Source: Candidatus Acetothermia bacterium | GTDB taxonomy: Bacteria > Bipolaricaulota > Bipolaricaulia > RBG-16-55-9 > JANLFV01 | DNA length: 58,065 bases | Assembly: GCA_024653345.1 (NCBI GenBank) | Contig: JANLFV010000009.1 | Span: 1-58,065, forward strand | Direction: 5' to 3' | In this document: positions 1 to 58,065 of the stretch, in pieces | Position numbering within the stretch: position 1 is the stretch's first letter | Layout: each line of letters begins with the position of its first letter | The notes under the pieces: model-generated | Seen by the model: only the letters and a program-made list of their open reading frames with translations | Databases searched by the model: none | What the model was told of the DNA's origin: nothing | Program-made: the position numbers and the translations under genes

Positions 1-125
1 TGCCACCTCCCTAGCCAGAGGCCAAAATCTGTCCAACTCCAGGGGTCCACTTCAATGACTACTCCAATCCTCTAGTGGTTATCGAGATCAAGGAGTTCTG
101 GGGAGAGAAGCAAGGCGGGAGCAAG

Positions 126-389
126 ATGTCCGATATGGTCTATGAAGCTCAGTTACTGGGGATGGAGCTACAGGCCTTGCTCCAGAAGGGGATGGCGGTC
201 AAGTTCTACCTCGTGCTTAACGGACGGGAGCAGTGGGGTTATCGCAAGGGCGACTTGCGGAAGTTGATGGATATTGCAGCCCTCGGCTACCTAGATGGGA
301 TCTTCACCCCGCGAGATTTTCCCGCCCTAAAGAGACAGCTGCTGCGAGATCTGGAAGAACTGAGTCGGATGCGACGCGGGCAGCCGTAG
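126..389 (+). CDS. Hypothetical protein, 87 aa
   Basis: I do not recognise a family. The frame is also open from a GTG at 75, but I chose the ATG at 126 because a purine-rich ribosome-binding sequence (GGCGGGAG) sits about 5 nt before it. The product is soluble, with no signal peptide or membrane segment. It is rich in Leu, Met and charged residues, and its C-terminal half (after WGYRKGDLRKLMD) is predicted helical. It is separated from trkA by 184 bases and points the same way. The roughly 115 bases after its stop hold no gene that I can support. A small conserved protein is likely because codon choice is similar to neighbouring genes, but no role can be given. Confidence 0.5.
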   Translation: MSDMVYEAQLLGMELQALLQKGMAVKFYLVLNGREQWGYRKGDLRKLMDIAALGYLDGIFTPRDFPALKRQLLRDLEELSRMRRGQP

Positions 390-506
390 TAGAGACACCC
401 TCGGAGGCGGCGGAGCTCTCTTATAGTCCGGATCGTGGCGTTCTCGCTTGGCGGAGGATGGCCCATCGTGCTATGAAGCTTGCCAGCTGAGGCCGGCCCC
501 AGCCAG

Positions 507-535
507 TTGACTTCCCTTCCCGCCGTTGCTACTAT
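507..535 (+). promoter_or_regulatory. Promoter for trkA-trkH
   Basis: TTGACT (507-512), 17-base spacer, TACTAT (530-535). The expected start near 542 gives a leader of about 32 nt that contains AGGGGTGA before the trkA ATG. Confidence 0.6.
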
Positions 536-573
536 TTGGTCCATCGGATCGGGTCAGGGGTGAGTGGGCAGGG

Positions 574-1236
574 ATGTATATCATCATCGTCGGGGCCGGG
601 GCGATCGGGACGAATCTGATCGAGATCGCCCTCAAGGACAAGCACAATGTCGCGGTGATCGAGCGGGACCCCAAAAGGGCGGAGGAGATCAGCCGCCACT
701 ATGATGTCCTCGTGGTCCAGGCCGATGCCGCCTCTGCCGAGACCCTGAAAGAGGCCCATGCCGAGCGGGCCGATGCCCTGATCGCCACGACCCGCGACGA
801 CGCCACGAACCTCATGGCCGTCTTCCTGGGAAAGGAGGAGGGGATTCCCCACCTCATCTCGGCTGTGAACAATAAGGACCACCTGATCCTCTTCGAGGAG
901 CTGGGGGCCACGGCGATGGAGAACCCCGAGTCGATCGTGGCCGAGCACCTCTACAACTCGATCAAGCGGCCTCAGCTCGTGGACCTCGTGACCCTCGCCG
1001 GCGGGGCCCAGGTCTTCAAGGCCACCGTCACTGAGCGGTCCCCGCTCGTGGGGAAGACCCTCCGCGAGAGCGGGAAGCAGGGGAAGATCCCCCAGTATAC
1101 CCTGATCGTGGCCCTCGAGCGGGCAGGGAAGCTGATCATCCCCTCAGGGAACACCATCCTGCAGGTCGATGACCTGATCACGGTCTTCTCGGGCGAGCGA
1201 GCGAGCGACGAGCTGGTGAAGCGGTTCACCGGCTGA
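574..1236 (+). CDS. trkA: TrkA-family K+ channel regulatory subunit
   Basis: Cytosolic NAD(H)/nucleotide-binding subunit that gates the adjacent TrkH membrane protein in potassium uptake. Residues 1-130 form a Rossmann RCK-N domain with GAGAIG at 7-12 and an acidic residue at the end of beta-2 (VIERDP). The last 75 residues form a RCK-C (TrkA-C) domain ending in the typical DDLITVFSG. At 221 aa it is a single-RCK form (KtrA-like length), not the double-length E. coli TrkA. The start is the ATG at 574 because the Rossmann strand begins immediately after it; an upstream in-frame codon at 526 would add 16 residues foreign to the family. trkH follows after 19 bases, so the two are almost certainly cotranscribed. 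Confidence 0.93.
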   Translation: MYIIIVGAGAIGTNLIEIALKDKHNVAVIERDPKRAEEISRHYDVLVVQADAASAETLKEAHAERADALIATTRDDATNLMAVFLGKEEGIPHLISAVNNKDHLILFEELGATAMENPESIVAEHLYNSIKRPQLVDLVTLAGGAQVFKATVTERSPLVGKTLRESGKQGKIPQYTLIVALERAGKLIIPSGNTILQVDDLITVFSGERASDELVKRFTG

Positions 1237-1255
1237 GCCCGCCGCCCATGCCAAG

Positions 1256-2761
1256 ATGAGATCCCGCAAGCTCCGCTTCCTCGTGAACGCCCCGATTATC
1301 CTCCGCGGCCTGGGGCTGATCGTCCAGGTGGCCGGCTGGATGGCGCTCCTTTCGCTCCCGGTCGCGCTCTTCTTTCGGGAGCATTACGCGGTCTTGCCGC
1401 TGCTGATCACCGCGGGGGTCTCGCTCGCCCTCGGCTGGGGGGCCTACTGGGCCTTCCGCCGGGCGGGCGAGACGACCCTGGCCCACGGGATGATCATCTC
1501 CTCCCTCGGCTGGCTGCTCATCCCGATCCTTGGGGCGCTCCCGTTCTATCTCATCGCCCTCCTTGCCCGCGAGCCCGGAGTGGCTCAGGGGACCGCGGCC
1601 TTCACCCAGCCGCTGAACGCCTTCTTCGAGGGGATGTCCGGGTTCACCGGGACGGGGCTCACCATGGTCCTCCGCCCCGAGGACCTCCCCCGGACGCTCC
1701 AGTGGTGGCGCTCCTTCATGCAATGGGTCGGCGGGATCGGGGTGATCCTCTTCATGCTCGCCCTCGTCTCCGGCCCGGGAACCTACAGCCTCTACTACGC
1801 CGAGGCCCGGGCGGAGAAGATCCACCCCTCCATCCGTTCGACCGTGAGGACGATCTGGTGGATCTTCCTCCTCTACACCGGGGCGAGCATCCTGCTGCTG
1901 TGGATCGCGGGGATGCCCGTCTGGGACGCGATCAATCACGGGATGACCGGGATCGCGACCGGCGGGTTCAGCACACGGAGCAATTCCATCGCCTACTACG
2001 GGAACTTCTGGCTCGAGCTAGCCCTCCTCCCGGTGATGATCATGGGCGCGCTCAGCTTCGCCGTCCACTACCAATGGCTGAGCAGCCGGAAGTTCAGGAC
2101 CTTCTGGGAGGACTCCCAGAGCCGCTGGTTCCTGGTCATCCTCGCCGGGGGGATTGTCTTCTTGGGACTGGAGAACCTCCTCCGGCTCCCGCCGCTCGCG
2201 GCCTTCCGCGAGGCAGGCTTCCAGTTCACGAGCGCCCTCTGCACCGCCGGGCTCCAGTCGACTGACCTCCACGGCTGGAGTGAGACGGGGAAGCTGCTAC
2301 TCGCCCTTGCAATGGTCCTCGGCGCGGCCGCGGGCTCGACCGGCGGCGGGATCAAGGTCGTCCGGACGCTCATCCTCGCCCGAGGCATCCGTTGGCGGCT
2401 CCGAAAGCTCATCGCCCCCCGCAATGTCCTCGTCCCCTTCAGGCTGGGGAAGCAGCCGCTGAGCGACGAGCAGGCTGCGGCGCACTTGATCGAGGCCGGG
2501 GTCCTGCTCATCCTCTGGTGGGCCTTCCTCGGGATCGGGGTGCTCGTTCTCCTCCATGCCGCCCCCTCCGGCTACAGCCTCGGGGATGTCATCTTCGAGG
2601 TGGTCAGTGCCCAAGGGAATGTGGGCCTCTCCAGCGGGCTCACGGGGCCGGGGCTGCCTGTGGCGGCGAAGCTCATGCTCTGCCTCAACATGTGGCTCGG
2701 GCGGCTGGAAATCATCCCGATCCTCCTTCTCTTCCGGGCGATCTTCCGCGGGCTCGATTGA
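1256..2761 (+). CDS. trkH: TrkH/KtrB-family potassium uptake membrane protein
   Basis: Integral membrane pore of the Trk/Ktr potassium transporter, 501 aa with about ten membrane segments. The four pore-loop (selectivity filter) signatures can be read in order: FTGTGLT, TGIATGGFST, LCTAGLQST and AQGNVGLSSG. The C-terminal LNMWLGRLEIIP is the hallmark end of the family. A conserved Gly stands in each filter, and the third pore region is followed by the GSTGGGIK stretch that forms the intramembrane gating loop in TrkH/KtrB. Together with the TrkA-like gene 19 bases upstream this is a complete two-gene K+ uptake system. Trk versus Ktr naming cannot be settled from sequence; the short TrkA partner fits Ktr. 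Confidence 0.95.
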   Translation: MRSRKLRFLVNAPIILRGLGLIVQVAGWMALLSLPVALFFREHYAVLPLLITAGVSLALGWGAYWAFRRAGETTLAHGMIISSLGWLLIPILGALPFYLIALLAREPGVAQGTAAFTQPLNAFFEGMSGFTGTGLTMVLRPEDLPRTLQWWRSFMQWVGGIGVILFMLALVSGPGTYSLYYAEARAEKIHPSIRSTVRTIWWIFLLYTGASILLLWIAGMPVWDAINHGMTGIATGGFSTRSNSIAYYGNFWLELALLPVMIMGALSFAVHYQWLSSRKFRTFWEDSQSRWFLVILAGGIVFLGLENLLRLPPLAAFREAGFQFTSALCTAGLQSTDLHGWSETGKLLLALAMVLGAAAGSTGGGIKVVRTLILARGIRWRLRKLIAPRNVLVPFRLGKQPLSDEQAAAHLIEAGVLLILWWAFLGIGVLVLLHAAPSGYSLGDVIFEVVSAQGNVGLSSGLTGPGLPVAAKLMLCLNMWLGRLEIIPILLLFRAIFRGLD

Positions 2762-2768
2762 GCGAGCC

Positions 2769-2797
2769 TTGTTTCCTCCCGTCCTCGGGGTTAAGGT
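2769..2797 (+). promoter_or_regulatory. Promoter giving near-leaderless Nudix transcript
   Basis: TTGTTT (2769-2774), 17-base spacer, TAAGGT (2792-2797). A start at about 2804 leaves only 3 nt before the ATG at 2807. Confidence 0.5.
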
Positions 2798-2806
2798 TGG
2801 GAGACC

Positions 2807-3451
2807 ATGGAGCGCTACTACTACATCGAGACGGACGGGATGGTCTACCTCGTCGAGGAGGGAGGGAGGCTCCGCTTCCCCCGGACGACCGAGGGATTGG
2901 GGTTCGAGGTCGAGGTGAAGTGGCCGATGGTCGTCGCGGGGAAGGAGGTCCTCTTCTCCAAGCCGCGGATCGACTACTACCCTGAGGACTGGTGGCCGAA
3001 GGACGAGATCCCCTCGCTGGACCGGGCCGACCCGCTCGTTCGCCAGGCGGTCCACCTCTCCCTCCCCCGGATCGTGGCCGAGGGGGTGATCGTCGAGGAG
3101 GGGAAGATCCTGCTGGTCAAGGCCAGCCGCGGCTTTCTCAAGGACCAGTGGAACCTCCCCGGGGGGTTCGTCGGCTACGGGGAGTCGCCCCCGGAGGCCG
3201 TGGCCCGCGAGGTGGCCGAGGAGGTCGGGGCCCCCTGCCGGGTCGGGCGGCTCCTGGGGGTAGAGAGCTTCATCGGGAAGAAGAGCTGCTTGCACTGGCA
3301 CATGTTCTTCTACGAGGTCGAGCTCGCCGGACGGGAGTTCCATCCCGCGGCGGACGAGATCCTCGAGGTCCGCTGGTTCCCCATCGCTCAGGCGGTCGAG
3401 CTCCTCGGCGATCGCGTCATGAGCCGGAAAATAAGGGAGTTGTTTGCCTAA
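2807..3451 (+). CDS. NUDIX hydrolase with N-terminal extension
   Basis: Hydrolase of a nucleoside-diphosphate-linked substrate. The Nudix box is complete at residues 120-142: G120, E126, R134, E135, E138, E139 and G141 occupy the catalytic positions, and the preceding WNLPGG is canonical. About 85 residues precede the Nudix fold. They contain a small beta-rich region (residues 1-60, many aromatic residues and the DYYPEDWW patch) that I do not recognise; it is too long for a simple ADP-ribose pyrophosphatase N-terminus. The substrate cannot be named. It is probably a single-gene unit with its own promoter in the 45-base gap after trkH. Confidence 0.88.
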   Translation: MERYYYIETDGMVYLVEEGGRLRFPRTTEGLGFEVEVKWPMVVAGKEVLFSKPRIDYYPEDWWPKDEIPSLDRADPLVRQAVHLSLPRIVAEGVIVEEGKILLVKASRGFLKDQWNLPGGFVGYGESPPEAVAREVAEEVGAPCRVGRLLGVESFIGKKSCLHWHMFFYEVELAGREFHPAADEILEVRWFPIAQAVELLGDRVMSRKIRELFA

Positions 3452-3568
3452 GCCCGCGGTCCAGGGCGTTCCTGCTCTTGTCCAGCCTGATTCAACGCTT
3501 TCCCGGCCGGAATTCACCCTCTCGCCCGATCCACAAGGGCCGCCCGATCCGCGAAACTAGCGTGAACG

Positions 3569-3940
3569 ATGGGCGGTCAGGTATCGGCCTTACCGAGAGA
3601 CCTGGGCTCAGGCGTAGGTCGCATCTTAGGGGACACCTACCGCCGGCGGCTCGAGGCGAGCTTGCGGAGCTTCACCACCATCGATGGCTCCCACACCCCT
3701 CTGGTGCGGATGGTCGCTTACCATCTCGGCTTCGAGGACAAGAAGGGGGCGAGGCTCGCGGCCTATCCCGGGAAGCTCCTCCGGCCTTCCCTCTTGCTCT
3801 TTATCTATGAAGTCCTCGGGGGCGAGCCCGAGGCGGCTCTCCCCGCGGCGGTGGCGCTCGAGCTGGTCCACAGCTTCTCATTGGCCCACGACGATATCCA
3901 AGACCGGGACGAGGAGCGGCATGGCCGGCCGACGGCCTGA
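3569..3940 (+). pseudogene. Truncated polyprenyl diphosphate synthetase (5' fragment)
   Basis: The 123-residue frame matches the N-terminal third of a trans-isoprenyl diphosphate synthase: GKLLRPSLLL corresponds to the GGKRLRP region, and the first aspartate-rich motif DDIQDRDEERHGRPT is present. The frame then ends (TGA at 3938-3940) exactly where the family continues with (V/L)W. The second aspartate motif, the Lys/Thr/Gln substrate residues and the C-terminal helices are all missing, so it cannot be an active synthase. From about 3955 the downstream DNA encodes the end of a histidine kinase in another frame, so the truncation is a deletion or rearrangement joint, or an assembly join. Two intact prenyl synthetases occur at 30436-31404 and 31944-32783. 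Confidence 0.85.
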
Positions 3941-3954
3941 GCCCGAGCCCAGGC

Positions 3955-4071
3955 CGAGGCCTCGGCCTGTGGGGCCTGCAAGAGCGGGCCCTCCTCGCCG
4001 GCGGCTCGGTCCGGATCGAGTCCCGGGCCGGGAGCGGGACGAGGGTGATCCTCGAGCTCCCAATAGAATGA
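3955..4071 (+). pseudogene. 3' remnant of a NarL-type sensor histidine kinase
   Basis: In the frame starting at 3955 the DNA reads GLGLWGLQERALLAGG, then SVRIES, then AGSGTRVILELP, then a stop. This is the G2/G3 end of a HATPase_c domain of HisKA_3/NarL-family kinases (typically GLGLxGMxERAxxLGG...PGxGTxVxxxLP). About 35 codons remain, without a start, H-box or N-box. The stop overlaps the start of the response regulator gene by 4 bases (ATGA, 4068-4071), the usual coupling of such kinase-regulator pairs. The rest of the kinase has been lost at the junction with the polyprenyl synthetase fragment. Confidence 0.82.
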
Positions 4072-4763
4072 TCCGCCTCCTCTTGGCCGACGACCATCGC
4101 TTGGTCCGGGAGGGCCTGCGGGCCCTCCTCGAGCGGGCGGGGTTCGAGGTCGTGGCCGAGGCCGGCGACGGCTATCAGGCCGTAGAGTTGGCCGCAAGCC
4201 TCAGGCCTGAGGTGGCGGTCCTCGACCTCGCCATGCCGGGCCTGAACGGCCTGGAGGCGCTCGAGAGGCTCCGGCAGGCCAGCCCCAAGACCAAGGTCTT
4301 GATCCTCTCGATGTTCGACGATGAGCTTTACATCCTGAGGGCCGCGCGGGCCGGCGCGGCCGGCTACCTCTTGAAGGACGGCTCATCTGAAGAGCTCCGC
4401 GAGGCCATCGACTCGGTCTGCAACTCCGACCGGTTCTACCTTGGCCGAGGGATCACCAGCGAGCGGCTCCGCCGCCTGGTCGCGAACGCGAAGGAGGGGC
4501 CGAGGCAGGAGGCCGAGTTCCTCACCGCGCGTGAGCGGGAGGTCCTGGCCCTGATCGCCCGCGGGCTCTCGACTGATGAGATCGCCCGAAAGCTCGGGCT
4601 CAGCCCGAAGACGATCGCGGCCCACCGGGCGAAGCTGAGGGCCAAGCTCGGGGTTCACACCCCTGCGGGCTTGGCGAGGTATGCGCTGCTCAAGCTCGCG
4701 GGCCCTGGGGCTGAATCTCCGGCCCCACAAGGCGGCGGTGATGGCCGTCGTCGCTTAAGATGA
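4068..4763 (+). CDS. NarL/LuxR-family two-component response regulator
   Basis: Receiver plus helix-turn-helix transcription factor, 231 aa. The receiver (1-120) has the acidic pair ADDH, phospho-acceptor Asp in VLDLAMPG, the Ser/Thr position in LILSMF and the Lys in LLKDG. The LuxR-type domain (about 150-210) begins LTAREREVLALIARG and contains the DNA-recognition helix in LGLSPKTIAAHRAKL. The start overlaps the kinase remnant's stop. With the kinase gene broken, this regulator is an orphan unless another kinase serves it. The last ~20 residues (Pro/Gly/Arg-rich) lie beyond the normal domain end and are read through 74 bases that also encode the C-terminus of the opposite-strand kinase gene. 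Targets unknown. Confidence 0.93.
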   Translation: MIRLLLADDHRLVREGLRALLERAGFEVVAEAGDGYQAVELAASLRPEVAVLDLAMPGLNGLEALERLRQASPKTKVLILSMFDDELYILRAARAGAAGYLLKDGSSEELREAIDSVCNSDRFYLGRGITSERLRRLVANAKEGPRQEAEFLTAREREVLALIARGLSTDEIARKLGLSPKTIAAHRAKLRAKLGVHTPAGLARYALLKLAGPGAESPAPQGGGDGRRRLR

Positions 4764-5673
4764 GCCGCCCGGCCTGGAGGAGCGTGGCCTCCTCGGCGGG
4801 GGTGAGGACCTCGATCCAGTCACCTTCCAGGCCCTTGATGATCCCCAGCCCGACGAGCCGCCCCCCGAGGAGGCAGCCGACCAGGAGGTTCTGGATCTCC
4901 CGGCGATTGATGAGATGGATATACTCGACCCCGAGGAGCTCCTTGGCCGCCCCGAGCGCCTGGGCCTGGGCATAGCCGGCCACGACCACCACGAGCTCGT
5001 CCCCGGCCCGCCAGGCCCCATAGACTGGGCAGCCGAGGAGCTTCTCCAGGAGGGCGGGCTCGACCGGCTCGCCGTGGCCGAGCGGGCTCCGCTCGAACTT
5101 TAGCTCCTTTAGCGGCCAGCGACGGAGGGAGGCCCCCTGGAAGTATCTTCTGAAGGCCTCCTCCCTCGCCCGGATCCGCTCCTCCCTTGACTTCGAGCCC
5201 TGATGGGTAACCTTCACTTCCAGGACCTCGATCCCCTTCCGGGCGAACAATTTGAAGTAGTCGAGCTCCCCCCGCCGCTGCAAGAGCACCAGCAGGTCCG
5301 GGCGGACGAGGTTGACCATCTCCCCTTTGAGGCTCCGCGCGGCCTCGCCGGCGATGTAGCCGTCGGTATCGATGAGGCAAGGCCGCTTTGCCCCGCGGAG
5401 GGCGGCCTGGACGGCGCTCAAGAGCTGGATGAAGTTCCCCCTTGGAGAGATGTCCCCCACGAAGTGGCTCTCCTCGACATGCTCGTAGTCCCCGCGGGAG
5501 ACGCAGGCCGGCGGGCCGATCTCGCTCTGCCCAAGGTCGGCGTCCAGGACCTCGCCCCCCAGCTCTCGGTGCAGGCTCCTGATGAGGGTCGACTTCCCGG
5601 TATCGACCCCGCCGAGGAAGAGGACGATGGCCCCCTGCGCGAGGGCCTTTAGCTTCGGGGGCACTTCAATCAT
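4690..5673 (-). CDS. Clp1/Grc3-like polynucleotide 5'-kinase family protein
   Basis: P-loop protein of 327 aa related to the CLP1_P family (eukaryotic Clp1, Grc3/Nol9 and archaeal RNA 5'-OH kinases). Walker A is GGVDTGKST (21-29). The family-specific DADLGQSEIGPPA lies at 44-56, and a lid/Walker B-like LIDTDGYI follows. The C-terminal ~120 residues (AGDELVVVVAGYA... to GDWIEVLTP) resemble the accessory beta domain of the family. By family knowledge it would phosphorylate 5'-OH ends of RNA or DNA; bacterial members are little studied and the true substrate is unproven. It follows atpD by 48 bases on the same strand and is probably the last gene of the V-ATPase operon. It overlaps the response regulator gene tail to tail. 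Confidence 0.8.
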   Translation of the reverse strand: MIEVPPKLKALAQGAIVLFLGGVDTGKSTLIRSLHRELGGEVLDADLGQSEIGPPACVSRGDYEHVEESHFVGDISPRGNFIQLLSAVQAALRGAKRPCLIDTDGYIAGEAARSLKGEMVNLVRPDLLVLLQRRGELDYFKLFARKGIEVLEVKVTHQGSKSREERIRAREEAFRRYFQGASLRRWPLKELKFERSPLGHGEPVEPALLEKLLGCPVYGAWRAGDELVVVVAGYAQAQALGAAKELLGVEYIHLINRREIQNLLVGCLLGGRLVGLGIIKGLEGDWIEVLTPAEEATLLQAGRLILSDDGHHRRLVGPEIQPQGPRA

Positions 5674-5721
5674 GCATGAGCCCAGCCAGCCAGAAAGAGC
5701 GGGGGCAGCTCAAGCTTTAAG

Positions 5722-6357
5722 CTAAGCGACCCCGCGGATGATGTCCTTGATCCGGAGGAGCTGGGCCCGCGAGGAGCGCTCCATCTCGTCGAGGGCCATG
5801 TAGATGAACCGGATATTCTGCTCGAGCTGGGGGATCAGGATCTGCTCCAGGGCGTTGACCCGGCGGCGGGTCGTCTCGATCTCCTCGGCCAGGAGCTCCA
5901 TCGCCTTCTCGATCTCCGCCAGCTTGATCAGCTCGGGGAGGGCCCCCGCGAAGGCCGCGAGGGCTCGATCGAGCTCGGCCGAGGTGGTGGCAAACCCGTA
6001 AGCATAGGGCTCGCGGCTATCCTGGAGGGCGAACCGCGGGACCTGGACATTCATGACGCTGTCCATCCTCACGGCGAGGAGCGAGCCCTCGCGGCTGTCC
6101 CCGCCGGTCATGAGGGCCTCGTAGAGGCCCTCCTTGGCCATCTCCGCCCGGGCCAGAAGGAAGCTCCGGAAGCCGCTTGCCAGGGCTTCCTCGACCCGCT
6201 CCCGCAGGCCACGGCTCTCCTCCACGAGCTCCATGAACCGGTGCATCAGCTCATCCCGCTTCTGCTTCAGCAGGCGATGGCCCCGCTGGGCCATCGCCAG
6301 CCTCTTCTTCTGCCGCAGGAGCTCCATCCGGGTCACATTCACTCGGACTTCCGCCAT
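5722..6357 (-). CDS. atpD: V/A-type ATPase subunit D (central stalk)
   Basis: Rotor shaft subunit inside the A3B3 headpiece. The 211-aa sequence starts with the signature VNVTRMELLRQKKRLAMAQRGHRLLKQKRDEL and is long antiparallel helical coiled coil at both ends. The C-terminal helix carries TRRRVNALEQILIPQLEQNIRFI, diagnostic of the family. It is the last structural gene of the ATPase cluster, starting 7 bases after the stop of subunit B. Length is normal for bacterial/archaeal subunit D. Confidence 0.97.
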   Translation of the reverse strand: MAEVRVNVTRMELLRQKKRLAMAQRGHRLLKQKRDELMHRFMELVEESRGLRERVEEALASGFRSFLLARAEMAKEGLYEALMTGGDSREGSLLAVRMDSVMNVQVPRFALQDSREPYAYGFATTSAELDRALAAFAGALPELIKLAEIEKAMELLAEEIETTRRRVNALEQILIPQLEQNIRFIYMALDEMERSSRAQLLRIKDIIRGVA

Positions 6358-6364
6358 CGCGCGC

Positions 6365-7777
6365 TCACCTCGCTAGCCTAGCCCACCGGGGCGGGGCGGG
6401 GGCCTCCTTCTTCGGGAGATACTTCTCGATGTGCTCCTCCTTCACCCGCTTCAGCTCGGAGCGCGGGAGGAGGGCCAGCAGCTCCCAGCCGATGTCCAGG
6501 GTCTGCTCGATCGGGCGGTCCTCATACTCCCCCTGCTGGATGAACCGCTGCTCGAACTCCTCGGCGAACTCGAGGTAGATCCGGTCGAGCTTGGAGAGGG
6601 CCGCCTCGCCTAAGATCTCGGCCATCTCCCGGACATCGAGCCCCCGGGCATAGGCGGAATAGAGCTGGTTCAGCACACCGGCGTGGTCCTCGCGGGTCTT
6701 CCCCTCTCCGATCCCCTTGTCCTTGAGCCGGGAGAGGCAGGGGAGGACATCGAACGGGGGATAGATCCCCTTCCGGTGGAGCTCCCTCGAGAGGAAGAGC
6801 TGCCCCTCGGTGATGTAGCCGGTGAGGTCCGGGATCGGATGGGTCTTGTCGTCCTGGGGCATGGTGAGGATCGGGAACTGGGTGATGCTCCCCTTCTTCC
6901 CCTTGATCCGCCCCGCCCGCTCATAGATGGACGCAAGGTCGGTATAGAGATACCCGGGGTAGCCCCGCCTCCCGGGGACCTCTTTTCTGGCGGCTGAGAC
7001 CTCGCGGAGCGCTTCCGCATAGTTGGTCATATCTATGAGAATCACCAGGACATGCATGTCCTTCTCGAAGGCCAAAAACTCAGCGGTCGTCAGGACGACC
7101 CTGGGGGTGAGGATCCGCTCGACCACCGGCTCATCGGCCAGGTTAATGAAGAGGACGGCCCGCTCGAGGGCCCCGGTGTTCCGCAGGTCGGTGACGAAGA
7201 AGTCGGCCTCCTCGAAGGTGATCCCCATCGCCCCGAAGACGATCGCGAACTGCTCCTCCTTCCCCAGGACCTTGGCCTGGCGGGCGATCTGGGCCGCGAT
7301 CCGGTGGTGCGGGAGCCCCGCGCCGGAGAAAATCGGGAGCTTCTGCCCCCGGACCAGGGTGTTCAGGCCATCGATCACGGAGATCCCGGTCTGGATGAAC
7401 TCGCTCGGGTAGTCCCGCGAGTAGGGGTTGATCGGCTCACCGAGGACGCTCACCCTCTTCTCGGGGATGATCTCCGGCCCGCCGTCCCTCGGCCGCCCGG
7501 CCCCGGAGAAGACCCGCCCGAGCATGTCGCTCGAGACCCCCAGCTCCATCACCCTCCCGAGGAACCGGACCCGGCTCTTATACAGATTTAGCCCGGATGC
7601 GCCCTCGAAGAGCTGGACGACCGCCTTATCCCGGTCCACCTCCAGGACCTGGCCCCGCCTAATCTCGCCGTTGGGGAGCTCGATCTCCACCAGCTCGGCA
7701 TAGCCGACATCCCTGACCGCCTCCACGACCATGATCGGGCCGGCCACCTCCGCGATCGTCAGATACTCCTTCTGCAT
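6365..7777 (-). CDS. atpB: V/A-type ATPase non-catalytic subunit B
   Basis: Regulatory, non-hydrolysing subunit of the hexameric headpiece, about 470 aa. It lacks a canonical Walker A loop ([17 protein letters not shown] in its place), as expected for B. It keeps the hallmark runs [51 protein letters not shown] and [11 protein letters not shown] chose the ATG at 7777, about 8 nt after AAGGGG; in-frame GTG/ATG codons 6-9 bases upstream also exist. It lies between A and D and follows A by 13 bases. Confidence 0.97.
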
Positions 7778-7790
7778 CGCCATCACCCCT

Positions 7791-9557
7791 TTAGCCTGCC
7801 ACCCGCTCCTTGCTCAGCTCCTCGAACTGCCCCTCCATTTCCCGCTCGAGCTGGGCGAACCGCTCCGATTGGCCCTCGGGGATGAACTTGGCCTGGGCGA
7901 TCGCCTCCCTGATCGGCAGCTCGAGGATCTGCTCGATCGGGGCCCCGCGGGCGATCGCCTCCCGCCCCAGCTCGTGGAACCTGATGATCAGCTTCAGCAT
8001 CCGGAGTTGCTTCTCGAGCGAGGTGTAGGCGTCCACCTCATCGAAGGCGCTCTGCATGAGAAAATCCTCCCGGATGCTCCTGGCCGTCTCCAGGGCCAGC
8101 CGGTCGGAAGGGGAGAGGGCCTCGACCCCCACGAGCCGGACGATCTCCTCCAGCTCGGCCTCGACCTGGAGGAGCCGCATCGCCTCCCGGCGGAGGTCGA
8201 GCCACTCCCGCCCTACCCTCTCGAGGTAGTAGGGCTCGAGCGCCTCGGCGTAGAGGGAGTAGCTCGTGAGCCAGTTGATGGCCGGGAAGTGGCGGCGGTT
8301 GGCGAGCTTGTCCTCCAGGCTCCAGAAGACCTTCACCACCCTCAGGGTGTTCTGGGTCACCGGCTCGGAGAGGTCCCCCCCGGGAGGGGAGACCGACCCG
8401 ATGACCGAGAGGGCCCCCTCCCGCTCGGGCCGGCCCAGGCAGATCACCCGCCCAGCCCGGGCGTAGAAGTCGGCGATCCGCGAGCCCAGATAGGCGGGGT
8501 AGCCCTCCTCCCCGGGCATCTCCTCGAGCCTGCCGGAGATCTCCCGCATCGCCTCGGCCCAGCGGCTGGTGGAGTCCGCGAGCAAGGCGACGCTGTAGCC
8601 CATGTCCCGGAAGTATTCTGCGATCGTGATGCCCGTGTAAACGGAGGCCTCCCTGGCCGCGACGGGCATATTCGAGGTGTTGGCGATGAGGACGCTCCGC
8701 TTCAGGAGCTTCTCCCCGGTCCGGGGGTCCTCGAGCTCTGGGAGCTCGATCAGGACATCGGTCATCTCATTCCCCCGCTCGCCGCAGCCGACGAAGACCA
8801 CGATCTCGGCATCGGCCCACTTGAGTAGCTGATGCTGGATCACAGTCTTCCCGCTCCCGAATGGGCCGGGGACGCAGGCCGTCCCGCCCTTGGCGATCGG
8901 GAAGAGGGCGTCGATCACCCTCTGGCCGGTCGAGAGCGGTTCCTTCGGAGCGAGCTTCTCCCGGTAGGGCCTAGCCTTCCGCACGGGCCAGCGCTGCATC
9001 AGCGTCAGCTCCCTCAAGCCCTCGGCCGTCCGGACCAGGCAGACGGGCTCCGTGACCGTGAACTCGCCCTCTTTGATCTCTTCGACGGTCCCCGCGAGCC
9101 CGGGCGGGACCATGATCCGATGCTCGACGAGCGGGGTCTCCTGGACTGTCCCGATGATATCCCCTGGGGAGACCAGGTCGCCGCGCTTGACCGCGGGCTT
9201 GAAGTGCCACCGCCGCTGGCGGTCGAGGGCCGGGAGCTCGGCCCCCCGGCGGATGAACGGCCCCCATTGGGTCTGGATCAGCTCGAGCGGCCGCTGAATC
9301 CCGTCGTAGATCGCCGCGATCAGCCCCGGCCCGAGCTCGACCGAGAGGGGCGCGCCGGTCGACTCGACCGGGTCGCCAGGCTTGAGCCCGGCCGTCTCCT
9401 CGTAGATCTGGATCGAGGCTAAGTCGCCCTCCAGCTCGATGATCTCGCCGATCAGCTTCTCGTGGCCGACACGGACGACATCGAACATCTTGGCGTCGGG
9501 GACGCCCTCGGCCACCACCAGCGGCCCCGACACCTTCGCGATTACCCCTTGTTTCAT
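7791..9557 (-). CDS. atpA: V/A-type ATPase catalytic subunit A
   Basis: Catalytic ATP-hydrolysing/synthesising subunit, 588 aa, full length. The Walker A loop is GPFGSGKT and is followed by the V/A-specific non-homologous region (about residues 115-200, with [17 protein letters not shown]). [72 protein letters not shown] and [15 protein letters not shown] are all present. It starts 2 bases after the stop of subunit F, indicating translational coupling. Confidence 0.98.
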
Positions 9558-9559
9558 GT

Positions 9560-9889
9560 TTAACGCTCCTCAGCCAGGATATCGATCCCCACGGCCTTCT
9601 CCACGAGCCGCCGCAGCCGCTCCCGCGCCAGCCCCAGGCTCCCACGATGGTCGGGGATCATCACGATCGCCGGTGAGGGCTGCCGGCTGAACCGCTCGAT
9701 CAGCGGCAAAAGCCCCTGGGCCAGCCCCTCCGCGACGAAGATGATCGCGGCCCCCTGGCCCGCCAGCTCCAGGATCGCCGCCTCGGCCTCGCGGGGTGTG
9801 TGAGCGTCCATCACCAGGAGGCCCAGGCTCTTGAAGCCGAGGTAGATGTCCTTCGGGCCCACGACCCCGATCTTGGTAGGTTCAGGCAT
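9560..9889 (-). CDS. atpF: V/A-type ATPase subunit F
   Basis: Small central-stalk subunit that binds D, 109 aa. It has the Rossmann-like beginning [20 protein letters not shown] and the later strand [12 protein letters not shown] typical of the family. Its start overlaps the end of subunit C by 8 bases and its stop nearly touches subunit A. Confidence 0.93.
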
Positions 9890-10907
9890 AGCTCGTCCTC
9901 AGCCTCTCTTTGAGCTCCTCCGGGGGAAGGCCGTTGATCTTCCCGACCATGATGATCCGGACGGCTTTGAGCTCCATCTCCTTGGCCAGGATGTAGGCCA
10001 CCAGCGGCTCCGGGCCGTAGAGGGAAAACCGCGTCGCCCGCAGCCGCGCGAGCACGAAGTTATCGCTCAGCCGGTCGAGCTGCCCTAGGTCCACCGGGCG
10101 GCCGGCCTCGGCCCGGACGGCCGCGATCAGCCTGGCATAAGGAGTATACTTAAGCGATTCGGGCCACTCTTCCAAGGGGAACTCGAGGAGCTCGAGCAGC
10201 CGATCATGAGGGATCGAGCCCGGTGGGACCAAGGCCCGAGCGAGGAAGGCCCGATCCTTCCCTAGGCCTTTCGCCCGGAGGGCGCTCTTCAGGTTCGCCA
10301 GATCACACCAGAGCTCGACCAGCCCTCGCAGGAAGGGCTGGCGGGCCGTCTCCCTAAGGTGAGCGAACATCTCCCGATCGACGACGAAGTCGAAGGCCTG
10401 GGCCGCCTTGGTCCTCTCATACTCGGCGACGGCCGCCTCGCCCGCCCGGGCCAGCTCCTCCGGGAGGGCCGACCAGACCGCCGTTTTCACCGCCTGAGCG
10501 ATCAGCTCGGCGGGGACCTCGCCCACACCGAAGACCGCCTCGCGCGGGTCTTCCTCCAGGAAATGGGCCTTCAGGAAGACCTTCAGGTTATGAAAATCAT
10601 AGCGCTTCTTGAGCCAGGCCACCACCTCCGGCTTAGGTGAGACGGACCGCGCGTATTGGTAGAGCCGCTCGAGCTCCTGCGCGAGCGCGGCCTCATACTC
10701 TTGCCAGCCGGTCTCCGCCGCCATTGCCAGCCCCGCCTCGGCGAGGAGCCGCCAGGCCTCCGCCGGGTCGGCGGCCTCAGCCAGCCTCGCGAGCTGAGCG
10801 CCGGTCAGGAGCCGCGTCTCGAGGACGCGGATGCTCCCGGTCGCGAAGGCATAGCCGCTGTCCTCGGTCAGCCCTTCAGCGTATTCCAGCTCGACCATCT
10901 CGTTCAT
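9882..10907 (-). CDS. atpC: V/A-type ATPase subunit C (d-type rotor cap)
   Basis: All-helical funnel protein that connects the central stalk to the proteolipid ring, 341 aa. Family features include the near N-terminal YAFATGSIRVLETRLLT, WLKKRYDFHNLKVFLKA in the middle, and a C-terminal region ending with ...GPEPLVAYILAKEMELKAVRIIMVGKINGLP, the most conserved part of the family. Gene order E-C-F-A-B-D is the standard one. It overlaps E by 4 bases and F by 8 bases. Confidence 0.95.
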   Translation of the reverse strand: MNEMVELEYAEGLTEDSGYAFATGSIRVLETRLLTGAQLARLAEAADPAEAWRLLAEAGLAMAAETGWQEYEAALAQELERLYQYARSVSPKPEVVAWLKKRYDFHNLKVFLKAHFLEEDPREAVFGVGEVPAELIAQAVKTAVWSALPEELARAGEAAVAEYERTKAAQAFDFVVDREMFAHLRETARQPFLRGLVELWCDLANLKSALRAKGLGKDRAFLARALVPPGSIPHDRLLELLEFPLEEWPESLKYTPYARLIAAVRAEAGRPVDLGQLDRLSDNFVLARLRATRFSLYGPEPLVAYILAKEMELKAVRIIMVGKINGLPPEELKERLRTSYA

Positions 10908-11500
10908 CCGAAGAGGAGCCGCGCTACCGCGGCCTCGAGCCCCTCCTTCGCCTGGCGGAGGAGCGTGGCGAAGGTCACATTCACCTCATACCCCTGGCCG
11001 CGGAGCACAAAGCCCCCGTCGAGCTCCCGGCCCTCCTGGGCTACCTTGAGCGAACCGGCCTTCCCCGCCCGCTTGAGAAGGGCGTTGACCTCCTCGAGCA
11101 GGTTCGTATCGCAGACCGCCGCGTCCCTGGGCGAGAGGAGGATCTCCTCCTCCCCGGTCTCGGCCGCGCGGACCAGTAGCTCCCGGAGGAAGGCCCGGTA
11201 TTCCTGGGTGCCGAGGCGGCCGAGCCTCTCACCCGCCTCGGCGAAGACCCGGTCGAGCACCTCCCGCTTGGCCGCGAGGACCTTATTCCGCGCCTCAAGC
11301 TCGGCGAGCGCGAGGTGCCGCCTCCGGCGGCGCTGGGCCTCCTTTTCGGCGGCCTGGAGGATCGGCTCGCTCGCGGCCTGGGCCTCCTCTTCCGCCCGCT
11401 TGAGGATCTCCTTGGCTTCCCGCTCGGCCTCCTCCAAGATCCGGGCGGCCTCGGCCTCGGCGTCCGCGATCAGCTTGGCGACAATCTTATCGACGCCCAT
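10904..11500 (-). CDS. atpE: V/A-type ATPase peripheral stalk subunit E
   Basis: Peripheral stalk subunit, 198 aa. The N-terminal ~90 residues are a charged Ala/Glu/Arg coiled coil (EAEAARILEEAEREAKEIL). The C-terminal globular half ends with the family's Gly-rich strand LDGGFVLRGQGYEVNVTFATLL. It pairs with the G/H subunit encoded at 14314-14667. Its start is 4 bases after the stop of the proteolipid gene. Confidence 0.93.
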   Translation of the reverse strand: MGVDKIVAKLIADAEAEAARILEEAEREAKEILKRAEEEAQAASEPILQAAEKEAQRRRRRHLALAELEARNKVLAAKREVLDRVFAEAGERLGRLGTQEYRAFLRELLVRAAETGEEEILLSPRDAAVCDTNLLEEVNALLKRAGKAGSLKVAQEGRELDGGFVLRGQGYEVNVTFATLLRQAKEGLEAAVARLLFG

Positions 11501-11504
11501 CCCT

Positions 11505-12026
<522 letters not shown>

Positions 12027-12030
12027 TTAG

Positions 12031-14250
12031 TCAGCTCTCTTTGACCTCATAGAAGACCGGTTCCTTCGCAAATGGCCTGAAGCGATCACCTCCGGACTCA
12101 TAGAACTTCGTGAAGAACTCGACATACTGCAGCCTCGCCGAGTGGACGAAGGCCGAGAGGGAATTGATTACCAGGCTGAACGGCTGGCCAAACATGATGA
12201 TCAGCGCCGCCACGACGATTCCCACGACCTTGGGGAGGCCGAAGAGGCCGGGGAGGACCCCGCCGAGGACGGTCGCGAAGGTGTTGATGGACATGGCGAT
12301 CAAGCCGGTAGCGACCCCCAGGGCCATGATCCTAGCATACGAGAGCATATCCCCGAGGAAGCCGGTGGCCCCGTAGAGCCTGAAGAGCCCCGAGCCGAGC
12401 CGCTTGACCACTGAGATCAGGCGCCTTCCCCAGCCCTTCCCCGGGCCGGTCACGCCAGCCCAGACCAGGCCCGCGCCCGCCAGTCCGAGGGCGGCACCGT
12501 TCAAGAGGGCCGGTCCCTTCATCATCAGCATCAGCGCAATCAGGACGACCAGCCAGGGGATTTGCTCCCGCCAGGGCCTCTCGGGATCGGCCCGCGAGAA
12601 GAGCATGACCGCGAAGAAGCCGAGCAGGAGGAGGGTGTTCGCCAGGGGCGCGATCGACTGGGGGAGGCCCTCGAGCCCGAGCATCGGGGGGATCCCGATC
12701 CCGGCGAAGAGCCCCAAGCCCAGGAGGAAGAGGGCCCAGCTCCCCTCGCGGAAGAGCCCCTCCTTGAACCGTCCGGCCCGGGCCAGATCCCAGAGCTCGA
12801 GGAGGTGGCCGAGCAGGACCTGGAAGAAGCCGAAGACCATCGTCAGCCCGAGGAAGGCGATCAGCCCGTCCGCGCCGCTCACATCGAAGAGCTGGAGCTT
12901 CCTGAGGAACGGGACCATGCCCGCCAGCTCGGGGCCGAACCAGCCCCCGGTCAGAGCCCCCGCGACCAGGGCCACAAAGCCCCCCATGATCAGGAGGTTC
13001 GCGAACCGGCGGAAGGACTCGCCCCGAAACTTCCGCTTCAAGAGGGAGAAGATGACCATCAGCGCCAGGCCATAGCCGGCATCGGTGAGGGCCACCCCGA
13101 AGAAGAGGGCGAAGAACGGGGCTACGAACGGCGTGGGGTCCAGCTCGCCCGGCCTGGGGAGGCCGAAGAGCCGGACCACCATCTCCGCGGGGCGGAAGAG
13201 CGGCCTATTCTCCAAGACCACCGGCGGGCGCTCACCCGGCTCGGGCTCGATCGGCTCGAGGTAGACCTCCTCAGCCGCGACATTTTTCTCGATCGCCTCC
13301 TTCAGCCTGGGGAAGTCCGCGGCCCGAACCCAGCCCTCCAAGATGAAGGTGTTTGGGCTCCCGATCAGCCGCTGCTGGGCCGCCCGCCTCAGGAATTCGT
13401 CGTGGAAGTGCTGGTAGAGGGCCTGGAGCTTCAGCTTCTCCACCACCAGGGCCTCGGCCTCGTGGAGGAGCTCCTCCCGCCGGCGAGAGAGCCCCTCGAT
13501 CCGGCGGTCCAGCTCCGCGAGGATCTCCCGCGGCGAGCCACGGAACTCCCCCGCCAGGGCCGCGAATGGGGCGGGGATGCGCTCGAACCCCAGCTCGCCG
13601 GCCAACTGGAGGAAGGGGTCCTCGAGCTCGGAAGGCATGAAGGCATAGATGCAGAGCCTGTTCCCCTGGACCCCGGCCTCATGGAGGAAGACCAGCCCGG
13701 CGAGCTCCTCCCTCAGGCGGCCCTTCAGCCCTTCAAGCTTCTTGCGGTCCCTGGGGAGCCTACCGGCCACGAAGGCCACCAAATGGCTCGAGCGCAGCTC
13801 CTCGATCGGGATCGCCACCTCGGCCCAGGGCAAAAGCTCGTTGCGGAGGGCCTCGAGCTTAGCCAGTTCGGAGCGGAGCTGGGCCGGCTCGAGGTCCAGG
13901 GCCCTTGCCCGCTCATAGACCGGCTTGTAATCGTAATTTTCGACGATCTCCTCTAGCTCGTCCGCGGTGATCTCGGCCTTAGGGTTGGTCAAGCTCTCCA
14001 GGAGCCCGGCCTTCGGCTCGAACCGGGCGATAAAGTCCAGGACATACTTGATCTCGCTGAGCTTCTGCTCGAGCTCCTCGACCTGGGCCCGCTTGGCCCG
14101 GAAGAGCCCAAGGACTCCTTCTGAGCCCTCATCCCTGCCCGTGAGATCCGAGATCTGGAGGACTCCGAGGTCTTGGAGGACGGCCATGACCGCCTCGCGG
14201 ACGGAGTCGTGGCCGATCAGCCGGACCTTCTGCATCCTCGCCAGGGCCAT
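12031..14250 (-). CDS. atpI: V/A-type ATPase membrane subunit I (a-subunit)
   Basis: Stator subunit that forms the ion half-channels, 739 aa. The first ~350 residues are cytosolic, with coiled coils (LFRAKRAQVEELEQKLSEIK; two long Arg/Glu helices), and bind the peripheral stalks. The C-terminal half has about eight membrane helices, including FFALFFGVALTDAGYGL, SYARIMALGVATGLIAMSIN and NSLSAFVHSARLQYVEFFTKFYESGG, all strongly conserved in the family. The gene is followed after 25 bases by the proteolipid and preceded 63 bases upstream by the G/H subunit gene. Confidence 0.96.
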   Translation of the reverse strand: MALARMQKVRLIGHDSVREAVMAVLQDLGVLQISDLTGRDEGSEGVLGLFRAKRAQVEELEQKLSEIKYVLDFIARFEPKAGLLESLTNPKAEITADELEEIVENYDYKPVYERARALDLEPAQLRSELAKLEALRNELLPWAEVAIPIEELRSSHLVAFVAGRLPRDRKKLEGLKGRLREELAGLVFLHEAGVQGNRLCIYAFMPSELEDPFLQLAGELGFERIPAPFAALAGEFRGSPREILAELDRRIEGLSRRREELLHEAEALVVEKLKLQALYQHFHDEFLRRAAQQRLIGSPNTFILEGWVRAADFPRLKEAIEKNVAAEEVYLEPIEPEPGERPPVVLENRPLFRPAEMVVRLFGLPRPGELDPTPFVAPFFALFFGVALTDAGYGLALMVIFSLLKRKFRGESFRRFANLLIMGGFVALVAGALTGGWFGPELAGMVPFLRKLQLFDVSGADGLIAFLGLTMVFGFFQVLLGHLLELWDLARAGRFKEGLFREGSWALFLLGLGLFAGIGIPPMLGLEGLPQSIAPLANTLLLLGFFAVMLFSRADPERPWREQIPWLVVLIALMLMMKGPALLNGAALGLAGAGLVWAGVTGPGKGWGRRLISVVKRLGSGLFRLYGATGFLGDMLSYARIMALGVATGLIAMSINTFATVLGGVLPGLFGLPKVVGIVVAALIIMFGQPFSLVINSLSAFVHSARLQYVEFFTKFYESGGDRFRPFAKEPVFYEVKES

Positions 14251-14313
14251 CTCTTCGATCGATCGCTCCTGCCGGCTCGGCTCAGTCAGCTTGGCTTAGC
14301 TGGGATGAGACTC

Positions 14314-14667
14314 TTAGGGCCCCTTCCCGGGCGGGCCGGCCTTCAAGTCTAGCCGGAGGAGCCGCTCGAGGACAAATTTGACGGCCTCATCGAACCGGGC
14401 CTGGGCCCGCTCCCTCTCGCTTTGGGCCTGCTCCTCGCCCCGGCGGCGGACCCCCTCGGCCTCGAGGCGGGCCTGCGCCTCGGCCTCTTCTGCCAGCTTC
14501 TCTCCCTGGAGTTGAGCCTCGTTCTTGGCCCGAGCTAACAACCCTTGGGCTTCCCGTCGCGCCTGCAGGACGATCTCCCGCGCCCGTGCTTGCGCCTCCT
14601 GCTTGATCTTCTCGGCCCGCTCCTCGGCCTCGCGGATCTGCTGAAGGAAATCCTCTGTCCCAGCCAT
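14314..14667 (-). CDS. V/A-type ATPase subunit G/H (peripheral stalk)
   Basis: A 117-residue, almost entirely helical Ala/Glu/Arg/Gln coiled coil (EAEERAEKIKQEAQARAREI and onward) ending in a short LLRLDLKAG tail. Size, composition and position immediately before subunit I match the small peripheral stalk subunit (G in E. hirae naming, H in archaeal naming) that dimerises with E. It begins 5 bases after the frr stop. Low-complexity sequence makes family assignment depend partly on context. Confidence 0.85.
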   Translation of the reverse strand: MAGTEDFLQQIREAEERAEKIKQEAQARAREIVLQARREAQGLLARAKNEAQLQGEKLAEEAEAQARLEAEGVRRRGEEQAQSERERAQARFDEAVKFVLERLLRLDLKAGPPGKGP

Positions 14668-14672
14668 AGCAG

Positions 14673-15239
14673 TTAGACGGTCAGGATCTGCTTCTCCTTG
14701 TCAGTGATCAGCTCGTCGATCTTCGTCGTATACTCATGGGTGATCTCGTTCAGTTCCTCCAAGCGGCTGTAGAGCTCGTCCTCGGGGAGCTTCCCCTCCT
14801 TCTCCATCTTCTCCAGGGCCTCCTTTGTATCCCGGCGGATGTTCCGGATCGCCACCTTCGCCTCCTCGCCCCGCTCCTTGACGAGCTTCACCAGCTCCCG
14901 CCGCCGCTCCTCGGAGAGCTTGGGGATCTTGATCCGGACGAGCGCCTCCTCCGCTTGAGGGTTGAGGCCGAGGTTCGCCTCCAGGATCCCCCGCTTGATC
15001 GCCTCCTTCTGCGTGGGGTCATAGGGCCTGACGACCAGTTGGTCCGGGTCGGGGGCGGTGATCGTCGCCAGGTGCTTCAGCGGGGTCGGGACCCCGTAGT
15101 AGTTGATCTTCACATCCTCGATGAGCGCGGGGTTGGCCCGACCGGTCCGGATCCGCCGGAGGTCCTCCTCGAGGATCTCTAAGCTCTTCTTCATCCGTTC
15201 CCGCATCTCTTGAACCTGCTTCTCGGCCATCATGACCAC
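14673..15239 (-). CDS. frr: Ribosome recycling factor
   Basis: Splits post-termination 70S ribosomes together with EF-G. The ~185-aa protein has the family hallmarks EDLRRIRTGRANPALIEDVKINYYG, PTPLKHLATITAPDPDQLVV, IRIKIPKLSEERRRELVKLVKERGEEAKVAIRNIRRD and the C-terminal KIDELITDKEKQIL. Candidate starts are GTG at 15239 and ATGs at 15233 and 15230; the last gives the most typical N-terminus (MAEKQVQEMRERM). The promoter lies directly against these codons, so the message is leaderless or nearly so. It is the first gene of the V-ATPase operon, an unusual position for frr, which more often follows pyrH. Confidence 0.96.
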   Translation of the reverse strand: MVMMAEKQVQEMRERMKKSLEILEEDLRRIRTGRANPALIEDVKINYYGVPTPLKHLATITAPDPDQLVVRPYDPTQKEAIKRGILEANLGLNPQAEEALVRIKIPKLSEERRRELVKLVKERGEEAKVAIRNIRRDTKEALEKMEKEGKLPEDELYSRLEELNEITHEYTTKIDELITDKEKQILTV

Positions 15240-15247
15240 CGCGGGGG

Positions 15248-15276
15248 ATTATAGTTCTGTTGAGCTCCCAAATCAA
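15248..15276 (-). promoter_or_regulatory. Promoter for frr and the V-ATPase operon
   Basis: On the minus strand, TTGATT (15276-15271), 17-base spacer, TATAAT (15253-15248). Predicted start is near 15241, 2 nt before the GTG and 8-11 nt before the ATGs. Confidence 0.7.
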
Positions 15277-15285
15277 GGCCGAGCG

Positions 15286-15314
15286 TTGCGCGCTCGAGCG
15301 GCGCGGACTAGAAT
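15286..15314 (+). promoter_or_regulatory. Promoter for the cca gene
   Basis: TTGCGC (15286-15291), 17-base spacer, TAGAAT (15309-15314). It is divergent from the frr promoter, with about 10 bases between the two -35 boxes. Leader is about 16 nt. Confidence 0.55.
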
Positions 15315-15336
15315 CTTCCGCTTGGAGCGATGAGCA

Positions 15337-16809
15337 TTGGCTAGTGAGCGGATCGAGCTCGAGGAGATCTTTCGCCAGCAGCCCTATCTCCGGGAGATCT
15401 TCGCCAGACTGACCCGGGCGGGCCACGATGTGGCCCTCGTGGGCGGCGTGGTCCGAGATGCCCTGCTGGCCCAGTTCGAGGGGCGAAGGTTCATACCTCA
15501 GGACATCGATCTGGCCACCGCCGCCCTGCCGCAGGAGGTCAAGCGGCTCTTCCCCGACTGGCGGGTCCTCGAGGTGGGGGAGGCCTTCGGCGTGCTCCGG
15601 CTCCTCGCCCCTGATGGGCACGAGTATGAGCTGGCCACCTTCCGGCGGGAAGGGGAGTATGACGGCCGCCGCCCGAAAGATGTGGCCTTGGGCCGAACGC
15701 TGGAGGAGGACCTCCGCCGCCGGGACCTGACGATCAACGGCCTGGCCGCGCGCGCGAACGGGGAGGTGATCGACCTCGTGGGCGGGGTGAGCGACCTCAG
15801 GGAGAGGATCGTCCGGACGATCGGCGACCCCGAGGAGCGGTTCTCCGAGGACTATCTGAGAATCCTTCGGGCGATCAGATGCGCCTGCCACATCGACGGC
15901 CGCCTGACCGAGGAGGTGAGCGTCGCGATCAAGCGGAACGGGGCGAAGCTGCTCGCGATCGCCTGGGAGCGAATCCGCGAGGAACTGGTCAAGATGCTCC
16001 AGACGCCTCGCGCGGCCCGCGGGATCAGGCTGCTCGACGAGCACGGCCTCCTGGAACTACTCCTCCCCGAGCTTGTGGCGACCAAGGGCGTGAGGCAGCC
16101 GGAGAGGTATCATCCCGAAGGGGATGTCTACACCCATACGCTCGTCGCCCTGGAGGTGGCCGACCGGCTCGGCTTCGAGCCGCTGGTGAAGCTCGCGGTC
16201 CTCTTGCACGATCTGGGCAAGCCCTTGGCCCTCGAGAGGAACAAGGGCGAACACGCGGGCGGCCATGAGCTCATCGGAGAGGAGTTGGCTGAGGCGATCT
16301 GCCACCGGTTCCGGCTGAGCAACGACGAGATCAAGGTCGTGAAATACCTGGTCCGGGAGCACCTGCGGATCGCCAAGCTTCCGGAGATGACCCGCCCGAG
16401 GCAGATCCGCTTCGTCCAGGAGGGGATGGCCCCGGCCGGGCCCGGTGCAGCCTTCGCTGCCCTCCGGCGGAAGTTCCCCCTCTTCTTCAAGCTCTTGCAG
16501 CTCCTGATCGCCGACTGCGAGGCGAGCGTCCACCGCTCAAGCGGCTGGCTCCCGGTCTTGCAGACCTTCGTCGGCCTATTGCCCCAGCTCAAGCGGCTCG
16601 AGGAATTGGAGGCGGCCCATAAGCTGCTCGACGGCCACGATGTCCTTGAGATGGGCCTGCCGGAGGGACCGCTGGTCGGCCAGATCTTAGAGCAGGTCTA
16701 CGACCAAGTCCTCTCAGGGAGAATCCAGAGCCGGGAGGCGGCGCTCGCCCTGGCGAGGGAACTGGCCGAGAAGGCTCGCGCTTCCAACCAACCTCGGGAG
16801 GCCCTATAA
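15337..16809 (+). CDS. cca: CCA tRNA nucleotidyltransferase / poly(A) polymerase family with HD domain
   Basis: Class II nucleotidyltransferase, 490 aa. The head domain has LVGGVVRDALL and the metal-binding DIDLATAAL, then EEDLRRRDLTINGLA and GDPEERFSEDYLRILRAIR, all family signatures. A phosphohydrolase HD domain follows (HTLVALEVADR; LLHDLGKP; HELIGEELAE), and then a helical C-terminus. It adds or repairs the 3' CCA of tRNA, or could be an A-adding or poly(A) form; sequence alone does not decide. The tRNA in this window does not encode CCA, which fits a need for this enzyme. The start is the TTG at 15337; no in-frame ATG precedes the catalytic core and GGAG lies upstream. Confidence 0.92.
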   Translation: MASERIELEEIFRQQPYLREIFARLTRAGHDVALVGGVVRDALLAQFEGRRFIPQDIDLATAALPQEVKRLFPDWRVLEVGEAFGVLRLLAPDGHEYELATFRREGEYDGRRPKDVALGRTLEEDLRRRDLTINGLAARANGEVIDLVGGVSDLRERIVRTIGDPEERFSEDYLRILRAIRCACHIDGRLTEEVSVAIKRNGAKLLAIAWERIREELVKMLQTPRAARGIRLLDEHGLLELLLPELVATKGVRQPERYHPEGDVYTHTLVALEVADRLGFEPLVKLAVLLHDLGKPLALERNKGEHAGGHELIGEELAEAICHRFRLSNDEIKVVKYLVREHLRIAKLPEMTRPRQIRFVQEGMAPAGPGAAFAALRRKFPLFFKLLQLLIADCEASVHRSSGWLPVLQTFVGLLPQLKRLEELEAAHKLLDGHDVLEMGLPEGPLVGQILEQVYDQVLSGRIQSREAALALARELAEKARASNQPREAL

Positions 16810-16810
16810 T
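16782..16810 (+). promoter_or_regulatory. Promoter for the secreted protein gene at 16831
   Basis: TTCCAA (16782-16787), 17-base spacer, TATAAT (16805-16810), overlapping the end of cca. Predicted start is near 16817, leaving 14 nt that consist almost only of the AGGAGG ribosome-binding site and spacer. Confidence 0.6.
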
Positions 16811-16830
16811 CTGACCAGGAGGTGGTCCAA

Positions 16831-17958
16831 GTGAGGAACTCGCGAAGAGCGGTCGGCTTGCTCCTGCTCCTCGGACTGTTGGCATGCAGCGGCCTTGCGC
16901 TGCTGGGGAACCCCATCCCCGTCCCGACGCTGCTCATGCCCGAGGAATACATCGACGCCTTGATCTTCGCTGATATGGGGAGGGTCCGCGCGGTCGTGGA
17001 GGGCGTCTATCCGTTCGCTAACTTTGGGGTCTACGCCGCGACGATGTATTACCCCGTTCCGCCGGATGCCACCGGGATCAGTGTCTGGCTCGACGGGGCC
17101 GAACTGGAGTGGCGCTATGTCACCTCCGGCTGCGAGATCTCACCCTACTACCCCACAGCGGTTGGGGACTACCGGATGATTGCCTGGCAGATCGAGGCGG
17201 CTCCCGAGCGGTTCCAGATCAAGGTCCGCTATGAGCACGAGCTCCCGCAGCTCGGCGCGCGCTATGCCTTCGTCTACGCCCTGGGGACCGGGCGGTTCCT
17301 CGAATACTACGCAAAGGAAACGACGGCCTATGTCAAGGTCCGGCTCGAGCTCGGCCTCTCCGCGGTGGAGGCCTTCCTCGGCTCCCTCCCGGTCGCCTGC
17401 GAGGTGGACCAGGAGGCTGGGGAGGCAGTCATGACACTGGTCCAGAAGAGCCAGCCCTTCCAGCCGCTGACTGAGGACCTGCTCATCCTGTTCGAGCGAA
17501 GCCTCTCGATCCCCGAGGCGATCGATGCCGACGGCGACGGGAGGATCTCGGACGGCGAGATGCTCCAGGCGATCCGCTACTGGATCGATGATGCACCGGT
17601 CCCCGGAACGGACGGGCAGCGGATCAGCGACCTCATGCTCCACAAGCTCGCCGAGTTCTGGTTCTTCGGGGAGCGGTTCGTCTTGGCTTCCTATCAAGCG
17701 CGGGAGCGGGCGATCGCGCACCTGCTCGCGACCATTCCAGACTTCCCCCTAACGATGGGAGTCATCTGGGATGCAGTGCGAGCCACGCCCGAAGGGCTGC
17801 TCGGCTACGAGACGATCCGCTACGCCCACGGAGAATGGCAGATCGACGTGGGCTACCCTGTGATCCCCTATCCCGATTATGATCTCACGGTCAGCAATAG
17901 CGCGACCGGCTTCAGTTGGCGGGGCAGGGTTCGCGCTCCGGGCCTGATCGTCGATTAG
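16831..17958 (+). CDS. Secreted or lipid-anchored protein with EF-hand-like calcium loop
   Basis: Unrecognised 375-aa exported protein. The N-terminus has Arg residues followed by a Leu-rich core; LLAC within it could be a lipobox, but hydrophobic residues continue after the Cys, so an ordinary signal peptide is equally possible. The middle is rich in beta-type sequence and aromatic residues. Near residues 230-245 a loop DADGDGRISDGE matches an EF-hand/dockerin calcium-binding loop, followed by a helix (MLQAIRYWID). I chose the GTG at 16831 because a perfect AGGAGG (16817-16822) lies 8 bases before it. It appears to be a single transcription unit with its own promoter and a terminator after the stop. 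Function unknown. Confidence 0.75.
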   Translation: MRNSRRAVGLLLLLGLLACSGLALLGNPIPVPTLLMPEEYIDALIFADMGRVRAVVEGVYPFANFGVYAATMYYPVPPDATGISVWLDGAELEWRYVTSGCEISPYYPTAVGDYRMIAWQIEAAPERFQIKVRYEHELPQLGARYAFVYALGTGRFLEYYAKETTAYVKVRLELGLSAVEAFLGSLPVACEVDQEAGEAVMTLVQKSQPFQPLTEDLLILFERSLSIPEAIDADGDGRISDGEMLQAIRYWIDDAPVPGTDGQRISDLMLHKLAEFWFFGERFVLASYQARERAIAHLLATIPDFPLTMGVIWDAVRATPEGLLGYETIRYAHGEWQIDVGYPVIPYPDYDLTVSNSATGFSWRGRVRAPGLIVD

Positions 17959-17970
17959 GCCCTCGTCCCA

Positions 17971-18013
17971 GAGAGGGGCGAGCTGGGGGAGGGCTTCACA
18001 CTCGCCCCCTCTC
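17971..18013 (+). terminator. Hairpin terminator after the secreted protein gene
   Basis: GAGAGGGGCGAG (17971-17982) pairs with CTCGCCCCCTCTC (18001-18013) with one bulged C, followed by GGTTTAT. The T run is short, so efficiency is uncertain. Confidence 0.6.
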
Positions 18014-18036
18014 GGTTTATAATTGGCCTAGAGAAT

Positions 18037-18086
18037 GCGGCCACTCCCACAGCTAGACCCGGTCATCTAGGGTGGCGGGTGGCCGC
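18037..18086 (-). terminator. Nested inverted repeat, possible terminator of alr
   Basis: Outer arms GCGGCCAC (18037-18044) and GTGGCCGC (18079-18086); inner arms CTAGA (18053-18057) and TCTAG (18066-18070). It lies just past the alr stop and is followed on the minus strand by the T-rich ATTCTCT. Confidence 0.4.
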
Positions 18087-18094
18087 GCTGCTCT

Positions 18095-19273
18095 TCAGTT
18101 GAGGTAGACCCGCCCGACCCGCTTGGAGATCTGGGTGAGGATCACCTCCACGCAGGGTGCGCCGCACCGCTCGGCCAGCTCGGTTGCGGGGAGGTGCTCG
18201 CCGAAGAGCTCGACCTCTTCCCCCGCGGCCACGCCCCGGAGATGGGTGACATCGACCGTCGCCTGGTCCATGGAGATCCGTCCGACGATCGGCGCGCGCC
18301 TCCCGCAGATCACGACCTCGCCGCGGTTGGAGAGCCGGCTGTCGAGCCCATCGGCGTAGCCGACCGGGATGATCGCGATCCGCGAAGGCCGTGGGGTCCG
18401 ATAGCTCCGCCCGTAGCCGATGTAGGCCCCGCGGGGGATCGCCCGCGTCGCTACCACCCAAGTTCGAAGCGACATGACGGGCCTGATGAGGGAAGTCCAG
18501 CCAGCCTCCAGCTCGGGGTAGCCGTAGAGGAGGACCCCCGGGCGGACCATGTTGAAGTAGCCGCTCGTCACCTCGTCGAAATAGCCGATGAGCCCGGCGG
18601 AGTTCGAGATGTGCCGCTGCGGGGGGAGGAGGCCGGCGCGATCCAATCTTTCGAGAGCATCGTGGAACCGCTCGATCTGGACCAGGGTATACTCTCGATC
18701 CTCCGGGCGAGGGCTGGTGGCCACGCTGAGGTGGCTGAAGACGCCCTCGACCTGGAGGCGCTTGAACTGCCTCAGGCTCCTGAAGAAGGAGAGGACCTCT
18801 TCGGCCATCACCCCGATCCGACCCAGGCCGGTGTCGACCTTCACCTGGACCTTCGGCCTGGTCCCGAGCCTTGTGGCCTCGCGGTCTAGGGCCCGCGCGA
18901 AGTCGAGCCCGGCGATCGTAATGGCAATCTCGAGTTCGCCCAGCTGGGCGAGGATCGGGAGGTGGTGGGGATGGGAGAGGCCGAGGACTAGGATCGGGAG
19001 TCCAACACCGGCGCGCCTGAGCTGGAGCGCCTCCTCGAGGTTGGCCACTCCAAGGGCGTCGACGCCGGCGGCTTGGGCCTTGAGCGCGACCGGCCCCGCG
19101 CCGTGGCCGTAGGCGTCGGCCTTGACGACGAAGAGAAGCCGCGCTTCACCGGCGAGTTTCTCCTTGACGATGCCGATGTTCCGCTCGAGGCGAGAGAGGT
19201 CGACCCTCGCCTCGGCCATCGCCAGCTGGCCGACTCGCTCCCCGATCCGCGTGAGGGTGCCCAGCTCGATCAT
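18095..19273 (-). CDS. alr: Alanine racemase
   Basis: PLP enzyme that makes D-alanine for peptidoglycan, 392 aa. The PLP-binding lysine motif is FVVKADAYGHGAGPVA near residue 50. Also seen are VKVDTGLGRIGV, GVFSHLSVA, HISNSAGLI, MVRPGVLLYGYPE and the catalytic Tyr in YIGYGRSYR. SMDQATVDVT near the C-terminus is also canonical. About 18 residues precede the usual start (ARVDLSRLERNI); an internal Met at residue 19 (MAEAR) would give the standard N-terminus, but the promoter fits the ATG at 19273. Confidence 0.95.
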   Translation of the reverse strand: MIELGTLTRIGERVGQLAMAEARVDLSRLERNIGIVKEKLAGEARLLFVVKADAYGHGAGPVALKAQAAGVDALGVANLEEALQLRRAGVGLPILVLGLSHPHHLPILAQLGELEIAITIAGLDFARALDREATRLGTRPKVQVKVDTGLGRIGVMAEEVLSFFRSLRQFKRLQVEGVFSHLSVATSPRPEDREYTLVQIERFHDALERLDRAGLLPPQRHISNSAGLIGYFDEVTSGYFNMVRPGVLLYGYPELEAGWTSLIRPVMSLRTWVVATRAIPRGAYIGYGRSYRTPRPSRIAIIPVGYADGLDSRLSNRGEVVICGRRAPIVGRISMDQATVDVTHLRGVAAGEEVELFGEHLPATELAERCGAPCVEVILTQISKRVGRVYLN

Positions 19274-19281
19274 TACGCCTC

Positions 19282-19310
19282 ATGGTAGGGCTGCCCTGTC
19301 TATCGGATAA
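19282..19310 (-). promoter_or_regulatory. Possible near-leaderless promoter of alr
   Basis: Minus strand TTATCC (19310-19305), 17-base spacer, TACCAT (19287-19282). Predicted start is near 19275, 2 nt before the ATG at 19273. The -35 match is weak. Confidence 0.4.
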
Positions 19311-19359
19311 GGACCGGCTTCCGCTCGGTCGGGGACTCCGTTCATTCCCCTGGGGCGGA

Positions 19360-19388
19360 TTGTCCTCAGCGCCGGGCGGGAGTATGCT
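19360..19388 (+). promoter_or_regulatory. Promoter of the DUF192 gene, near-leaderless
   Basis: TTGTCC (19360-19365), 17-base spacer, TATGCT (19383-19388). A start near 19395 leaves 4 nt before the ATG at 19399 and excludes the upstream in-frame ATG at 19384, which lies inside the -10 box. Confidence 0.55.
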
Positions 19389-19398
19389 ATCCCCCGAG

Positions 19399-19989
19399 AT
19401 GCGGGGGAGGATCTTCTCCGCCTGGCCGGTCGTGCTAGCGCTCGCCGCCGCGGGGATGCTCGCGTGGTGGCTCGTCCCCGCGCTGCGCGGGGATTACAGG
19501 ACGACGCCGGAGTTCCGGAAGATGGGGTTGGCCAAGCTCGCGGTCCTCACAGCCACCGGCCAGGAGATGAGGCTTACCGTGCGCGTGGCTGATGAGCAGG
19601 ACGAGCAACTGGCCGGGTTCCAGCACATCGGGCGGAGGGTGATGGCCCGGAGCCTCATCCTCTTCGTCTTCCTCCGCGAGTTCTCCGGGATGTTCCACAT
19701 GCGGAATGTGGTCGGACCGCTGGACATCGCCTTCGCGAAGGCCGACGGCAAGATCTTCTCCATCATGCGGATGGACCCCGGCTCGAAGCTCTACGGCCCA
19801 GACGGGCCGTTCCAGTATGCCCTCGAGGCCCCGGCAGGCTTCTTCGCGAAGAAGGGGATCACGGTCGGGGCGAAGCTGGTCCTCCCGATGGGTCAGTCCT
19901 CTCTCGGGCCTGGGGCCTTCCCGGCGAGGGCCGCCTGGGCCGCGGCCAGCCGGGCGATCGGGACACGGAAGGGCGAGCAGCTCACATAA
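19399..19989 (+). CDS. DUF192 family protein, membrane-anchored
   Basis: Residues 1-25 hold one hydrophobic segment (WPVVLALAAAGMLAWWLV) that is probably a signal anchor. The rest is the DUF192 fold: LTVRVADEQDEQLAGFQHIG, then the MFHMRNVVGPLDIAFAKADGKI core and an ending KKGITVGAKLVLP. The function of the family is unknown. The natural family end is at VLP (about 19889). The further ~32 codons run antisense through the end of ppdK, so the C-terminal tail is unlikely to matter or the gene has lost its original stop. The start is set by the promoter position. Confidence 0.82.
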   Translation: MRGRIFSAWPVVLALAAAGMLAWWLVPALRGDYRTTPEFRKMGLAKLAVLTATGQEMRLTVRVADEQDEQLAGFQHIGRRVMARSLILFVFLREFSGMFHMRNVVGPLDIAFAKADGKIFSIMRMDPGSKLYGPDGPFQYALEAPAGFFAKKGITVGAKLVLPMGQSSLGPGAFPARAAWAAASRAIGTRKGEQLT

Positions 19990-22700
19990 TCCAGCCCGAT
20001 CTTGTGGCAGAAGGCGATCGTGGCGGGATCACCGCCGTGCTCGCCGCAGATGCCGACCTCCAGCTCGGGCCGAGCCTTCCGGCCGAGCTTGACGCACATG
20101 GCCATCAGCTTCCCCACGCCCTCGACATCGATCGTCGCGAAGGGGTTGTTCGGCAAGATCCCCTTCCGTTGATACTCGACGAGAAAGCCGGCCTCGGCGT
20201 CGTCCCGCGAGATCCCGAAGACCGTCTGGGTGAGGTCGTTCGTCCCGAAGGAGAAGAACTGGGCATGTCTCGCCATCTCATCGGCGGTGAGCGCGGCGCG
20301 CGGGATCTCGATCATCGTCCCGAACTTGTAATCCAGCTCGAGCCCGGCGCCACTCATCACCCCCCTTGCCACCTCTTCGAGGACCGCCCGCTGCTCCTCC
20401 AGCTCCCGGACATGGCTAGTGATCGGGATCATCACCTCGGGATGGACCTTGATCCCCTCCTTTGCCACCTTGCAGGCCGCCTCGAAGATCGCCCGGACCT
20501 GCATCTTCACCACCTCGGGCATGTGGATGCCCAGGCGGACGCCGCGCAGGCCGAGCATGGGGTTGGCCTCGCGCATCTTCTCCACCGCCTCGAGGAGCCG
20601 CTCCTTCTCCGGGAGGAGCTTCCTGATCCCAGCGGCTAGATCGCCCTCTCCAGCCTTCCTCACCTCTTTGAGAAGTTCCTCATCCTCCGGATCGCGCCTT
20701 TCCAGTTCCAACAGCTCGGGCTCATGCTGAGCCATCCGCAGCATGGTCACCTCGCGGACCAGGCGGTCGTAGCTGGGGAGGAACTCGTGGAGCGGCGGGT
20801 CGATGAGCCGAATGATCACCGGCAGCCCGTCCATCGCCCGGAAGAGGCCCTCGAAGTCAGCCCGCTGGAACGGGAGCAGCCGGTCGAGGCACCGCTGGCG
20901 CTCCTCGGGGTTCGGCGCGAGGATCATCTGCTGGACGATCGGGAGCCGCTCGGTCTCGAAGAACATGTGCTCGGTCCGGCAGAGACCGATCCCTTCCGCG
21001 CCGTAGTCCCGGGCCCGCTGAGCGTCTCGGGGGTAGTCCGCATTGGCCCGGACCCCCAAGCGGCGGAAGCCGTCGGCCCAGGCGAGGAGCTTCATCAGGT
21101 AAGGGTCCTTGATGTCCGGGACTACGGTGGGGAGCTGGCCGAGGAAGACCTGGCCCTCAGTCCCGTCGATGGAGAGGTAGTCCCCCTCCCTGACGATCTG
21201 CCCGTTCACCTCCATCAGCCGCCTTTCCAGGTCGATGTTCAGCGCGGCGCAGCCGACCACGGCCGGCTTCCCGAACTGGCGGGCGACGAGCGCCGCGTGG
21301 CTGGTCCGTCCGCCCCGGCTGGTCAGGATCCCCTGGGCTGCCAGCATTCCATGGACATCGTCCGGCTTCGTCTCCGGCCGGACCATGATCACCCGCTTCT
21401 CCTCGCCGTCCCCGCGCCCTTCCTTGCCCCACCTCTCGGCCAGGTCCGCGTCGAAGGCCACGAGCCCGACGGCCGCGCCGGGGGCGACATTGAGGCCGGT
21501 GGCGATCATCCGCCCGGCCTTCAGGGCCTCTTCCTTCGCCCGGCGATCGAACTGCGGGTGCAGGAAGAAATCGACCTGCTCCGGCGTGACCCGGAGCACC
21601 GCCTCCTCGCGGCTGATCAGCCCCTCCTCCGCTAGCTCCACGGCGATCCGGACCGCGGCCTGGGCCGTCCGCTTGCTCACCCGCGTCTGGAGGATCCACA
21701 GCTTACCCCGCTCGATGGTGAACTCGATGTCCTGGACATCGCGGTAGTGCCGCTCCAGCCGCTGGCAGATCTGAGCGAACTGCTCATAAATCCGGGGCAT
21801 CTCCTTCTGCAGCTCCTGAATCCGCTTCGTCAGCCGAATCCCCGCGACCACATCCTCGCCCTGGGCGTTCAGGAGATAGTCGCCCTCGATCTCCTTCTCG
21901 CCGGTCGAGATGTTCCGGGTCGTGGCCACGCCCGTGCCCGAGTCGGGGCCGAGGTTCCCGAAGACCATCGTCTGGACATTCACCGCCGTGCCGAGGTCGT
22001 GGGAGATCCCGGCGGCATTCCGGTAGTCCACGGCCCGCTTCCCCGACCAGGACTTGAAGACGGCCTCGATCGCGAGCTGGAGCTGCTCCTCCGGCTGCTG
22101 AGGGAAGTCCCGACCGGTATGCTTCCTGACAATCTCCATGAACTGCGCGGTCAGAGCCTGCCAGTCCTCGGCCGAGAGCTCGGCGTCGGTCTGGACCTTC
22201 CGCTCGAGCCGCCGCGCGGTGATGGCGTTCTCGAAGGGCTCATCCGGGACGCCCAGCACGACCGAGCCGAACATCTGGACCAACCGGCGATAGGAGTCGT
22301 AGACAAACCGCGGCTCGCCGGTCAGGCCGATCATTCCCCGAGCGGTCTCGTCGTTCAAGCCGATGTTCAAGACCGTGTCCATCATCCCGGGCATGGAGAT
22401 TGCCGCCCCGGAGCGGACGGAGACGAGCAGCGGGTTCCGCGGGTCGCCGAGGCGCTTCCCCGTGAGGGCCTCGAGCCTGGCCAGGGCCGCGGCGATCTCC
22501 TTCTTCAGCCCGCGGGGGTATTTCCCATCGTGCTTGTAATAGTAGCGGCAGGCCCGGGTGGTGATGGTGAACCCCGGTGGGATGGGGAGCCCGAGGTTGG
22601 CCATCTCCGCGAGGTTCGCCCCCTTCCCGCCGAGGAGCTCACGCATCGCGGCGTTCCCCTCCGCCTGCCCCGTCGCAAAGAAGTAGACATACTTCATCAT
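19893..22700 (-). CDS. ppdK: Pyruvate, phosphate dikinase
   Basis: Interconverts PEP + AMP + PPi with pyruvate + ATP + Pi. The 935-aa protein is full length. The N-terminal nucleotide-binding part has KGANLAEMANLGLPIPPGFTI and SVRSGAAISMPGMMDTVLNIG. The central swivelling domain carries the phospho-His in LTSRGGRTSHAALVARQFGKPAVVG. The C-terminal PEP/pyruvate barrel has GIGLCRTEHMFF, LRGVRLGIHMPE, SFGTNDLTQTVFGISRDD and GICGEHGGDP. As the last gene of a glycolytic operon with no pyruvate kinase in view, it probably works in the pyruvate-forming, ATP-yielding direction (inference). It starts 26 bases after gap. Confidence 0.98.
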   Translation of the reverse strand: MMKYVYFFATGQAEGNAAMRELLGGKGANLAEMANLGLPIPPGFTITTRACRYYYKHDGKYPRGLKKEIAAALARLEALTGKRLGDPRNPLLVSVRSGAAISMPGMMDTVLNIGLNDETARGMIGLTGEPRFVYDSYRRLVQMFGSVVLGVPDEPFENAITARRLERKVQTDAELSAEDWQALTAQFMEIVRKHTGRDFPQQPEEQLQLAIEAVFKSWSGKRAVDYRNAAGISHDLGTAVNVQTMVFGNLGPDSGTGVATTRNISTGEKEIEGDYLLNAQGEDVVAGIRLTKRIQELQKEMPRIYEQFAQICQRLERHYRDVQDIEFTIERGKLWILQTRVSKRTAQAAVRIAVELAEEGLISREEAVLRVTPEQVDFFLHPQFDRRAKEEALKAGRMIATGLNVAPGAAVGLVAFDADLAERWGKEGRGDGEEKRVIMVRPETKPDDVHGMLAAQGILTSRGGRTSHAALVARQFGKPAVVGCAALNIDLERRLMEVNGQIVREGDYLSIDGTEGQVFLGQLPTVVPDIKDPYLMKLLAWADGFRRLGVRANADYPRDAQRARDYGAEGIGLCRTEHMFFETERLPIVQQMILAPNPEERQRCLDRLLPFQRADFEGLFRAMDGLPVIIRLIDPPLHEFLPSYDRLVREVTMLRMAQHEPELLELERRDPEDEELLKEVRKAGEGDLAAGIRKLLPEKERLLEAVEKMREANPMLGLRGVRLGIHMPEVVKMQVRAIFEAACKVAKEGIKVHPEVMIPITSHVRELEEQRAVLEEVARGVMSGAGLELDYKFGTMIEIPRAALTADEMARHAQFFSFGTNDLTQTVFGISRDDAEAGFLVEYQRKGILPNNPFATIDVEGVGKLMAMCVKLGRKARPELEVGICGEHGGDPATIAFCHKIGLDYVSCSPFRVPIARLAAAQAALAGKAPGPRED

Positions 22701-22726
22701 CAGATTCTCCCTATGTTGGCCCGGCC

Positions 22727-23740
<1,014 letters not shown>

Positions 23741-24796
23741 CTAATAGAATAGACCGGCCAGGGTGATCAGCTCCTGACCGACGAGCTTCGGGCCCCTCAA
23801 CGCCTCCGCGAGAGGGACCGGAACGACCCGATTCCCCTGGAGGCCGGTCATCACATCGTATCTTCCCTCGAGGATGAATTCAACCGCCTTGACCCCGAAC
23901 CGCGTGGCGAGGATCCGGTCGAAGGGCGAGGGCGTCCCGCCCCGCTGGAGGTAGGCGAGCGTCGTGACCCGGACGGGGAGGTCGGTGAGCTTGGAGAGCC
24001 GGTCCGCAATGTAATAGCTCACGCCGCCCAAGGTCACATGGCCGAACTCGTCGGCCTTCGTCTCCCTAGCCACCTGGCAGCCCAGCTCCTCCGGGACCGC
24101 GCCCTCGGCGACCACGATGATGCTGAATCGCTTCCCGATGCTGATCCGCTGCTCGATCCGCCGCTGGATGTCGCCGATGCTGAACTTCCGCTCGGGCACC
24201 AGGATGACATCCGCTCCGCCGGCCAGGCCGCCGAAGAGGGCGATCCAACCGGCATCCCGGCCCATGACCTCCAGGATGAGGATCCGGTGATGCGAGTAGC
24301 CGGTGGTGTGGAGCCGGTCGAGCGCGTCGGTCACGGCCCCGATCGCGGAATCGAACCCGATGCAGTAGTCTGTCCCCCAGAGATCGTTGTCGATCGTCTG
24401 GGGGATTCCGACCATCCTCAGGCCATAGTCTTTCAGCCGATGGGCTACTCCCAGGGTATCGTCACCGCCGATGGCCACGAAGGCCCCGAGCCGGTTCCTC
24501 TTGTAGCTCTCCACGACCTTCTCCGGGCCTCCAGGCCGTTTGAACGGATTGGTCCGAGAGGTCCCGAGGAGCGTCCCCCCGACATGGAGGATCCCCGAGA
24601 CATCCCGGAGCGCCAAGGGCTGGGCTCGATCCTCGAGCAGGCCGAGCCAGCCGTCCTGGAAGCCGATGGTCTCGATCCCGGCCTCGGCCGCACGGCGGAC
24701 GATCGCCCGGATCGCCGCATTCGTCCCGGGCGAGTCCCCCCCGCCGGTCAGGACCCCGATCCGGTCCACCTGCTGCTGCTCGGTTTCATTCTTCAC
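23741..24796 (-). CDS. pfkA: 6-phosphofructokinase (ATP or PPi dependent)
   Basis: Phosphorylates fructose 6-phosphate. From the GTG at 24796 (AAGGAG 10 bases upstream, 7 bases past the fba stop) the protein has 351 aa. LTGGGDSPGTNAAIR (16-30) is the nucleotide loop, IPQTIDNDLWGTDYCIGFDSA (131-151) holds the catalytic Asp, and MGRDAGWIAL and RVTTLAYLQRGGTPSPFDR bind substrate. Residues 110-114 are GGDDT, where ATP enzymes have GGDGS; Asp here is the classic PPi-PFK marker, yet the second marker is Gln (PQTIDND) instead of the Lys of most PPi enzymes. Phosphoryl donor therefore undecided. An ATG at 24820 overlapping fba is an alternative start. Confidence 0.93.
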   Translation of the reverse strand: MKNETEQQQVDRIGVLTGGGDSPGTNAAIRAIVRRAAEAGIETIGFQDGWLGLLEDRAQPLALRDVSGILHVGGTLLGTSRTNPFKRPGGPEKVVESYKRNRLGAFVAIGGDDTLGVAHRLKDYGLRMVGIPQTIDNDLWGTDYCIGFDSAIGAVTDALDRLHTTGYSHHRILILEVMGRDAGWIALFGGLAGGADVILVPERKFSIGDIQRRIEQRISIGKRFSIIVVAEGAVPEELGCQVARETKADEFGHVTLGGVSYYIADRLSKLTDLPVRVTTLAYLQRGGTPSPFDRILATRFGVKAVEFILEGRYDVMTGLQGNRVVPVPLAEALRGPKLVGQELITLAGLFY

Positions 24797-24803
24797 AGCC
24801 GAT

Positions 24804-25733
24804 TCACTCCTTACTCTCATCCTTTTCCAGCTGAGTGCCGGGATGGCGAGCTGATCCAGGCCTGAGCCCTCCCCCAACTCCGGCTCGGCCCGCCGAGCCG
24901 AAGAGGCGGATCTTCTCCCGGACGGCCTCCTTCACATACTCGCGGGAGATGGCGAGGAACTTGCGCGGGTCGACCTCGTCGGGGTGCTTGGCCAGGCCGT
25001 CCTTCAGGCCGCGGGTGAAGGCCTGGTTGAGGTAAGTGGCGACATTGATCTTGCAGATCCCGCTCTGGATCGCCTCCTTGAGATCCTCCTCCTTCACTCC
25101 CGAGGAGCCGTGTAGGACAAGCGGCAGATTCGCCCGCCGCCGGATCGCGGCGATCCGCTCTATGTCAAGCCTGGCTCTCCTCTCCCTCATCGCGTGGACC
25201 GAGCCGACGGCCACGGCCAGGGAATCGGCCCCCGTCCGGGCCACGAACTCCCCCGCCTGCTCCGGATCGGTCATCGCCCTCTTCACCTCCTCCTCAGTCA
25301 CCCCGGGCGCGAATTGCAGAACCCGGCCGAGCTCGGCCTCCACGGGGATCCCGACCGCGTGAGCGATCTCACAGACCCGCTTTGTGATCGCCACATTCTC
25401 CTCGTAGGGAAGCTCTGAGCCGTCGAACATCAGCGAGGTGAACCCGGCCCTTAGGCAGCGGATGTTCTGCTCGAAGCTGCTCCCGTGGTCCAAGTGGAGA
25501 ACCACCGGGACATCGACGAGGTCCGCGGCAATCTTCACCATTCCGGCGGCGAACTCCAGGCCGGCGTAGCGGATCGCGCCCTGGCTCACCTGGACGATCA
25601 CCGGCGCCCGCTCCTCCTGGGCCACTTCCACGATCGCTTGGACCTGCTCCATGTTATTGGCGTTGAAGGCCCCGACCGCAAATCGCTGCTCCAGGGCCGC
25701 CAGGAGGATCTCCTTGCTCCTCACCAGTGGCAT
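24804..25733 (-). CDS. fba: Class II fructose-bisphosphate aldolase
   Basis: Zinc-dependent aldolase, 309 aa. VGAFNANNMEQVQAIVEVAQEE, LHLDHGSSFEQNIRCLRAGFTSLMFDGSELPYEENV (catalytic and zinc ligands) and VEAELGRV are seen. LVLHGSSGVKEEDLKEAIQSGICKINVATYL follows, with the phosphate- and K+-binding residues. The last ~25 residues after RLFGSAGRAG are Gly/Arg-rich and extend slightly past the usual end. Its start directly follows the transketolase N-half stop (no gap). Confidence 0.96.
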   Translation of the reverse strand: MPLVRSKEILLAALEQRFAVGAFNANNMEQVQAIVEVAQEERAPVIVQVSQGAIRYAGLEFAAGMVKIAADLVDVPVVLHLDHGSSFEQNIRCLRAGFTSLMFDGSELPYEENVAITKRVCEIAHAVGIPVEAELGRVLQFAPGVTEEEVKRAMTDPEQAGEFVARTGADSLAVAVGSVHAMRERRARLDIERIAAIRRRANLPLVLHGSSGVKEEDLKEAIQSGICKINVATYLNQAFTRGLKDGLAKHPDEVDPRKFLAISREYVKEAVREKIRLFGSAGRAGVGGGLRPGSARHPGTQLEKDESKE

Positions 25734-26588
25734 CTAGCCTCCAATCCCGCTCGCCTGGCTGCTAGCGGCCAGGCGGAGCTCTCGAATTGCCTGCTCGAAC
25801 TGGGCGTCGCTTGGGGCCCCATGGTGCCAGCGGTGGTCCCCCTCCATGAAGGAGACCCCCTTACCGAGCAGGTTGTGAGAAATAATTATCTTCGGCCGGC
25901 CCCGGCCTTTCAAGGCCGCCTCGAAGGCCGAGATGAGCTGCTCGTAGTCGTGGCCGTCGATCTCGAAGATCTCCCAGCCGAAGGCCCGCCACTTCTCCGC
26001 CAGGGGCTCGAGGGCCATGATCCGCTCGGTCGGGCCGTCGATCTGGCAGTTGTTCCGGTCGAGGATCGCGATCAGGTTGTCCAGCTTATAGTGGTGGGCC
26101 GTGAGGGCCGCCTCCCAGGTCTGCCCCTCCTGGCACTCGGCGTCGGAGATCGAGCAGAAGACCCGGTAATCCCTCTTGTCCAACTTCCCCGCTAGGGCCA
26201 CGCCGCAGGCGAAGGAGAGCCCGATCCCAAGAGAGCCGCTGGAGAACTCCACCCCCGGGATCTTGTGGGCCGTCGAGGGGTGGCCTTGCAAGAGGGCCCC
26301 GAGTTTCCTCAGCTTCCAGAGCTCCTCCCGCGGGAAGTAGCCCTTGTCGGCCAGGATCGCATAAAGGATCGGGCAGGTGTGGCCGTTGGAGAGGATGAAC
26401 CGGTCCCGGTCAGGCCAAGCCGGGTTTTGAGGGTCGGCCCGGAGGAACTTATACCACAGGACCGTCAGGACATCGGCCATCCCCAGGGCCCCGCCGGGGT
26501 GGCCCGACCTCGCGCGATAGACCATTTCCACCACATCCCGGCGGAGCTGGTAGGCCTTCCTCTTCAAAGCCTCGATCTCGCCGTTCAT
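25734..26588 (-). CDS. Transketolase, N-terminal half (TPP-binding)
   Basis: TPP-binding subunit of a split transketolase, 284 aa. SGHPGGALGMADVLTVLWY and SSGSLGIGLSFACGVALAGK are family motifs. The thiamine motif reads SDAECQEGQTWEAALTAHHYKLDNLIAILDRNN, so the usual GDG is SDA. The metal-binding Asp and the terminal Asn remain, a variation I believe occurs in other half-size enzymes. It works in the non-oxidative pentose phosphate pathway with the partner encoded immediately upstream (4-base ATGA overlap). The gene order is C-half first, then N-half, the reverse of the usual arrangement. Confidence 0.94.
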   Translation of the reverse strand: MNGEIEALKRKAYQLRRDVVEMVYRARSGHPGGALGMADVLTVLWYKFLRADPQNPAWPDRDRFILSNGHTCPILYAILADKGYFPREELWKLRKLGALLQGHPSTAHKIPGVEFSSGSLGIGLSFACGVALAGKLDKRDYRVFCSISDAECQEGQTWEAALTAHHYKLDNLIAILDRNNCQIDGPTERIMALEPLAEKWRAFGWEIFEIDGHDYEQLISAFEAALKGRGRPKIIISHNLLGKGVSFMEGDHRWHHGAPSDAQFEQAIRELRLAASSQASGIGG

Positions 26589-27559
26589 CTCCGCCTCTTC
26601 CGCTCTAAGGCTCTGATGGCCGCCTGGGCGATCCCCTCCGGGGTGAGGCCGTAGTGCTCTATCAGCGCCTCAGCGCTCCCGGACTGGCCGAACCGATCGC
26701 GGACCCCCACCCGCTCGAGCGGGGAGGCGCGCCTCCCCGGCCAGTGCTCCCCCAATGCCTCGGCGATCGCGCTCCCCAGCCCGCCGATCACCTGATGTTC
26801 TTCAGCCGTCACCGCCGCGCCGGTCTTGGCGACCGAATCTATCACCGTTTCGAGATCGAGCGGCTTGATCGTCGAGACATTGACCACCTCGGCCGAGATC
26901 CCCTGAGCGGCCAGGATCTCCGCGGCCCTCAGGGCCTGATGGACCATCAGCCCGCAGGCGAAGATGGTCACCTCCTCGCCCTGGCGGAGGACCTTGGCCC
27001 GCCCGAACTCGAATTCGTAGGAGTCATCGAAGACCACGGGGAAGGGGGCCCGGGCGAGCCGGACATAGACCGGGTTAGCGTCGTGGTCCTTCAGGGCATG
27101 GATGACCCGCTTGGTCTCCACGGCGTCCGCGGGGACGATCACATCCATGTTCGGCAATACCCGAATGTTGTTGATGTCCTCCAGCATCTGGTGCGAGGCC
27201 CCGTCCTCGCCGACCGTGAGCCCGGCGTGAGTGGCCACGATCCTCACCGGGGCCGACTGGTAGGCGATCGCCTGGCGGACCTGCTCCCAGGGCTTCCCCG
27301 CGGCGAAGATGGCGAAGGTGCTGACGAACGGCTTCTTCCCGGACATGGCCAGTCCGGCGGCCAGGGCCATCATGTTCGCCTCGGTGATCCCCAGGTTAAA
27401 GAACCGCTCGGGGAACCGCTTGGCAAAGAGGTCGGTGTTCGTCGAGCCGGCGAGGTCGGCGGTCAGGACCACGATCCTTTCATCCTTCTCCCCGAGCTCG
27501 ACTAAGACCTCCCCGAAGGCCTGCCGCAAGCTGGCCTTCTCCCCGAGCTTAAGCTCCAT
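26585..27559 (-). CDS. Transketolase, C-terminal half (pyrimidine-binding and C domains)
   Basis: Partner subunit, 324 aa. ASLRQAFGEVLVELGEKDERIVVLTADLAGST opens the PYR domain. RFFNLGITEANMMALAAGLAMSGKKPFVSTFA contains the catalytic Glu that activates TPP. The C-terminal domain has TIFACGLMVHQALRAAEILAAQGISAEVVNVSTIKPLD and VRDRFGQSG. The ATG at 27559 overlaps the end of ftsY by 11 bases. An in-frame start at 27604 would add 15 residues lacking family similarity. Confidence 0.95.
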   Translation of the reverse strand: MELKLGEKASLRQAFGEVLVELGEKDERIVVLTADLAGSTNTDLFAKRFPERFFNLGITEANMMALAAGLAMSGKKPFVSTFAIFAAGKPWEQVRQAIAYQSAPVRIVATHAGLTVGEDGASHQMLEDINNIRVLPNMDVIVPADAVETKRVIHALKDHDANPVYVRLARAPFPVVFDDSYEFEFGRAKVLRQGEEVTIFACGLMVHQALRAAEILAAQGISAEVVNVSTIKPLDLETVIDSVAKTGAAVTAEEHQVIGGLGSAIAEALGEHWPGRRASPLERVGVRDRFGQSGSAEALIEHYGLTPEGIAQAAIRALERKRRR

Positions 27560-28487
27560 CCCCGCTTCCTCCTGGGAGCAGCGCCTCGACGAACTCGGCC
27601 GCACGGAACTCCTGGAGGTCCTCGGCCCCCTCGCCCACGCCGATGAGCTTGATCGGGAGCCGCAGCTCCCGGTAGATCGGGAAGATCGCCCCGCCCTTGG
27701 CGGTCGAGTCGAGCTTGGTCAGGATCAGCCCGGTCAAGGGGATGGCCTCGTTGAACTTCTCGGCCTGGGAGAGGGCGTTCTGGCCGGTCGTCGCGTCGAG
27801 GACGAGCAGCCGCTCGTCGATCGGTCGGCCCAGCCGCTTTGTCACCACCCGGTCGATCTTCTTCAGCTCCTCCATCAGGTTGAACTTCGTCTGGAGCCGC
27901 CCGGCGGTGTCGATCAGGACGACCTCCCCGCCGCTGGAGAGCGCATGGTCCACGGCATCGTAGGCGACCGCCCCGGGGTCAGCCCCCGGGCAGTGCTTGA
28001 TCAGCTCGGCCCCGACCCGTTCGGCCCAGATGCCCAGTTGTTCCATGGCCGCGGCCCGGAAGGTGTCGGCAGCGGCGAAGATGATCCTCTCCTTCCCGAG
28101 CTCCCTAAACCTCCGGGCGAGCTTGGCGATCGTCGTGGTCTTCCCCGAGCCGTTGACCCCCAAAATCAGGTAGACCGTCGGCTGGCCGTCCTGGCGGAGG
28201 GCGAGGGCCCCTTCGGCGCCGGCCAGTTGCTCTATTAGCAACTCCTTCAGCAGGGGGATGAGCGCCTCGGCGTCCCGAAGCCGGCCCCCGGCCAGGCGCT
28301 GCCCCAGCTCGGCGATGATCGCCTGAGTGGTCTCCACCCCGACGTCTGCCGCGATCAGGCTCGCCTCGATCTCCTCCAGCAGCCGCTGGTCGATCCTTCG
28401 CTCGCCGCTGAGGGCCGCTTCGAGGCCCCCGAGGAGCCCCCTCCTCGTCCGCTCCAGCCCGCTCCGGAGCCGCTCGAGCCAGCTCAT
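27549..28487 (-). CDS. ftsY: Signal recognition particle receptor FtsY
   Basis: SRP GTPase that docks ribosomes to the translocon, 312 aa. The N domain is residues 1-100. The G domain has G1 GVNGSGKTTTIAKLA, AADTFRAAAMEQL, IDTAGRLQTKFNLMEELKKI, LTKLDSTAKGG (G4) and IGVGEGAEDLQEF. It lacks the long acidic A domain of E. coli FtsY, as in many thermophiles. It sits between argS and the transketolase genes, overlapping the latter, so it belongs to the same transcript. Confidence 0.97.
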   Translation of the reverse strand: MSWLERLRSGLERTRRGLLGGLEAALSGERRIDQRLLEEIEASLIAADVGVETTQAIIAELGQRLAGGRLRDAEALIPLLKELLIEQLAGAEGALALRQDGQPTVYLILGVNGSGKTTTIAKLARRFRELGKERIIFAAADTFRAAAMEQLGIWAERVGAELIKHCPGADPGAVAYDAVDHALSSGGEVVLIDTAGRLQTKFNLMEELKKIDRVVTKRLGRPIDERLLVLDATTGQNALSQAEKFNEAIPLTGLILTKLDSTAKGGAIFPIYRELRLPIKLIGVGEGAEDLQEFRAAEFVEALLPGGSGDGA

Positions 28488-30140
28488 CTACATCCTCTCC
28501 GGGGCCGAGACCCCCATGAGGCCGAGGGCCTTCCGCAGGACGAGCTGGGTCGCGCGGCAGAGGGCCAGCCTCGCCCGCGCCAGCGGCGGAGCCTCATCCA
28601 GCACGCGGTAGCGGTCGTAGAAGATGTGGAAGAGCCCCGCGAGCCCGTAGGCATAGTTCGCCAGGAGATGCGGGGCGAAGTGGAGGGCCGCGTCCCGCAC
28701 GACCTCGGGGAACTCGTCTAGATGCTTGATCAACTCCAGCTCCTCGGGCTGCTGGAGAGGCTCGAGGTCGACCTCAGCCCAGCGCGGGGGCTTGCCCCGC
28801 AGCTCCCGAAAGATCCCCGCGATCCTGGTGTGGGCATACTGGATGTAGAAGACCGGGTTCTCCTTCGACTGCTCCTTGGCCAGCTCGAGGTCGAACTCCA
28901 GGTGGGCATCGGGCGAGCGGGAGAGCAAGAAATACCGGACCGCGTCGGGCCCGACCTCATCGAGCAACTCCCTTAGGGTCACGAACTCCCCGCTCCGCTT
29001 GGAGAGCCGGACCTCCTCGCCCCCGCGCTTGAGGGTCACAAGCTGATAGATCAGGATCGAGAGCCGCTCCGGGTCGAGCCCGAAGGCCCGCATCATCGCC
29101 TTCATCCTCGGGACATGGCCCTGGTGGTCGGCCCCCCAGACATCGATGACCCGGTCGAAGCCCCGCTCGACGAACTTGTTGTAGTGGTAGGCCACATCCG
29201 AGGCGAAGTAGCCCGGCCGGCCGGTCGAGCGGATCAGGACCTCGTCCTTCTCCGCTCCCAAGGCCGTGGCCTTGAACCAGACCGCTCCCGCCTCATCCTT
29301 CAAGTAGCCCTTCGCCCGGAGGAGCTCCATCACCTGGGCGAAGAGCGGCCCGCCGTCGCGATCGATGAAGAGCTCGCTGTCGAAGAACCAGCGATCATAG
29401 TCAATGCCGAGCTTCTCCAAGTCTGCCCGGACAGTCCGCAGCACGCGCTCCAGGCCCAGCCGCTTCGTCTCCTCCAGGGCCCTCTCCTGCGGAAGGCGAA
29501 GAAGCCTCTCGCCCTCGGCAGCGGCCAGCTCGCGCGCCCATTCCCGGACATACTCGCCGCGATAGCCCTCCTCGGGGAAGGGGAAGGGCGGCTCGCGCCC
29601 CAGGGCCTGCACATAGAAGTAGTAGAGGCTCGCGGCGAACTTCTCCACTTGCGAGCCGGTGTCGTTCACATAGTATTCTCGCTCGACTGTGTAGCCGTTG
29701 GCCGCGAGGAGGTTGGCGATCGCATCCCCGAGCACGACATTCCGCCCGAAGCCGAGGTGGAGCGGGCCGGTGGGGTTGGCACTCCCGTATTCGACCTGCA
29801 CCCTTTGCCCCCTGCCGAGGCCGCTCTCTCCGAAGTGCTCACCGGCCGCGAGGATCGCTTGCAGGGCGCGGCGGATCTCCTCGGGCTTGAGGAAGAGGTT
29901 GATGAAGCCTGCCCCGGCCACCTCGGCCTTGGAGAACGGGCCCTGATCGAGGTGCGCGAGAATCCGCTCAGCTAGCTGGTGGGGCGGGCAGCCGAGCCTC
30001 GACTTCAGAGCGAAGGCGATGTTCGAGGAGAAGTCGCCATGCTCAGTTCTCTCGGGGACCGAGACCTCGGGCTCGACACCGGTCACGCCGAGCCTATCCA
30101 GGGCCTCGGCCAATCGCGCGCGGACTAACTCTCTTAACAC
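28488..30140 (-). CDS. argS: Arginyl-tRNA synthetase
   Basis: Class I synthetase, 550 aa. The N-terminal Add1 domain (residues 1-115) precedes the active site. HIGH equals HLGFGR in SANPTGPLHLGFGRNVVLGDAIANLL. The KMSK region is replaced by LSKRSGEFVTL, the normal state for many ArgRS. YVNDTGSQVEKFA, DVWGADHQGHVPRMKAMM and the C-terminal helical domain (FHIFYDRYRVL...RLALCRATQLVLRKALGLMGV) are all typical. It overlaps spoVS by 1 base and abuts ftsY. Confidence 0.97.
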   Translation of the reverse strand: MLRELVRARLAEALDRLGVTGVEPEVSVPERTEHGDFSSNIAFALKSRLGCPPHQLAERILAHLDQGPFSKAEVAGAGFINLFLKPEEIRRALQAILAAGEHFGESGLGRGQRVQVEYGSANPTGPLHLGFGRNVVLGDAIANLLAANGYTVEREYYVNDTGSQVEKFAASLYYFYVQALGREPPFPFPEEGYRGEYVREWARELAAAEGERLLRLPQERALEETKRLGLERVLRTVRADLEKLGIDYDRWFFDSELFIDRDGGPLFAQVMELLRAKGYLKDEAGAVWFKATALGAEKDEVLIRSTGRPGYFASDVAYHYNKFVERGFDRVIDVWGADHQGHVPRMKAMMRAFGLDPERLSILIYQLVTLKRGGEEVRLSKRSGEFVTLRELLDEVGPDAVRYFLLSRSPDAHLEFDLELAKEQSKENPVFYIQYAHTRIAGIFRELRGKPPRWAEVDLEPLQQPEELELIKHLDEFPEVVRDAALHFAPHLLANYAYGLAGLFHIFYDRYRVLDEAPPLARARLALCRATQLVLRKALGLMGVSAPERM

Positions 30141-30397
30141 TAGCGCTCAATGATGAACCGGATCCCCGTCTTCTCCTCTCCGTTAATCTCGAGGTCGATG
30201 AATCCGGGGGTGACGATCAGCTGGCTCCCTTGCCGTTCGACGAACCTGCGGGCGATCGCGATGGCCTTGACCGCCTGGTTCACCGCCCCGGCCCCGATGG
30301 CGTGGGCCTCGACGACCCGGTCCTTCTCCAGGGCTCCGGCGATCGCGCCCGCGAGGGCGTTGGTGTCGGATGTCGCTGCGACCTTCAAGACCTCCAT
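30140..30397 (-). CDS. spoVS: SpoVS family protein
   Basis: Small 85-aa ALBA-like fold protein. VLKVAATSDTNALAGAIAGALEK, the GAGAVNQAVKAIAIAR core and LIVTPGFIDLEINGEEKTGIRFIIE match the SpoVS family almost throughout. In Bacillus it influences sporulation, but the family is widespread in non-sporulating thermophiles, where its role is unknown; nucleic-acid binding is suspected from the fold. A strong GAGGAGGT ribosome-binding site lies 5 bases before the ATG. It sits between a prenyl synthetase and argS in a long operon. Confidence 0.95.
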   Translation of the reverse strand: MEVLKVAATSDTNALAGAIAGALEKDRVVEAHAIGAGAVNQAVKAIAIARRFVERQGSQLIVTPGFIDLEINGEEKTGIRFIIER

Positions 30398-30435
30398 CTC
30401 TACCTCCTCAGTCTAGCGCTGGGTGCTCGCAAAGT

Positions 30436-31404
30436 TCATCTTTCCCGTTCGACTATCGTGTCCATCAGCTCGAACAATGCCTGTTCATAGCCCGGTTCAC
30501 CCCATCCTGCCAGGAGTTGCTTGGCCTCATGGACCAAGGCCCGGCCCTCAAGGATCAGACGCTCTCTAATCTTATCGCGCTCCAGCGCGCGGAGCAACTC
30601 CGCTCGGTCCTCAGCTGTCAGCTCCTCCCGCTGCAGAAGGAGCCGGAGTCTCTCCTCACTCCCCTCGGCAGCTCGCTCGAGAAGTCGGATGAAGGGCAAG
30701 GTGATCCAGCCTCCCTCCCAGTCCTTCCAAGTGGGCTTCCCCAGCCGGCTGTCGCCGAAGATATCCAAGAGGTCATCGATCATCTGGTAGGCGATCCCAA
30801 GCCTTCTTCCCGCCTGGCGGACCCGCGCAAGCCGCGCCTCAGGGAGCTCGGGGCTACCGAGCAGGGCCCCGACGGTGCAGGCGGCGGAGAACAGCGCGGC
30901 TGTCTTCCGCTCAACCACGGCGAAATACTCGGCCTCCGTGGGGATCCGCCAGCGGAGCCCCTCCTGGAGGAGCTCGCCCTGGAGGATCTCCCCAATCGCG
31001 TCAGTAACGATGCTCCGGAGGGAGGCCTCTCGCCGATTGAGGATGGCGATGGCGCGGGAGAAGATGAAGTCCCCCTGGAGGACGGCGATCCGGTTGCCCC
31101 AGAGCTTCCAGAGGCTCGGCTGAGCCCGCCGGCTGGGGGAGCCATCGATGATATCGTCGTGGACGAGGGTGGCGAGGTGGATCAGCTCGAGCGCGGTGGC
31201 CGCCTCGAGCAGGGCCTCGCGCTCCCCTTGGGCCCCGAGGAGCTTGTAGAAGCCGATCGCCAGCGTCGGCCGGAGGCGCTTCCCGCCAGTGCGATAGAGG
31301 TAGTCGCCCAGCTCTGAAATGAACGGGATCTCCGAGGAGAGGCCCTCCCGGAGCCGCTCCTCGACCTCGGCCAACTCCTCAGGACGCAGGATCTCCACGA
31401 CCAC
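30436..31404 (-). CDS. Long-chain trans-polyprenyl diphosphate synthase
   Basis: All-helical prenyltransferase, 322 aa. GGKRLRPTLAIGFYKLLG binds IPP. The first Asp-rich motif is DDIIDGSPSRRAQPSLW (only two residues between the Asp pair and Asp, as in heptaprenyl/octaprenyl synthases). AVVERKTAALFSAACTVGALL and the second motif YQMIDDLLDIFGD follow. It probably makes the C35-C50 side chain of a quinone or similar lipid; chain length cannot be read. It is the second gene of the dtd-initiated operon, 29 bases after dtd. Confidence 0.92.
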   Translation of the reverse strand: MVVEILRPEELAEVEERLREGLSSEIPFISELGDYLYRTGGKRLRPTLAIGFYKLLGAQGEREALLEAATALELIHLATLVHDDIIDGSPSRRAQPSLWKLWGNRIAVLQGDFIFSRAIAILNRREASLRSIVTDAIGEILQGELLQEGLRWRIPTEAEYFAVVERKTAALFSAACTVGALLGSPELPEARLARVRQAGRRLGIAYQMIDDLLDIFGDSRLGKPTWKDWEGGWITLPFIRLLERAAEGSEERLRLLLQREELTAEDRAELLRALERDKIRERLILEGRALVHEAKQLLAGWGEPGYEQALFELMDTIVERER

Positions 31405-31433
31405 GATCTCCCTTTGCTAGCCCGCGCTTGCGG

Positions 31434-31874
31434 TCACTCCCGCTCTAGAATCAGCGTCACCGGCCCATCGTTCGCCAGCTCGACGAGCATGTGGGCCTGG
31501 AAAACCCCCTGCGCCACGGTGAGCCCGCTCCTCCTCAGCTCCTCGACGAACTGCCCGAAGAGAGGCTCCGCTACCTCCGGAGGGGCTGCGGCCTCGAAGC
31601 TGGGCCGGCGGCCCTTGCGCGCATCGCCGTAGAGGGTGAACTGGGGCACGGCTAGGATCTCCCCGCCGACCTCGAGCAACGCTCGGTTCATCTGCCCCTG
31701 CTTGTCCTCGAAGATCCGCAAGTTGACCACCTTGTTTGCCATCCAGCGGAGCTGCTCCGGCCCGTCGCCCCGGCCGATGCCGACCAGCAGCAACAGCCCC
31801 CGCCCGATCCGGCCAACGATCTGCTCGCCCACAGCGACCCGGGCCCGGGCTACCCGCTGAACAACGACCCTCAT
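31434..31874 (-). CDS. dtd: D-aminoacyl-tRNA deacylase
   Basis: Removes D-amino acids mischarged on tRNA, 146 aa. MRVVVQRVARARVAV, GLLLLVGIGRGD, NKVVNLRIFED, FTLYGDARKGRRPSF and the C-terminal NDGPVTLILE cover the whole family length. The usual SQxxT motif reads PQFT (77-80), so the conserved Ser77 is Pro, while Gln78 and Thr80 are kept. It is the first gene of the long glycolytic operon and is transcribed divergently from the prenyl synthetase at 31944. Confidence 0.95.
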   Translation of the reverse strand: MRVVVQRVARARVAVGEQIVGRIGRGLLLLVGIGRGDGPEQLRWMANKVVNLRIFEDKQGQMNRALLEVGGEILAVPQFTLYGDARKGRRPSFEAAAPPEVAEPLFGQFVEELRRSGLTVAQGVFQAHMLVELANDGPVTLILERE

Positions 31875-31883
31875 CTCCAGGGG

Positions 31884-31913
31884 ATTCTAGCCCGGGCGCG
31901 AACGCCGTTGCAA
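31884..31913 (-). promoter_or_regulatory. Promoter of the dtd to ppdK operon
   Basis: Minus strand TTGCAA (31913-31908), 18-base spacer, TAGAAT (31889-31884). Predicted start is near 31877, 3 nt before the dtd ATG. The palindromic -35 box is the same six bases used by the opposite promoter. Confidence 0.6.
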
Positions 31914-31937
31914 CTGCCGAAGGCCCGTCCCTATAAT
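31908..31937 (+). promoter_or_regulatory. Promoter of the prenyl synthetase gene, leaderless
   Basis: TTGCAA (31908-31913), 18-base spacer, TATAAT (31932-31937). The expected start at 31944 is the first base of the GTG start codon (an ATG follows at 31947). Confidence 0.65.
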
Positions 31938-31943
31938 TGAACC

Positions 31944-32783
31944 GTGATGGTCGAGGAATACCTGGCAGCCAGGCGGGAGATGGTCGAGAGCTATCTGGAG
32001 GCCTACCTGAAGGCGAGGGCCAGAGAACTCCCCCAGACACTCCACCAGGCGATCGCCTATGCCCTGGAGGGGGGGAAGCGGCTCCGGCCGATCCTGGTCC
32101 TGGCCGCGGCTGAGGCCCTCGGCGGCGATGCTGAGGAGGTCCTCCCCACGGCCGGGGCGTTCGAGCTGTTCCATACCTATTCGCTGATCCACGACGATCT
32201 TCCCGCCCTGGACGACGCCGATCTGCGCCGGGACCAGCTCACTGTCCACCGGGTCTTCGGCGAGGCGGCGGCCCTGCTGGCCGGGGATGCCCTGATCCCG
32301 CTGGGATTCGAGCTGATCGCCAAGGAGCAGGCCAGGATCTCCCCCGAGGACCGCGTCCTGCGCGTGATCGGCCTGGTGAGCGAGGCCCTCGGCCCTGCGG
32401 GGATGGTCGGGGGCCAACTGCTGGAGCTCGAGGAGCGCTTCGCCGACCCCGAGGCGCTGGAGGAGATCTACTCGAAGAAGACGGCCGCCCTCCTCGGGGC
32501 CGCGACCGCCGCGGGGGCGGTCCTCACCGGCGGCGGGGAAGGTGAAGTGACAGCCCTGCACCGGTTTGGCCTCTGCCTTGGCCTGGCCTACCAGTTGATC
32601 GACGACCTTCTCGACCTGGGGGAGGATGAGGGGCCGACCTATGTCCACCTAGTCGGGGAGCGGGAGGGCCGGGAGGAGGCCGAGCGGCTGACCGGAGAGG
32701 CCCTTCAGGCGCTCGCGTCGCTGGGGAACGGCGCGGCGAACCTGCGCGCACTCGCCAGGTGGCTCCTCTCGAGGAGGAGCTGA
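31944..32783 (+). CDS. Short-chain polyprenyl diphosphate synthase (FPP/GGPP type)
   Basis: Prenyltransferase, 279 aa. EGGKRLRPILVLAAAEALGG binds IPP. The first motif DDLPALDDADLRRDQLTVH has the two-residue insertion (DDxxxxD) of bacterial IspA-type FPP/GGPP synthases. KKTAALLGAATAAGA and YQLIDDLLDLGED follow. It likely makes C15 or C20 precursors that the long-chain enzyme at 30436 extends. Translation from GTG 31944 or ATG 31947 is leaderless by promoter position. Its stop overlaps the start of the next gene by one base (TGATG). Confidence 0.93.
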   Translation: MMVEEYLAARREMVESYLEAYLKARARELPQTLHQAIAYALEGGKRLRPILVLAAAEALGGDAEEVLPTAGAFELFHTYSLIHDDLPALDDADLRRDQLTVHRVFGEAAALLAGDALIPLGFELIAKEQARISPEDRVLRVIGLVSEALGPAGMVGGQLLELEERFADPEALEEIYSKKTAALLGAATAAGAVLTGGGEGEVTALHRFGLCLGLAYQLIDDLLDLGEDEGPTYVHLVGEREGREEAERLTGEALQALASLGNGAANLRALARWLLSRRS

Positions 32784-33154
32784 TGGAGGAGCCTCTCACC
32801 CGGCTCGGGCAGGTCTTCATCTCCGCTGAGGCGCTCGAGCAGCTCGTCCTCGGGGTGATCGGGGAAGGCAATGAGCTCTACCCCCTGAACTGGACTGCGG
32901 GAGATGAGGGGCTCCTGGAGATGCTTGCCAAGGCCTACAAGGGGAGCGGGGTGGAAGTGACTCGCGCCGGCGAGGAGCTCAGGGTGCGCTTGCAGCTTCT
33001 GAGCCGTTACGGGACGAGGATTCCCGAGGCAGCCCGCCAGCTGGCCTTGAGGCTTCGGCAGAGGCTCCGCGAGCTGGCCGAGCTGGAGGTTGTCGACCTA
33101 GAGCTGGAAGTCAGAGGGCTAGTCACCTCTCCTGGCTCTCGATCAGGCGAGTGA
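32783..33154 (+). CDS. Asp23/Gls24-like protein
   Basis: Soluble 123-aa protein. LGQVFISAEALEQLVLGVIGEG opens like the Asp23/Gls24 (DUF322) family, and the alternating beta strands VEVTRAGEELRVRLQLLSRYGTRIPEAARQLALRLRQRL are also typical. The family is linked to envelope stress in Gram-positives and its biochemical role is unknown. I chose the ATG at 32783, coupled to the prenyl synthetase stop, with AGGAGG just upstream. The last ~10 codons overlap the end of the opposite-strand RNase H-like gene by 32 bases. Confidence 0.7.
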   Translation: MEEPLTRLGQVFISAEALEQLVLGVIGEGNELYPLNWTAGDEGLLEMLAKAYKGSGVEVTRAGEELRVRLQLLSRYGTRIPEAARQLALRLRQRLRELAELEVVDLELEVRGLVTSPGSRSGE

Positions 33155-33665
33155 CATACTCGAGGACCTTCCGCTTCCCGTCCTCGTCCAGCTTCTCCAG
33201 CCGCTCCCGGATCAGCTCAGTGAGGTCTCGCTCGCGACTGGGGTTCCGGTTGAAGATCGCCTGCTGGGCCAGCTTGTGCGCCCGCCAGTTCGCGGTCCGC
33301 TCGACATAGCGGACCTGCCAGACCGGGAACTGCCTGAGGAGCGCCAGGGCGTCGCTGTTGAGCTTCTCCAGGTTCGGCTGGCGGATGCGGTATAGGCCGT
33401 TGATCTGGTTGGCCACAAGCTGCGAGTCGGTGAAGAAGATGACCTCGCGGGGCCTATACTCGAGCGCCGCCTTGCAGGCGGTGATCAGGGCCTTGTATTC
33501 CGCGATGTTGTTCGTAGCCCGGCCGATCGACTCGGAGATCTCCTGCATCACATTCCCCTGGCGATCGGTGATCACGACGCCGATCGCGGCCTCGCCGGGG
33601 TTGCCCTCTGCACTCCCGTCGACATTTACCAGCAGCTTTTCCAGAGCCAGATCCCTCTCACCCAT
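33123..33665 (-). CDS. RNase HI-like (archaeal-type) ribonuclease H family protein
   Basis: Degrades RNA in RNA-DNA hybrids by family, 180 aa. The RNase H core shows VNVDGSAEGNPGEAAIGVVI (first catalytic Asp), NNIAEYKALITACKAALEY (catalytic Glu), VIFFTDSQLVANQINGLYRI (second Asp) and RTANWRAHKLAQQA (His/last acidic region less clear). A ~45-residue basic/acidic helical tail follows. The spacing is that of the RnhA-like/archaeal subgroup without the basic protrusion. It starts 7 bases after the tRNA gene, so both probably share the tRNA promoter. Confidence 0.88.
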   Translation of the reverse strand: MGERDLALEKLLVNVDGSAEGNPGEAAIGVVITDRQGNVMQEISESIGRATNNIAEYKALITACKAALEYRPREVIFFTDSQLVANQINGLYRIRQPNLEKLNSDALALLRQFPVWQVRYVERTANWRAHKLAQQAIFNRNPSRERDLTELIRERLEKLDEDGKRKVLEYVTRLIESQER

Positions 33666-33672
33666 CGCCTAG

Positions 33673-33744
33673 TGGGCCCAGGGGGATTCGAACCTCCGAC
33701 CTGCCGGTTATGAGCCGGTTGCTCTGCCGCTGAGCTATGGGCCC
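33673..33744 (-). tRNA. tRNA with CAT anticodon (Met elongator or Ile2)
   Basis: Cloverleaf of 72 nt. Acceptor GGGCCCA/TGGGCCC pairs perfectly, the D stem is GCTC/GAGC, the anticodon loop is CTCATAA, and the T arm has GGTTCGAATCC. Single A-C mismatches occur at the first anticodon-stem pair (27-43) and in the T stem (51-63). G1-C72 pairing excludes the bacterial initiator. CAT could be elongator Met or, with lysidine, Ile2; the variable/T-arm sequence GGTCG resembles some Ile2 tRNAs. CCA is not encoded; the next bases are CTA. Confidence 0.9.
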
Positions 33745-33761
33745 ACTAATCCCTAGTGCAG

Positions 33762-33790
33762 TTTATAACATGGGGTGCAGAACTTGTCAA
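33762..33790 (-). promoter_or_regulatory. Promoter of the tRNA-rnh unit
   Basis: Minus strand TTGACA (33790-33785), 17-base spacer, TATAAA (33767-33762), a near-consensus promoter. Predicted start is near 33755, 11 nt before the tRNA 5' end. Its -35 box overlaps that of the divergent permease promoter. Confidence 0.75.
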
Positions 33791-33814
33791 GGTCCTTCCG
33801 GCTCGGACTATAAT
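33784..33814 (+). promoter_or_regulatory. Promoter of the first permease pair, leaderless
   Basis: TTGTCA (33784-33789), 19-base spacer, TATAAT (33809-33814). The predicted start at 33821 is one base before the ATG at 33822. Confidence 0.6.
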
Positions 33815-33821
33815 GGCCGCG

Positions 33822-34811
33822 ATGACCCTGGCAAAGATTGGCCGCTTGGGGACGCTAGTTCGCGCGAGAGCGGTGTTCTGGCGTCGCCGGTTCAGATACA
33901 ACTGGAGCTTATACAAGCAGGACCCGTTGGGCGTTGTGGGTCTGGGAATTCTGGGGCTGTTCCTCGTGCTGGCCCTCCTCCATCCCCTCTTGCTCGCGAC
34001 CGTCTGGGACCGCGAGGTCTACGACCCGATCAACGGCTACTCACTCGACGAGCTGCGTCCGCCCCCTGCCTCGCCGTCGCTCCGCCACCTCTTGGGGACG
34101 GACATCCAGGGGCGGGACATCCTAAGCCAGCTCCTCTACTCCATCCGGATGGAGCTGCTCCTCGCGGTCCTCGCGGCGGTGGTCACCGTGATCCTCGGCA
34201 CGGGGATGGGCGTGGTCGCGGCCTACTTCAGCGGGCGGGCCGTTGACCTGGCGCTCATGCGGGCGGCGGACCTCTTCCTCGTCCTCCCACCGGTCGCGTT
34301 CATCCTCTTCCTCGGGACGCTCGTCCGGCTCAACATCCCCCTCCTCGCGCTCCTCATCGGGGCGATCGGCGGCGGGAAGGTCGCGGTGATCATGAAGTCC
34401 CGCGCCCTGGAGGTGACCGTCAAGCCCTATGTCCAAGCAGCAAGGGTGGTCGGCGGCGGGAGCTTCCATGTGATCCGAAAGCACATCGTCCCCAATGTCA
34501 TCCCCTACATCTTCCTGTTCATGATGCTGAGCTCGGTGATCGCTGTCCTGGCCGAGGCCCTCCTCTCCTACTACGGCGGGGACTTCTTCATGGGGCGATA
34601 CCGCACCGGCCCGACCGGGTTCCTCCAGATGAGCTGGGGCCTCATGCTCTATCTTGCCTACCACATGGGGTATTTCATGGGAGACAACCTCATCAGATAC
34701 TGGTGGCTCTCCTTCCCTGCCGGCCTGGCGGTGACATTGCTCGCCTCAGCGTTCTACCTCGTCGGTAGAGGATTCAACCAGATTGCCAACCCCCGCCTGG
34801 GGGCGAGATGA
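33822..34811 (+). CDS. ABC transporter permease, DppC/OppC type
   Basis: Inner-membrane permease of a peptide/nickel-type (family 5) importer, 329 aa with about six membrane segments. One N-terminal helix is followed by a ~60-residue external loop ending LGTDIQGRDILSQLLYS, the DppC signature. The ABC-coupling EAA region reads VQAARVVGGGSFHVIRKHIVPNVIPY. I chose the ATG at 33822 from promoter position; in-frame codons at 33756 and 33813 would lie upstream of or inside the -10 box. The next gene overlaps by 4 bases. No binding protein or ATPase follows, so it may borrow the ATPases at 44446-46437 (inference). Confidence 0.92.
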   Translation: MTLAKIGRLGTLVRARAVFWRRRFRYNWSLYKQDPLGVVGLGILGLFLVLALLHPLLLATVWDREVYDPINGYSLDELRPPPASPSLRHLLGTDIQGRDILSQLLYSIRMELLLAVLAAVVTVILGTGMGVVAAYFSGRAVDLALMRAADLFLVLPPVAFILFLGTLVRLNIPLLALLIGAIGGGKVAVIMKSRALEVTVKPYVQAARVVGGGSFHVIRKHIVPNVIPYIFLFMMLSSVIAVLAEALLSYYGGDFFMGRYRTGPTGFLQMSWGLMLYLAYHMGYFMGDNLIRYWWLSFPAGLAVTLLASAFYLVGRGFNQIANPRLGAR

Positions 34812-35956
34812 CCCGCTACCTCTGGCGCCGTGCGGGCTCGATCCCGCTGACCGTCCTCCTGCTCATCACTCTCATCTGGGTGATCATCGAGGTTCAGCCG
34901 GGGGAGTTCGCCCAGGTCTACATCGGCAACTCCAAGATTTCCGAATCCTATCGCGAGAGGCTCGCGAATGATCTCGGCCTGAGCGGGCCCGCCTTCCTCA
35001 GATACCTTCACTTTGTCAAGAACATCTTCACCGCGAACCTGGGGGTCTCCTTCTCCCACTACCCCCGCCCGGTCTGGGAGATCCTCGCCGAGCGGCTCCC
35101 GCGCACGGCCGTCCTCTTCCTCGCCGCCTTCTTCATCCAGCTCTCCTTGGGATACCTCGCGGGGCGAGCGATCGGCTGGCGGCGAGAGGGAGCACTAGAC
35201 TACAGCGGGACGATCGCCGCGGCCGTCTTCTGGTGCTCCTTCCTCCCGCTGTTGACCTCGATGCTCGTCTGGGTCTTCAGCATGAGACTGGGCCTGCTCC
35301 CGCCCTCGAAGTTCGTGAACGTCGAGCTGTTGATCCGCCACCCCGAGGTCTCCATCAATCGGATCTTCAGCTACATCATCGCCGGCGGACTTCTCTTGCT
35401 CATCATCCTGTATGGAAGCCGTCGTGCGATCGCCAGGCTCGCCCGGCCCTGGGTGGCAAGACTGCCGCTCTACCTCCTCCTAGCAGGGGCAGTCGGCTCG
35501 CTGCTAGGGCTCACCACCACGGGCCAGGTTGCCTGGGATGTCCTCCGGCGGATGGTCTTGCCGATCATCACCCTCACGCTCGTGGGCGGGGGGTTCTATG
35601 TCCTCCTGATGCGGGACAGCATGGCAGAGACCATTACCGAGGACTATGTAATTCTCGCCAGGGCCAAGGGCCTGAGAGACAGAGCAGTGCGGAACAGGCA
35701 CGCGGCGCGGAATGCCCTCTTCCCCATCGTCACCAGCTTCCTCCTGGCTATGGCCTTCACCCTCGACGCCTCGATCATCACCGAGAGCGTCTTCTCCTGG
35801 CCGGGGATCGGCCTGGCCCTCCTTGAGGCCTTCATGGAAAAGGACATGCCCCTCGCGATCGGCATCATGGTCTTCCTGGGAGTGGTGGCCTCCTTCGCCC
35901 ACCTCCTGATCGACCTGCTCTATGCCTACCTCGACCCACGGATTAGAAATGGCTAG
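34808..35956 (+). CDS. ABC transporter permease, DppB/OppB type
   Basis: Second permease of the pair, 382 aa. The N-terminus WRRAGSIPLTVLLLITLIWVIIEVQPG and GVSFSHYPRPVWEILAERLPRTAVLFLAA are typical. The EAA loop is ITEDYVILARAKGLRDRAVRNRHAARNALFPI and the end LLIDLLYAYLDPRIR is canonical. It is longer than common DppB (about 310-340) because of an inserted hydrophobic stretch (about residues 195-240, AGGLLLLIILYGSRR to LPLYLLLAGAVGSLLGL) also found in the paralog at 42304. The order C then B is reversed relative to the second transporter. Confidence 0.93.
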   Translation: MTRYLWRRAGSIPLTVLLLITLIWVIIEVQPGEFAQVYIGNSKISESYRERLANDLGLSGPAFLRYLHFVKNIFTANLGVSFSHYPRPVWEILAERLPRTAVLFLAAFFIQLSLGYLAGRAIGWRREGALDYSGTIAAAVFWCSFLPLLTSMLVWVFSMRLGLLPPSKFVNVELLIRHPEVSINRIFSYIIAGGLLLLIILYGSRRAIARLARPWVARLPLYLLLAGAVGSLLGLTTTGQVAWDVLRRMVLPIITLTLVGGGFYVLLMRDSMAETITEDYVILARAKGLRDRAVRNRHAARNALFPIVTSFLLAMAFTLDASIITESVFSWPGIGLALLEAFMEKDMPLAIGIMVFLGVVASFAHLLIDLLYAYLDPRIRNG

Positions 35957-36033
35957 GCCGTAGCCAGTTCACGCCGCTCCGCGCGGAGAGGAAGAGACCT
36001 GAGAGACTAAGCAGGCGCTGGTCGTTCAAAAGC

Positions 36034-36061
36034 GCTGGGGCGAGCCGGAGCTCGCCCCAGC
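36034..36061 (-). terminator. Strong hairpin between convergent genes
   Basis: Perfect 12-bp stem GCTGGGGCGAGC / GCTCGCCCCAGC with a 4-base loop. On the minus strand it is followed by GCTTTTG, so it best serves the FG-GAP gene ending at 36081; it may also stop the permease transcript. Confidence 0.7.
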
Positions 36062-36080
36062 CTAGCTCGCAGTGATCAGT

Positions 36081-37253
36081 TCACCTGTTGAGAAGGACGG
36101 TCACATCGTTGCTCGCCGAGTTGGCGACCGCCAGGTCGGGCTTCCCGTCGCGGTTGAAGTCCCCCGCGACCAGGTCGATCGGCACATTCCCGGCCACGAC
36201 CGTAGCGCCGAGACTGAAGCGCCCGCTCCCGTCGTTGAGCAAGAGCGAGAGATCGCTGGTGCTGGCGCTGATGACCGCCAGGTCCGGCGCGCCGTCGCGA
36301 TCGAAGTCCGCCGCAACGATGACATTCGGATTAGTTCCGCCTGGGAAGTTCGTGGGGCTGCCGAAGCTCCCGTCACCGACTCCGAGGAGGATCGCGACAT
36401 TGTTCGTGCTCGTATTCGCGGTGGCGAGGTCCAAGTTCCCGTCACCGTTCAAATCCGCGGCCGCCACGGCGTGGGGCATGGTCCCGAGGGCGATATGGCT
36501 GACCGCGAAGCCCCCGGCGCCGTCGCTGATGAGCACGGAGACGCTCTCGGTCTTGGAGGAGTTAGCCGTGACGATGTCGAGGTTCCCGTCCTTGTTCAAG
36601 TCTGCCACGAGCAGCATCTGCGGCCCATTGCCGACCTTGAAGGTCTTGGGCGAGCCGAAGTTCCCCGTCCCGTCCCCGAGGAGGATCGAGACGCTGTCTC
36701 CCACGACATTGGCCGTGGCGATGTCAAGCTTCCCGTCCTTGTCGAAGTCCGCGAGCCGAACCGCTGTAGGGGCTCCGGGGACATCGAACTGCTTGGCCCG
36801 GACGAAGTCGACACTCCCGTTGCCGCGCCGGACGGCGACCTTGTTGCTGGCCGAGTGGGCCGTGACGATGTCAGCATTCCCGTCGCTATCGAGATCCCCG
36901 ACGGCGATCCCCTTCGGATCGGCCGCGACCCGGAAGGGCGACCTCTGCCCGGCCTGGAACTCCTCGAACTTCCCCGTCCCGTCCCCGACGAGGATCGAGA
37001 CCTGCCCGTTCGTGGCCGAGGCGTCGCAGTCTGACCGCTGGTCCCGCTCCGGGTCGCACTTGTAGCTGGCGACCGCTAGGTCGATCTTCCCATCATTGTT
37101 GAAGTCGCCCGCGGTCATGGCCTGGGGCCGGAGGGCCATCACTGGAAACGGGGACCCCGGCGCGTCGCTCAAGCTAACTAGTGTCGCTCCCTGTGGGAGA
37201 AAGGCCAGAGAGAGGAGGATCACCAATGCCAGTCCCGCTAATCTGCTGCGCAT
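36081..37253 (-). CDS. Secreted seven-bladed FG-GAP/VCBS beta-propeller protein
   Basis: Exported 390-aa protein with a signal peptide (LAGLALVILLSLAFLPQGA). Seven repeats of about 47 residues each carry a calcium-loop motif of the form D-(F/L)-(N/D)-x-D-G-x-x-D-(L/I)-A-x-A: NNDGKIDLAVA, DSDGNADIVTA, DKDGKLDIATA, NKDGNLDIVTA, NGDGNLDLATA, DRDGAPDLAVI and NRDGKPDLAVA. Between them run strands such as VSILLGDGTGNFGSP. The architecture is an integrin-alpha-like or VCBS seven-bladed propeller and nothing else. It probably mediates adhesion or binding at the cell surface; no enzyme motif seen. GAAAGGAG lies upstream of the ATG. Confidence 0.9.
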   Translation of the reverse strand: MRSRLAGLALVILLSLAFLPQGATLVSLSDAPGSPFPVMALRPQAMTAGDFNNDGKIDLAVASYKCDPERDQRSDCDASATNGQVSILVGDGTGKFEEFQAGQRSPFRVAADPKGIAVGDLDSDGNADIVTAHSASNKVAVRRGNGSVDFVRAKQFDVPGAPTAVRLADFDKDGKLDIATANVVGDSVSILLGDGTGNFGSPKTFKVGNGPQMLLVADLNKDGNLDIVTANSSKTESVSVLISDGAGGFAVSHIALGTMPHAVAAADLNGDGNLDLATANTSTNNVAILLGVGDGSFGSPTNFPGGTNPNVIVAADFDRDGAPDLAVISASTSDLSLLLNDGSGRFSLGATVVAGNVPIDLVAGDFNRDGKPDLAVANSASNDVTVLLNR

Positions 37254-37283
37254 CTCTGCAGCACTCCTTTCTTCGTGAGATCA

Positions 37284-37310
37284 GCCGAATCTACACTGGA
37301 AGGATTCGGC
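37284..37310. promoter_or_regulatory. Inverted repeat over the FG-GAP promoter, possible operator
   Basis: GCCGAATC (37284-37291) and GATTCGGC (37303-37310) are perfect inverted 8-base arms with an 11-base spacer. The left arm overlaps the -10 box of the minus-strand promoter and the right arm lies in the -10/-35 spacer. Confidence 0.4.
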
Positions 37311-37318
37311 GGTTTCAA
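37288..37318 (-). promoter_or_regulatory. Promoter of the FG-GAP gene
   Basis: Minus strand TTGAAA (37318-37313), 19-base spacer, TAGATT (37293-37288); leader about 27 nt. Confidence 0.45.
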
Positions 37319-37390
37319 CGCCTGCGCCGTGGGTATTCTAACACCCTTCTCTAGCGGCGTCAATCGTTCGGGTGCCTGCCGGGGCGATGC

Positions 37391-37419
37391 TTGACAAAGT
37401 CAGGGAGATGTGCTATACT
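37391..37419 (+). promoter_or_regulatory. Near-consensus promoter of the YVTN beta-propeller gene
   Basis: TTGACA (37391-37396), 17-base spacer, TATACT (37414-37419), among the best promoters in the window. Start near 37426, giving an untranslated leader of about 137 nt. Confidence 0.8.
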
Positions 37420-37484
37420 TTTGGCGGTAACCAAAGGTTAGTGCGTGAGGGTCCGGGGAAATGAAGGGGGAGGACGGTCAGGAG

Positions 37485-37491
37485 AGGAGGT
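37485..37491 (+). promoter_or_regulatory. Extra Shine-Dalgarno-like site AGGAGGT in the leader
   Basis: A full anti-16S-complementary AGGAGGT lies in the leader about 72 nt before the real start, which has its own AGGGAGG at 37544-37550. A similar extra site is in the leader of the gene at 39955. It may be an mRNA-stabilising site. Confidence 0.4.
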
Positions 37492-37562
37492 GAGGAGTTT
37501 GCGCTAAAACCTGGAGAGCCTATCCGTTTCCAAAATCTACGAAAGGGAGGTAGTATAGGGAA

Positions 37563-38633
37563 ATGAAGAAGGCTAATCTGATCAAGCTGATCTTGGTGGT
37601 CTCCTTACTGGCGGGGCTCGTCTGGAGCGCCTACAGCGTGACGCTCGTAAAGGCGATCAAGTCCACTCCGGCAGGCATCGGGGCCTATGACATCGAGGAC
37701 ATGCAGATGTGCGCGGACGGGAAGACCGCAATCATGGTCGCGGTCGCCAGAAACGACGATGCCCGAGTCTATTGGTATGACCTCGCAAACGACAAGGTCG
37801 CGGGTTACTGCCGCGTCGGCATCCTCTACGGCCCGCGCGGTGACCGGGGGATCGGGATCAACCCGCAGTGCACCTACGCCTATCTCGCCAACTACCCGAT
37901 CGACAGCGTCAGCACCATCGATCTTGCCGCCAGCCCGAGGGATGGGAAATACTGCGTGATGACAGAGACCGCTGTCGCCCCGAAGCCCAACGGGGATATC
38001 GGCCTCAACTATCCTGAGTGGCACAATGTGATGGTCGCCAGCTCTTTCTCCGATGTGATCACCATTCTCAACACCCAGGGCAAGGTGATCGACGAGATCG
38101 AGATGGGGTTCGGCCCGGACGGGGTGCTTGCTCTAGGGAAGCAGTGGGCAGCCGTGCCGAACCGCTACGATGACACGCTCTATGTCATCGATCTTCCCAG
38201 GCTCGAGGTCTACACGACCGTCACGGGGCTGAGCCGCGTCCCGGACACCGCCTGCCTCGACCCCGCAGGGCAGTATGTCTACGGGATCAACTTCGTTGAC
38301 AACAGCGTGGACGTGATCAAGACAGGCTCCTGGAATGTGGTGAAGCGGATCCCGGTGGGGCAGAGCCCGCGCTACTGCGCGATGGGCCCTGACGGGAAGT
38401 TCCTCTATGTCTCGAACACCACCGACAAGACGGTGAGCGTCATCGATACCGCCACCAAGCGCGTGGTGGAGACGATCGTGGCCGCTGGGCCGACCGAGCC
38501 GGCCGCGATCAAGTGGCTGGCTGTGACGAACGACAATCGCTACCTCTATGTCTACTACCCCGGCGGGCGCTCTGGGACCTACGCAGACTTCACCATCCTG
38601 AAGTTCGATGTCGGCCAGCTCTACGGAGGATAG
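37563..38633 (+). CDS. Secreted YVTN-type beta-propeller protein
   Basis: Exported 356-aa protein with a signal peptide (LIKLILVVSLLAGLVWSAYS). Repeats of about 42 residues of the form (P)DGK-hydrophobic-YVSN...VSVIDTATKRVVETI are clear in the C-terminal half: DPAGQYVYGINFVDNSVDVIKTGSWNVVKRIPVG, then GPDGKFLYVSNTTDKTVSVIDT. Weaker copies fill the N-terminal half. This is the YVTN/surface-layer beta-propeller fold; the biochemical role is unknown. Strong promoter, long leader and a strong terminator suggest high expression as a monocistronic message. Confidence 0.88.
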   Translation: MKKANLIKLILVVSLLAGLVWSAYSVTLVKAIKSTPAGIGAYDIEDMQMCADGKTAIMVAVARNDDARVYWYDLANDKVAGYCRVGILYGPRGDRGIGINPQCTYAYLANYPIDSVSTIDLAASPRDGKYCVMTETAVAPKPNGDIGLNYPEWHNVMVASSFSDVITILNTQGKVIDEIEMGFGPDGVLALGKQWAAVPNRYDDTLYVIDLPRLEVYTTVTGLSRVPDTACLDPAGQYVYGINFVDNSVDVIKTGSWNVVKRIPVGQSPRYCAMGPDGKFLYVSNTTDKTVSVIDTATKRVVETIVAAGPTEPAAIKWLAVTNDNRYLYVYYPGGRSGTYADFTILKFDVGQLYGG

Positions 38634-38652
38634 TCTGGATCGGGAATGAGCG

Positions 38653-38690
38653 AAGGTGGCGCGGGACCCCGGTCTCGCGCCACCTTTCTT
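38653..38690 (+). terminator. Rho-independent terminator of the YVTN gene
   Basis: AAGGTGGCGCG (38653-38663) pairs with CGCGCCACCTT (38676-38686), followed by TCTT. Strong GC stem. Confidence 0.8.
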
Positions 38691-38789
38691 AGGCTCCGGT
38701 GGCGTTCGGAAAGAACCGGGTGGCTGAGGCAGGCTGCAAGGGCCTCGCAACACTGATCGATACAGGCCAATCTCCCCTCGAGACTGGAG

Positions 38790-39275
38790 ATGAGTGTCAG
38801 CCAGGCGGAATCTCGGGTTATCATTAACAAGACCGCAGCGATGGCGGGGCTGATCGCGCCGTATCAAGCTGAGGTCGTGCGGCTGGCTTACGCGGAGCAT
38901 ATTGTCCGCTGCACGGAGCAGGACCCGGAGAGGATGGAGGAACTCCTCAGCCTCGACGGGGACCTGGAGAAGGCGCATAAGTGGATGGCCCTGGCCTACG
39001 CGAAGCGGGAGGGTGACCCGAAGAAGATCTGCGGCCTGGTGGTCTACCTCCTCAGCAACTACGGGGCGGCGGAGGAGGACAGGGAGAAGCGGCGATGGCT
39101 CGTGCGCCAGATCGAGAGGGGCAGGGTGAGGCTGGACGATCTGACCTACGAGTTGCTGAAGGGGACGAGGCTAGAGTGGGAGCACATCTTCAAGCTGGTG
39201 AGGAAGGAGTTCAACCCGACGCGGGAGAAGGAGCGAGTGAAGCGCTGGTATGAGAAGCTCACAGAGCATGAATGA
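38790..39275 (+). CDS. Unknown helical protein coupled to an anti-sigma-like gene
   Basis: I do not recognise this 161-aa soluble protein. It is rich in Glu, Arg, Lys and Leu, almost certainly all alpha-helical, with no signal or membrane segment (residues 20-90 form several amphipathic helices; the C-terminus is EFNPTREKERVKRWYEKL). Its last 8 bases overlap the start of the next gene, a membrane protein with a ZAS-like zinc motif. In the usual layout this position is occupied by an ECF sigma factor, but I see no sigma region 2 or 4 motifs here. A small regulator or partner protein is possible. Confidence 0.6.
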   Translation: MSVSQAESRVIINKTAAMAGLIAPYQAEVVRLAYAEHIVRCTEQDPERMEELLSLDGDLEKAHKWMALAYAKREGDPKKICGLVVYLLSNYGAAEEDREKRRWLVRQIERGRVRLDDLTYELLKGTRLEWEHIFKLVRKEFNPTREKERVKRWYEKLTEHE

Positions 39276-39699
39276 CGGCGGGTTCTTCGCGGGGTTGATC
39301 GGCGGGCTCGAGGAGCAGTGCCACAGCGAGCATCCTCCGGCCGCGGTGCTCCGCAAGTATGTGTGGCGGAGGCTTCCAGAAGGGAGGGACCTCCGGGCCG
39401 AGGTGGAGCGCCTCCTCAGCTCAAGGGTGGGAGGCCGGTGGACGCTGAGCCAGGTCTCGCTCCATGTGGCGACCTGCGGCGCGTGCGCACGCGAGGTGGC
39501 CCGACTCCGGGCGGGCCTCGGGCTCACCCGGGAATCGGCTTTCGCGGGAGACCGACCAACTCTCCTCTCTCGGAAGATGAGGCGGAGGCTGGCTTACTCC
39601 ATCCCGGTCGCCGTCACGCTCGCGCTCATCCTCGTGCTCTTCTTCCTCCCGCATCCCGTCGCGACGAGCTACTGCCGCTTCGGGGCACTGGCGATGTAA
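39268..39699 (+). CDS. Membrane protein with anti-sigma-type HxxxCxxC zinc motif
   Basis: 143-aa protein. Residues 55-80 hold LSQVSLHVATCGACAREV, with His66, Cys70 and Cys73 spaced as in zinc-binding anti-sigma (ZAS/zf-HC2) domains. One membrane segment follows at about 109-130 (YSIPVAVTLALILVLFFL), then a short tail. By family it would sit in the membrane with the zinc domain inside and hold a regulator, but no sigma gene is adjacent. I chose the ATG at 39268; 39250 is an in-frame alternative. Translation is coupled to the upstream gene. Confidence 0.65.
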   Translation: MNDGGFFAGLIGGLEEQCHSEHPPAAVLRKYVWRRLPEGRDLRAEVERLLSSRVGGRWTLSQVSLHVATCGACAREVARLRAGLGLTRESAFAGDRPTLLSRKMRRRLAYSIPVAVTLALILVLFFLPHPVATSYCRFGALAM

Positions 39700-39796
39700 G
39701 ATGGCTTGGGAAGTGATTCTCAGCGTTCCGGCGTCAGCCGCTCCACAGGTGTGCTATAATAATGGTCAGGGTGGCTCCTACGCTGAGCCAGTGGGA

Positions 39797-39826
39797 TTGG
39801 CAGAGGCGCAGGAAATGTGATATACT
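39797..39826 (+). promoter_or_regulatory. Promoter of the binding-protein gene
   Basis: TTGGCA (39797-39802), 18-base spacer, TATACT (39821-39826); leader about 120 nt. A further TATAAT at 39755-39760 could be a second upstream promoter, but no -35 was found for it. Confidence 0.6.
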
Positions 39827-39870
39827 TACAGCTTAAGGTCAAGGCAAGCAGAAAGGGAGCAGTCTAGGAA

Positions 39871-39877
39871 AGGAGGT
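39871..39877 (+). promoter_or_regulatory. Extra Shine-Dalgarno-like site AGGAGGT in the leader
   Basis: AGGAGGT about 80 nt before the ATG at 39955, which has its own AAAGGAGG at 39938-39945. It resembles the arrangement at 37485; both leaders also share GGAGAGCCT shortly downstream. Confidence 0.4.
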
Positions 39878-39954
39878 GGGAGCTGGGGAGAGCCTGGAGT
39901 CAAGCGGAGCAAAACACATCGCGAAGAGCGAATCTCGAAAGGAGGAGTTAGAAG

Positions 39955-42033
39955 ATGGGTTTCAAGGTTAAGCTAGGTTTGGTAGCAGTTCTGGCGCTCG
40001 CGCTCGGTCTGTTGGTGGCGGTGACGGCCGTCCCCCAGGGGGGCGGGCGGGTCTACCGCATGGGGTTCCACGAGGACATGACTACCACGAGCTACATGAA
40101 CTACGTGGGCCCAGGGTCCACCGTCTGGAACGCCTATGTCCTGGGGAACATGCACCCCTCGCTCTACGGGCTGAGTGATGTCACCTTCCAGCCGATCCTC
40201 TCGCTGGCCGAGGACTATGCCACACCCGTTGCTCGCGAGGGCGGGTTCTACACCTCCAGCATCTGCATCAGCCCCGGGAACACCTGGAGCGACGGGACCG
40301 AGATCACGGCTGAGGACATTGCCTTCACTCTCAACGGGATCCTCGAGCTGGACCCGATCGCCCTCGGTGGGAACTGGCCCTACAGCGTCGACCCCGATTT
40401 GTTCGATCACATGGACGTGACGAGCAAGTACTGCGTCAAGTTCTACCTCAAGGACAAGCCGGGGCTATCCCGCTGGGAGTATGGGATGCTCGGTGCCCCG
40501 ATCCTCCAGAAGGCCTTCTGGGGGCCGAAGTTCGAGGCCGCGCTGGCGAGCGCTGACCCCGTGGCCACGATCTATGCCGACCCCGGCCAGCCCGAGCCGA
40601 GCGCGACCTCGTGGGTCTTCGAGAAGTGGGAGCCTGGTGCCTATGCCGAGCTCGTGCGGAGCTACACCAACGCCCCGACCGAGCTCGAGGGCATGAGCCG
40701 GCTGCTGGAGTGCGAGGGCGGGTTCTACGGAACCGCCAGCGTCGGTTCGGTCTTTGGCGGTGGCTATCGCGGGAGCCTCTACGCCGTGGCCTCGAACGCC
40801 ACCGAGTATGGCACGATCAAGGGACTGGAGTCACAGCTCAAGGCCGACACGAGCTACTACAAGTATAACGACGCGAACCTCGCCCTGATCGTCCGCACGA
40901 ACACCTCCAACGACTACAATGCCCTCTGGAACGCCGTGAGCGGGAAGCTGAGCGAGATCGAGAGCGCGATCGGCTGCAACAAGACCCTCGACTTCGCCCC
41001 CGGCCCCTATGTGGACGCCGTGGTCTACAAGCTCTACGGGACGCTCGCCGCGGGCGCGCTGGCCCTCATCTCCGGGGAGATCGACTTCCAGCTCAACCCC
41101 TTGGGCTATGAGCTCGGTCTCCGCCGGCAACTCGAGGCCGCGCCGGGCGTGACGGTCTTCAGCAACCCGGACAACGGGATCTTCTACTTCAGCTTCAACC
41201 TCCGCCGGCCGCCGATGAACAACATCTACTTCCGCAAGGCGCTCGACTGCATGATCGATCGCGAGTATGTCACGACCGAGCTGCTCCAGGGCGTCGCCGA
41301 GGCGGCCTACTCCGTCGTCCCGCCGGGGAACGCCTACTGGTTCCGCCCGCCCTCAGAGGAGGAGAAGCAGGCCCGCTGCATCGGCTTCTCTGCGGCGGCC
41401 AAGCTGAAGAAGGCCGTGGAGTATCTGGAGATGGGCGGCTTCACCTGGCAGGTGAAGCCGGAGGTCCTGCCTGATGGCACGATCAAGGCCGGGCGAGGGA
41501 TCAAGCTCGACGGCCAGCTCGTCCCTGAAATCGAGTATATCCACCCGAACGCGGCTTACGACAACCGGCGGAACATCTTCGGGCTCCACGTCTCCAAGGC
41601 CGCGAACACCTTGGGTATCCCGCTGCGGAATGTCCCGACCGGGTTCAATGTCATCGTCAGCCGCGTCTTCGACGAGCAGGACTTCGACATGTGGTCCCTC
41701 GGTTGGTCGCTCGGGATCTATCCGGACTATCTGGAGGGGTTCTTCCACTCCCAGTATGCCGAGCTTGGTGGGCAGAACGCGCAGGGCTACTCTAACCCCG
41801 AGTTCGACGCTCTGGCCGAGGCCTTCGTCCTGGAGCAGGACATCGTGAAGGCCCGCGAGCTGGCCTTGCAGATGCAGGCGTTCCTCGCGGACGAGCTTCC
41901 CTATGTCCCGCTCTTCTACGCCCCGACCTACGAGGCCTATCGCTCTGACTTCATCCAGTTCCCTTACACTCAGGTCTTGGCCGGCGTCTCTGATATGAAC
42001 GGCATGATCAGCTACGTCAAGCTGATCCGCTAG
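39955..42033 (+). CDS. ABC transporter substrate-binding protein, family 5
   Basis: Exported solute-binding protein of a peptide/oligosaccharide importer, 692 aa, longer than the usual 520-600. Signal peptide: MGFKVKLGLVAVLALALGLLVAV, no lipobox seen. Typical SBP_bac_5 features are GNTWSDGTEITAEDIAFTLNG, FRKALDCMIDREYVTTELLQG and the C-terminal LGWSLGIYPDYLEGFFHS...YSNPEFDALAE...LADELPYVPLFY. Extra length lies in the middle (about 230-340, Ser/Tyr/Asn-rich). Substrate unknown. A terminator follows at once, and the permease operon has its own promoter, a layout that allows excess binding protein. Confidence 0.93.
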   Translation: MGFKVKLGLVAVLALALGLLVAVTAVPQGGGRVYRMGFHEDMTTTSYMNYVGPGSTVWNAYVLGNMHPSLYGLSDVTFQPILSLAEDYATPVAREGGFYTSSICISPGNTWSDGTEITAEDIAFTLNGILELDPIALGGNWPYSVDPDLFDHMDVTSKYCVKFYLKDKPGLSRWEYGMLGAPILQKAFWGPKFEAALASADPVATIYADPGQPEPSATSWVFEKWEPGAYAELVRSYTNAPTELEGMSRLLECEGGFYGTASVGSVFGGGYRGSLYAVASNATEYGTIKGLESQLKADTSYYKYNDANLALIVRTNTSNDYNALWNAVSGKLSEIESAIGCNKTLDFAPGPYVDAVVYKLYGTLAAGALALISGEIDFQLNPLGYELGLRRQLEAAPGVTVFSNPDNGIFYFSFNLRRPPMNNIYFRKALDCMIDREYVTTELLQGVAEAAYSVVPPGNAYWFRPPSEEEKQARCIGFSAAAKLKKAVEYLEMGGFTWQVKPEVLPDGTIKAGRGIKLDGQLVPEIEYIHPNAAYDNRRNIFGLHVSKAANTLGIPLRNVPTGFNVIVSRVFDEQDFDMWSLGWSLGIYPDYLEGFFHSQYAELGGQNAQGYSNPEFDALAEAFVLEQDIVKARELALQMQAFLADELPYVPLFYAPTYEAYRSDFIQFPYTQVLAGVSDMNGMISYVKLIR

Positions 42034-42067
42034 TGGCAGGCTCTGCGGAAACGGACGGGTAAACTAG

Positions 42068-42110
42068 GGGCTTAGAGGTGGGGGCTGACCCCGCCTCTAA
42101 GCCCTTTCTC
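42068..42110 (+). terminator. Terminator between binding protein and permease operon
   Basis: GGGCTTAGAGG (42068-42078) pairs with CCTCTAAGCCC (42094-42104), followed by TTTCTC. Confidence 0.8.
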
Positions 42111-42233
42111 ATTCCACGAGGGCGGTAGTGGCGGAGGCCCCGGCCTAGCGGAATTCCCCGGGATAATAAACCACGGTCACCCCTGGCATGTGCGCCTGAG
42201 CGGAGGGACAGATCTAGGTTCTTGCCCTCGTAG

Positions 42234-42264
42234 TTGTCAAGAATCCAGCCTCCCGTGGTATAAT
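42234..42264 (+). promoter_or_regulatory. Promoter of the permease/ATPase operon
   Basis: TTGTCA (42234-42239), 19-base spacer, TATAAT (42259-42264); same hexamers and spacer as the promoter at 33784. Leader about 33 nt. The ~120 bases between the terminator and this promoter show nothing else. Confidence 0.65.
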
Positions 42265-42303
42265 GCCCGTAAGCTAGTCTAAGGAGAAAGGCAGGTCGCG
42301 CAG

Positions 42304-43461
42304 ATGAGGAAATATCTGGTTAAGCGGTTGTTTCAGATCGTCCTGACGCTCTTCATCTACCTGACGATCACCTTCATCATTCTCCAGGCCCAGCCCGGAG
42401 ACATCACCAATGTCTATGTATTGAACCCGAAGATCCCGCCCGAGGTCCGCGAGAGGTTACGAGAGCAGCTCGGGCTGGACAAGCCGCTCTTCTTCCAGTA
42501 TCTGCAGTATCTGCAGAACATGGCCACGGGGAACCTGGGGATCTCCTTCTCCCAGTATCCTCGGCCGGTCTGGGAGATCATCAAGGAGCGGCTTCCCCGA
42601 ACAGTCCTCCTCTTCCTCGTCGCCTACCTCATCTACTTCTTCTTCGGCTACCAAATGGGTAAGCTGATCGCCTGGAAGAGGAGTGGAGTCCTCGAATACT
42701 CCTCGACGATCATAGGCTCCTTCCTCTACACCGTGTTCACCCCTTGGTGGGCGCTCCTGATGCTGTGGATCTTCGCCTTCAAGCTCGGCTGGCTCCCGAA
42801 TGGGAAGTTCATCACGGTGGAGATCTGGCGCAACTTCAGGGATATCTCGGCCAATCAGGTCTTCAACTTGATCCTGATCGCCGGTGGGGCGATGACGGCC
42901 TTCATCTTCCTCAGCTACTACCTGGGGAGGCGGCTCGGGACGAGGCGGGCTGCAGCCAACGTGACCGTCGCGGCCGTGATCGTCTCCGTCGGCGCGATCG
43001 CCTTCCTCATCGCCAGCACCACCGTCGGCTACCTGGCGGCGGACATCCTCAAGCACCTGATCTTGCCCGTCGTTACGCTGTCAACGATCAACTTTGCGGG
43101 CTACATGCTCCTGATGCGGAACTCGATGCTGGAGACGATCCGCGAGGACTATGTCATGGCCGCGCGGGCCAAGGGGCTCCCGGATCGTGTGGTCCGGAAT
43201 AGGCATGCGGCCAGGAACGCCCTCCTCCCGATCGTCACCTCCTTTATCCTGGCCTTGGCCACGGTGGTCGACGGGGGGATCATCACGGAGACGCTCTTCT
43301 CCTGGCCGGGGATCGGGCTGACGATGCTGAACGCGATCCTCAGTGAGGACATGCCGCTGGCGATGGGCGCGCTCGTCTTCACCGGGATCTTCCTCCTCAT
43401 CGGCCACCTCGTCGCCGACCTGCTCTACGCCTACCTCGACCCAAGGATCAAATACAGCTAA
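42304..43461 (+). CDS. dppB: ABC transporter permease, DppB/OppB type
   Basis: Permease, 385 aa. VKRLFQIVLTLFIYLTITFIILQAQPG, GISFSQYPRPVWEIIKERLPRT and the EAA loop IREDYVMAARAKGLPDRVVRNRHAARNALLPIVTSFI are typical. The end LVADLLYAYLDPRIKY is canonical. It carries the same inserted hydrophobic stretch as the paralog at 34808 (IAGGAMTAFIFLSYYLGRR to VGAIAFLIASTTVGYLAAD). First gene of the operon dppB-C-D-F plus two membrane genes; dppC follows after 13 bases. Confidence 0.95.
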   Translation: MRKYLVKRLFQIVLTLFIYLTITFIILQAQPGDITNVYVLNPKIPPEVRERLREQLGLDKPLFFQYLQYLQNMATGNLGISFSQYPRPVWEIIKERLPRTVLLFLVAYLIYFFFGYQMGKLIAWKRSGVLEYSSTIIGSFLYTVFTPWWALLMLWIFAFKLGWLPNGKFITVEIWRNFRDISANQVFNLILIAGGAMTAFIFLSYYLGRRLGTRRAAANVTVAAVIVSVGAIAFLIASTTVGYLAADILKHLILPVVTLSTINFAGYMLLMRNSMLETIREDYVMAARAKGLPDRVVRNRHAARNALLPIVTSFILALATVVDGGIITETLFSWPGIGLTMLNAILSEDMPLAMGALVFTGIFLLIGHLVADLLYAYLDPRIKYS

Positions 43462-43474
43462 AGGAGAAAAATAG

Positions 43475-44443
43475 ATGGAAGCAGCACAGGTCAGATACCA
43501 ACCCTTATGGCGAGTGAGATTGGGGCTGATGCGGAAGAGCCTGGCCACCAACTGGGAGCTCTTCCGCGACAGCAAGATCGGCCCGATCGGCCTGGCGATT
43601 ATCCTCTTCTTCGGGATCTTCGGGGCATTGCATCCGCTCCTCATGTCCACCGTCTGGGACGCCGCGATCTATGATCCCGTGACGGGCTACGACTTCCCCA
43701 CGGACGCCCAGCTCAAGCAGGGGCTCACTCACCCACTGCCGCCTTCCACCAAGCACCTCCTGGGGACTGACCCCTGGGGGAGAGACATCCTTTCCCAGCT
43801 CATGTATAGCACGCGGGCCGAGTTCTTCCTCGGCGTCTTCGCCGCCTTCGTCACGGTCTTCATCGGGACCCTGATCGGGGCGATCTCGGCCTACTACGGC
43901 GGGTTCACCGACACCTTCTTCATGAGGCTGGCGGATGTGGTGATGCTCTTCCCGCTGCTCGCCTTCCTCATCGTCCTCTCGGCCATGATCAATCTCAACC
44001 TCTACACGCTGGCGATCGTCATCGGCGTGATCGGGGGCTTCGGGGGAATCACCGTCGTCCTGAAGTCCCAGGCCCTCACGATCAAGGTCAAGCCCTACAT
44101 CGAGGCGGCCAAGGTCTCCGGCGGAAGCCACCTCCATATCATCACCACCCACATCATCCCCAATGTCCTCCCCCTCTCCTTCCTGTATATGATGTTCAAC
44201 GTCACCGGAGCGATCTTCACCGAGGCCGTCCTCTCCTTCTTCGGGCTGATGAACATCCAGATGAGCTGGGGCCTGATGGTGGAGATGGCTAACATCTCAG
44301 GTTACCTGGTGGGGGACGCGGTCACGAAGTATTGGTGGCTCTTCTGGCCGGCCTCCCTCTCGATCTCCCTCCTCTGCACCGCCTTCTACCTTGTGGGGCG
44401 AGGGATCGATGAGATCGTCAATCCACGGCTGAGAAAGAGGTAG
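43475..44443 (+). CDS. dppC: ABC transporter permease, DppC/OppC type
   Basis: Permease partner, 322 aa, about six membrane segments. LLGTDPWGRDILSQLMYSTRAEFFLG is the family signature and IEAAKVSGGSHLHIITTHIIPNVLPLSFLYM is the ATPase-coupling loop. The end FYLVGRGIDEIVNPRLRKR is closely similar to the paralog at 33822, so the two permease pairs are duplicates. AAAGGAG lies 9 bases before the ATG. dppD follows after 2 bases. Confidence 0.95.
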   Translation: MEAAQVRYQPLWRVRLGLMRKSLATNWELFRDSKIGPIGLAIILFFGIFGALHPLLMSTVWDAAIYDPVTGYDFPTDAQLKQGLTHPLPPSTKHLLGTDPWGRDILSQLMYSTRAEFFLGVFAAFVTVFIGTLIGAISAYYGGFTDTFFMRLADVVMLFPLLAFLIVLSAMINLNLYTLAIVIGVIGGFGGITVVLKSQALTIKVKPYIEAAKVSGGSHLHIITTHIIPNVLPLSFLYMMFNVTGAIFTEAVLSFFGLMNIQMSWGLMVEMANISGYLVGDAVTKYWWLFWPASLSISLLCTAFYLVGRGIDEIVNPRLRKR

Positions 44444-44445
44444 AG

Positions 44446-45405
44446 ATGGCACTATTGGAAGTGGAAAACCTCACGATGCACTACACCACGAAGAAGGGCG
44501 ATGTCCAGGCGGTCGACGGGGTCTCCTTCTCCCTGGAGCGGGGCGAGGCCCTCGGCCTGGTCGGGGAGTCCGGCTGCGGAAAGACCTCGATCGCCATCTG
44601 CCTGCTCAAGCTCCTCCCGGAGAACGCGAAGATCCTGGATGGCCACATCTACTTCAACGATCAAGATCTCGTCCCCCTCGGGGAGAAGGAGATCCGGAAG
44701 ATCCGCTGGAAGGGGATCTCGATGATCTTCCAGGCGGCGATGAACTCGCTCAATCCGGTCTATAAGGTCGGGGACCAGATCATCGAGGCGATTCGCAACC
44801 ACGAGCGGATCAGCGAGGAGGCCGCGCGGGAGCGGGTCGCCGAGCTCTTCCAGCTGGTGGGGCTCAACCCGGAGAGGATGGATCACTATCCTCACGAGTA
44901 TTCCGGAGGGATGAAGCAGCGGGCGATCATCGCCATGGCTCTCGCTTGCAACCCGGAGATAATCATCGCCGACGAGCCGACGACGGCCCTCGATGTGATC
45001 GTCCAGGACCGGATCCTCGCGGAGATGAACAAGATCCGGGAGAAGCTGAACATGGGGATGATGTACATCTCCCACGACATCGCTGTGATCGCCGAGGTCT
45101 CGAAGAGGATCGGGGTGATGTATGCGGGGAAGATGGCGGAGTTCGCGGACACAGTGACCATCTTCAAGCACCCTGCCCACCCCTACACCTACGCGCTGAT
45201 GAACTCCTTCCCCTCTCTTCGGGGGGAGAAGCGCGAGCTCCAGACGGTCGTGGGCGAGCCGCCCGATCTGCTCAATCCTCCCACGGGCTGCCGGTTCCAT
45301 CCGCGCTGTCCTTACGCCACGCCGCCATGCGAGAAGGAGGAGCCGCGCTGGGAAGAGATCGAGCCCGGCCACTTCATCGCCTGTTGGAACCCGTTGCGCC
45401 ATTGA
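44446..45405 (+). CDS. dppD: ABC transporter ATPase, DppD/OppD type
   Basis: Cytosolic ATPase energising the permeases, 319 aa. Walker A is [10 protein letters not shown]-loop [15 protein letters not shown] signature [15 protein letters not shown], Walker [15 protein letters not shown]-loop [11 protein letters not shown]. The C-terminal oligopeptide-transporter extension has the Cys cluster [14 protein letters not shown]...C, which in characterised Dpp/Opp ATPases can bind a metal cluster. Start ATG at 44446. Confidence 0.97.
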
Positions 45406-45444
45406 ATCAGAATTGCTTCCGAGACAGGATCGAGGTGATAGAGA

Positions 45445-46437
45445 TTGGTAGTGGATATCCAGACTGATACGCTCGTAAAGGTGGAGCGCCTGAAGAAGCT
45501 CTTCCCCGTCAGCCGGGGGATGTTCCGCGCGGTGAAGAACTACCTCCACGCGGTCGACGACGTGAGCTTCGAGATCAAGAAGGGCGAGATCCTCGGACTG
45601 GCCGGGGAGTCCGGCTGCGGGAAGACGACCACGGGGAAGCTGCTGGTCCGGCTGGAGGAGCCGACCGAGGGGCACATCTTCCTCAACGGCGTGGACATCG
45701 CCACGCTGGAGGGGAGGGATCTGAAAAAGTTCCGCCGGAATGTTCAGATGATCTTCCAGGACCCCTATGAGTCGCTGAACCCGAGGATGACGATCTATGA
45801 CACGGTCGCCGAGCCTCTGGCAGTCCAGAGGATTGGGAACATCGTGGAGCGGCAGGAGCGGGTGGCAGAGATGCTGAGCGTCGTCGGCCTCACCCCGCCG
45901 GAGTCGTTCCTCTTCCGTTTCCCTCACGAGCTCTCCGGGGGCCAGCGCCAGCGCGTGGCGATCGCCCGGGCGATCGCCCTCAACCCGGCATTTATCGTGG
46001 CCGATGAGCCGACCTCGATGCTCGATGTCTCGATCCGCACAGGGGTGATGAAGCTGATGATGGAGCTACGGGAGAAGTTCGAGATCAGCTACCTCTATAT
46101 CACCCACGACCTCTCCGTCGCCCGCTACATGTGCGACCGGATCGCTATCATGTATTTGGGGAAGATCGTGGAGATGGGCGAGACGGAGGAGGTGATCCAG
46201 AACCCGCTCCATCCCTACGCCAGGGCGCTGCTCTCGGCCGTCCCCATCCCTGACCCGAACTACAAGCGCGAGGCGATCGAGATCAAGGGGGGCGTGGGGA
46301 AGCCGATCGATCCCAACCCGCAATGCCGCTTCCTCGACCGCTGCCCTGTGGCCGTCCCCCATTGCGAGGAGGCCCCCCATCCGCCGCTTGAGGACAAGGG
46401 CGGAGGCCACTATGCCGCCTGCTATGAGGTCAAATGA
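45445..46437 (+). CDS. dppF: ABC transporter ATPase, DppF/OppF type
   Basis: Second ATPase, 330 aa. Walker [11 protein letters not shown]-loop MIFQDPYESLNPRMTIYD, signature LSGGQRQRVAIARAIALNP, Walker B FIVADEPTSMLDVS, and the H-loop YITHDLSVARYMCDRIAIMYLGKIVE. The C-terminal Cys motif is CRFLDRCPVAVPHC. The start is the TTG at 45445, 7 bases after GAGGTGA; a GTG at 45451 is less well spaced. Followed by an overlapping membrane gene. Confidence 0.97.
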   Translation: MVVDIQTDTLVKVERLKKLFPVSRGMFRAVKNYLHAVDDVSFEIKKGEILGLAGESGCGKTTTGKLLVRLEEPTEGHIFLNGVDIATLEGRDLKKFRRNVQMIFQDPYESLNPRMTIYDTVAEPLAVQRIGNIVERQERVAEMLSVVGLTPPESFLFRFPHELSGGQRQRVAIARAIALNPAFIVADEPTSMLDVSIRTGVMKLMMELREKFEISYLYITHDLSVARYMCDRIAIMYLGKIVEMGETEEVIQNPLHPYARALLSAVPIPDPNYKREAIEIKGGVGKPIDPNPQCRFLDRCPVAVPHCEEAPHPPLEDKGGGHYAACYEVK

Positions 46438-46937
46438 TGCAGAAGCTCTCCTGGCTGGCACTGGTGCTGATCACCCTTCTCACGGCCTACTTCGCCTATG
46501 AGACCGACGCGAACTACCTGGAGTTCATCAGGGCCACGGAGAAGATCGAAGTGATCATCCACGCCGGTGAGCTCAGTCTGAACAAGGACAAGGCCGAGAT
46601 CAGCTTCTTCGCCGAGGTGATCAACTCTTCCCCGGTCCCGATGTGGGTGGAGGCGATCAGCTACCACTTTTACATCGACGGGCAGCGAGGAGGGTATGGC
46701 TACATGGAGGAGGCCCGGCGGGGGGAGATCACCGTCGCGCCGGGGCAGGCGCGGAAGATCCCGCTCGAAGCGGAGCTCCGCGCTGACTACCTCAAGCTGT
46801 TCCTCCAGGCCCGCGAGGAGGGCGACGTCCTAGTCAGCATCACCGGGCAGGCACGGACCGGGTTCGATGTCGGCCGGTCGGGGATCAAGGCCTTCTACCC
46901 CGTCAGCGGCGTGATCTGGAGAGAGGAGACAAAGTGA
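46434..46937 (+). CDS. Membrane-anchored protein, possibly LEA14/WHy-like
   Basis: 167-aa protein with an N-terminal membrane anchor (LSWLALVLITLLTAYFAYE) and an external beta-rich domain. VINSSPVPMWVEAISYHFYIDGQRGGYGYMEEA followed by ITVAPGQARKIPLEAELRADYLKLFL recalls the LEA_2/WHy fold (a strand pair with NPxPxP, then a YxxYxDG edge), but this is a weak, by-eye resemblance. It overlaps the dppF stop by 4 bases, so it belongs to the transport operon and may assist the transporter or envelope. Overlaps the next gene by 4 bases. Confidence 0.6.
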   Translation: MMQKLSWLALVLITLLTAYFAYETDANYLEFIRATEKIEVIIHAGELSLNKDKAEISFFAEVINSSPVPMWVEAISYHFYIDGQRGGYGYMEEARRGEITVAPGQARKIPLEAELRADYLKLFLQAREEGDVLVSITGQARTGFDVGRSGIKAFYPVSGVIWREETK

Positions 46938-47344
46938 GGGCTCAGAGGCTCAAGACCCTGGCCTGGAAGGGAACGAGCCTGACGCTACTGATCCTCCTCG
47001 GGGGAATGGCGATGGGTGCCGCGCTCGCCGTCTATGACCTGAACAGATTCTCCCCTATTCCCTCGACGATCATGCTCATCTTCCCCTTCGTCGTGGGGAT
47101 GATCATCGGGGTCCTCACCACGAGCTTCGCCCAGGCACTCGGCGTCTTCTTCTTCACTGTCCTGGTCTATGCTCTCGCGGACTTCCTCGTCCTCACCTTC
47201 CCCGAGATGATCCACGCCCACCTGGGGCGAGAGATCACGATGCAGGTCTCGGTCGTCAAGGCCCTCACCGGCGGGATCATCTTCGTCCTCCCCCTCACCC
47301 TCATCGGGATCATCCTGGGGAAACTCGTCTCCCGCGGGGATTAG
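46934..47344 (+). CDS. Four-helix membrane protein of unknown function
   Basis: 136-aa integral membrane protein with four hydrophobic segments (LTLLILLGGMAMGAALAVY, IMLIFPFVVGMIIGVLTTSF, ALGVFFFTVLVYALADFLVL, GGIIFVLPLTLIGIILGKL). No recognised family. The GTG start overlaps the previous stop (GTGA). It is the last gene of the dpp operon. The 66 bases to the convergent rtcB contain no clear hairpin. Confidence 0.65.
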   Translation: MRAQRLKTLAWKGTSLTLLILLGGMAMGAALAVYDLNRFSPIPSTIMLIFPFVVGMIIGVLTTSFAQALGVFFFTVLVYALADFLVLTFPEMIHAHLGREITMQVSVVKALTGGIIFVLPLTLIGIILGKLVSRGD

Positions 47345-47410
47345 GAAGAGCAGCCCCATAGGCAGCTTGATTGCACCCCACGAGCAAATTGAGAGCGAGG
47401 TCACGAAGGG

Positions 47411-48871
47411 CTAGCCCTTGACCACCGCCATCGGCCGGAGGCGGGCGACCTTCTGGTTGATCCCGGAGTTGTGGGCCGCGGCGGCGACGACCTCGATGTC
47501 CTTGTAGGCCCCTGGGGCCTCCTCGGCCAGCCCGGCCAGCGAGTGGCCCCGGACGATGATCCCCTGCCGCTTCAGCTCCTCCCGCAATTGCTCGCCGCGG
47601 AACTGCTTCTTCGCTTTCTCCCGGGACATCTCCCTCCCCGCGCCGTGGATCCCACTCCCGAAGGTCTCCCGCAGCCCCTTCTCCGTCCCACGCATGATGT
47701 AGCTGGAGGTCCCCATCGTCCCGCCGATGAAGATCGGGTGGCCTACATCCCTGTATTTCGGGGGGTTCTCCTCCCGCCCGGGGCCGAAGGCCCGCGTCGA
47801 GCCCTTCCGGTGCACGAGCAACCGCTTCCGGGAGCCGTCAACTTCGTGGACCTCGAACTTGGCGGTGTTGTGCCCGACATCGTAGAGCAGCTTGATCTCC
47901 TCGAGCTTGAGGCCGAAGACTGCGGCGAAGGTCTTCCGGACGAGGTGGGCCAAGGTCTGGCGGTTGGCGAAGGCGCAGTTGATCCCGCAGTTCACCGCGG
48001 AGATGTAGCGCTCCCCTTCGGGGCTCTCGATCGGGGCGCAGACCAGTTCCCGCTCCCGGATCGGGATCCCGTATTTCTTGCTCGCCCGCTCGAGCTCCTG
48101 CAGATAGTCCTGGCCGATCTGGTGGCCCAAGGCGCGCGAGCCGCAGTGGATGGCCACGAGGACCTGGTCCTTCTCCAGGCCATAGGCCCGCGCCGCGACC
48201 TCATCGTATATTTCCTCAACATACTGGACCTCGAGGTAGTGGTTCCCCGAGCCGAGGGTCCCGACCTGCTTGAACTGGCGCTCCTTGGCCTGGTCGCTCA
48301 CGGTCCCCGGGTCGCAGCCGGCGATCCGCCCCCGCTCCTCGGTGTATTCTAGATCCTCGGGGAAGCCGTAGCCGCGGGCGAGGGCGAACTCCGCCCCCTG
48401 CATGAGCACTTGGTCGATCTCCTTCATCGAGAGCTTCAGCTCGCCGGTCGAGCCGAGCCCCGCGGGGATCTCGCGGAAGAGCCGGTCGGCCAGCTGCTCT
48501 TTCCTTGCTTCTATGTCATGTCTTTTCAGTGGAGTGCGCAATGTCCTAACACCACAGTTGATGTCAAAACCGATCCCGCCCATGGCGATGACCCCGCCCT
48601 CCTTGGGGTCGAAGGCCCCGACCCCGCCGATGGGGAAGCCGTAGCCGGGGTGGATGTCGGGCATGGCGAGCGAGGCCTTGACGATCCCGGGAAGGCAGGC
48701 GACATTGTGGACTTGGAGCAGGGCGTTCCACTCCTTGGCCGCGCCGCTCTCCTTCAGGAGGTGGTCGATGATCCGCTGGTCCCCGTAGATCCTCCCGGGG
48801 ACCCGCATCTCGCCCTGCTTAGGCAACTCCCAGACATAATCGGAGATCTTCTTCAGTTCAAGCTCAGCCAT
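47411..48871 (-). CDS. rtcB: RtcB RNA 3'-phosphate/5'-OH ligase
   Basis: Mn2+/GTP-dependent RNA ligase that joins 2',3'-cyclic phosphate or 3'-phosphate to 5'-OH ends, 486 aa, full length. MPDIHPGYGFPIGGVGAF, the metal site GGIGFDINCGVRTLRT, GTLGSGNHYLEVQYV, AIHCGSRALGHQIG, the GGTMGTSSYIM loop and HGAGREMSREKA (nucleotidyl-His region) are all present. It lies downstream of archease with a 92-base gap holding a possible own promoter, and it ends the pyrB-led gene run. Confidence 0.97.
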   Translation of the reverse strand: MAELELKKISDYVWELPKQGEMRVPGRIYGDQRIIDHLLKESGAAKEWNALLQVHNVACLPGIVKASLAMPDIHPGYGFPIGGVGAFDPKEGGVIAMGGIGFDINCGVRTLRTPLKRHDIEARKEQLADRLFREIPAGLGSTGELKLSMKEIDQVLMQGAEFALARGYGFPEDLEYTEERGRIAGCDPGTVSDQAKERQFKQVGTLGSGNHYLEVQYVEEIYDEVAARAYGLEKDQVLVAIHCGSRALGHQIGQDYLQELERASKKYGIPIRERELVCAPIESPEGERYISAVNCGINCAFANRQTLAHLVRKTFAAVFGLKLEEIKLLYDVGHNTAKFEVHEVDGSRKRLLVHRKGSTRAFGPGREENPPKYRDVGHPIFIGGTMGTSSYIMRGTEKGLRETFGSGIHGAGREMSREKAKKQFRGEQLREELKRQGIIVRGHSLAGLAEEAPGAYKDIEVVAAAAHNSGINQKVARLRPMAVVKG

Positions 48872-48880
48872 AGCATTATC

Positions 48881-48910
48881 AGTTTATCGGAAGGCGGGAG
48901 CAGGGTGCAA
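48881..48910 (-). promoter_or_regulatory. Possible near-leaderless promoter of rtcB
   Basis: Minus strand TTGCAC (48910-48905), 18-base spacer, TAAACT (48886-48881); start near 48874, 3 nt before the ATG. GATAAT closer to the gene cannot serve as a -10 at normal spacing to the ATG. Confidence 0.4.
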
Positions 48911-48963
48911 ATCGCCGATCAGCCCTTAGCTATCAGCTTCTGGCCGAGCGCCTCCGGCTGACG

Positions 48964-49389
48964 CTACAGGTCAACCACGCACTGAACGAAGTAGTCTCCC
49001 TCGGCGGTCCGACCGAGCTGGAGGCCGGCGTAGGTCGCGGCCTTCACCTCGACCTTCGCCCCATGCCGCTCGGGGTCCAGCGGCTCGCCCCAGGCCCTCC
49101 CGCGGAGGTGGTATTCGTCACCCTCGCGGGCGACCTGGACCGCGAACCTCGAGAAGACCATCCCCGTGAGGTCCCGCTGGAGGAGGAGCTCCCCCAGCCA
49201 GGCCACGAACAAGGTCTCGAGGGAGTCGGCTTGACATTCGACCTCTACCGATTCCTTGGGGAGGACGCGCTCGAGCTCGACCATCAGGGAGAACATCCCC
49301 TTTGCTCCCTCGGCGAAGGCTTCCTCGACCGTGTTTCCGATCCCTCGGACCCCGGCATCGGCCTCGTGATCGAGAATCTCGAAGGGCAT
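48964..49389 (-). CDS. Archease, RtcB activator
   Basis: Small protein that stimulates RtcB guanylylation and multiple turnover, 141 aa. It begins FEILDHEADAGVRGIGNTVEEAFAEGAKGMFSLM, with the metal-binding Asp of the DH(T/E)AD motif, and ends WGEPLDPERHGAKVEVKAATYAGLQ...FVQCVVDL, matching the family over its whole length. It starts 2 bases after thpR and precedes rtcB, a functional pairing known in archaea and bacteria. Confidence 0.95.
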   Translation of the reverse strand: MPFEILDHEADAGVRGIGNTVEEAFAEGAKGMFSLMVELERVLPKESVEVECQADSLETLFVAWLGELLLQRDLTGMVFSRFAVQVAREGDEYHLRGRAWGEPLDPERHGAKVEVKAATYAGLQLGRTAEGDYFVQCVVDL

Positions 49390-49391
49390 CC

Positions 49392-49955
49392 CTAGCTTGA
49401 GCCCGCCTCGAGCCGGAAGATCGGGGTGTAGATCGCCCCGGCCGGGTCGAGCCTGCTCTCCATCAGCGTCAGCCCGCGCGCTTCGGCCAGGAACCGGAAG
49501 GGCTCGATCTTCCCCAGGCTTCCACCAGTCCTCACGCCATCCTTCACCCGGCCGAGGGTGACATGAGGGGTGTAGGCCTTCCCTTCGGGAGGGAAGCCCA
49601 GGGGGGCCAGCTCCCTCTCCAGTTGCTCGTAGAGCTTGAGCGCTTGCGAGGGCGGTGAGGAGCAGCCGGCCCAGATCACCCGCGGCCGCTGGGGATTGGG
49701 GAAGGCTCCCAGCAGGTCGAGCTCTAATGGGAACGGGCGAAAGCCGGCGGAGGCCAGCTCCGCGGCCAGGCGGAGCTCCTCGACCCGCGCCGGGTCTACC
49801 TCGCCGAGGAACTTCACCGTCACATGGAGGTTCTCGCGCTTCACCCAGCTCACCCTCGCAGCCCGCCAGAGCTTGTCCCGCTTCAATGTCTGGATGACGG
49901 CATCCAGGCCGGCCTTTACGCCCTCGTCGAGCTCGATGCAGAAGAAGGCGCGCAT
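49392..49955 (-). CDS. thpR: RNA 2',3'-cyclic phosphodiesterase / 2'-5' RNA ligase
   Basis: 2H phosphoesterase, 187 aa. The two catalytic tetrapeptides are HVTVKFLG near 45-52 and HVTLGRV near 130-136. The N-terminus MRAFFCIELDEGVKAGL and the region AFPNPQRPRVIWAG are typical. The enzyme opens 2',3'-cyclic phosphates to 2'-phosphates, or in reverse joins 2'-5' ends in vitro, so it acts on the same type of RNA end as RtcB. It sits 2 bases after pyrI. A TATACT 7 nt before the start lies inside pyrI and has no good -35. Confidence 0.95.
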   Translation of the reverse strand: MRAFFCIELDEGVKAGLDAVIQTLKRDKLWRAARVSWVKRENLHVTVKFLGEVDPARVEELRLAAELASAGFRPFPLELDLLGAFPNPQRPRVIWAGCSSPPSQALKLYEQLERELAPLGFPPEGKAYTPHVTLGRVKDGVRTGGSLGKIEPFRFLAEARGLTLMESRLDPAGAIYTPIFRLEAGSS

Positions 49956-49957
49956 CT

Positions 49958-51338
<1,381 letters not shown>

Positions 51339-51368
51339 GCGGATTTTCTAAGGCGATGCGGTGAACAC

Positions 51369-51479
51369 TTAGTGTCCAGTCCCCCTGCGACGTTCCCGTC
51401 GCCCCAACAAGATCACAATAACGGCCACAGCGAGAGCGGCCAAGACAATGCCGCCTAGCATCACGATCAGTGGTAACAC
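51369..51479 (-). CDS. Tiny single-span membrane protein, 36 aa
   Basis: From a GTG at 51479 the frame encodes a short leader, a hydrophobic stretch (LIVMLGGIVLAALAVAVIVI) and a positively charged tail (GRRERRRG), then TAA. This is one membrane helix with its C-terminus inside by the positive-inside rule. It resembles the neighbouring tiny gene at 51489 (both have LI..GG.VLAA and an Arg-rich tail), suggesting duplication. No clear ribosome-binding site, so expression is uncertain. It precedes pyrB by 47 bases. Confidence 0.4.
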   Translation of the reverse strand: MLPLIVMLGGIVLAALAVAVIVILLGRRERRRGTGH

Positions 51480-51488
51480 CTCGGCTCG

Positions 51489-51608
51489 CTACACTCCCCT
51501 ACGAGAACGGCAGTCGCGCCAGCGGAGGAGAGCCACAACGCCCGCAACAAGGGCCGCGGCTAGAACCCAGCCGCCGACAATGATCAGAGCACCATCAGTC
51601 CCGTCCAC
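51489..51608 (-). CDS. Tiny single-span membrane protein, 39 aa
   Basis: From a GTG at 51608 (AGGTGAG about 6 bases upstream) it encodes a short acidic start (DGTDG), a membrane helix (ALIIVGGWVLAAALVAGVV) and a basic tail with RWRDCRSRRG. It overlaps the end of the interrupted two-helix gene by 25 bases and is followed after 9 bases by a related tiny gene. No database family known to me. Confidence 0.45.
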   Translation of the reverse strand: MDGTDGALIIVGGWVLAAALVAGVVALLRWRDCRSRRGV

Positions 51609-51814
51609 TCTCGCTCACCTCGACTCCATGATATCACAGCGAGGGAGATCATGACCAGCAGGAACCAGGCCCCGAGTCCGCCAACAGCGAGCTTTCATGA
51701 GAATGGTTGCCCGCTTACGAGCTGGCCGAAGATCAACGCACCGAGGGCGATGTTCGCCGCATCGAGCATCTTCTTTCCCTGCTCCTCAGCCCAAATCTGC
51801 CACGGCTTCTTCAT
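51584..51814 (-). pseudogene. Two-helix membrane protein gene with in-frame TGA
   Basis: From the ATG at 51814 the frame reads MKKPWQIWAEEQGKK, a first membrane helix (LDAANIALGALIFGQLV), then QPFS, a TGA at codon 40 (51697-51695), then directly KLAVGG and a second helix (LGAWFLLVMISLAVI) and a basic end, stopping at 51584. The layout (amphipathic start, two helices with a tight turn) is that of small DUF6722-like proteins, which argues that both halves are one gene. TGA is an ordinary stop elsewhere in the window. A nonsense mutation, sequence error or readthrough are the options. Confidence 0.5.
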
Positions 51815-51918
51815 CAACTATCGGCTCCTCGCCTCGGCCACCACGACCGCCTGGAGCCCGCCAGCATGGGAGCCGTGCGCCACACAGGTCTCAATCTTCT
51901 TAGAATGGCGAAGGCCTA

Positions 51919-52548
51919 TCACTTCACCGGGTAGGGATTCCCTTTGATGAAGGTGGCCAGGGTTTGTTCGAATAGAATGTCGCCTGCGGAGTTGCGGATG
52001 ACACGCAAAGGATGGACTGTTCCCTTCGCATCGCCTTCCCGAGAGAGTATGAATTCTTCAGTCTTCGCCGGATCTTCAGCCAATGGCCGCTGGCGGCGCA
52101 GCTCGCTGATGCCCCAATCCAGATTATTTATGTCTCCCATGATCTTGTCTAGCGTCAGGCGCGGCTCCTCCTCACTAATCTCAATCTCATACTTATCAAT
52201 CAAGCCTCCCGCACTCAGCGGCCCCCGATAGACGCCCATCCCACAGTCTTCTTCATCGTAGGGGAAATACTTCTTTAAGGCACCTCCGAATTCGGTCCCA
52301 CTATAATCGCCCTCAATGCCTTTCTGATACCGTGGATCGCTGCCCAAGCCTTGCTGCAGGACTTCCAAGTTGAAGATGCCTGCAAGGACCAACGGCGTCT
52401 CGGTAGAGTCTAGGTAAATGAACTCATCAAAGGGCAGGCTGTGCAGGAGGTGTATCCCCTCCAGCTAGAGCCCGGAGTCTGCGACGGCTGAAGCGAGTAG
52501 GAGCCCAACGATGGCCAAACCGATGCCCGCAAGCGCAATCCTCTTCAT
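51919..52548 (-). pseudogene. Secreted protein gene with in-frame TAG
   Basis: The ATG at 52548 (GGAGGG upstream) starts a good signal peptide (KRIALAGIGLAIVGLLLASAVA). A TAG at codon 28 (52467-52465) interrupts the frame just after the expected cleavage site. The same frame then stays open for a further 181 codons of normal-looking sequence (LHSLPFDEFIYLDSTETPLV ... ATFIKGNPYPVK) to 51919. There is no frameshift or other decay, and a good promoter stands upstream. I do not recognise the family. The region is visibly less GC-rich than its neighbours, which hints at foreign origin. The ~100 bases after its stop hold nothing I can support. Confidence 0.6.
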
Positions 52549-52567
52549 CTTCCCTCCATTTGCTTAA

Positions 52568-52596
52568 GCTATACACCCCAAGCGCCGGTCCGTCAA
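52568..52596 (-). promoter_or_regulatory. Promoter of the TAG-interrupted secreted gene
   Basis: Minus strand TTGACG (52596-52591), 17-base spacer, TATAGC (52573-52568); start near 52561, leader about 12 nt. Confidence 0.6.
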
Positions 52597-52608
52597 GACC
52601 TCGATGGC

Positions 52609-54987
52609 TCAACTCACCAGCAGCCTCTGCGGCAGGGCCAAGCGGAGGACCTCATCGACGGACTCGACGAACTCGAACTGGAGGTCCTGCTTGACATTCG
52701 CCGCGACCTCCTCGAGGTCCACCTCGTTCCGCTTGGGGAGGATGACCCGCTTCAGCCCGACCCGGTGGGCCGCGAGGACCTTCTCCCGGATCCCGCCGAC
52801 GGGTAGGACCCGCCCGCGGAGGGTGATTTCGCCGGTCATCGCCAGGTCTGGCCGCACGGGGGTGTTGGTGAGCAAGGAGGCCAGGGCCGTGGCGATGGTG
52901 ACCCCCGCGGAGGGGCCGTCCTTGGGGATCGCCCCGGAGGGGACATGGATGTGGATGTCGTTCTCCAGGAAGACCTTGGCCTCGATCCCCAGCTCCTCGG
53001 CCTTCGAGCGGATGTAAGAGAGGGCTGCCTGGGCCGACTCCTTCATCACCTCCCCCAGCTTGCCGGTCAGGATCAGGTTCCCCTTCCCGGGCATCTTCGT
53101 GGCCTCGATGAAGACGATGTCCCCTCCCACGGGGGTCCAGACCAGCCCGATCGCCACCCCGCTCCGCTCGGTCCGCTCCGCCGCCTCGGGGAAGAACCTT
53201 GCGGGCCCGAGGAGCTTCCCCACCTCCTCCGCGGAGACATCGAGGCTCTCCAACTCCCCGGCGGCGATCTTGGCCGCGACCTTCCGGCAGACATTGGCGA
53301 TCTCCCGCTCCAGGTTCCTAACCCCCGCCTCGCGGGTGTATTCCCGGACGATCCGCTGCAGGGCGCCGTCGCTGAACTCGAGCTGCCCCTCCTTCAGGCC
53401 GTGCTCGCGGACTTGCTTGGGGATCAGATACCTCTTGGCGATCTGGAGCTTCTCCTCCTCGCTGTAGCCCGGGAGTTCGAGAACCTCCATCCGGTCGAGC
53501 AGCGCCGGCGGGATGGTGTCCAGGATGTTGGCGGTGGTGATGAACATCACCTTCGAGAGGTCGAACGGCTGGTCGAGGTAGTGGTCCATGAACCTGCTAT
53601 TTTGCTCGGGGTCGAGGACCTCGAGGAGGGCCGCGGCCGGATCCCCGCGAAAGTCCCGCCCGAGCTTGTCAATCTCGTCCATCATGAAGACGGGGTTCTT
53701 CGAGCCGGCCCTTCTTATCCCCTGGATGATCCGGCCCGGCAGGGCCCCGATGTAGGTCCGGCGATGGCCGCGGATCTCCGCCTCGTCCCCGACGCCGCCG
53801 AGCGAGATCCGGACGAACTTCCGCCCCAAGGCCCGGGCGATCGACTGCCCGAGGGAGGTCTTCCCCACGCCCGGCGGGCCGACGAAGCAGAGGATCGGGC
53901 CCTTCATCTGCCCGCGGAGCTTGAGGACCGCGAGATACTCTAAGATCCGCTCCTTGACCTTCTCCAGGTCGTAGTGGTCCTCGTCCAAGACCTGCTTGGC
54001 TCGGGCGATCTCGAGGTTGTCCTCCGTCACCACCGCCCAGGGGAGGGCAGTGAGCCACTCGAGGTAGGTCCGGGCCACGGTGTATTCCGCGGAGGAGGGA
54101 TGGATCTCAGCCAGCCTCTCCAGCTCCCGCTTCGCCTCCTCCTCGACCTCGGGAGGGAGCTGGGCCTGCTCGATCTTCTCAGCCAGCTCCTTGATCTCCG
54201 GGCGCTCGTCCTCCCCCAGCTCGCGCCGGATCGCGGCCAACTGCTCGCGGAGGTAGCGCTCGCGCATCGTCTTGTCGATCTCGCTCTTCACCTCGGACTG
54301 GATCTTCGAGCCCAGCTCGAGGATCTCGATCCGCTCCTCCAGAAGGCGCAGCAGCAGCCGGAGCCGCTCCTTGACATTCAAGGTCTCCAACAGCTTCTGC
54401 CGGCTGGGGAAGGGGATCTCGAGGTTCGCCGCCACGAAGTCCGCCAGCTGCCCGGAGTCGTTCACATTCACCACTGCCATCTGGAGATAGGCCTGGAGCT
54501 GGGGCGAGAGCTGGACGATCTTCTGGAAGCTCTGGCTCACCTGCTGGACGAGCGCCTCGGTCTCCTTGTCCGGCTCGAGGACCGACTCGAGCGGCTCGAT
54601 TGTCCCGAGCAGATAGGGCTCCTCCTGGAGGAAGGCCCGGACGCGGAAGCGGGCGAGCCCCTGGACGAGGAGGAGGACCGTCCCGTCGGGCTGCTTCAGC
54701 ATCCGCACGATCTTGCAGATTGTCCCGACCTGATAGAGCGCGTCCGGCCCGGGCTCCTCGACATGGGTGTCCTGCTGGGCCAGGGCCCCGAAGAGCTTGT
54801 CGGTCGAGGCCACCTCGTCGACGAGCCGGACCGAGCGCGGTCGGGCGACAGTGAGCGGCACGACGGCGAAGGGGAAGATGACCGTGCTCCGGATGGCCAT
54901 GATCGGCAGCTGCGGCGGGAAGCCCTCCCGCTTCACCTCGACCAGGAGGCGCTCCTCCTCGCCCTGCTCCTCTTCCCGCTCTTTCAT
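52609..54987 (-). CDS. lon: ATP-dependent protease La
   Basis: Cytosolic AAA+ serine protease, 792 aa, complete. The N-terminal substrate domain begins LPIMAIRSTVIFPFAVVPLTVARPRS. AAA+ domain: Walker A GPPGVGKTSLGQSIARALGRKFVRISLGGVGDEAEIRGHRRTYIGALPG and Walker B VFMMDEIDKLG. Protease domain: catalytic Ser in PKDGPSAGVTIATAL and Lys in RVLPVGGIREKVLAA. Its ATG overlaps the hsp20 stop by 4 bases, forming a heat-shock/quality-control pair. Confidence 0.98.
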   Translation of the reverse strand: MKEREEEQGEEERLLVEVKREGFPPQLPIMAIRSTVIFPFAVVPLTVARPRSVRLVDEVASTDKLFGALAQQDTHVEEPGPDALYQVGTICKIVRMLKQPDGTVLLLVQGLARFRVRAFLQEEPYLLGTIEPLESVLEPDKETEALVQQVSQSFQKIVQLSPQLQAYLQMAVVNVNDSGQLADFVAANLEIPFPSRQKLLETLNVKERLRLLLRLLEERIEILELGSKIQSEVKSEIDKTMRERYLREQLAAIRRELGEDERPEIKELAEKIEQAQLPPEVEEEAKRELERLAEIHPSSAEYTVARTYLEWLTALPWAVVTEDNLEIARAKQVLDEDHYDLEKVKERILEYLAVLKLRGQMKGPILCFVGPPGVGKTSLGQSIARALGRKFVRISLGGVGDEAEIRGHRRTYIGALPGRIIQGIRRAGSKNPVFMMDEIDKLGRDFRGDPAAALLEVLDPEQNSRFMDHYLDQPFDLSKVMFITTANILDTIPPALLDRMEVLELPGYSEEEKLQIAKRYLIPKQVREHGLKEGQLEFSDGALQRIVREYTREAGVRNLEREIANVCRKVAAKIAAGELESLDVSAEEVGKLLGPARFFPEAAERTERSGVAIGLVWTPVGGDIVFIEATKMPGKGNLILTGKLGEVMKESAQAALSYIRSKAEELGIEAKVFLENDIHIHVPSGAIPKDGPSAGVTIATALASLLTNTPVRPDLAMTGEITLRGRVLPVGGIREKVLAAHRVGLKRVILPKRNEVDLEEVAANVKQDLQFEFVESVDEVLRLALPQRLLVS

Positions 54988-55343
54988 CGCTTGGGCAACA
55001 CCACCTTCAGCAGCCCCTGGCGGTATTGAGCCTTGATCTTGTCCTTGGCGATCGGGCCGGGGAAACAGATCGCCCGCTGGAATAGGCCGTGTCTGATCTC
55101 CATCTGATGGTAGCGGACACGAGAGGCCTCCAGCTCATTCCTTCGCTCCCCGCGGATCGTCAGTATCCCTTCCATGAAGCTGATCCTGATCTCCTCGCGC
55201 TCCATCCCCGGAAGCTCCATGCGCACGATGAACTCCTCTTCAGTCTCATAGACATCGGTCGGAGGAAGCCAGTCCGGCTTCGGGCCGAAGGAGCCTTGCA
55301 GCCCGATCTCCTGCTGCAGCGAGAAGACATACCTCGATCCCAT
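54984..55343 (-). CDS. Small heat shock protein Hsp20
   Basis: Alpha-crystallin domain holdase chaperone, 119 aa. WLPPTDVYETEEEFIVRMELPGMEREEIRISFMEGILTIRGERR is the core, and the end FQRAICFPGPIAKDKIKAQYRQGLLKVVLPKR carries the conserved GLL..LPK motif. I chose the ATG at 55343 because the predicted transcription start (about 55356) lies downstream of the in-frame ATG at 55364. Operon with lon. Confidence 0.93.
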   Translation of the reverse strand: MGSRYVFSLQQEIGLQGSFGPKPDWLPPTDVYETEEEFIVRMELPGMEREEIRISFMEGILTIRGERRNELEASRVRYHQMEIRHGLFQRAICFPGPIAKDKIKAQYRQGLLKVVLPKR

Positions 55344-55362
55344 TGCCTCGTCTCTCGGATTC

Positions 55363-55391
55363 ATTCTACATACCAGGGCTTTGCTCGGCAA
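55363..55391 (-). promoter_or_regulatory. Promoter of hsp20-lon
   Basis: Minus strand TTGCCG (55391-55386), 17-base spacer, TAGAAT (55368-55363), leader about 13 nt. No CIRCE-type inverted repeat seen. Confidence 0.5.
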
Positions 55392-55483
55392 CCGGGCTCG
55401 GCTTCCGCGCCTGGTCCGGCCGGGAAGCCAGGCAGAATCGGCCGTGGGGCGCTTGGAATGTGAGCGTGCGAACTCGAGCGGGC

Positions 55484-55876
55484 CTACCGCGGGGCCTGGG
55501 AGAAGAGCGTGGCGAAGATCTGTTGGATGATCTTCTCCCAACGCGCCGTATCGATCTTGATCAGGGTGAGCTCGTTGCTCTCCCAGCGGTATTGCTCTAG
55601 CCCTTCGACCCGCCGGAGCCGGGCCTCAATCTGGGCCCTGAAGCTCTCGTCGAAGTTGAGACCGGCATTCAGGATCCCGATGACATCGTCGTTCTTGTAG
55701 CGCTTGACCAGCACATCGGTCCCCTCATAGGGGACCTTCACGAGGATCTCGCCGTCCATGCCGAACCCCAACTGGTCGTAGCTCTGGGACCGGCCGAACT
55801 TCATTCCCCCTAGAAAAGCGAGGAGGAGCAGAACCGCGATCGCTCCCACGCTCAAGAAAAGCCTGTTCATCTCCAT
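55484..55876 (-). CDS. Hypothetical membrane-anchored protein, 130 aa
   Basis: N-terminal hydrophobic segment (FLSVGAIAVLLLLAFLGGM) then a ~105-residue soluble domain with DGEILVKVPYEGTDVLVKRYKND near the start and a Glu/Arg-rich second half. It is probably held in the membrane with the domain outside. No family recognised. GAGGGGAG lies before the ATG (a second ATG at 55870 is possible). Own strong promoter; the stop is about 90 bases before the hsp20 promoter. Confidence 0.65.
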   Translation of the reverse strand: MEMNRLFLSVGAIAVLLLLAFLGGMKFGRSQSYDQLGFGMDGEILVKVPYEGTDVLVKRYKNDDVIGILNAGLNFDESFRAQIEARLRRVEGLEQYRWESNELTLIKIDTARWEKIIQQIFATLFSQAPR

Positions 55877-55897
55877 CTCCCCTCTCGTCTCGCCCCA

Positions 55898-55925
55898 ATT
55901 ATATCGCCTCCGCCGGGGGAGTCAA
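55898..55925 (-). promoter_or_regulatory. Promoter of the 130-aa membrane protein gene
   Basis: Minus strand TTGACT (55925-55920), 16-base spacer, TATAAT (55903-55898); leader about 15 nt. Confidence 0.7.
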
Positions 55926-55951
55926 GCTCGACCTGAACATGGCCTGCGGGC

Positions 55952-55980
55952 TTGCACTTTGAGCTCGCCCCGGGTTAAAT
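55952..55980 (+). promoter_or_regulatory. Promoter of prfA, near-leaderless
   Basis: TTGCAC (55952-55957), 17-base spacer, TTAAAT (55975-55980). Start near 55987, 3 nt before the ATG at 55990. Confidence 0.5.
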
Positions 55981-55989
55981 AGTGCCGGC

Positions 55990-57066
55990 ATGGGCATCCT
56001 GGAGAGGCTGGCCGAGGCTGAGGAAGAGCTCCGCGCCCTAGAAGCCGAGCTGGGGAACACGGCCCTGGCTGGGACGCGTCGCTATGCCGAGCTCTCGCAA
56101 CGCTATGCTCGGCTGCGCGAGCTGGTCGATCATTATACCCGGCTGAAGGCGTTGGAGAGGGAGATGGCGGAGGCCGAGGAGATGCTCGCGACGGAGGCAG
56201 ATCCAGAGCTCCGGGAGCTGATTGCCGAGGAGCTCCGGGAGTATCGGGAGCGGCACGAGCGCCTCCAGGAGGAGATCCAGGCCCTGCTAGTGCCCGAGGA
56301 TGCCCGGGACCTGCGGAACGCGATCGTCGAGATCCGGGCCGGTGCGGGAGGCGAGGAGTCGGCCCTCTTCGCCGCCGACCTCTTCCGCATGTATCAGAAG
56401 TATGCCGAGAGGAAGGGGCTGAAGATCGATGTGATGGACTCTCATCCCACGCCGCTTCTCGGGTTCAAGAGCATCATCTTCGCCGTCGAGGGCCGGGGGG
56501 CCTATGGCCTATTCAAGTTCGAGAGCGGGGTCCATCGCGTCCAGCGGGTCCCGGTGACCGAGGCCTCAGGGCGGATCCATACCTCGACCGCCTCCGTGGC
56601 CGTCCTCCCCGAGACCGAGGAGGTCGAGCTGGAGATCGATGAGGAGGAGCTGGAGATCGAGACGTTCCGCTCCTCCGGCCCGGGGGGCCAACATGCCAAC
56701 CGGACCGAGTCGGCCGTCCGGATCACGCATAAGCCGACCGGGCTGGTCGTGACCTGTCAGGACGCCCGCTCCCAGCACAAGAACAAGGAGAAGGCCCTCA
56801 AGATCCTCCGCGCCCGGCTCAAGGAGCGGCTGGAGGAGGAGAAGGCCGAGGAGCTCACCTCCGAGCGGCGGTCCCAGATCGGCCGAGCGATGCGGAGCGA
56901 GAAGGTCCGGACCTACAACTTCCCCCAGAATCGGGTGACCGACCACCGGATCGACCTCACCCTCTACCAGCTCGAGGAGATCCTAGCGGGGGACCTCGAC
57001 CCGCTCGTCTCTGCACTCGCCAAGGCCGAGCGGGAGGAGCGGCTGGCGGCCGTCCTGGCCCGCTGA
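55990..57066 (+). CDS. prfA: Peptide chain release factor 1
   Basis: Recognises UAA/UAG stop codons, 358 aa. The N-terminal helical domain is followed by VEIRAGAGGEESALFAADLFRMYQKYAERKG and the catalytic GGQ loop SGPGGQHANRTESAVRITHKPTGLVV. The end TYNFPQNRVTDHRIDLTLYQLEEILAGDLDPLV is typical of RF1. The residue before GGQ is Pro (usually Ala), and Val-Asn after it is Ala-Asn, small departures. I assign RF1, not RF2, from length and the C-terminal pattern. It converges on the S74 gene with 4 bases between. Confidence 0.93.
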   Translation: MGILERLAEAEEELRALEAELGNTALAGTRRYAELSQRYARLRELVDHYTRLKALEREMAEAEEMLATEADPELRELIAEELREYRERHERLQEEIQALLVPEDARDLRNAIVEIRAGAGGEESALFAADLFRMYQKYAERKGLKIDVMDSHPTPLLGFKSIIFAVEGRGAYGLFKFESGVHRVQRVPVTEASGRIHTSTASVAVLPETEEVELEIDEEELEIETFRSSGPGGQHANRTESAVRITHKPTGLVVTCQDARSQHKNKEKALKILRARLKERLEEEKAEELTSERRSQIGRAMRSEKVRTYNFPQNRVTDHRIDLTLYQLEEILAGDLDPLVSALAKAEREERLAAVLAR

Positions 57067-57070
57067 GCCG

Positions 57071-58065
57071 TCACTCCTGGCTCGCGCGCGTCAGCGCCTC
57101 CACCTCCTGCTCTACCTTCGCCAGCCGCTCGAGGAGCGCTCCTACTTGCTCCTGCAAGGTGGCGTTCGAGGCGCGTAACTCCTCCAGTTCCCGGCTCAAT
57201 TGCGCGAGCTGCTCGTCCTTCTCCAGACTGAGCTGGTAGAGGGCCTGGATGGAGATGAGCGCGATCCCATCAGCGTCACCGCTGTTGATGTAGCGCTCGC
57301 TCTCCCCCAGGCCGAAGGCGGCGTAGAAGTCCTGGGCCATCGGCCCGATGTGCCGGATCGAGGGGTCCTGGGACCTCATGTTCCACTCGCTGATCGGGAT
57401 CTGGCTCAGCCGCTCGAGGATCAGCCGCCCGTCGACGGGACTGAAGTTCTCCTTCAGCTCGCGGTCGCTGATCGCGGACCAGGCGTTCGAGCCCGGCGCG
57501 AGATAGACCCCGGCCGTGGGGTTCCCTGCCCCGTCGATCGCCGAGACGAACCGGACTCCGCCCGTGGCCCGGGCGCTGAACTCGTTGGCCGCGGTAGAGG
57601 AGAAGCTCAGAGCGTTCGAATCGGCCCAGACAAAAGTCCCATTATGGTTGGCATTAGCATGGAAGCCTGCGGCAAAACTATACCACCCTCCGGCAGTATT
57701 AGAGGCGCCGCCGCAAGCCGTGGAGTCCACGCCGCTGGCGGTGTTATCCTGCCCGCCGCAGATCGTGGCCCCGATGCCGCTCGCAAGGTTGCCCATGCCG
57801 CCGCTGACTGTGCCCAGATCCGCGGTCACTTCGTTATAGCAGGGGGGTGAGATACAGGTGGTGGCCCCGCCGCCGGCGATCGTCGCGCCTACGACCCCTG
57901 CACCGACCTTGTTACTCCTCAGGCCGCCGATGACGTTGGGGGAGGAGCCTGGCTCGAGGCGGAAGGCTCTCTGATTGTTCACCCTGATCTCTAGAGCGAC
58001 ATTGTCCGTAGTGCCGAGGAAGTTGGTGGTTGGGTCGGTGCCGGCATTACCGGTGAGCGACCAGG
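57071..58065 (-). CDS. Surface protein with head repeats and C-terminal peptidase S74 chaperone domain (5' end outside window)
   Basis: The frame is open to the window edge (WSLTGNAGTDPTTNFLGTTDN upstream), so this is a C-terminal part of at least 331 residues; the GTG at 57982 is internal. Gly/Ala/Ser repeats (SGGMGNLASG, CGGQDNTASG, CGGASNTAGG) resemble trimeric-adhesin head repeats. The S74 domain starts at AISDRELKENF, with Ser and Lys five residues apart as in the self-cleaving endosialidase tailspike chaperone, then HIGPMAQDFYAAFG. The end is a coiled coil (LEKDEQLAQLSRELEELRASNATLQEQVGALLERL). By family it forms a trimer and cuts itself before the Ser to release the chaperone. Confidence 0.85.
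   Translation of the reverse strand, partial: WSLTGNAGTDPTTNFLGTTDNVALEIRVNNQRAFRLEPGSSPNVIGGLRSNKVGAGVVGATIAGGGATTCISPPCYNEVTADLGTVSGGMGNLASGIGATICGGQDNTASGVDSTACGGASNTAGGWYSFAAGFHANANHNGTFVWADSNALSFSSTAANEFSARATGGVRFVSAIDGAGNPTAGVYLAPGSNAWSAISDRELKENFSPVDGRLILERLSQIPISEWNMRSQDPSIRHIGPMAQDFYAAFGLGESERYINSGDADGIALISIQALYQLSLEKDEQLAQLSRELEELRASNATLQEQVGALLERLAKVEQEVEALTRASQE

What the first reader, a model, noticed from the sequence alone, without database searches (positions are those of the whole stretch)
2769..55992. Widespread leaderless or near-leaderless promoters (TANNNT box against the start codon)
At nine places a -35/-10 pair with 17-19 base spacing puts the expected transcription start 0-5 nt before a start codon: Nudix (2807), alr (19273), DUF192 (19399), dtd (31874), prenyl synthetase (31944), dppC-like (33822), rtcB (48871), pyrB (51321, -10 only) and prfA (55990). 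frr (15239) is similar. Long-leader genes with strong Shine-Dalgarno sites (37563, 39955) are the exported, probably abundant proteins. A two-class translation-initiation layout is known in Deinococcus and Actinobacteria; I do not know of it for the lineage suggested here.
Basis: partly seen in the sequence, partly recalled or inferred. Interest (0 to 1): 0.75.

Follow-up and report, generated by a model that had tools for sequence, protein, structure and literature searches.

The report
Promoters set against start codons
In this uncultured bacterium (phylum Bipolaricaulota) about a quarter of the recognisable gene-proximal promoters sit so close to the start codon that the messenger RNA must begin at or within a few bases of it, without the usual ribosome-binding site; this start-up mode is known from other bacteria, but I found no report of it for this phylum.

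Summary
The window is from a Bipolaricaulota (Acetothermia) MAG. In 1.46 Mb of its 1.71-Mb genome, 68 TTG-N19..21-TANNNT promoters end 5-10 nt before the start of genes that are not operon-internal; block shuffles give 1.1. None end at 0-4 nt, few at 11-15 nt, and a second class lies at 16-60 nt. The close class lacks Shine-Dalgarno sites (1%); the distant class (67-73%) and operon-internal genes (63%) have them. Without gene calling, the pattern with N9 before ATG gives 28 hits against 1 reversed and 3 for N13. Most families of the phylum show the same; family f8 does not. At prfA the geometry is kept across several families, while f7 has TANNNT-6-GTG and f8 an SD leader. The 16S 3' end carries an ordinary anti-SD. 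The inferred 5' leader is 0-4 nt, modally 3 (spacer 9), unlike the spacer 6 of Deinococcus. No 5' ends were mapped. This is the known bacterial leaderless (TA-led) mode in a phylum with no report found: a new member of a known kind.

The parts
2769..2809 (+). Nudix gene: TTGTTT (2769-2774), 17, TAAGGT (2792-2797), 9, ATG 2807
   Evidence: also a strict whole-genome pattern hit
15237..15276 (-). frr: TTGATT, 17, TATAAT (15253-15248), 8, GTG 15239
   Evidence: strict set
19271..19310 (-). alr: TTATCC (weak -35), 17, TACCAT (19287-19282), 8, ATG 19273
19360..19401 (+). DUF192 gene: TTGTCC, 17, TATGCT (19383-19388), 10, ATG 19399
   Evidence: strict set
31872..31913 (-). dtd: TTGCAA (31913-31908), 18, TAGAAT (31889-31884), 9, ATG 31874; Pfam PF02580 aligns from residue 2, which supports this start
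31908..31946 (+). prenyl synthetase: TTGCAA (31908-31913, the same hexamer as the dtd -35), 18, TATAAT (31932-31937), 6, GTG 31944 (or 9, ATG 31947)
31884..31937 (.). Divergent dtd/prenyl promoter pair with one shared palindromic -35 (GTTGCAAC), both -10s 18 bp away
   Evidence: counterpart next to the prenyl synthetase gene of the same-genus genome G001
33784..33824 (+). dppC-like permease: TTGTCA, 19, TATAAT (33809-33814), 7, ATG 33822
48869..48910 (-). rtcB: TTGCAC, 18, TAAACT (48886-48881), 9, ATG 48871
   Evidence: strict set
51319..51338 (-). pyrB: TATAAT (51338-51333), 11, ATG 51321; no recognisable -35; weakest of the set
55952..55992 (+). prfA: TTGCAC, 17, TTAAAT (55975-55980), 9, ATG 55990; geometry kept in relatives of several families
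37527..37565 (+). Contrast: beta-propeller protein gene with SD (GGGAGG) before ATG 37563; the TAGTAT at spacer 6 has no good -35 and is probably chance
39907..39957 (+). Contrast: SBP_bac_5 gene with strong SD (AGGAGG) before ATG 39955

Best explanation
These are housekeeping-sigma promoters (-35 TTGMNN, 17-18 bp, -10 TANNNT) placed so that RNA polymerase, starting about 7 nt after the -10 box, makes mRNAs whose start codon lies 0-4 nt from the 5' end (modally 3). Such mRNAs have no room for an SD site, so ribosomes most likely bind the 5'-terminal start codon directly, as in known leaderless initiation. The rest of the genome uses leaders with SD sites and an ordinary anti-SD. Shown: the geometry, its excess over chance, its near absence inside operons, the SD split, conservation at prfA. 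Inferred: the start point at +7 and the leaderless route of translation.
For: 68 strict promoters at 5-10 nt vs 1.08 expected; 0 at 0-4 nt; 12 at 11-15 nt; 171 at 16-60 nt vs 9.2 expected. SD 1% in the close class vs 67-73% in the distant class and 63% in operon-internal genes. TTG lies at the right distance in 63% of TANNNT boxes near starts. Gene-caller-free: ATG 5-10 nt after two-box sites 101 vs 57 for permuted trinucleotides, P=1e-7, peak 30 at 9. Whole genome N9 28 vs 1 reversed; N13 3; N6 11 vs 0. prfA geometry kept across families. Purine share rises at +7 after the -10 in leadered promoters, which points to the start site. Anti-SD CACCTCCTTT present.
Against: No 5' ends are mapped. 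A purine at -3 is also common in leadered genes (76%), so the purine at +7 in spacer-9 genes does not prove the start site. Upstream promoters could give longer mRNAs for some of these genes. The bare TANNNT excess is modest (6% of first genes). Start codons come from my own simple gene caller.
Confidence: 0.87

Rival explanations
1. The hexamers are chance AT-rich words in upstream DNA of a G+C-rich genome.
For: TANNNT alone is common upstream: 38.7 expected of 63 observed; single sites such as pyrB (no -35) or TAGTAT before 37563 may be chance.
Against: Two-box sites exceed block shuffles about 60-fold; spacer 9 exceeds spacer 13 (28 vs 3) and the reversed pattern (28 vs 1) in the whole genome; SD exclusion; conservation at prfA.
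Confidence: 0.02
2. The promoters are real but the start codons are wrong: translation begins at downstream in-frame codons, giving ordinary short leaders.
For: The starts are computed, not measured; G+C-rich genomes have many alternative GTG/TTG starts.
Against: ATG itself is enriched at 9 nt without any gene calling; dtd starts exactly at the Pfam domain start; rtcB relatives align from residue 1; prfA orthologues keep -10 and ATG 8-11 nt apart.
Confidence: 0.06
3. The close promoters are secondary; the main mRNAs come from further upstream.
For: Not testable without RNA data; three operon-internal genes also have such boxes.
Against: SD sites are absent in this class (1%, less than the 10% of shuffled sequence), so longer mRNAs would have no SD either.
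Confidence: 0.05

Closest known systems
Bacterial leaderless (TA-led) genes as defined by Zheng et al. 2011 (PMC3160421)
   Same: TANNNT about 10 bp before the start in a G+C-rich genome, no SD, alongside SD-led genes.
   Different: Phylum not among those named in the passage read; strict share here about 5% of genes (27% of two-box promoters within 60 nt), below the ~20% and ~40% given for Actinobacteria and Deinococcus-Thermus.
'-10 region adjacent to ORF' of Deinococcus-Thermus (PMC12340547)
   Same: -10 box abutting the ORF; two upstream motifs (-10 and RBS) in one genome.
   Different: Deinococcus spacer 6-7; here mode 9 (Fisher P=0.002 against my D. deserti sample). Here a TTG -35 is usual (63%); in the D. 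deserti sample 0 of 19 had one.
Mycobacterial leaderless mRNAs (PMC4633059)
   Same: RTG starts at or near the 5' end, mixed with leadered genes.
   Different: There the start codons are concentrated at +1; here the inferred mode is a 3-nt leader.

Membership tests
Bacterial leaderless (TA-led) genes | -10-like TANNNT about 10 bp upstream of the start, in excess of chance | tested here: met
Bacterial leaderless (TA-led) genes | No Shine-Dalgarno site at these genes, while other genes of the genome have it | tested here: met
   1% vs 67-73% and 63%; anti-SD present
Bacterial leaderless (TA-led) genes | Found at genes that begin transcription units, not inside operons | tested here: met
   68 sites in 700 genes that are not operon-internal, 3 in 563 operon-internal genes
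Bacterial leaderless (TA-led) genes | mRNA 5' end at or within a few nt of the start codon | not testable with these tools
   Inferred from the -10 position only
Bacterial leaderless (TA-led) genes | Translation initiates without SD pairing at the 5'-terminal codon | not testable with these tools
   Needs ribosome profiling or a reporter assay
Strictly leaderless layout as in Deinococcus (spacer 6-7) | Most -10 boxes 6-7 nt from the start codon | tested here: not met
   own 25 at 6-7 vs 58 at 8-10; D. deserti 12 vs 5; f7 relatives 20 vs 13

The most novel reading that the evidence does not exclude
In this order of Bipolaricaulota the dominant form is not strictly leaderless but a near-leaderless mRNA with a leader of about one triplet (5'-RNN-AUG), a distinct arrangement that its sister family f7 lacks, and in part delivered by divergent promoters that share one palindromic -35.
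Probability: 0.35. Interest if true: 0.5.

Novelty: new member of a known kind. Interest (0 to 1): 0.42.

Why it matters
It adds a phylum known almost only from metagenomes to the lineages with a two-class translation start, shows that the mode varies between families of one phylum (kept, shifted or absent), and gives a set of genes on which gain and loss of leaderless starts can be followed at single orthologues such as prfA. It also matters for annotation: gene finders that expect an SD site can misplace these starts.

Tried and rejected
Bare TANNNT in relatives G014, G003, G024 and G001 was not significant with small samples, although two-box tests were. In the same-genus comparison only four close-class genes had orthologues in the DNA held; two kept the geometry: too few. 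Purine at +7 in spacer-9 genes was considered as proof of the start site and dropped because purine at -3 is general. The idea that leadered genes are the exported ones was tested and not supported. No paper linking leaderless starts and this phylum was found; the library lacks most subscription journals and Lomsadze 2018, so absence of a report is not certain.

Full report
Source. The prfA protein of the window finds Candidatus Acetothermia/Bipolaricaulota MAGs as nearest relatives. The window is contig C31 of a 1.71-Mb, 92% complete genome, G000. I read 1.46 Mb of it in stretches and called genes with a codon-pair model that does not use upstream signals.

The ten sites. Spacers between the -10 hexamer and the start codon are 6-11 nt. 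Six pass a strict test (TTG, 19-21 nt, TANNNT, 5-10 nt, start). alr has a weak -35, dppC a 19-bp spacing, pyrB no -35, and prfA has TTAAAT instead of TANNNT. Gene names are confirmed by Pfam; dtd aligns to its Pfam family from residue 2, so its start is secure.

More than chance. TANNNT alone is in excess 5-10 nt before the first genes of transcription units: 63 vs 38.7; divergent genes 44 vs 21.5; operon-internal genes 11 vs 8.5. The test is sharper with both boxes. In 1.46 Mb, sites at 5-10 nt number 68 against 1.08 in block shuffles, at 0-4 nt none, at 11-15 nt 12, at 16-60 nt 171 against 9.2. A part of 0.4 Mb fetched after the first result gave 19 by itself. Without any gene calling, ATG is over-represented 5-10 nt after two-box sites (101 vs 57 for permuted trinucleotides, P=1e-7) with its peak (30) at 9. 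Over the whole genome the pattern TTG-N20-TANNNT-N9-ATG occurs 28 times against 1 for the reversed pattern; with N13 three times; with N6 eleven times against none. Controls: Deinococcus deserti plasmid 20 vs 4.7 with mode 6, Cupriavidus 4 vs 6.3.

Two classes. SD-like 4-mers precede 1% of the close class, less than in shuffled sequence (10%), but 67-73% of genes whose promoter lies 16-90 nt away and 63% of operon-internal genes. The 16S rRNA ends in GGATCACCTCCTTTCT, an ordinary anti-SD.

Where transcription starts. In leadered promoters the purine share rises from 0.37 at position +6 after the -10 to 0.65 at +7 and stays high, which fits a start at +7. With that, a spacer of 6 means no leader and 9 a leader of 3 nt. 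The mode in this genome is 9, in the f7 relatives and D. deserti 6-7 (Fisher P=0.003 and 0.002). The inference is limited: purine at -3 is common in leadered genes too.

Relatives. Counts for N9, reversed N9 and N13 by family (sums): f1 45/1/8, f3 106/7/36, f4 267/29/108, f6 111/14/56 and f7 46/8/20 show the peak; f2 27/2/20, f5 53/22/43 and f9 25/2/26 show promoters but little or no preference for 9 over 13; f8 77/68/74 shows nothing. Outside the phylum most genomes tested show no excess; two Chloroflexi do (32 vs 8, 16 vs 3), as do, less cleanly, an Acidobacteria MAG and the clostridium Yanshouia. At prfA the relatives G001, G003, G006, G008, G010, G012 and G013 keep TTGCA(A/T), 17 bp, TTAAAT or TTTAAT, 8-11 nt, ATG; most f7 genomes have TACNCT-6-GTG; f8 genomes have a leader of about 20 nt with GGAGG. 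One orthologue thus shows three states within a phylum.

What is known. Zheng et al. 2011 found TA-led genes in 207 of 953 bacterial genomes over some ten phyla; the StartLink paper cites 21.6% of bacterial species; Deinococcus-Thermus is well studied; mycobacterial starts concentrate at +1. I found no report for Bipolaricaulota in a library that lacks most subscription journals. The phenomenon is therefore a new member of a known kind, with a spacer preference of its own.

Side result. Two divergent near-leaderless pairs, dtd/prenyl synthetase in the window and one on C25, share a single palindromic -35, TTGCAA, with the -10 boxes 17-18 bp away on either side. The pattern occurs 34 times in the 19 genomes of the order (own included) against 6 for its reversal, and matching pairs in related genomes keep all three boxes almost unchanged while the spacers differ at about 20-45% of positions. 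Described E. coli bidirectional promoters share the -10 element instead.

Noticed in passing
window 31884-31937; own contig C25 25403-25455: Two divergent promoter pairs share one palindromic -35 (TTGCAA) with outward-facing -10 boxes 17-18 bp away; enriched in the order (34 vs 6 reversed) and kept in relatives while spacers diverge. Polymerase could probably use only one direction at a time. Whether this geometry has been described is unknown to me.
   Followed up: partly
window 3569-3940: Remnant of a polyprenyl synthetase: the frame ends just after the first aspartate-rich motif (HDDIQDRD), next to a LuxR-type response regulator gene in another frame.
   Followed up: partly
window 47411-48871: RtcB is 67-71% identical to family f7 genomes but only about 50% to most genomes of its own order, which suggests transfer or a retained paralogue.
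   Followed up: no
G041 and G050 (genomes of L030 and L045, Chloroflexi MAGs): Both are also enriched for TTG-N20-TANNNT-N9-ATG (32 vs 8 and 16 vs 3), with fewer at N6, so a 9-nt spacer may not be limited to Bipolaricaulota.
   Followed up: no
L144, L148, L149, L151 (family f8): These lower-G+C relatives lack the arrangement and have prfA with a leader of about 20 nt and a GGAGG-like site: a gain or loss of the mode within the phylum.
   Followed up: partly
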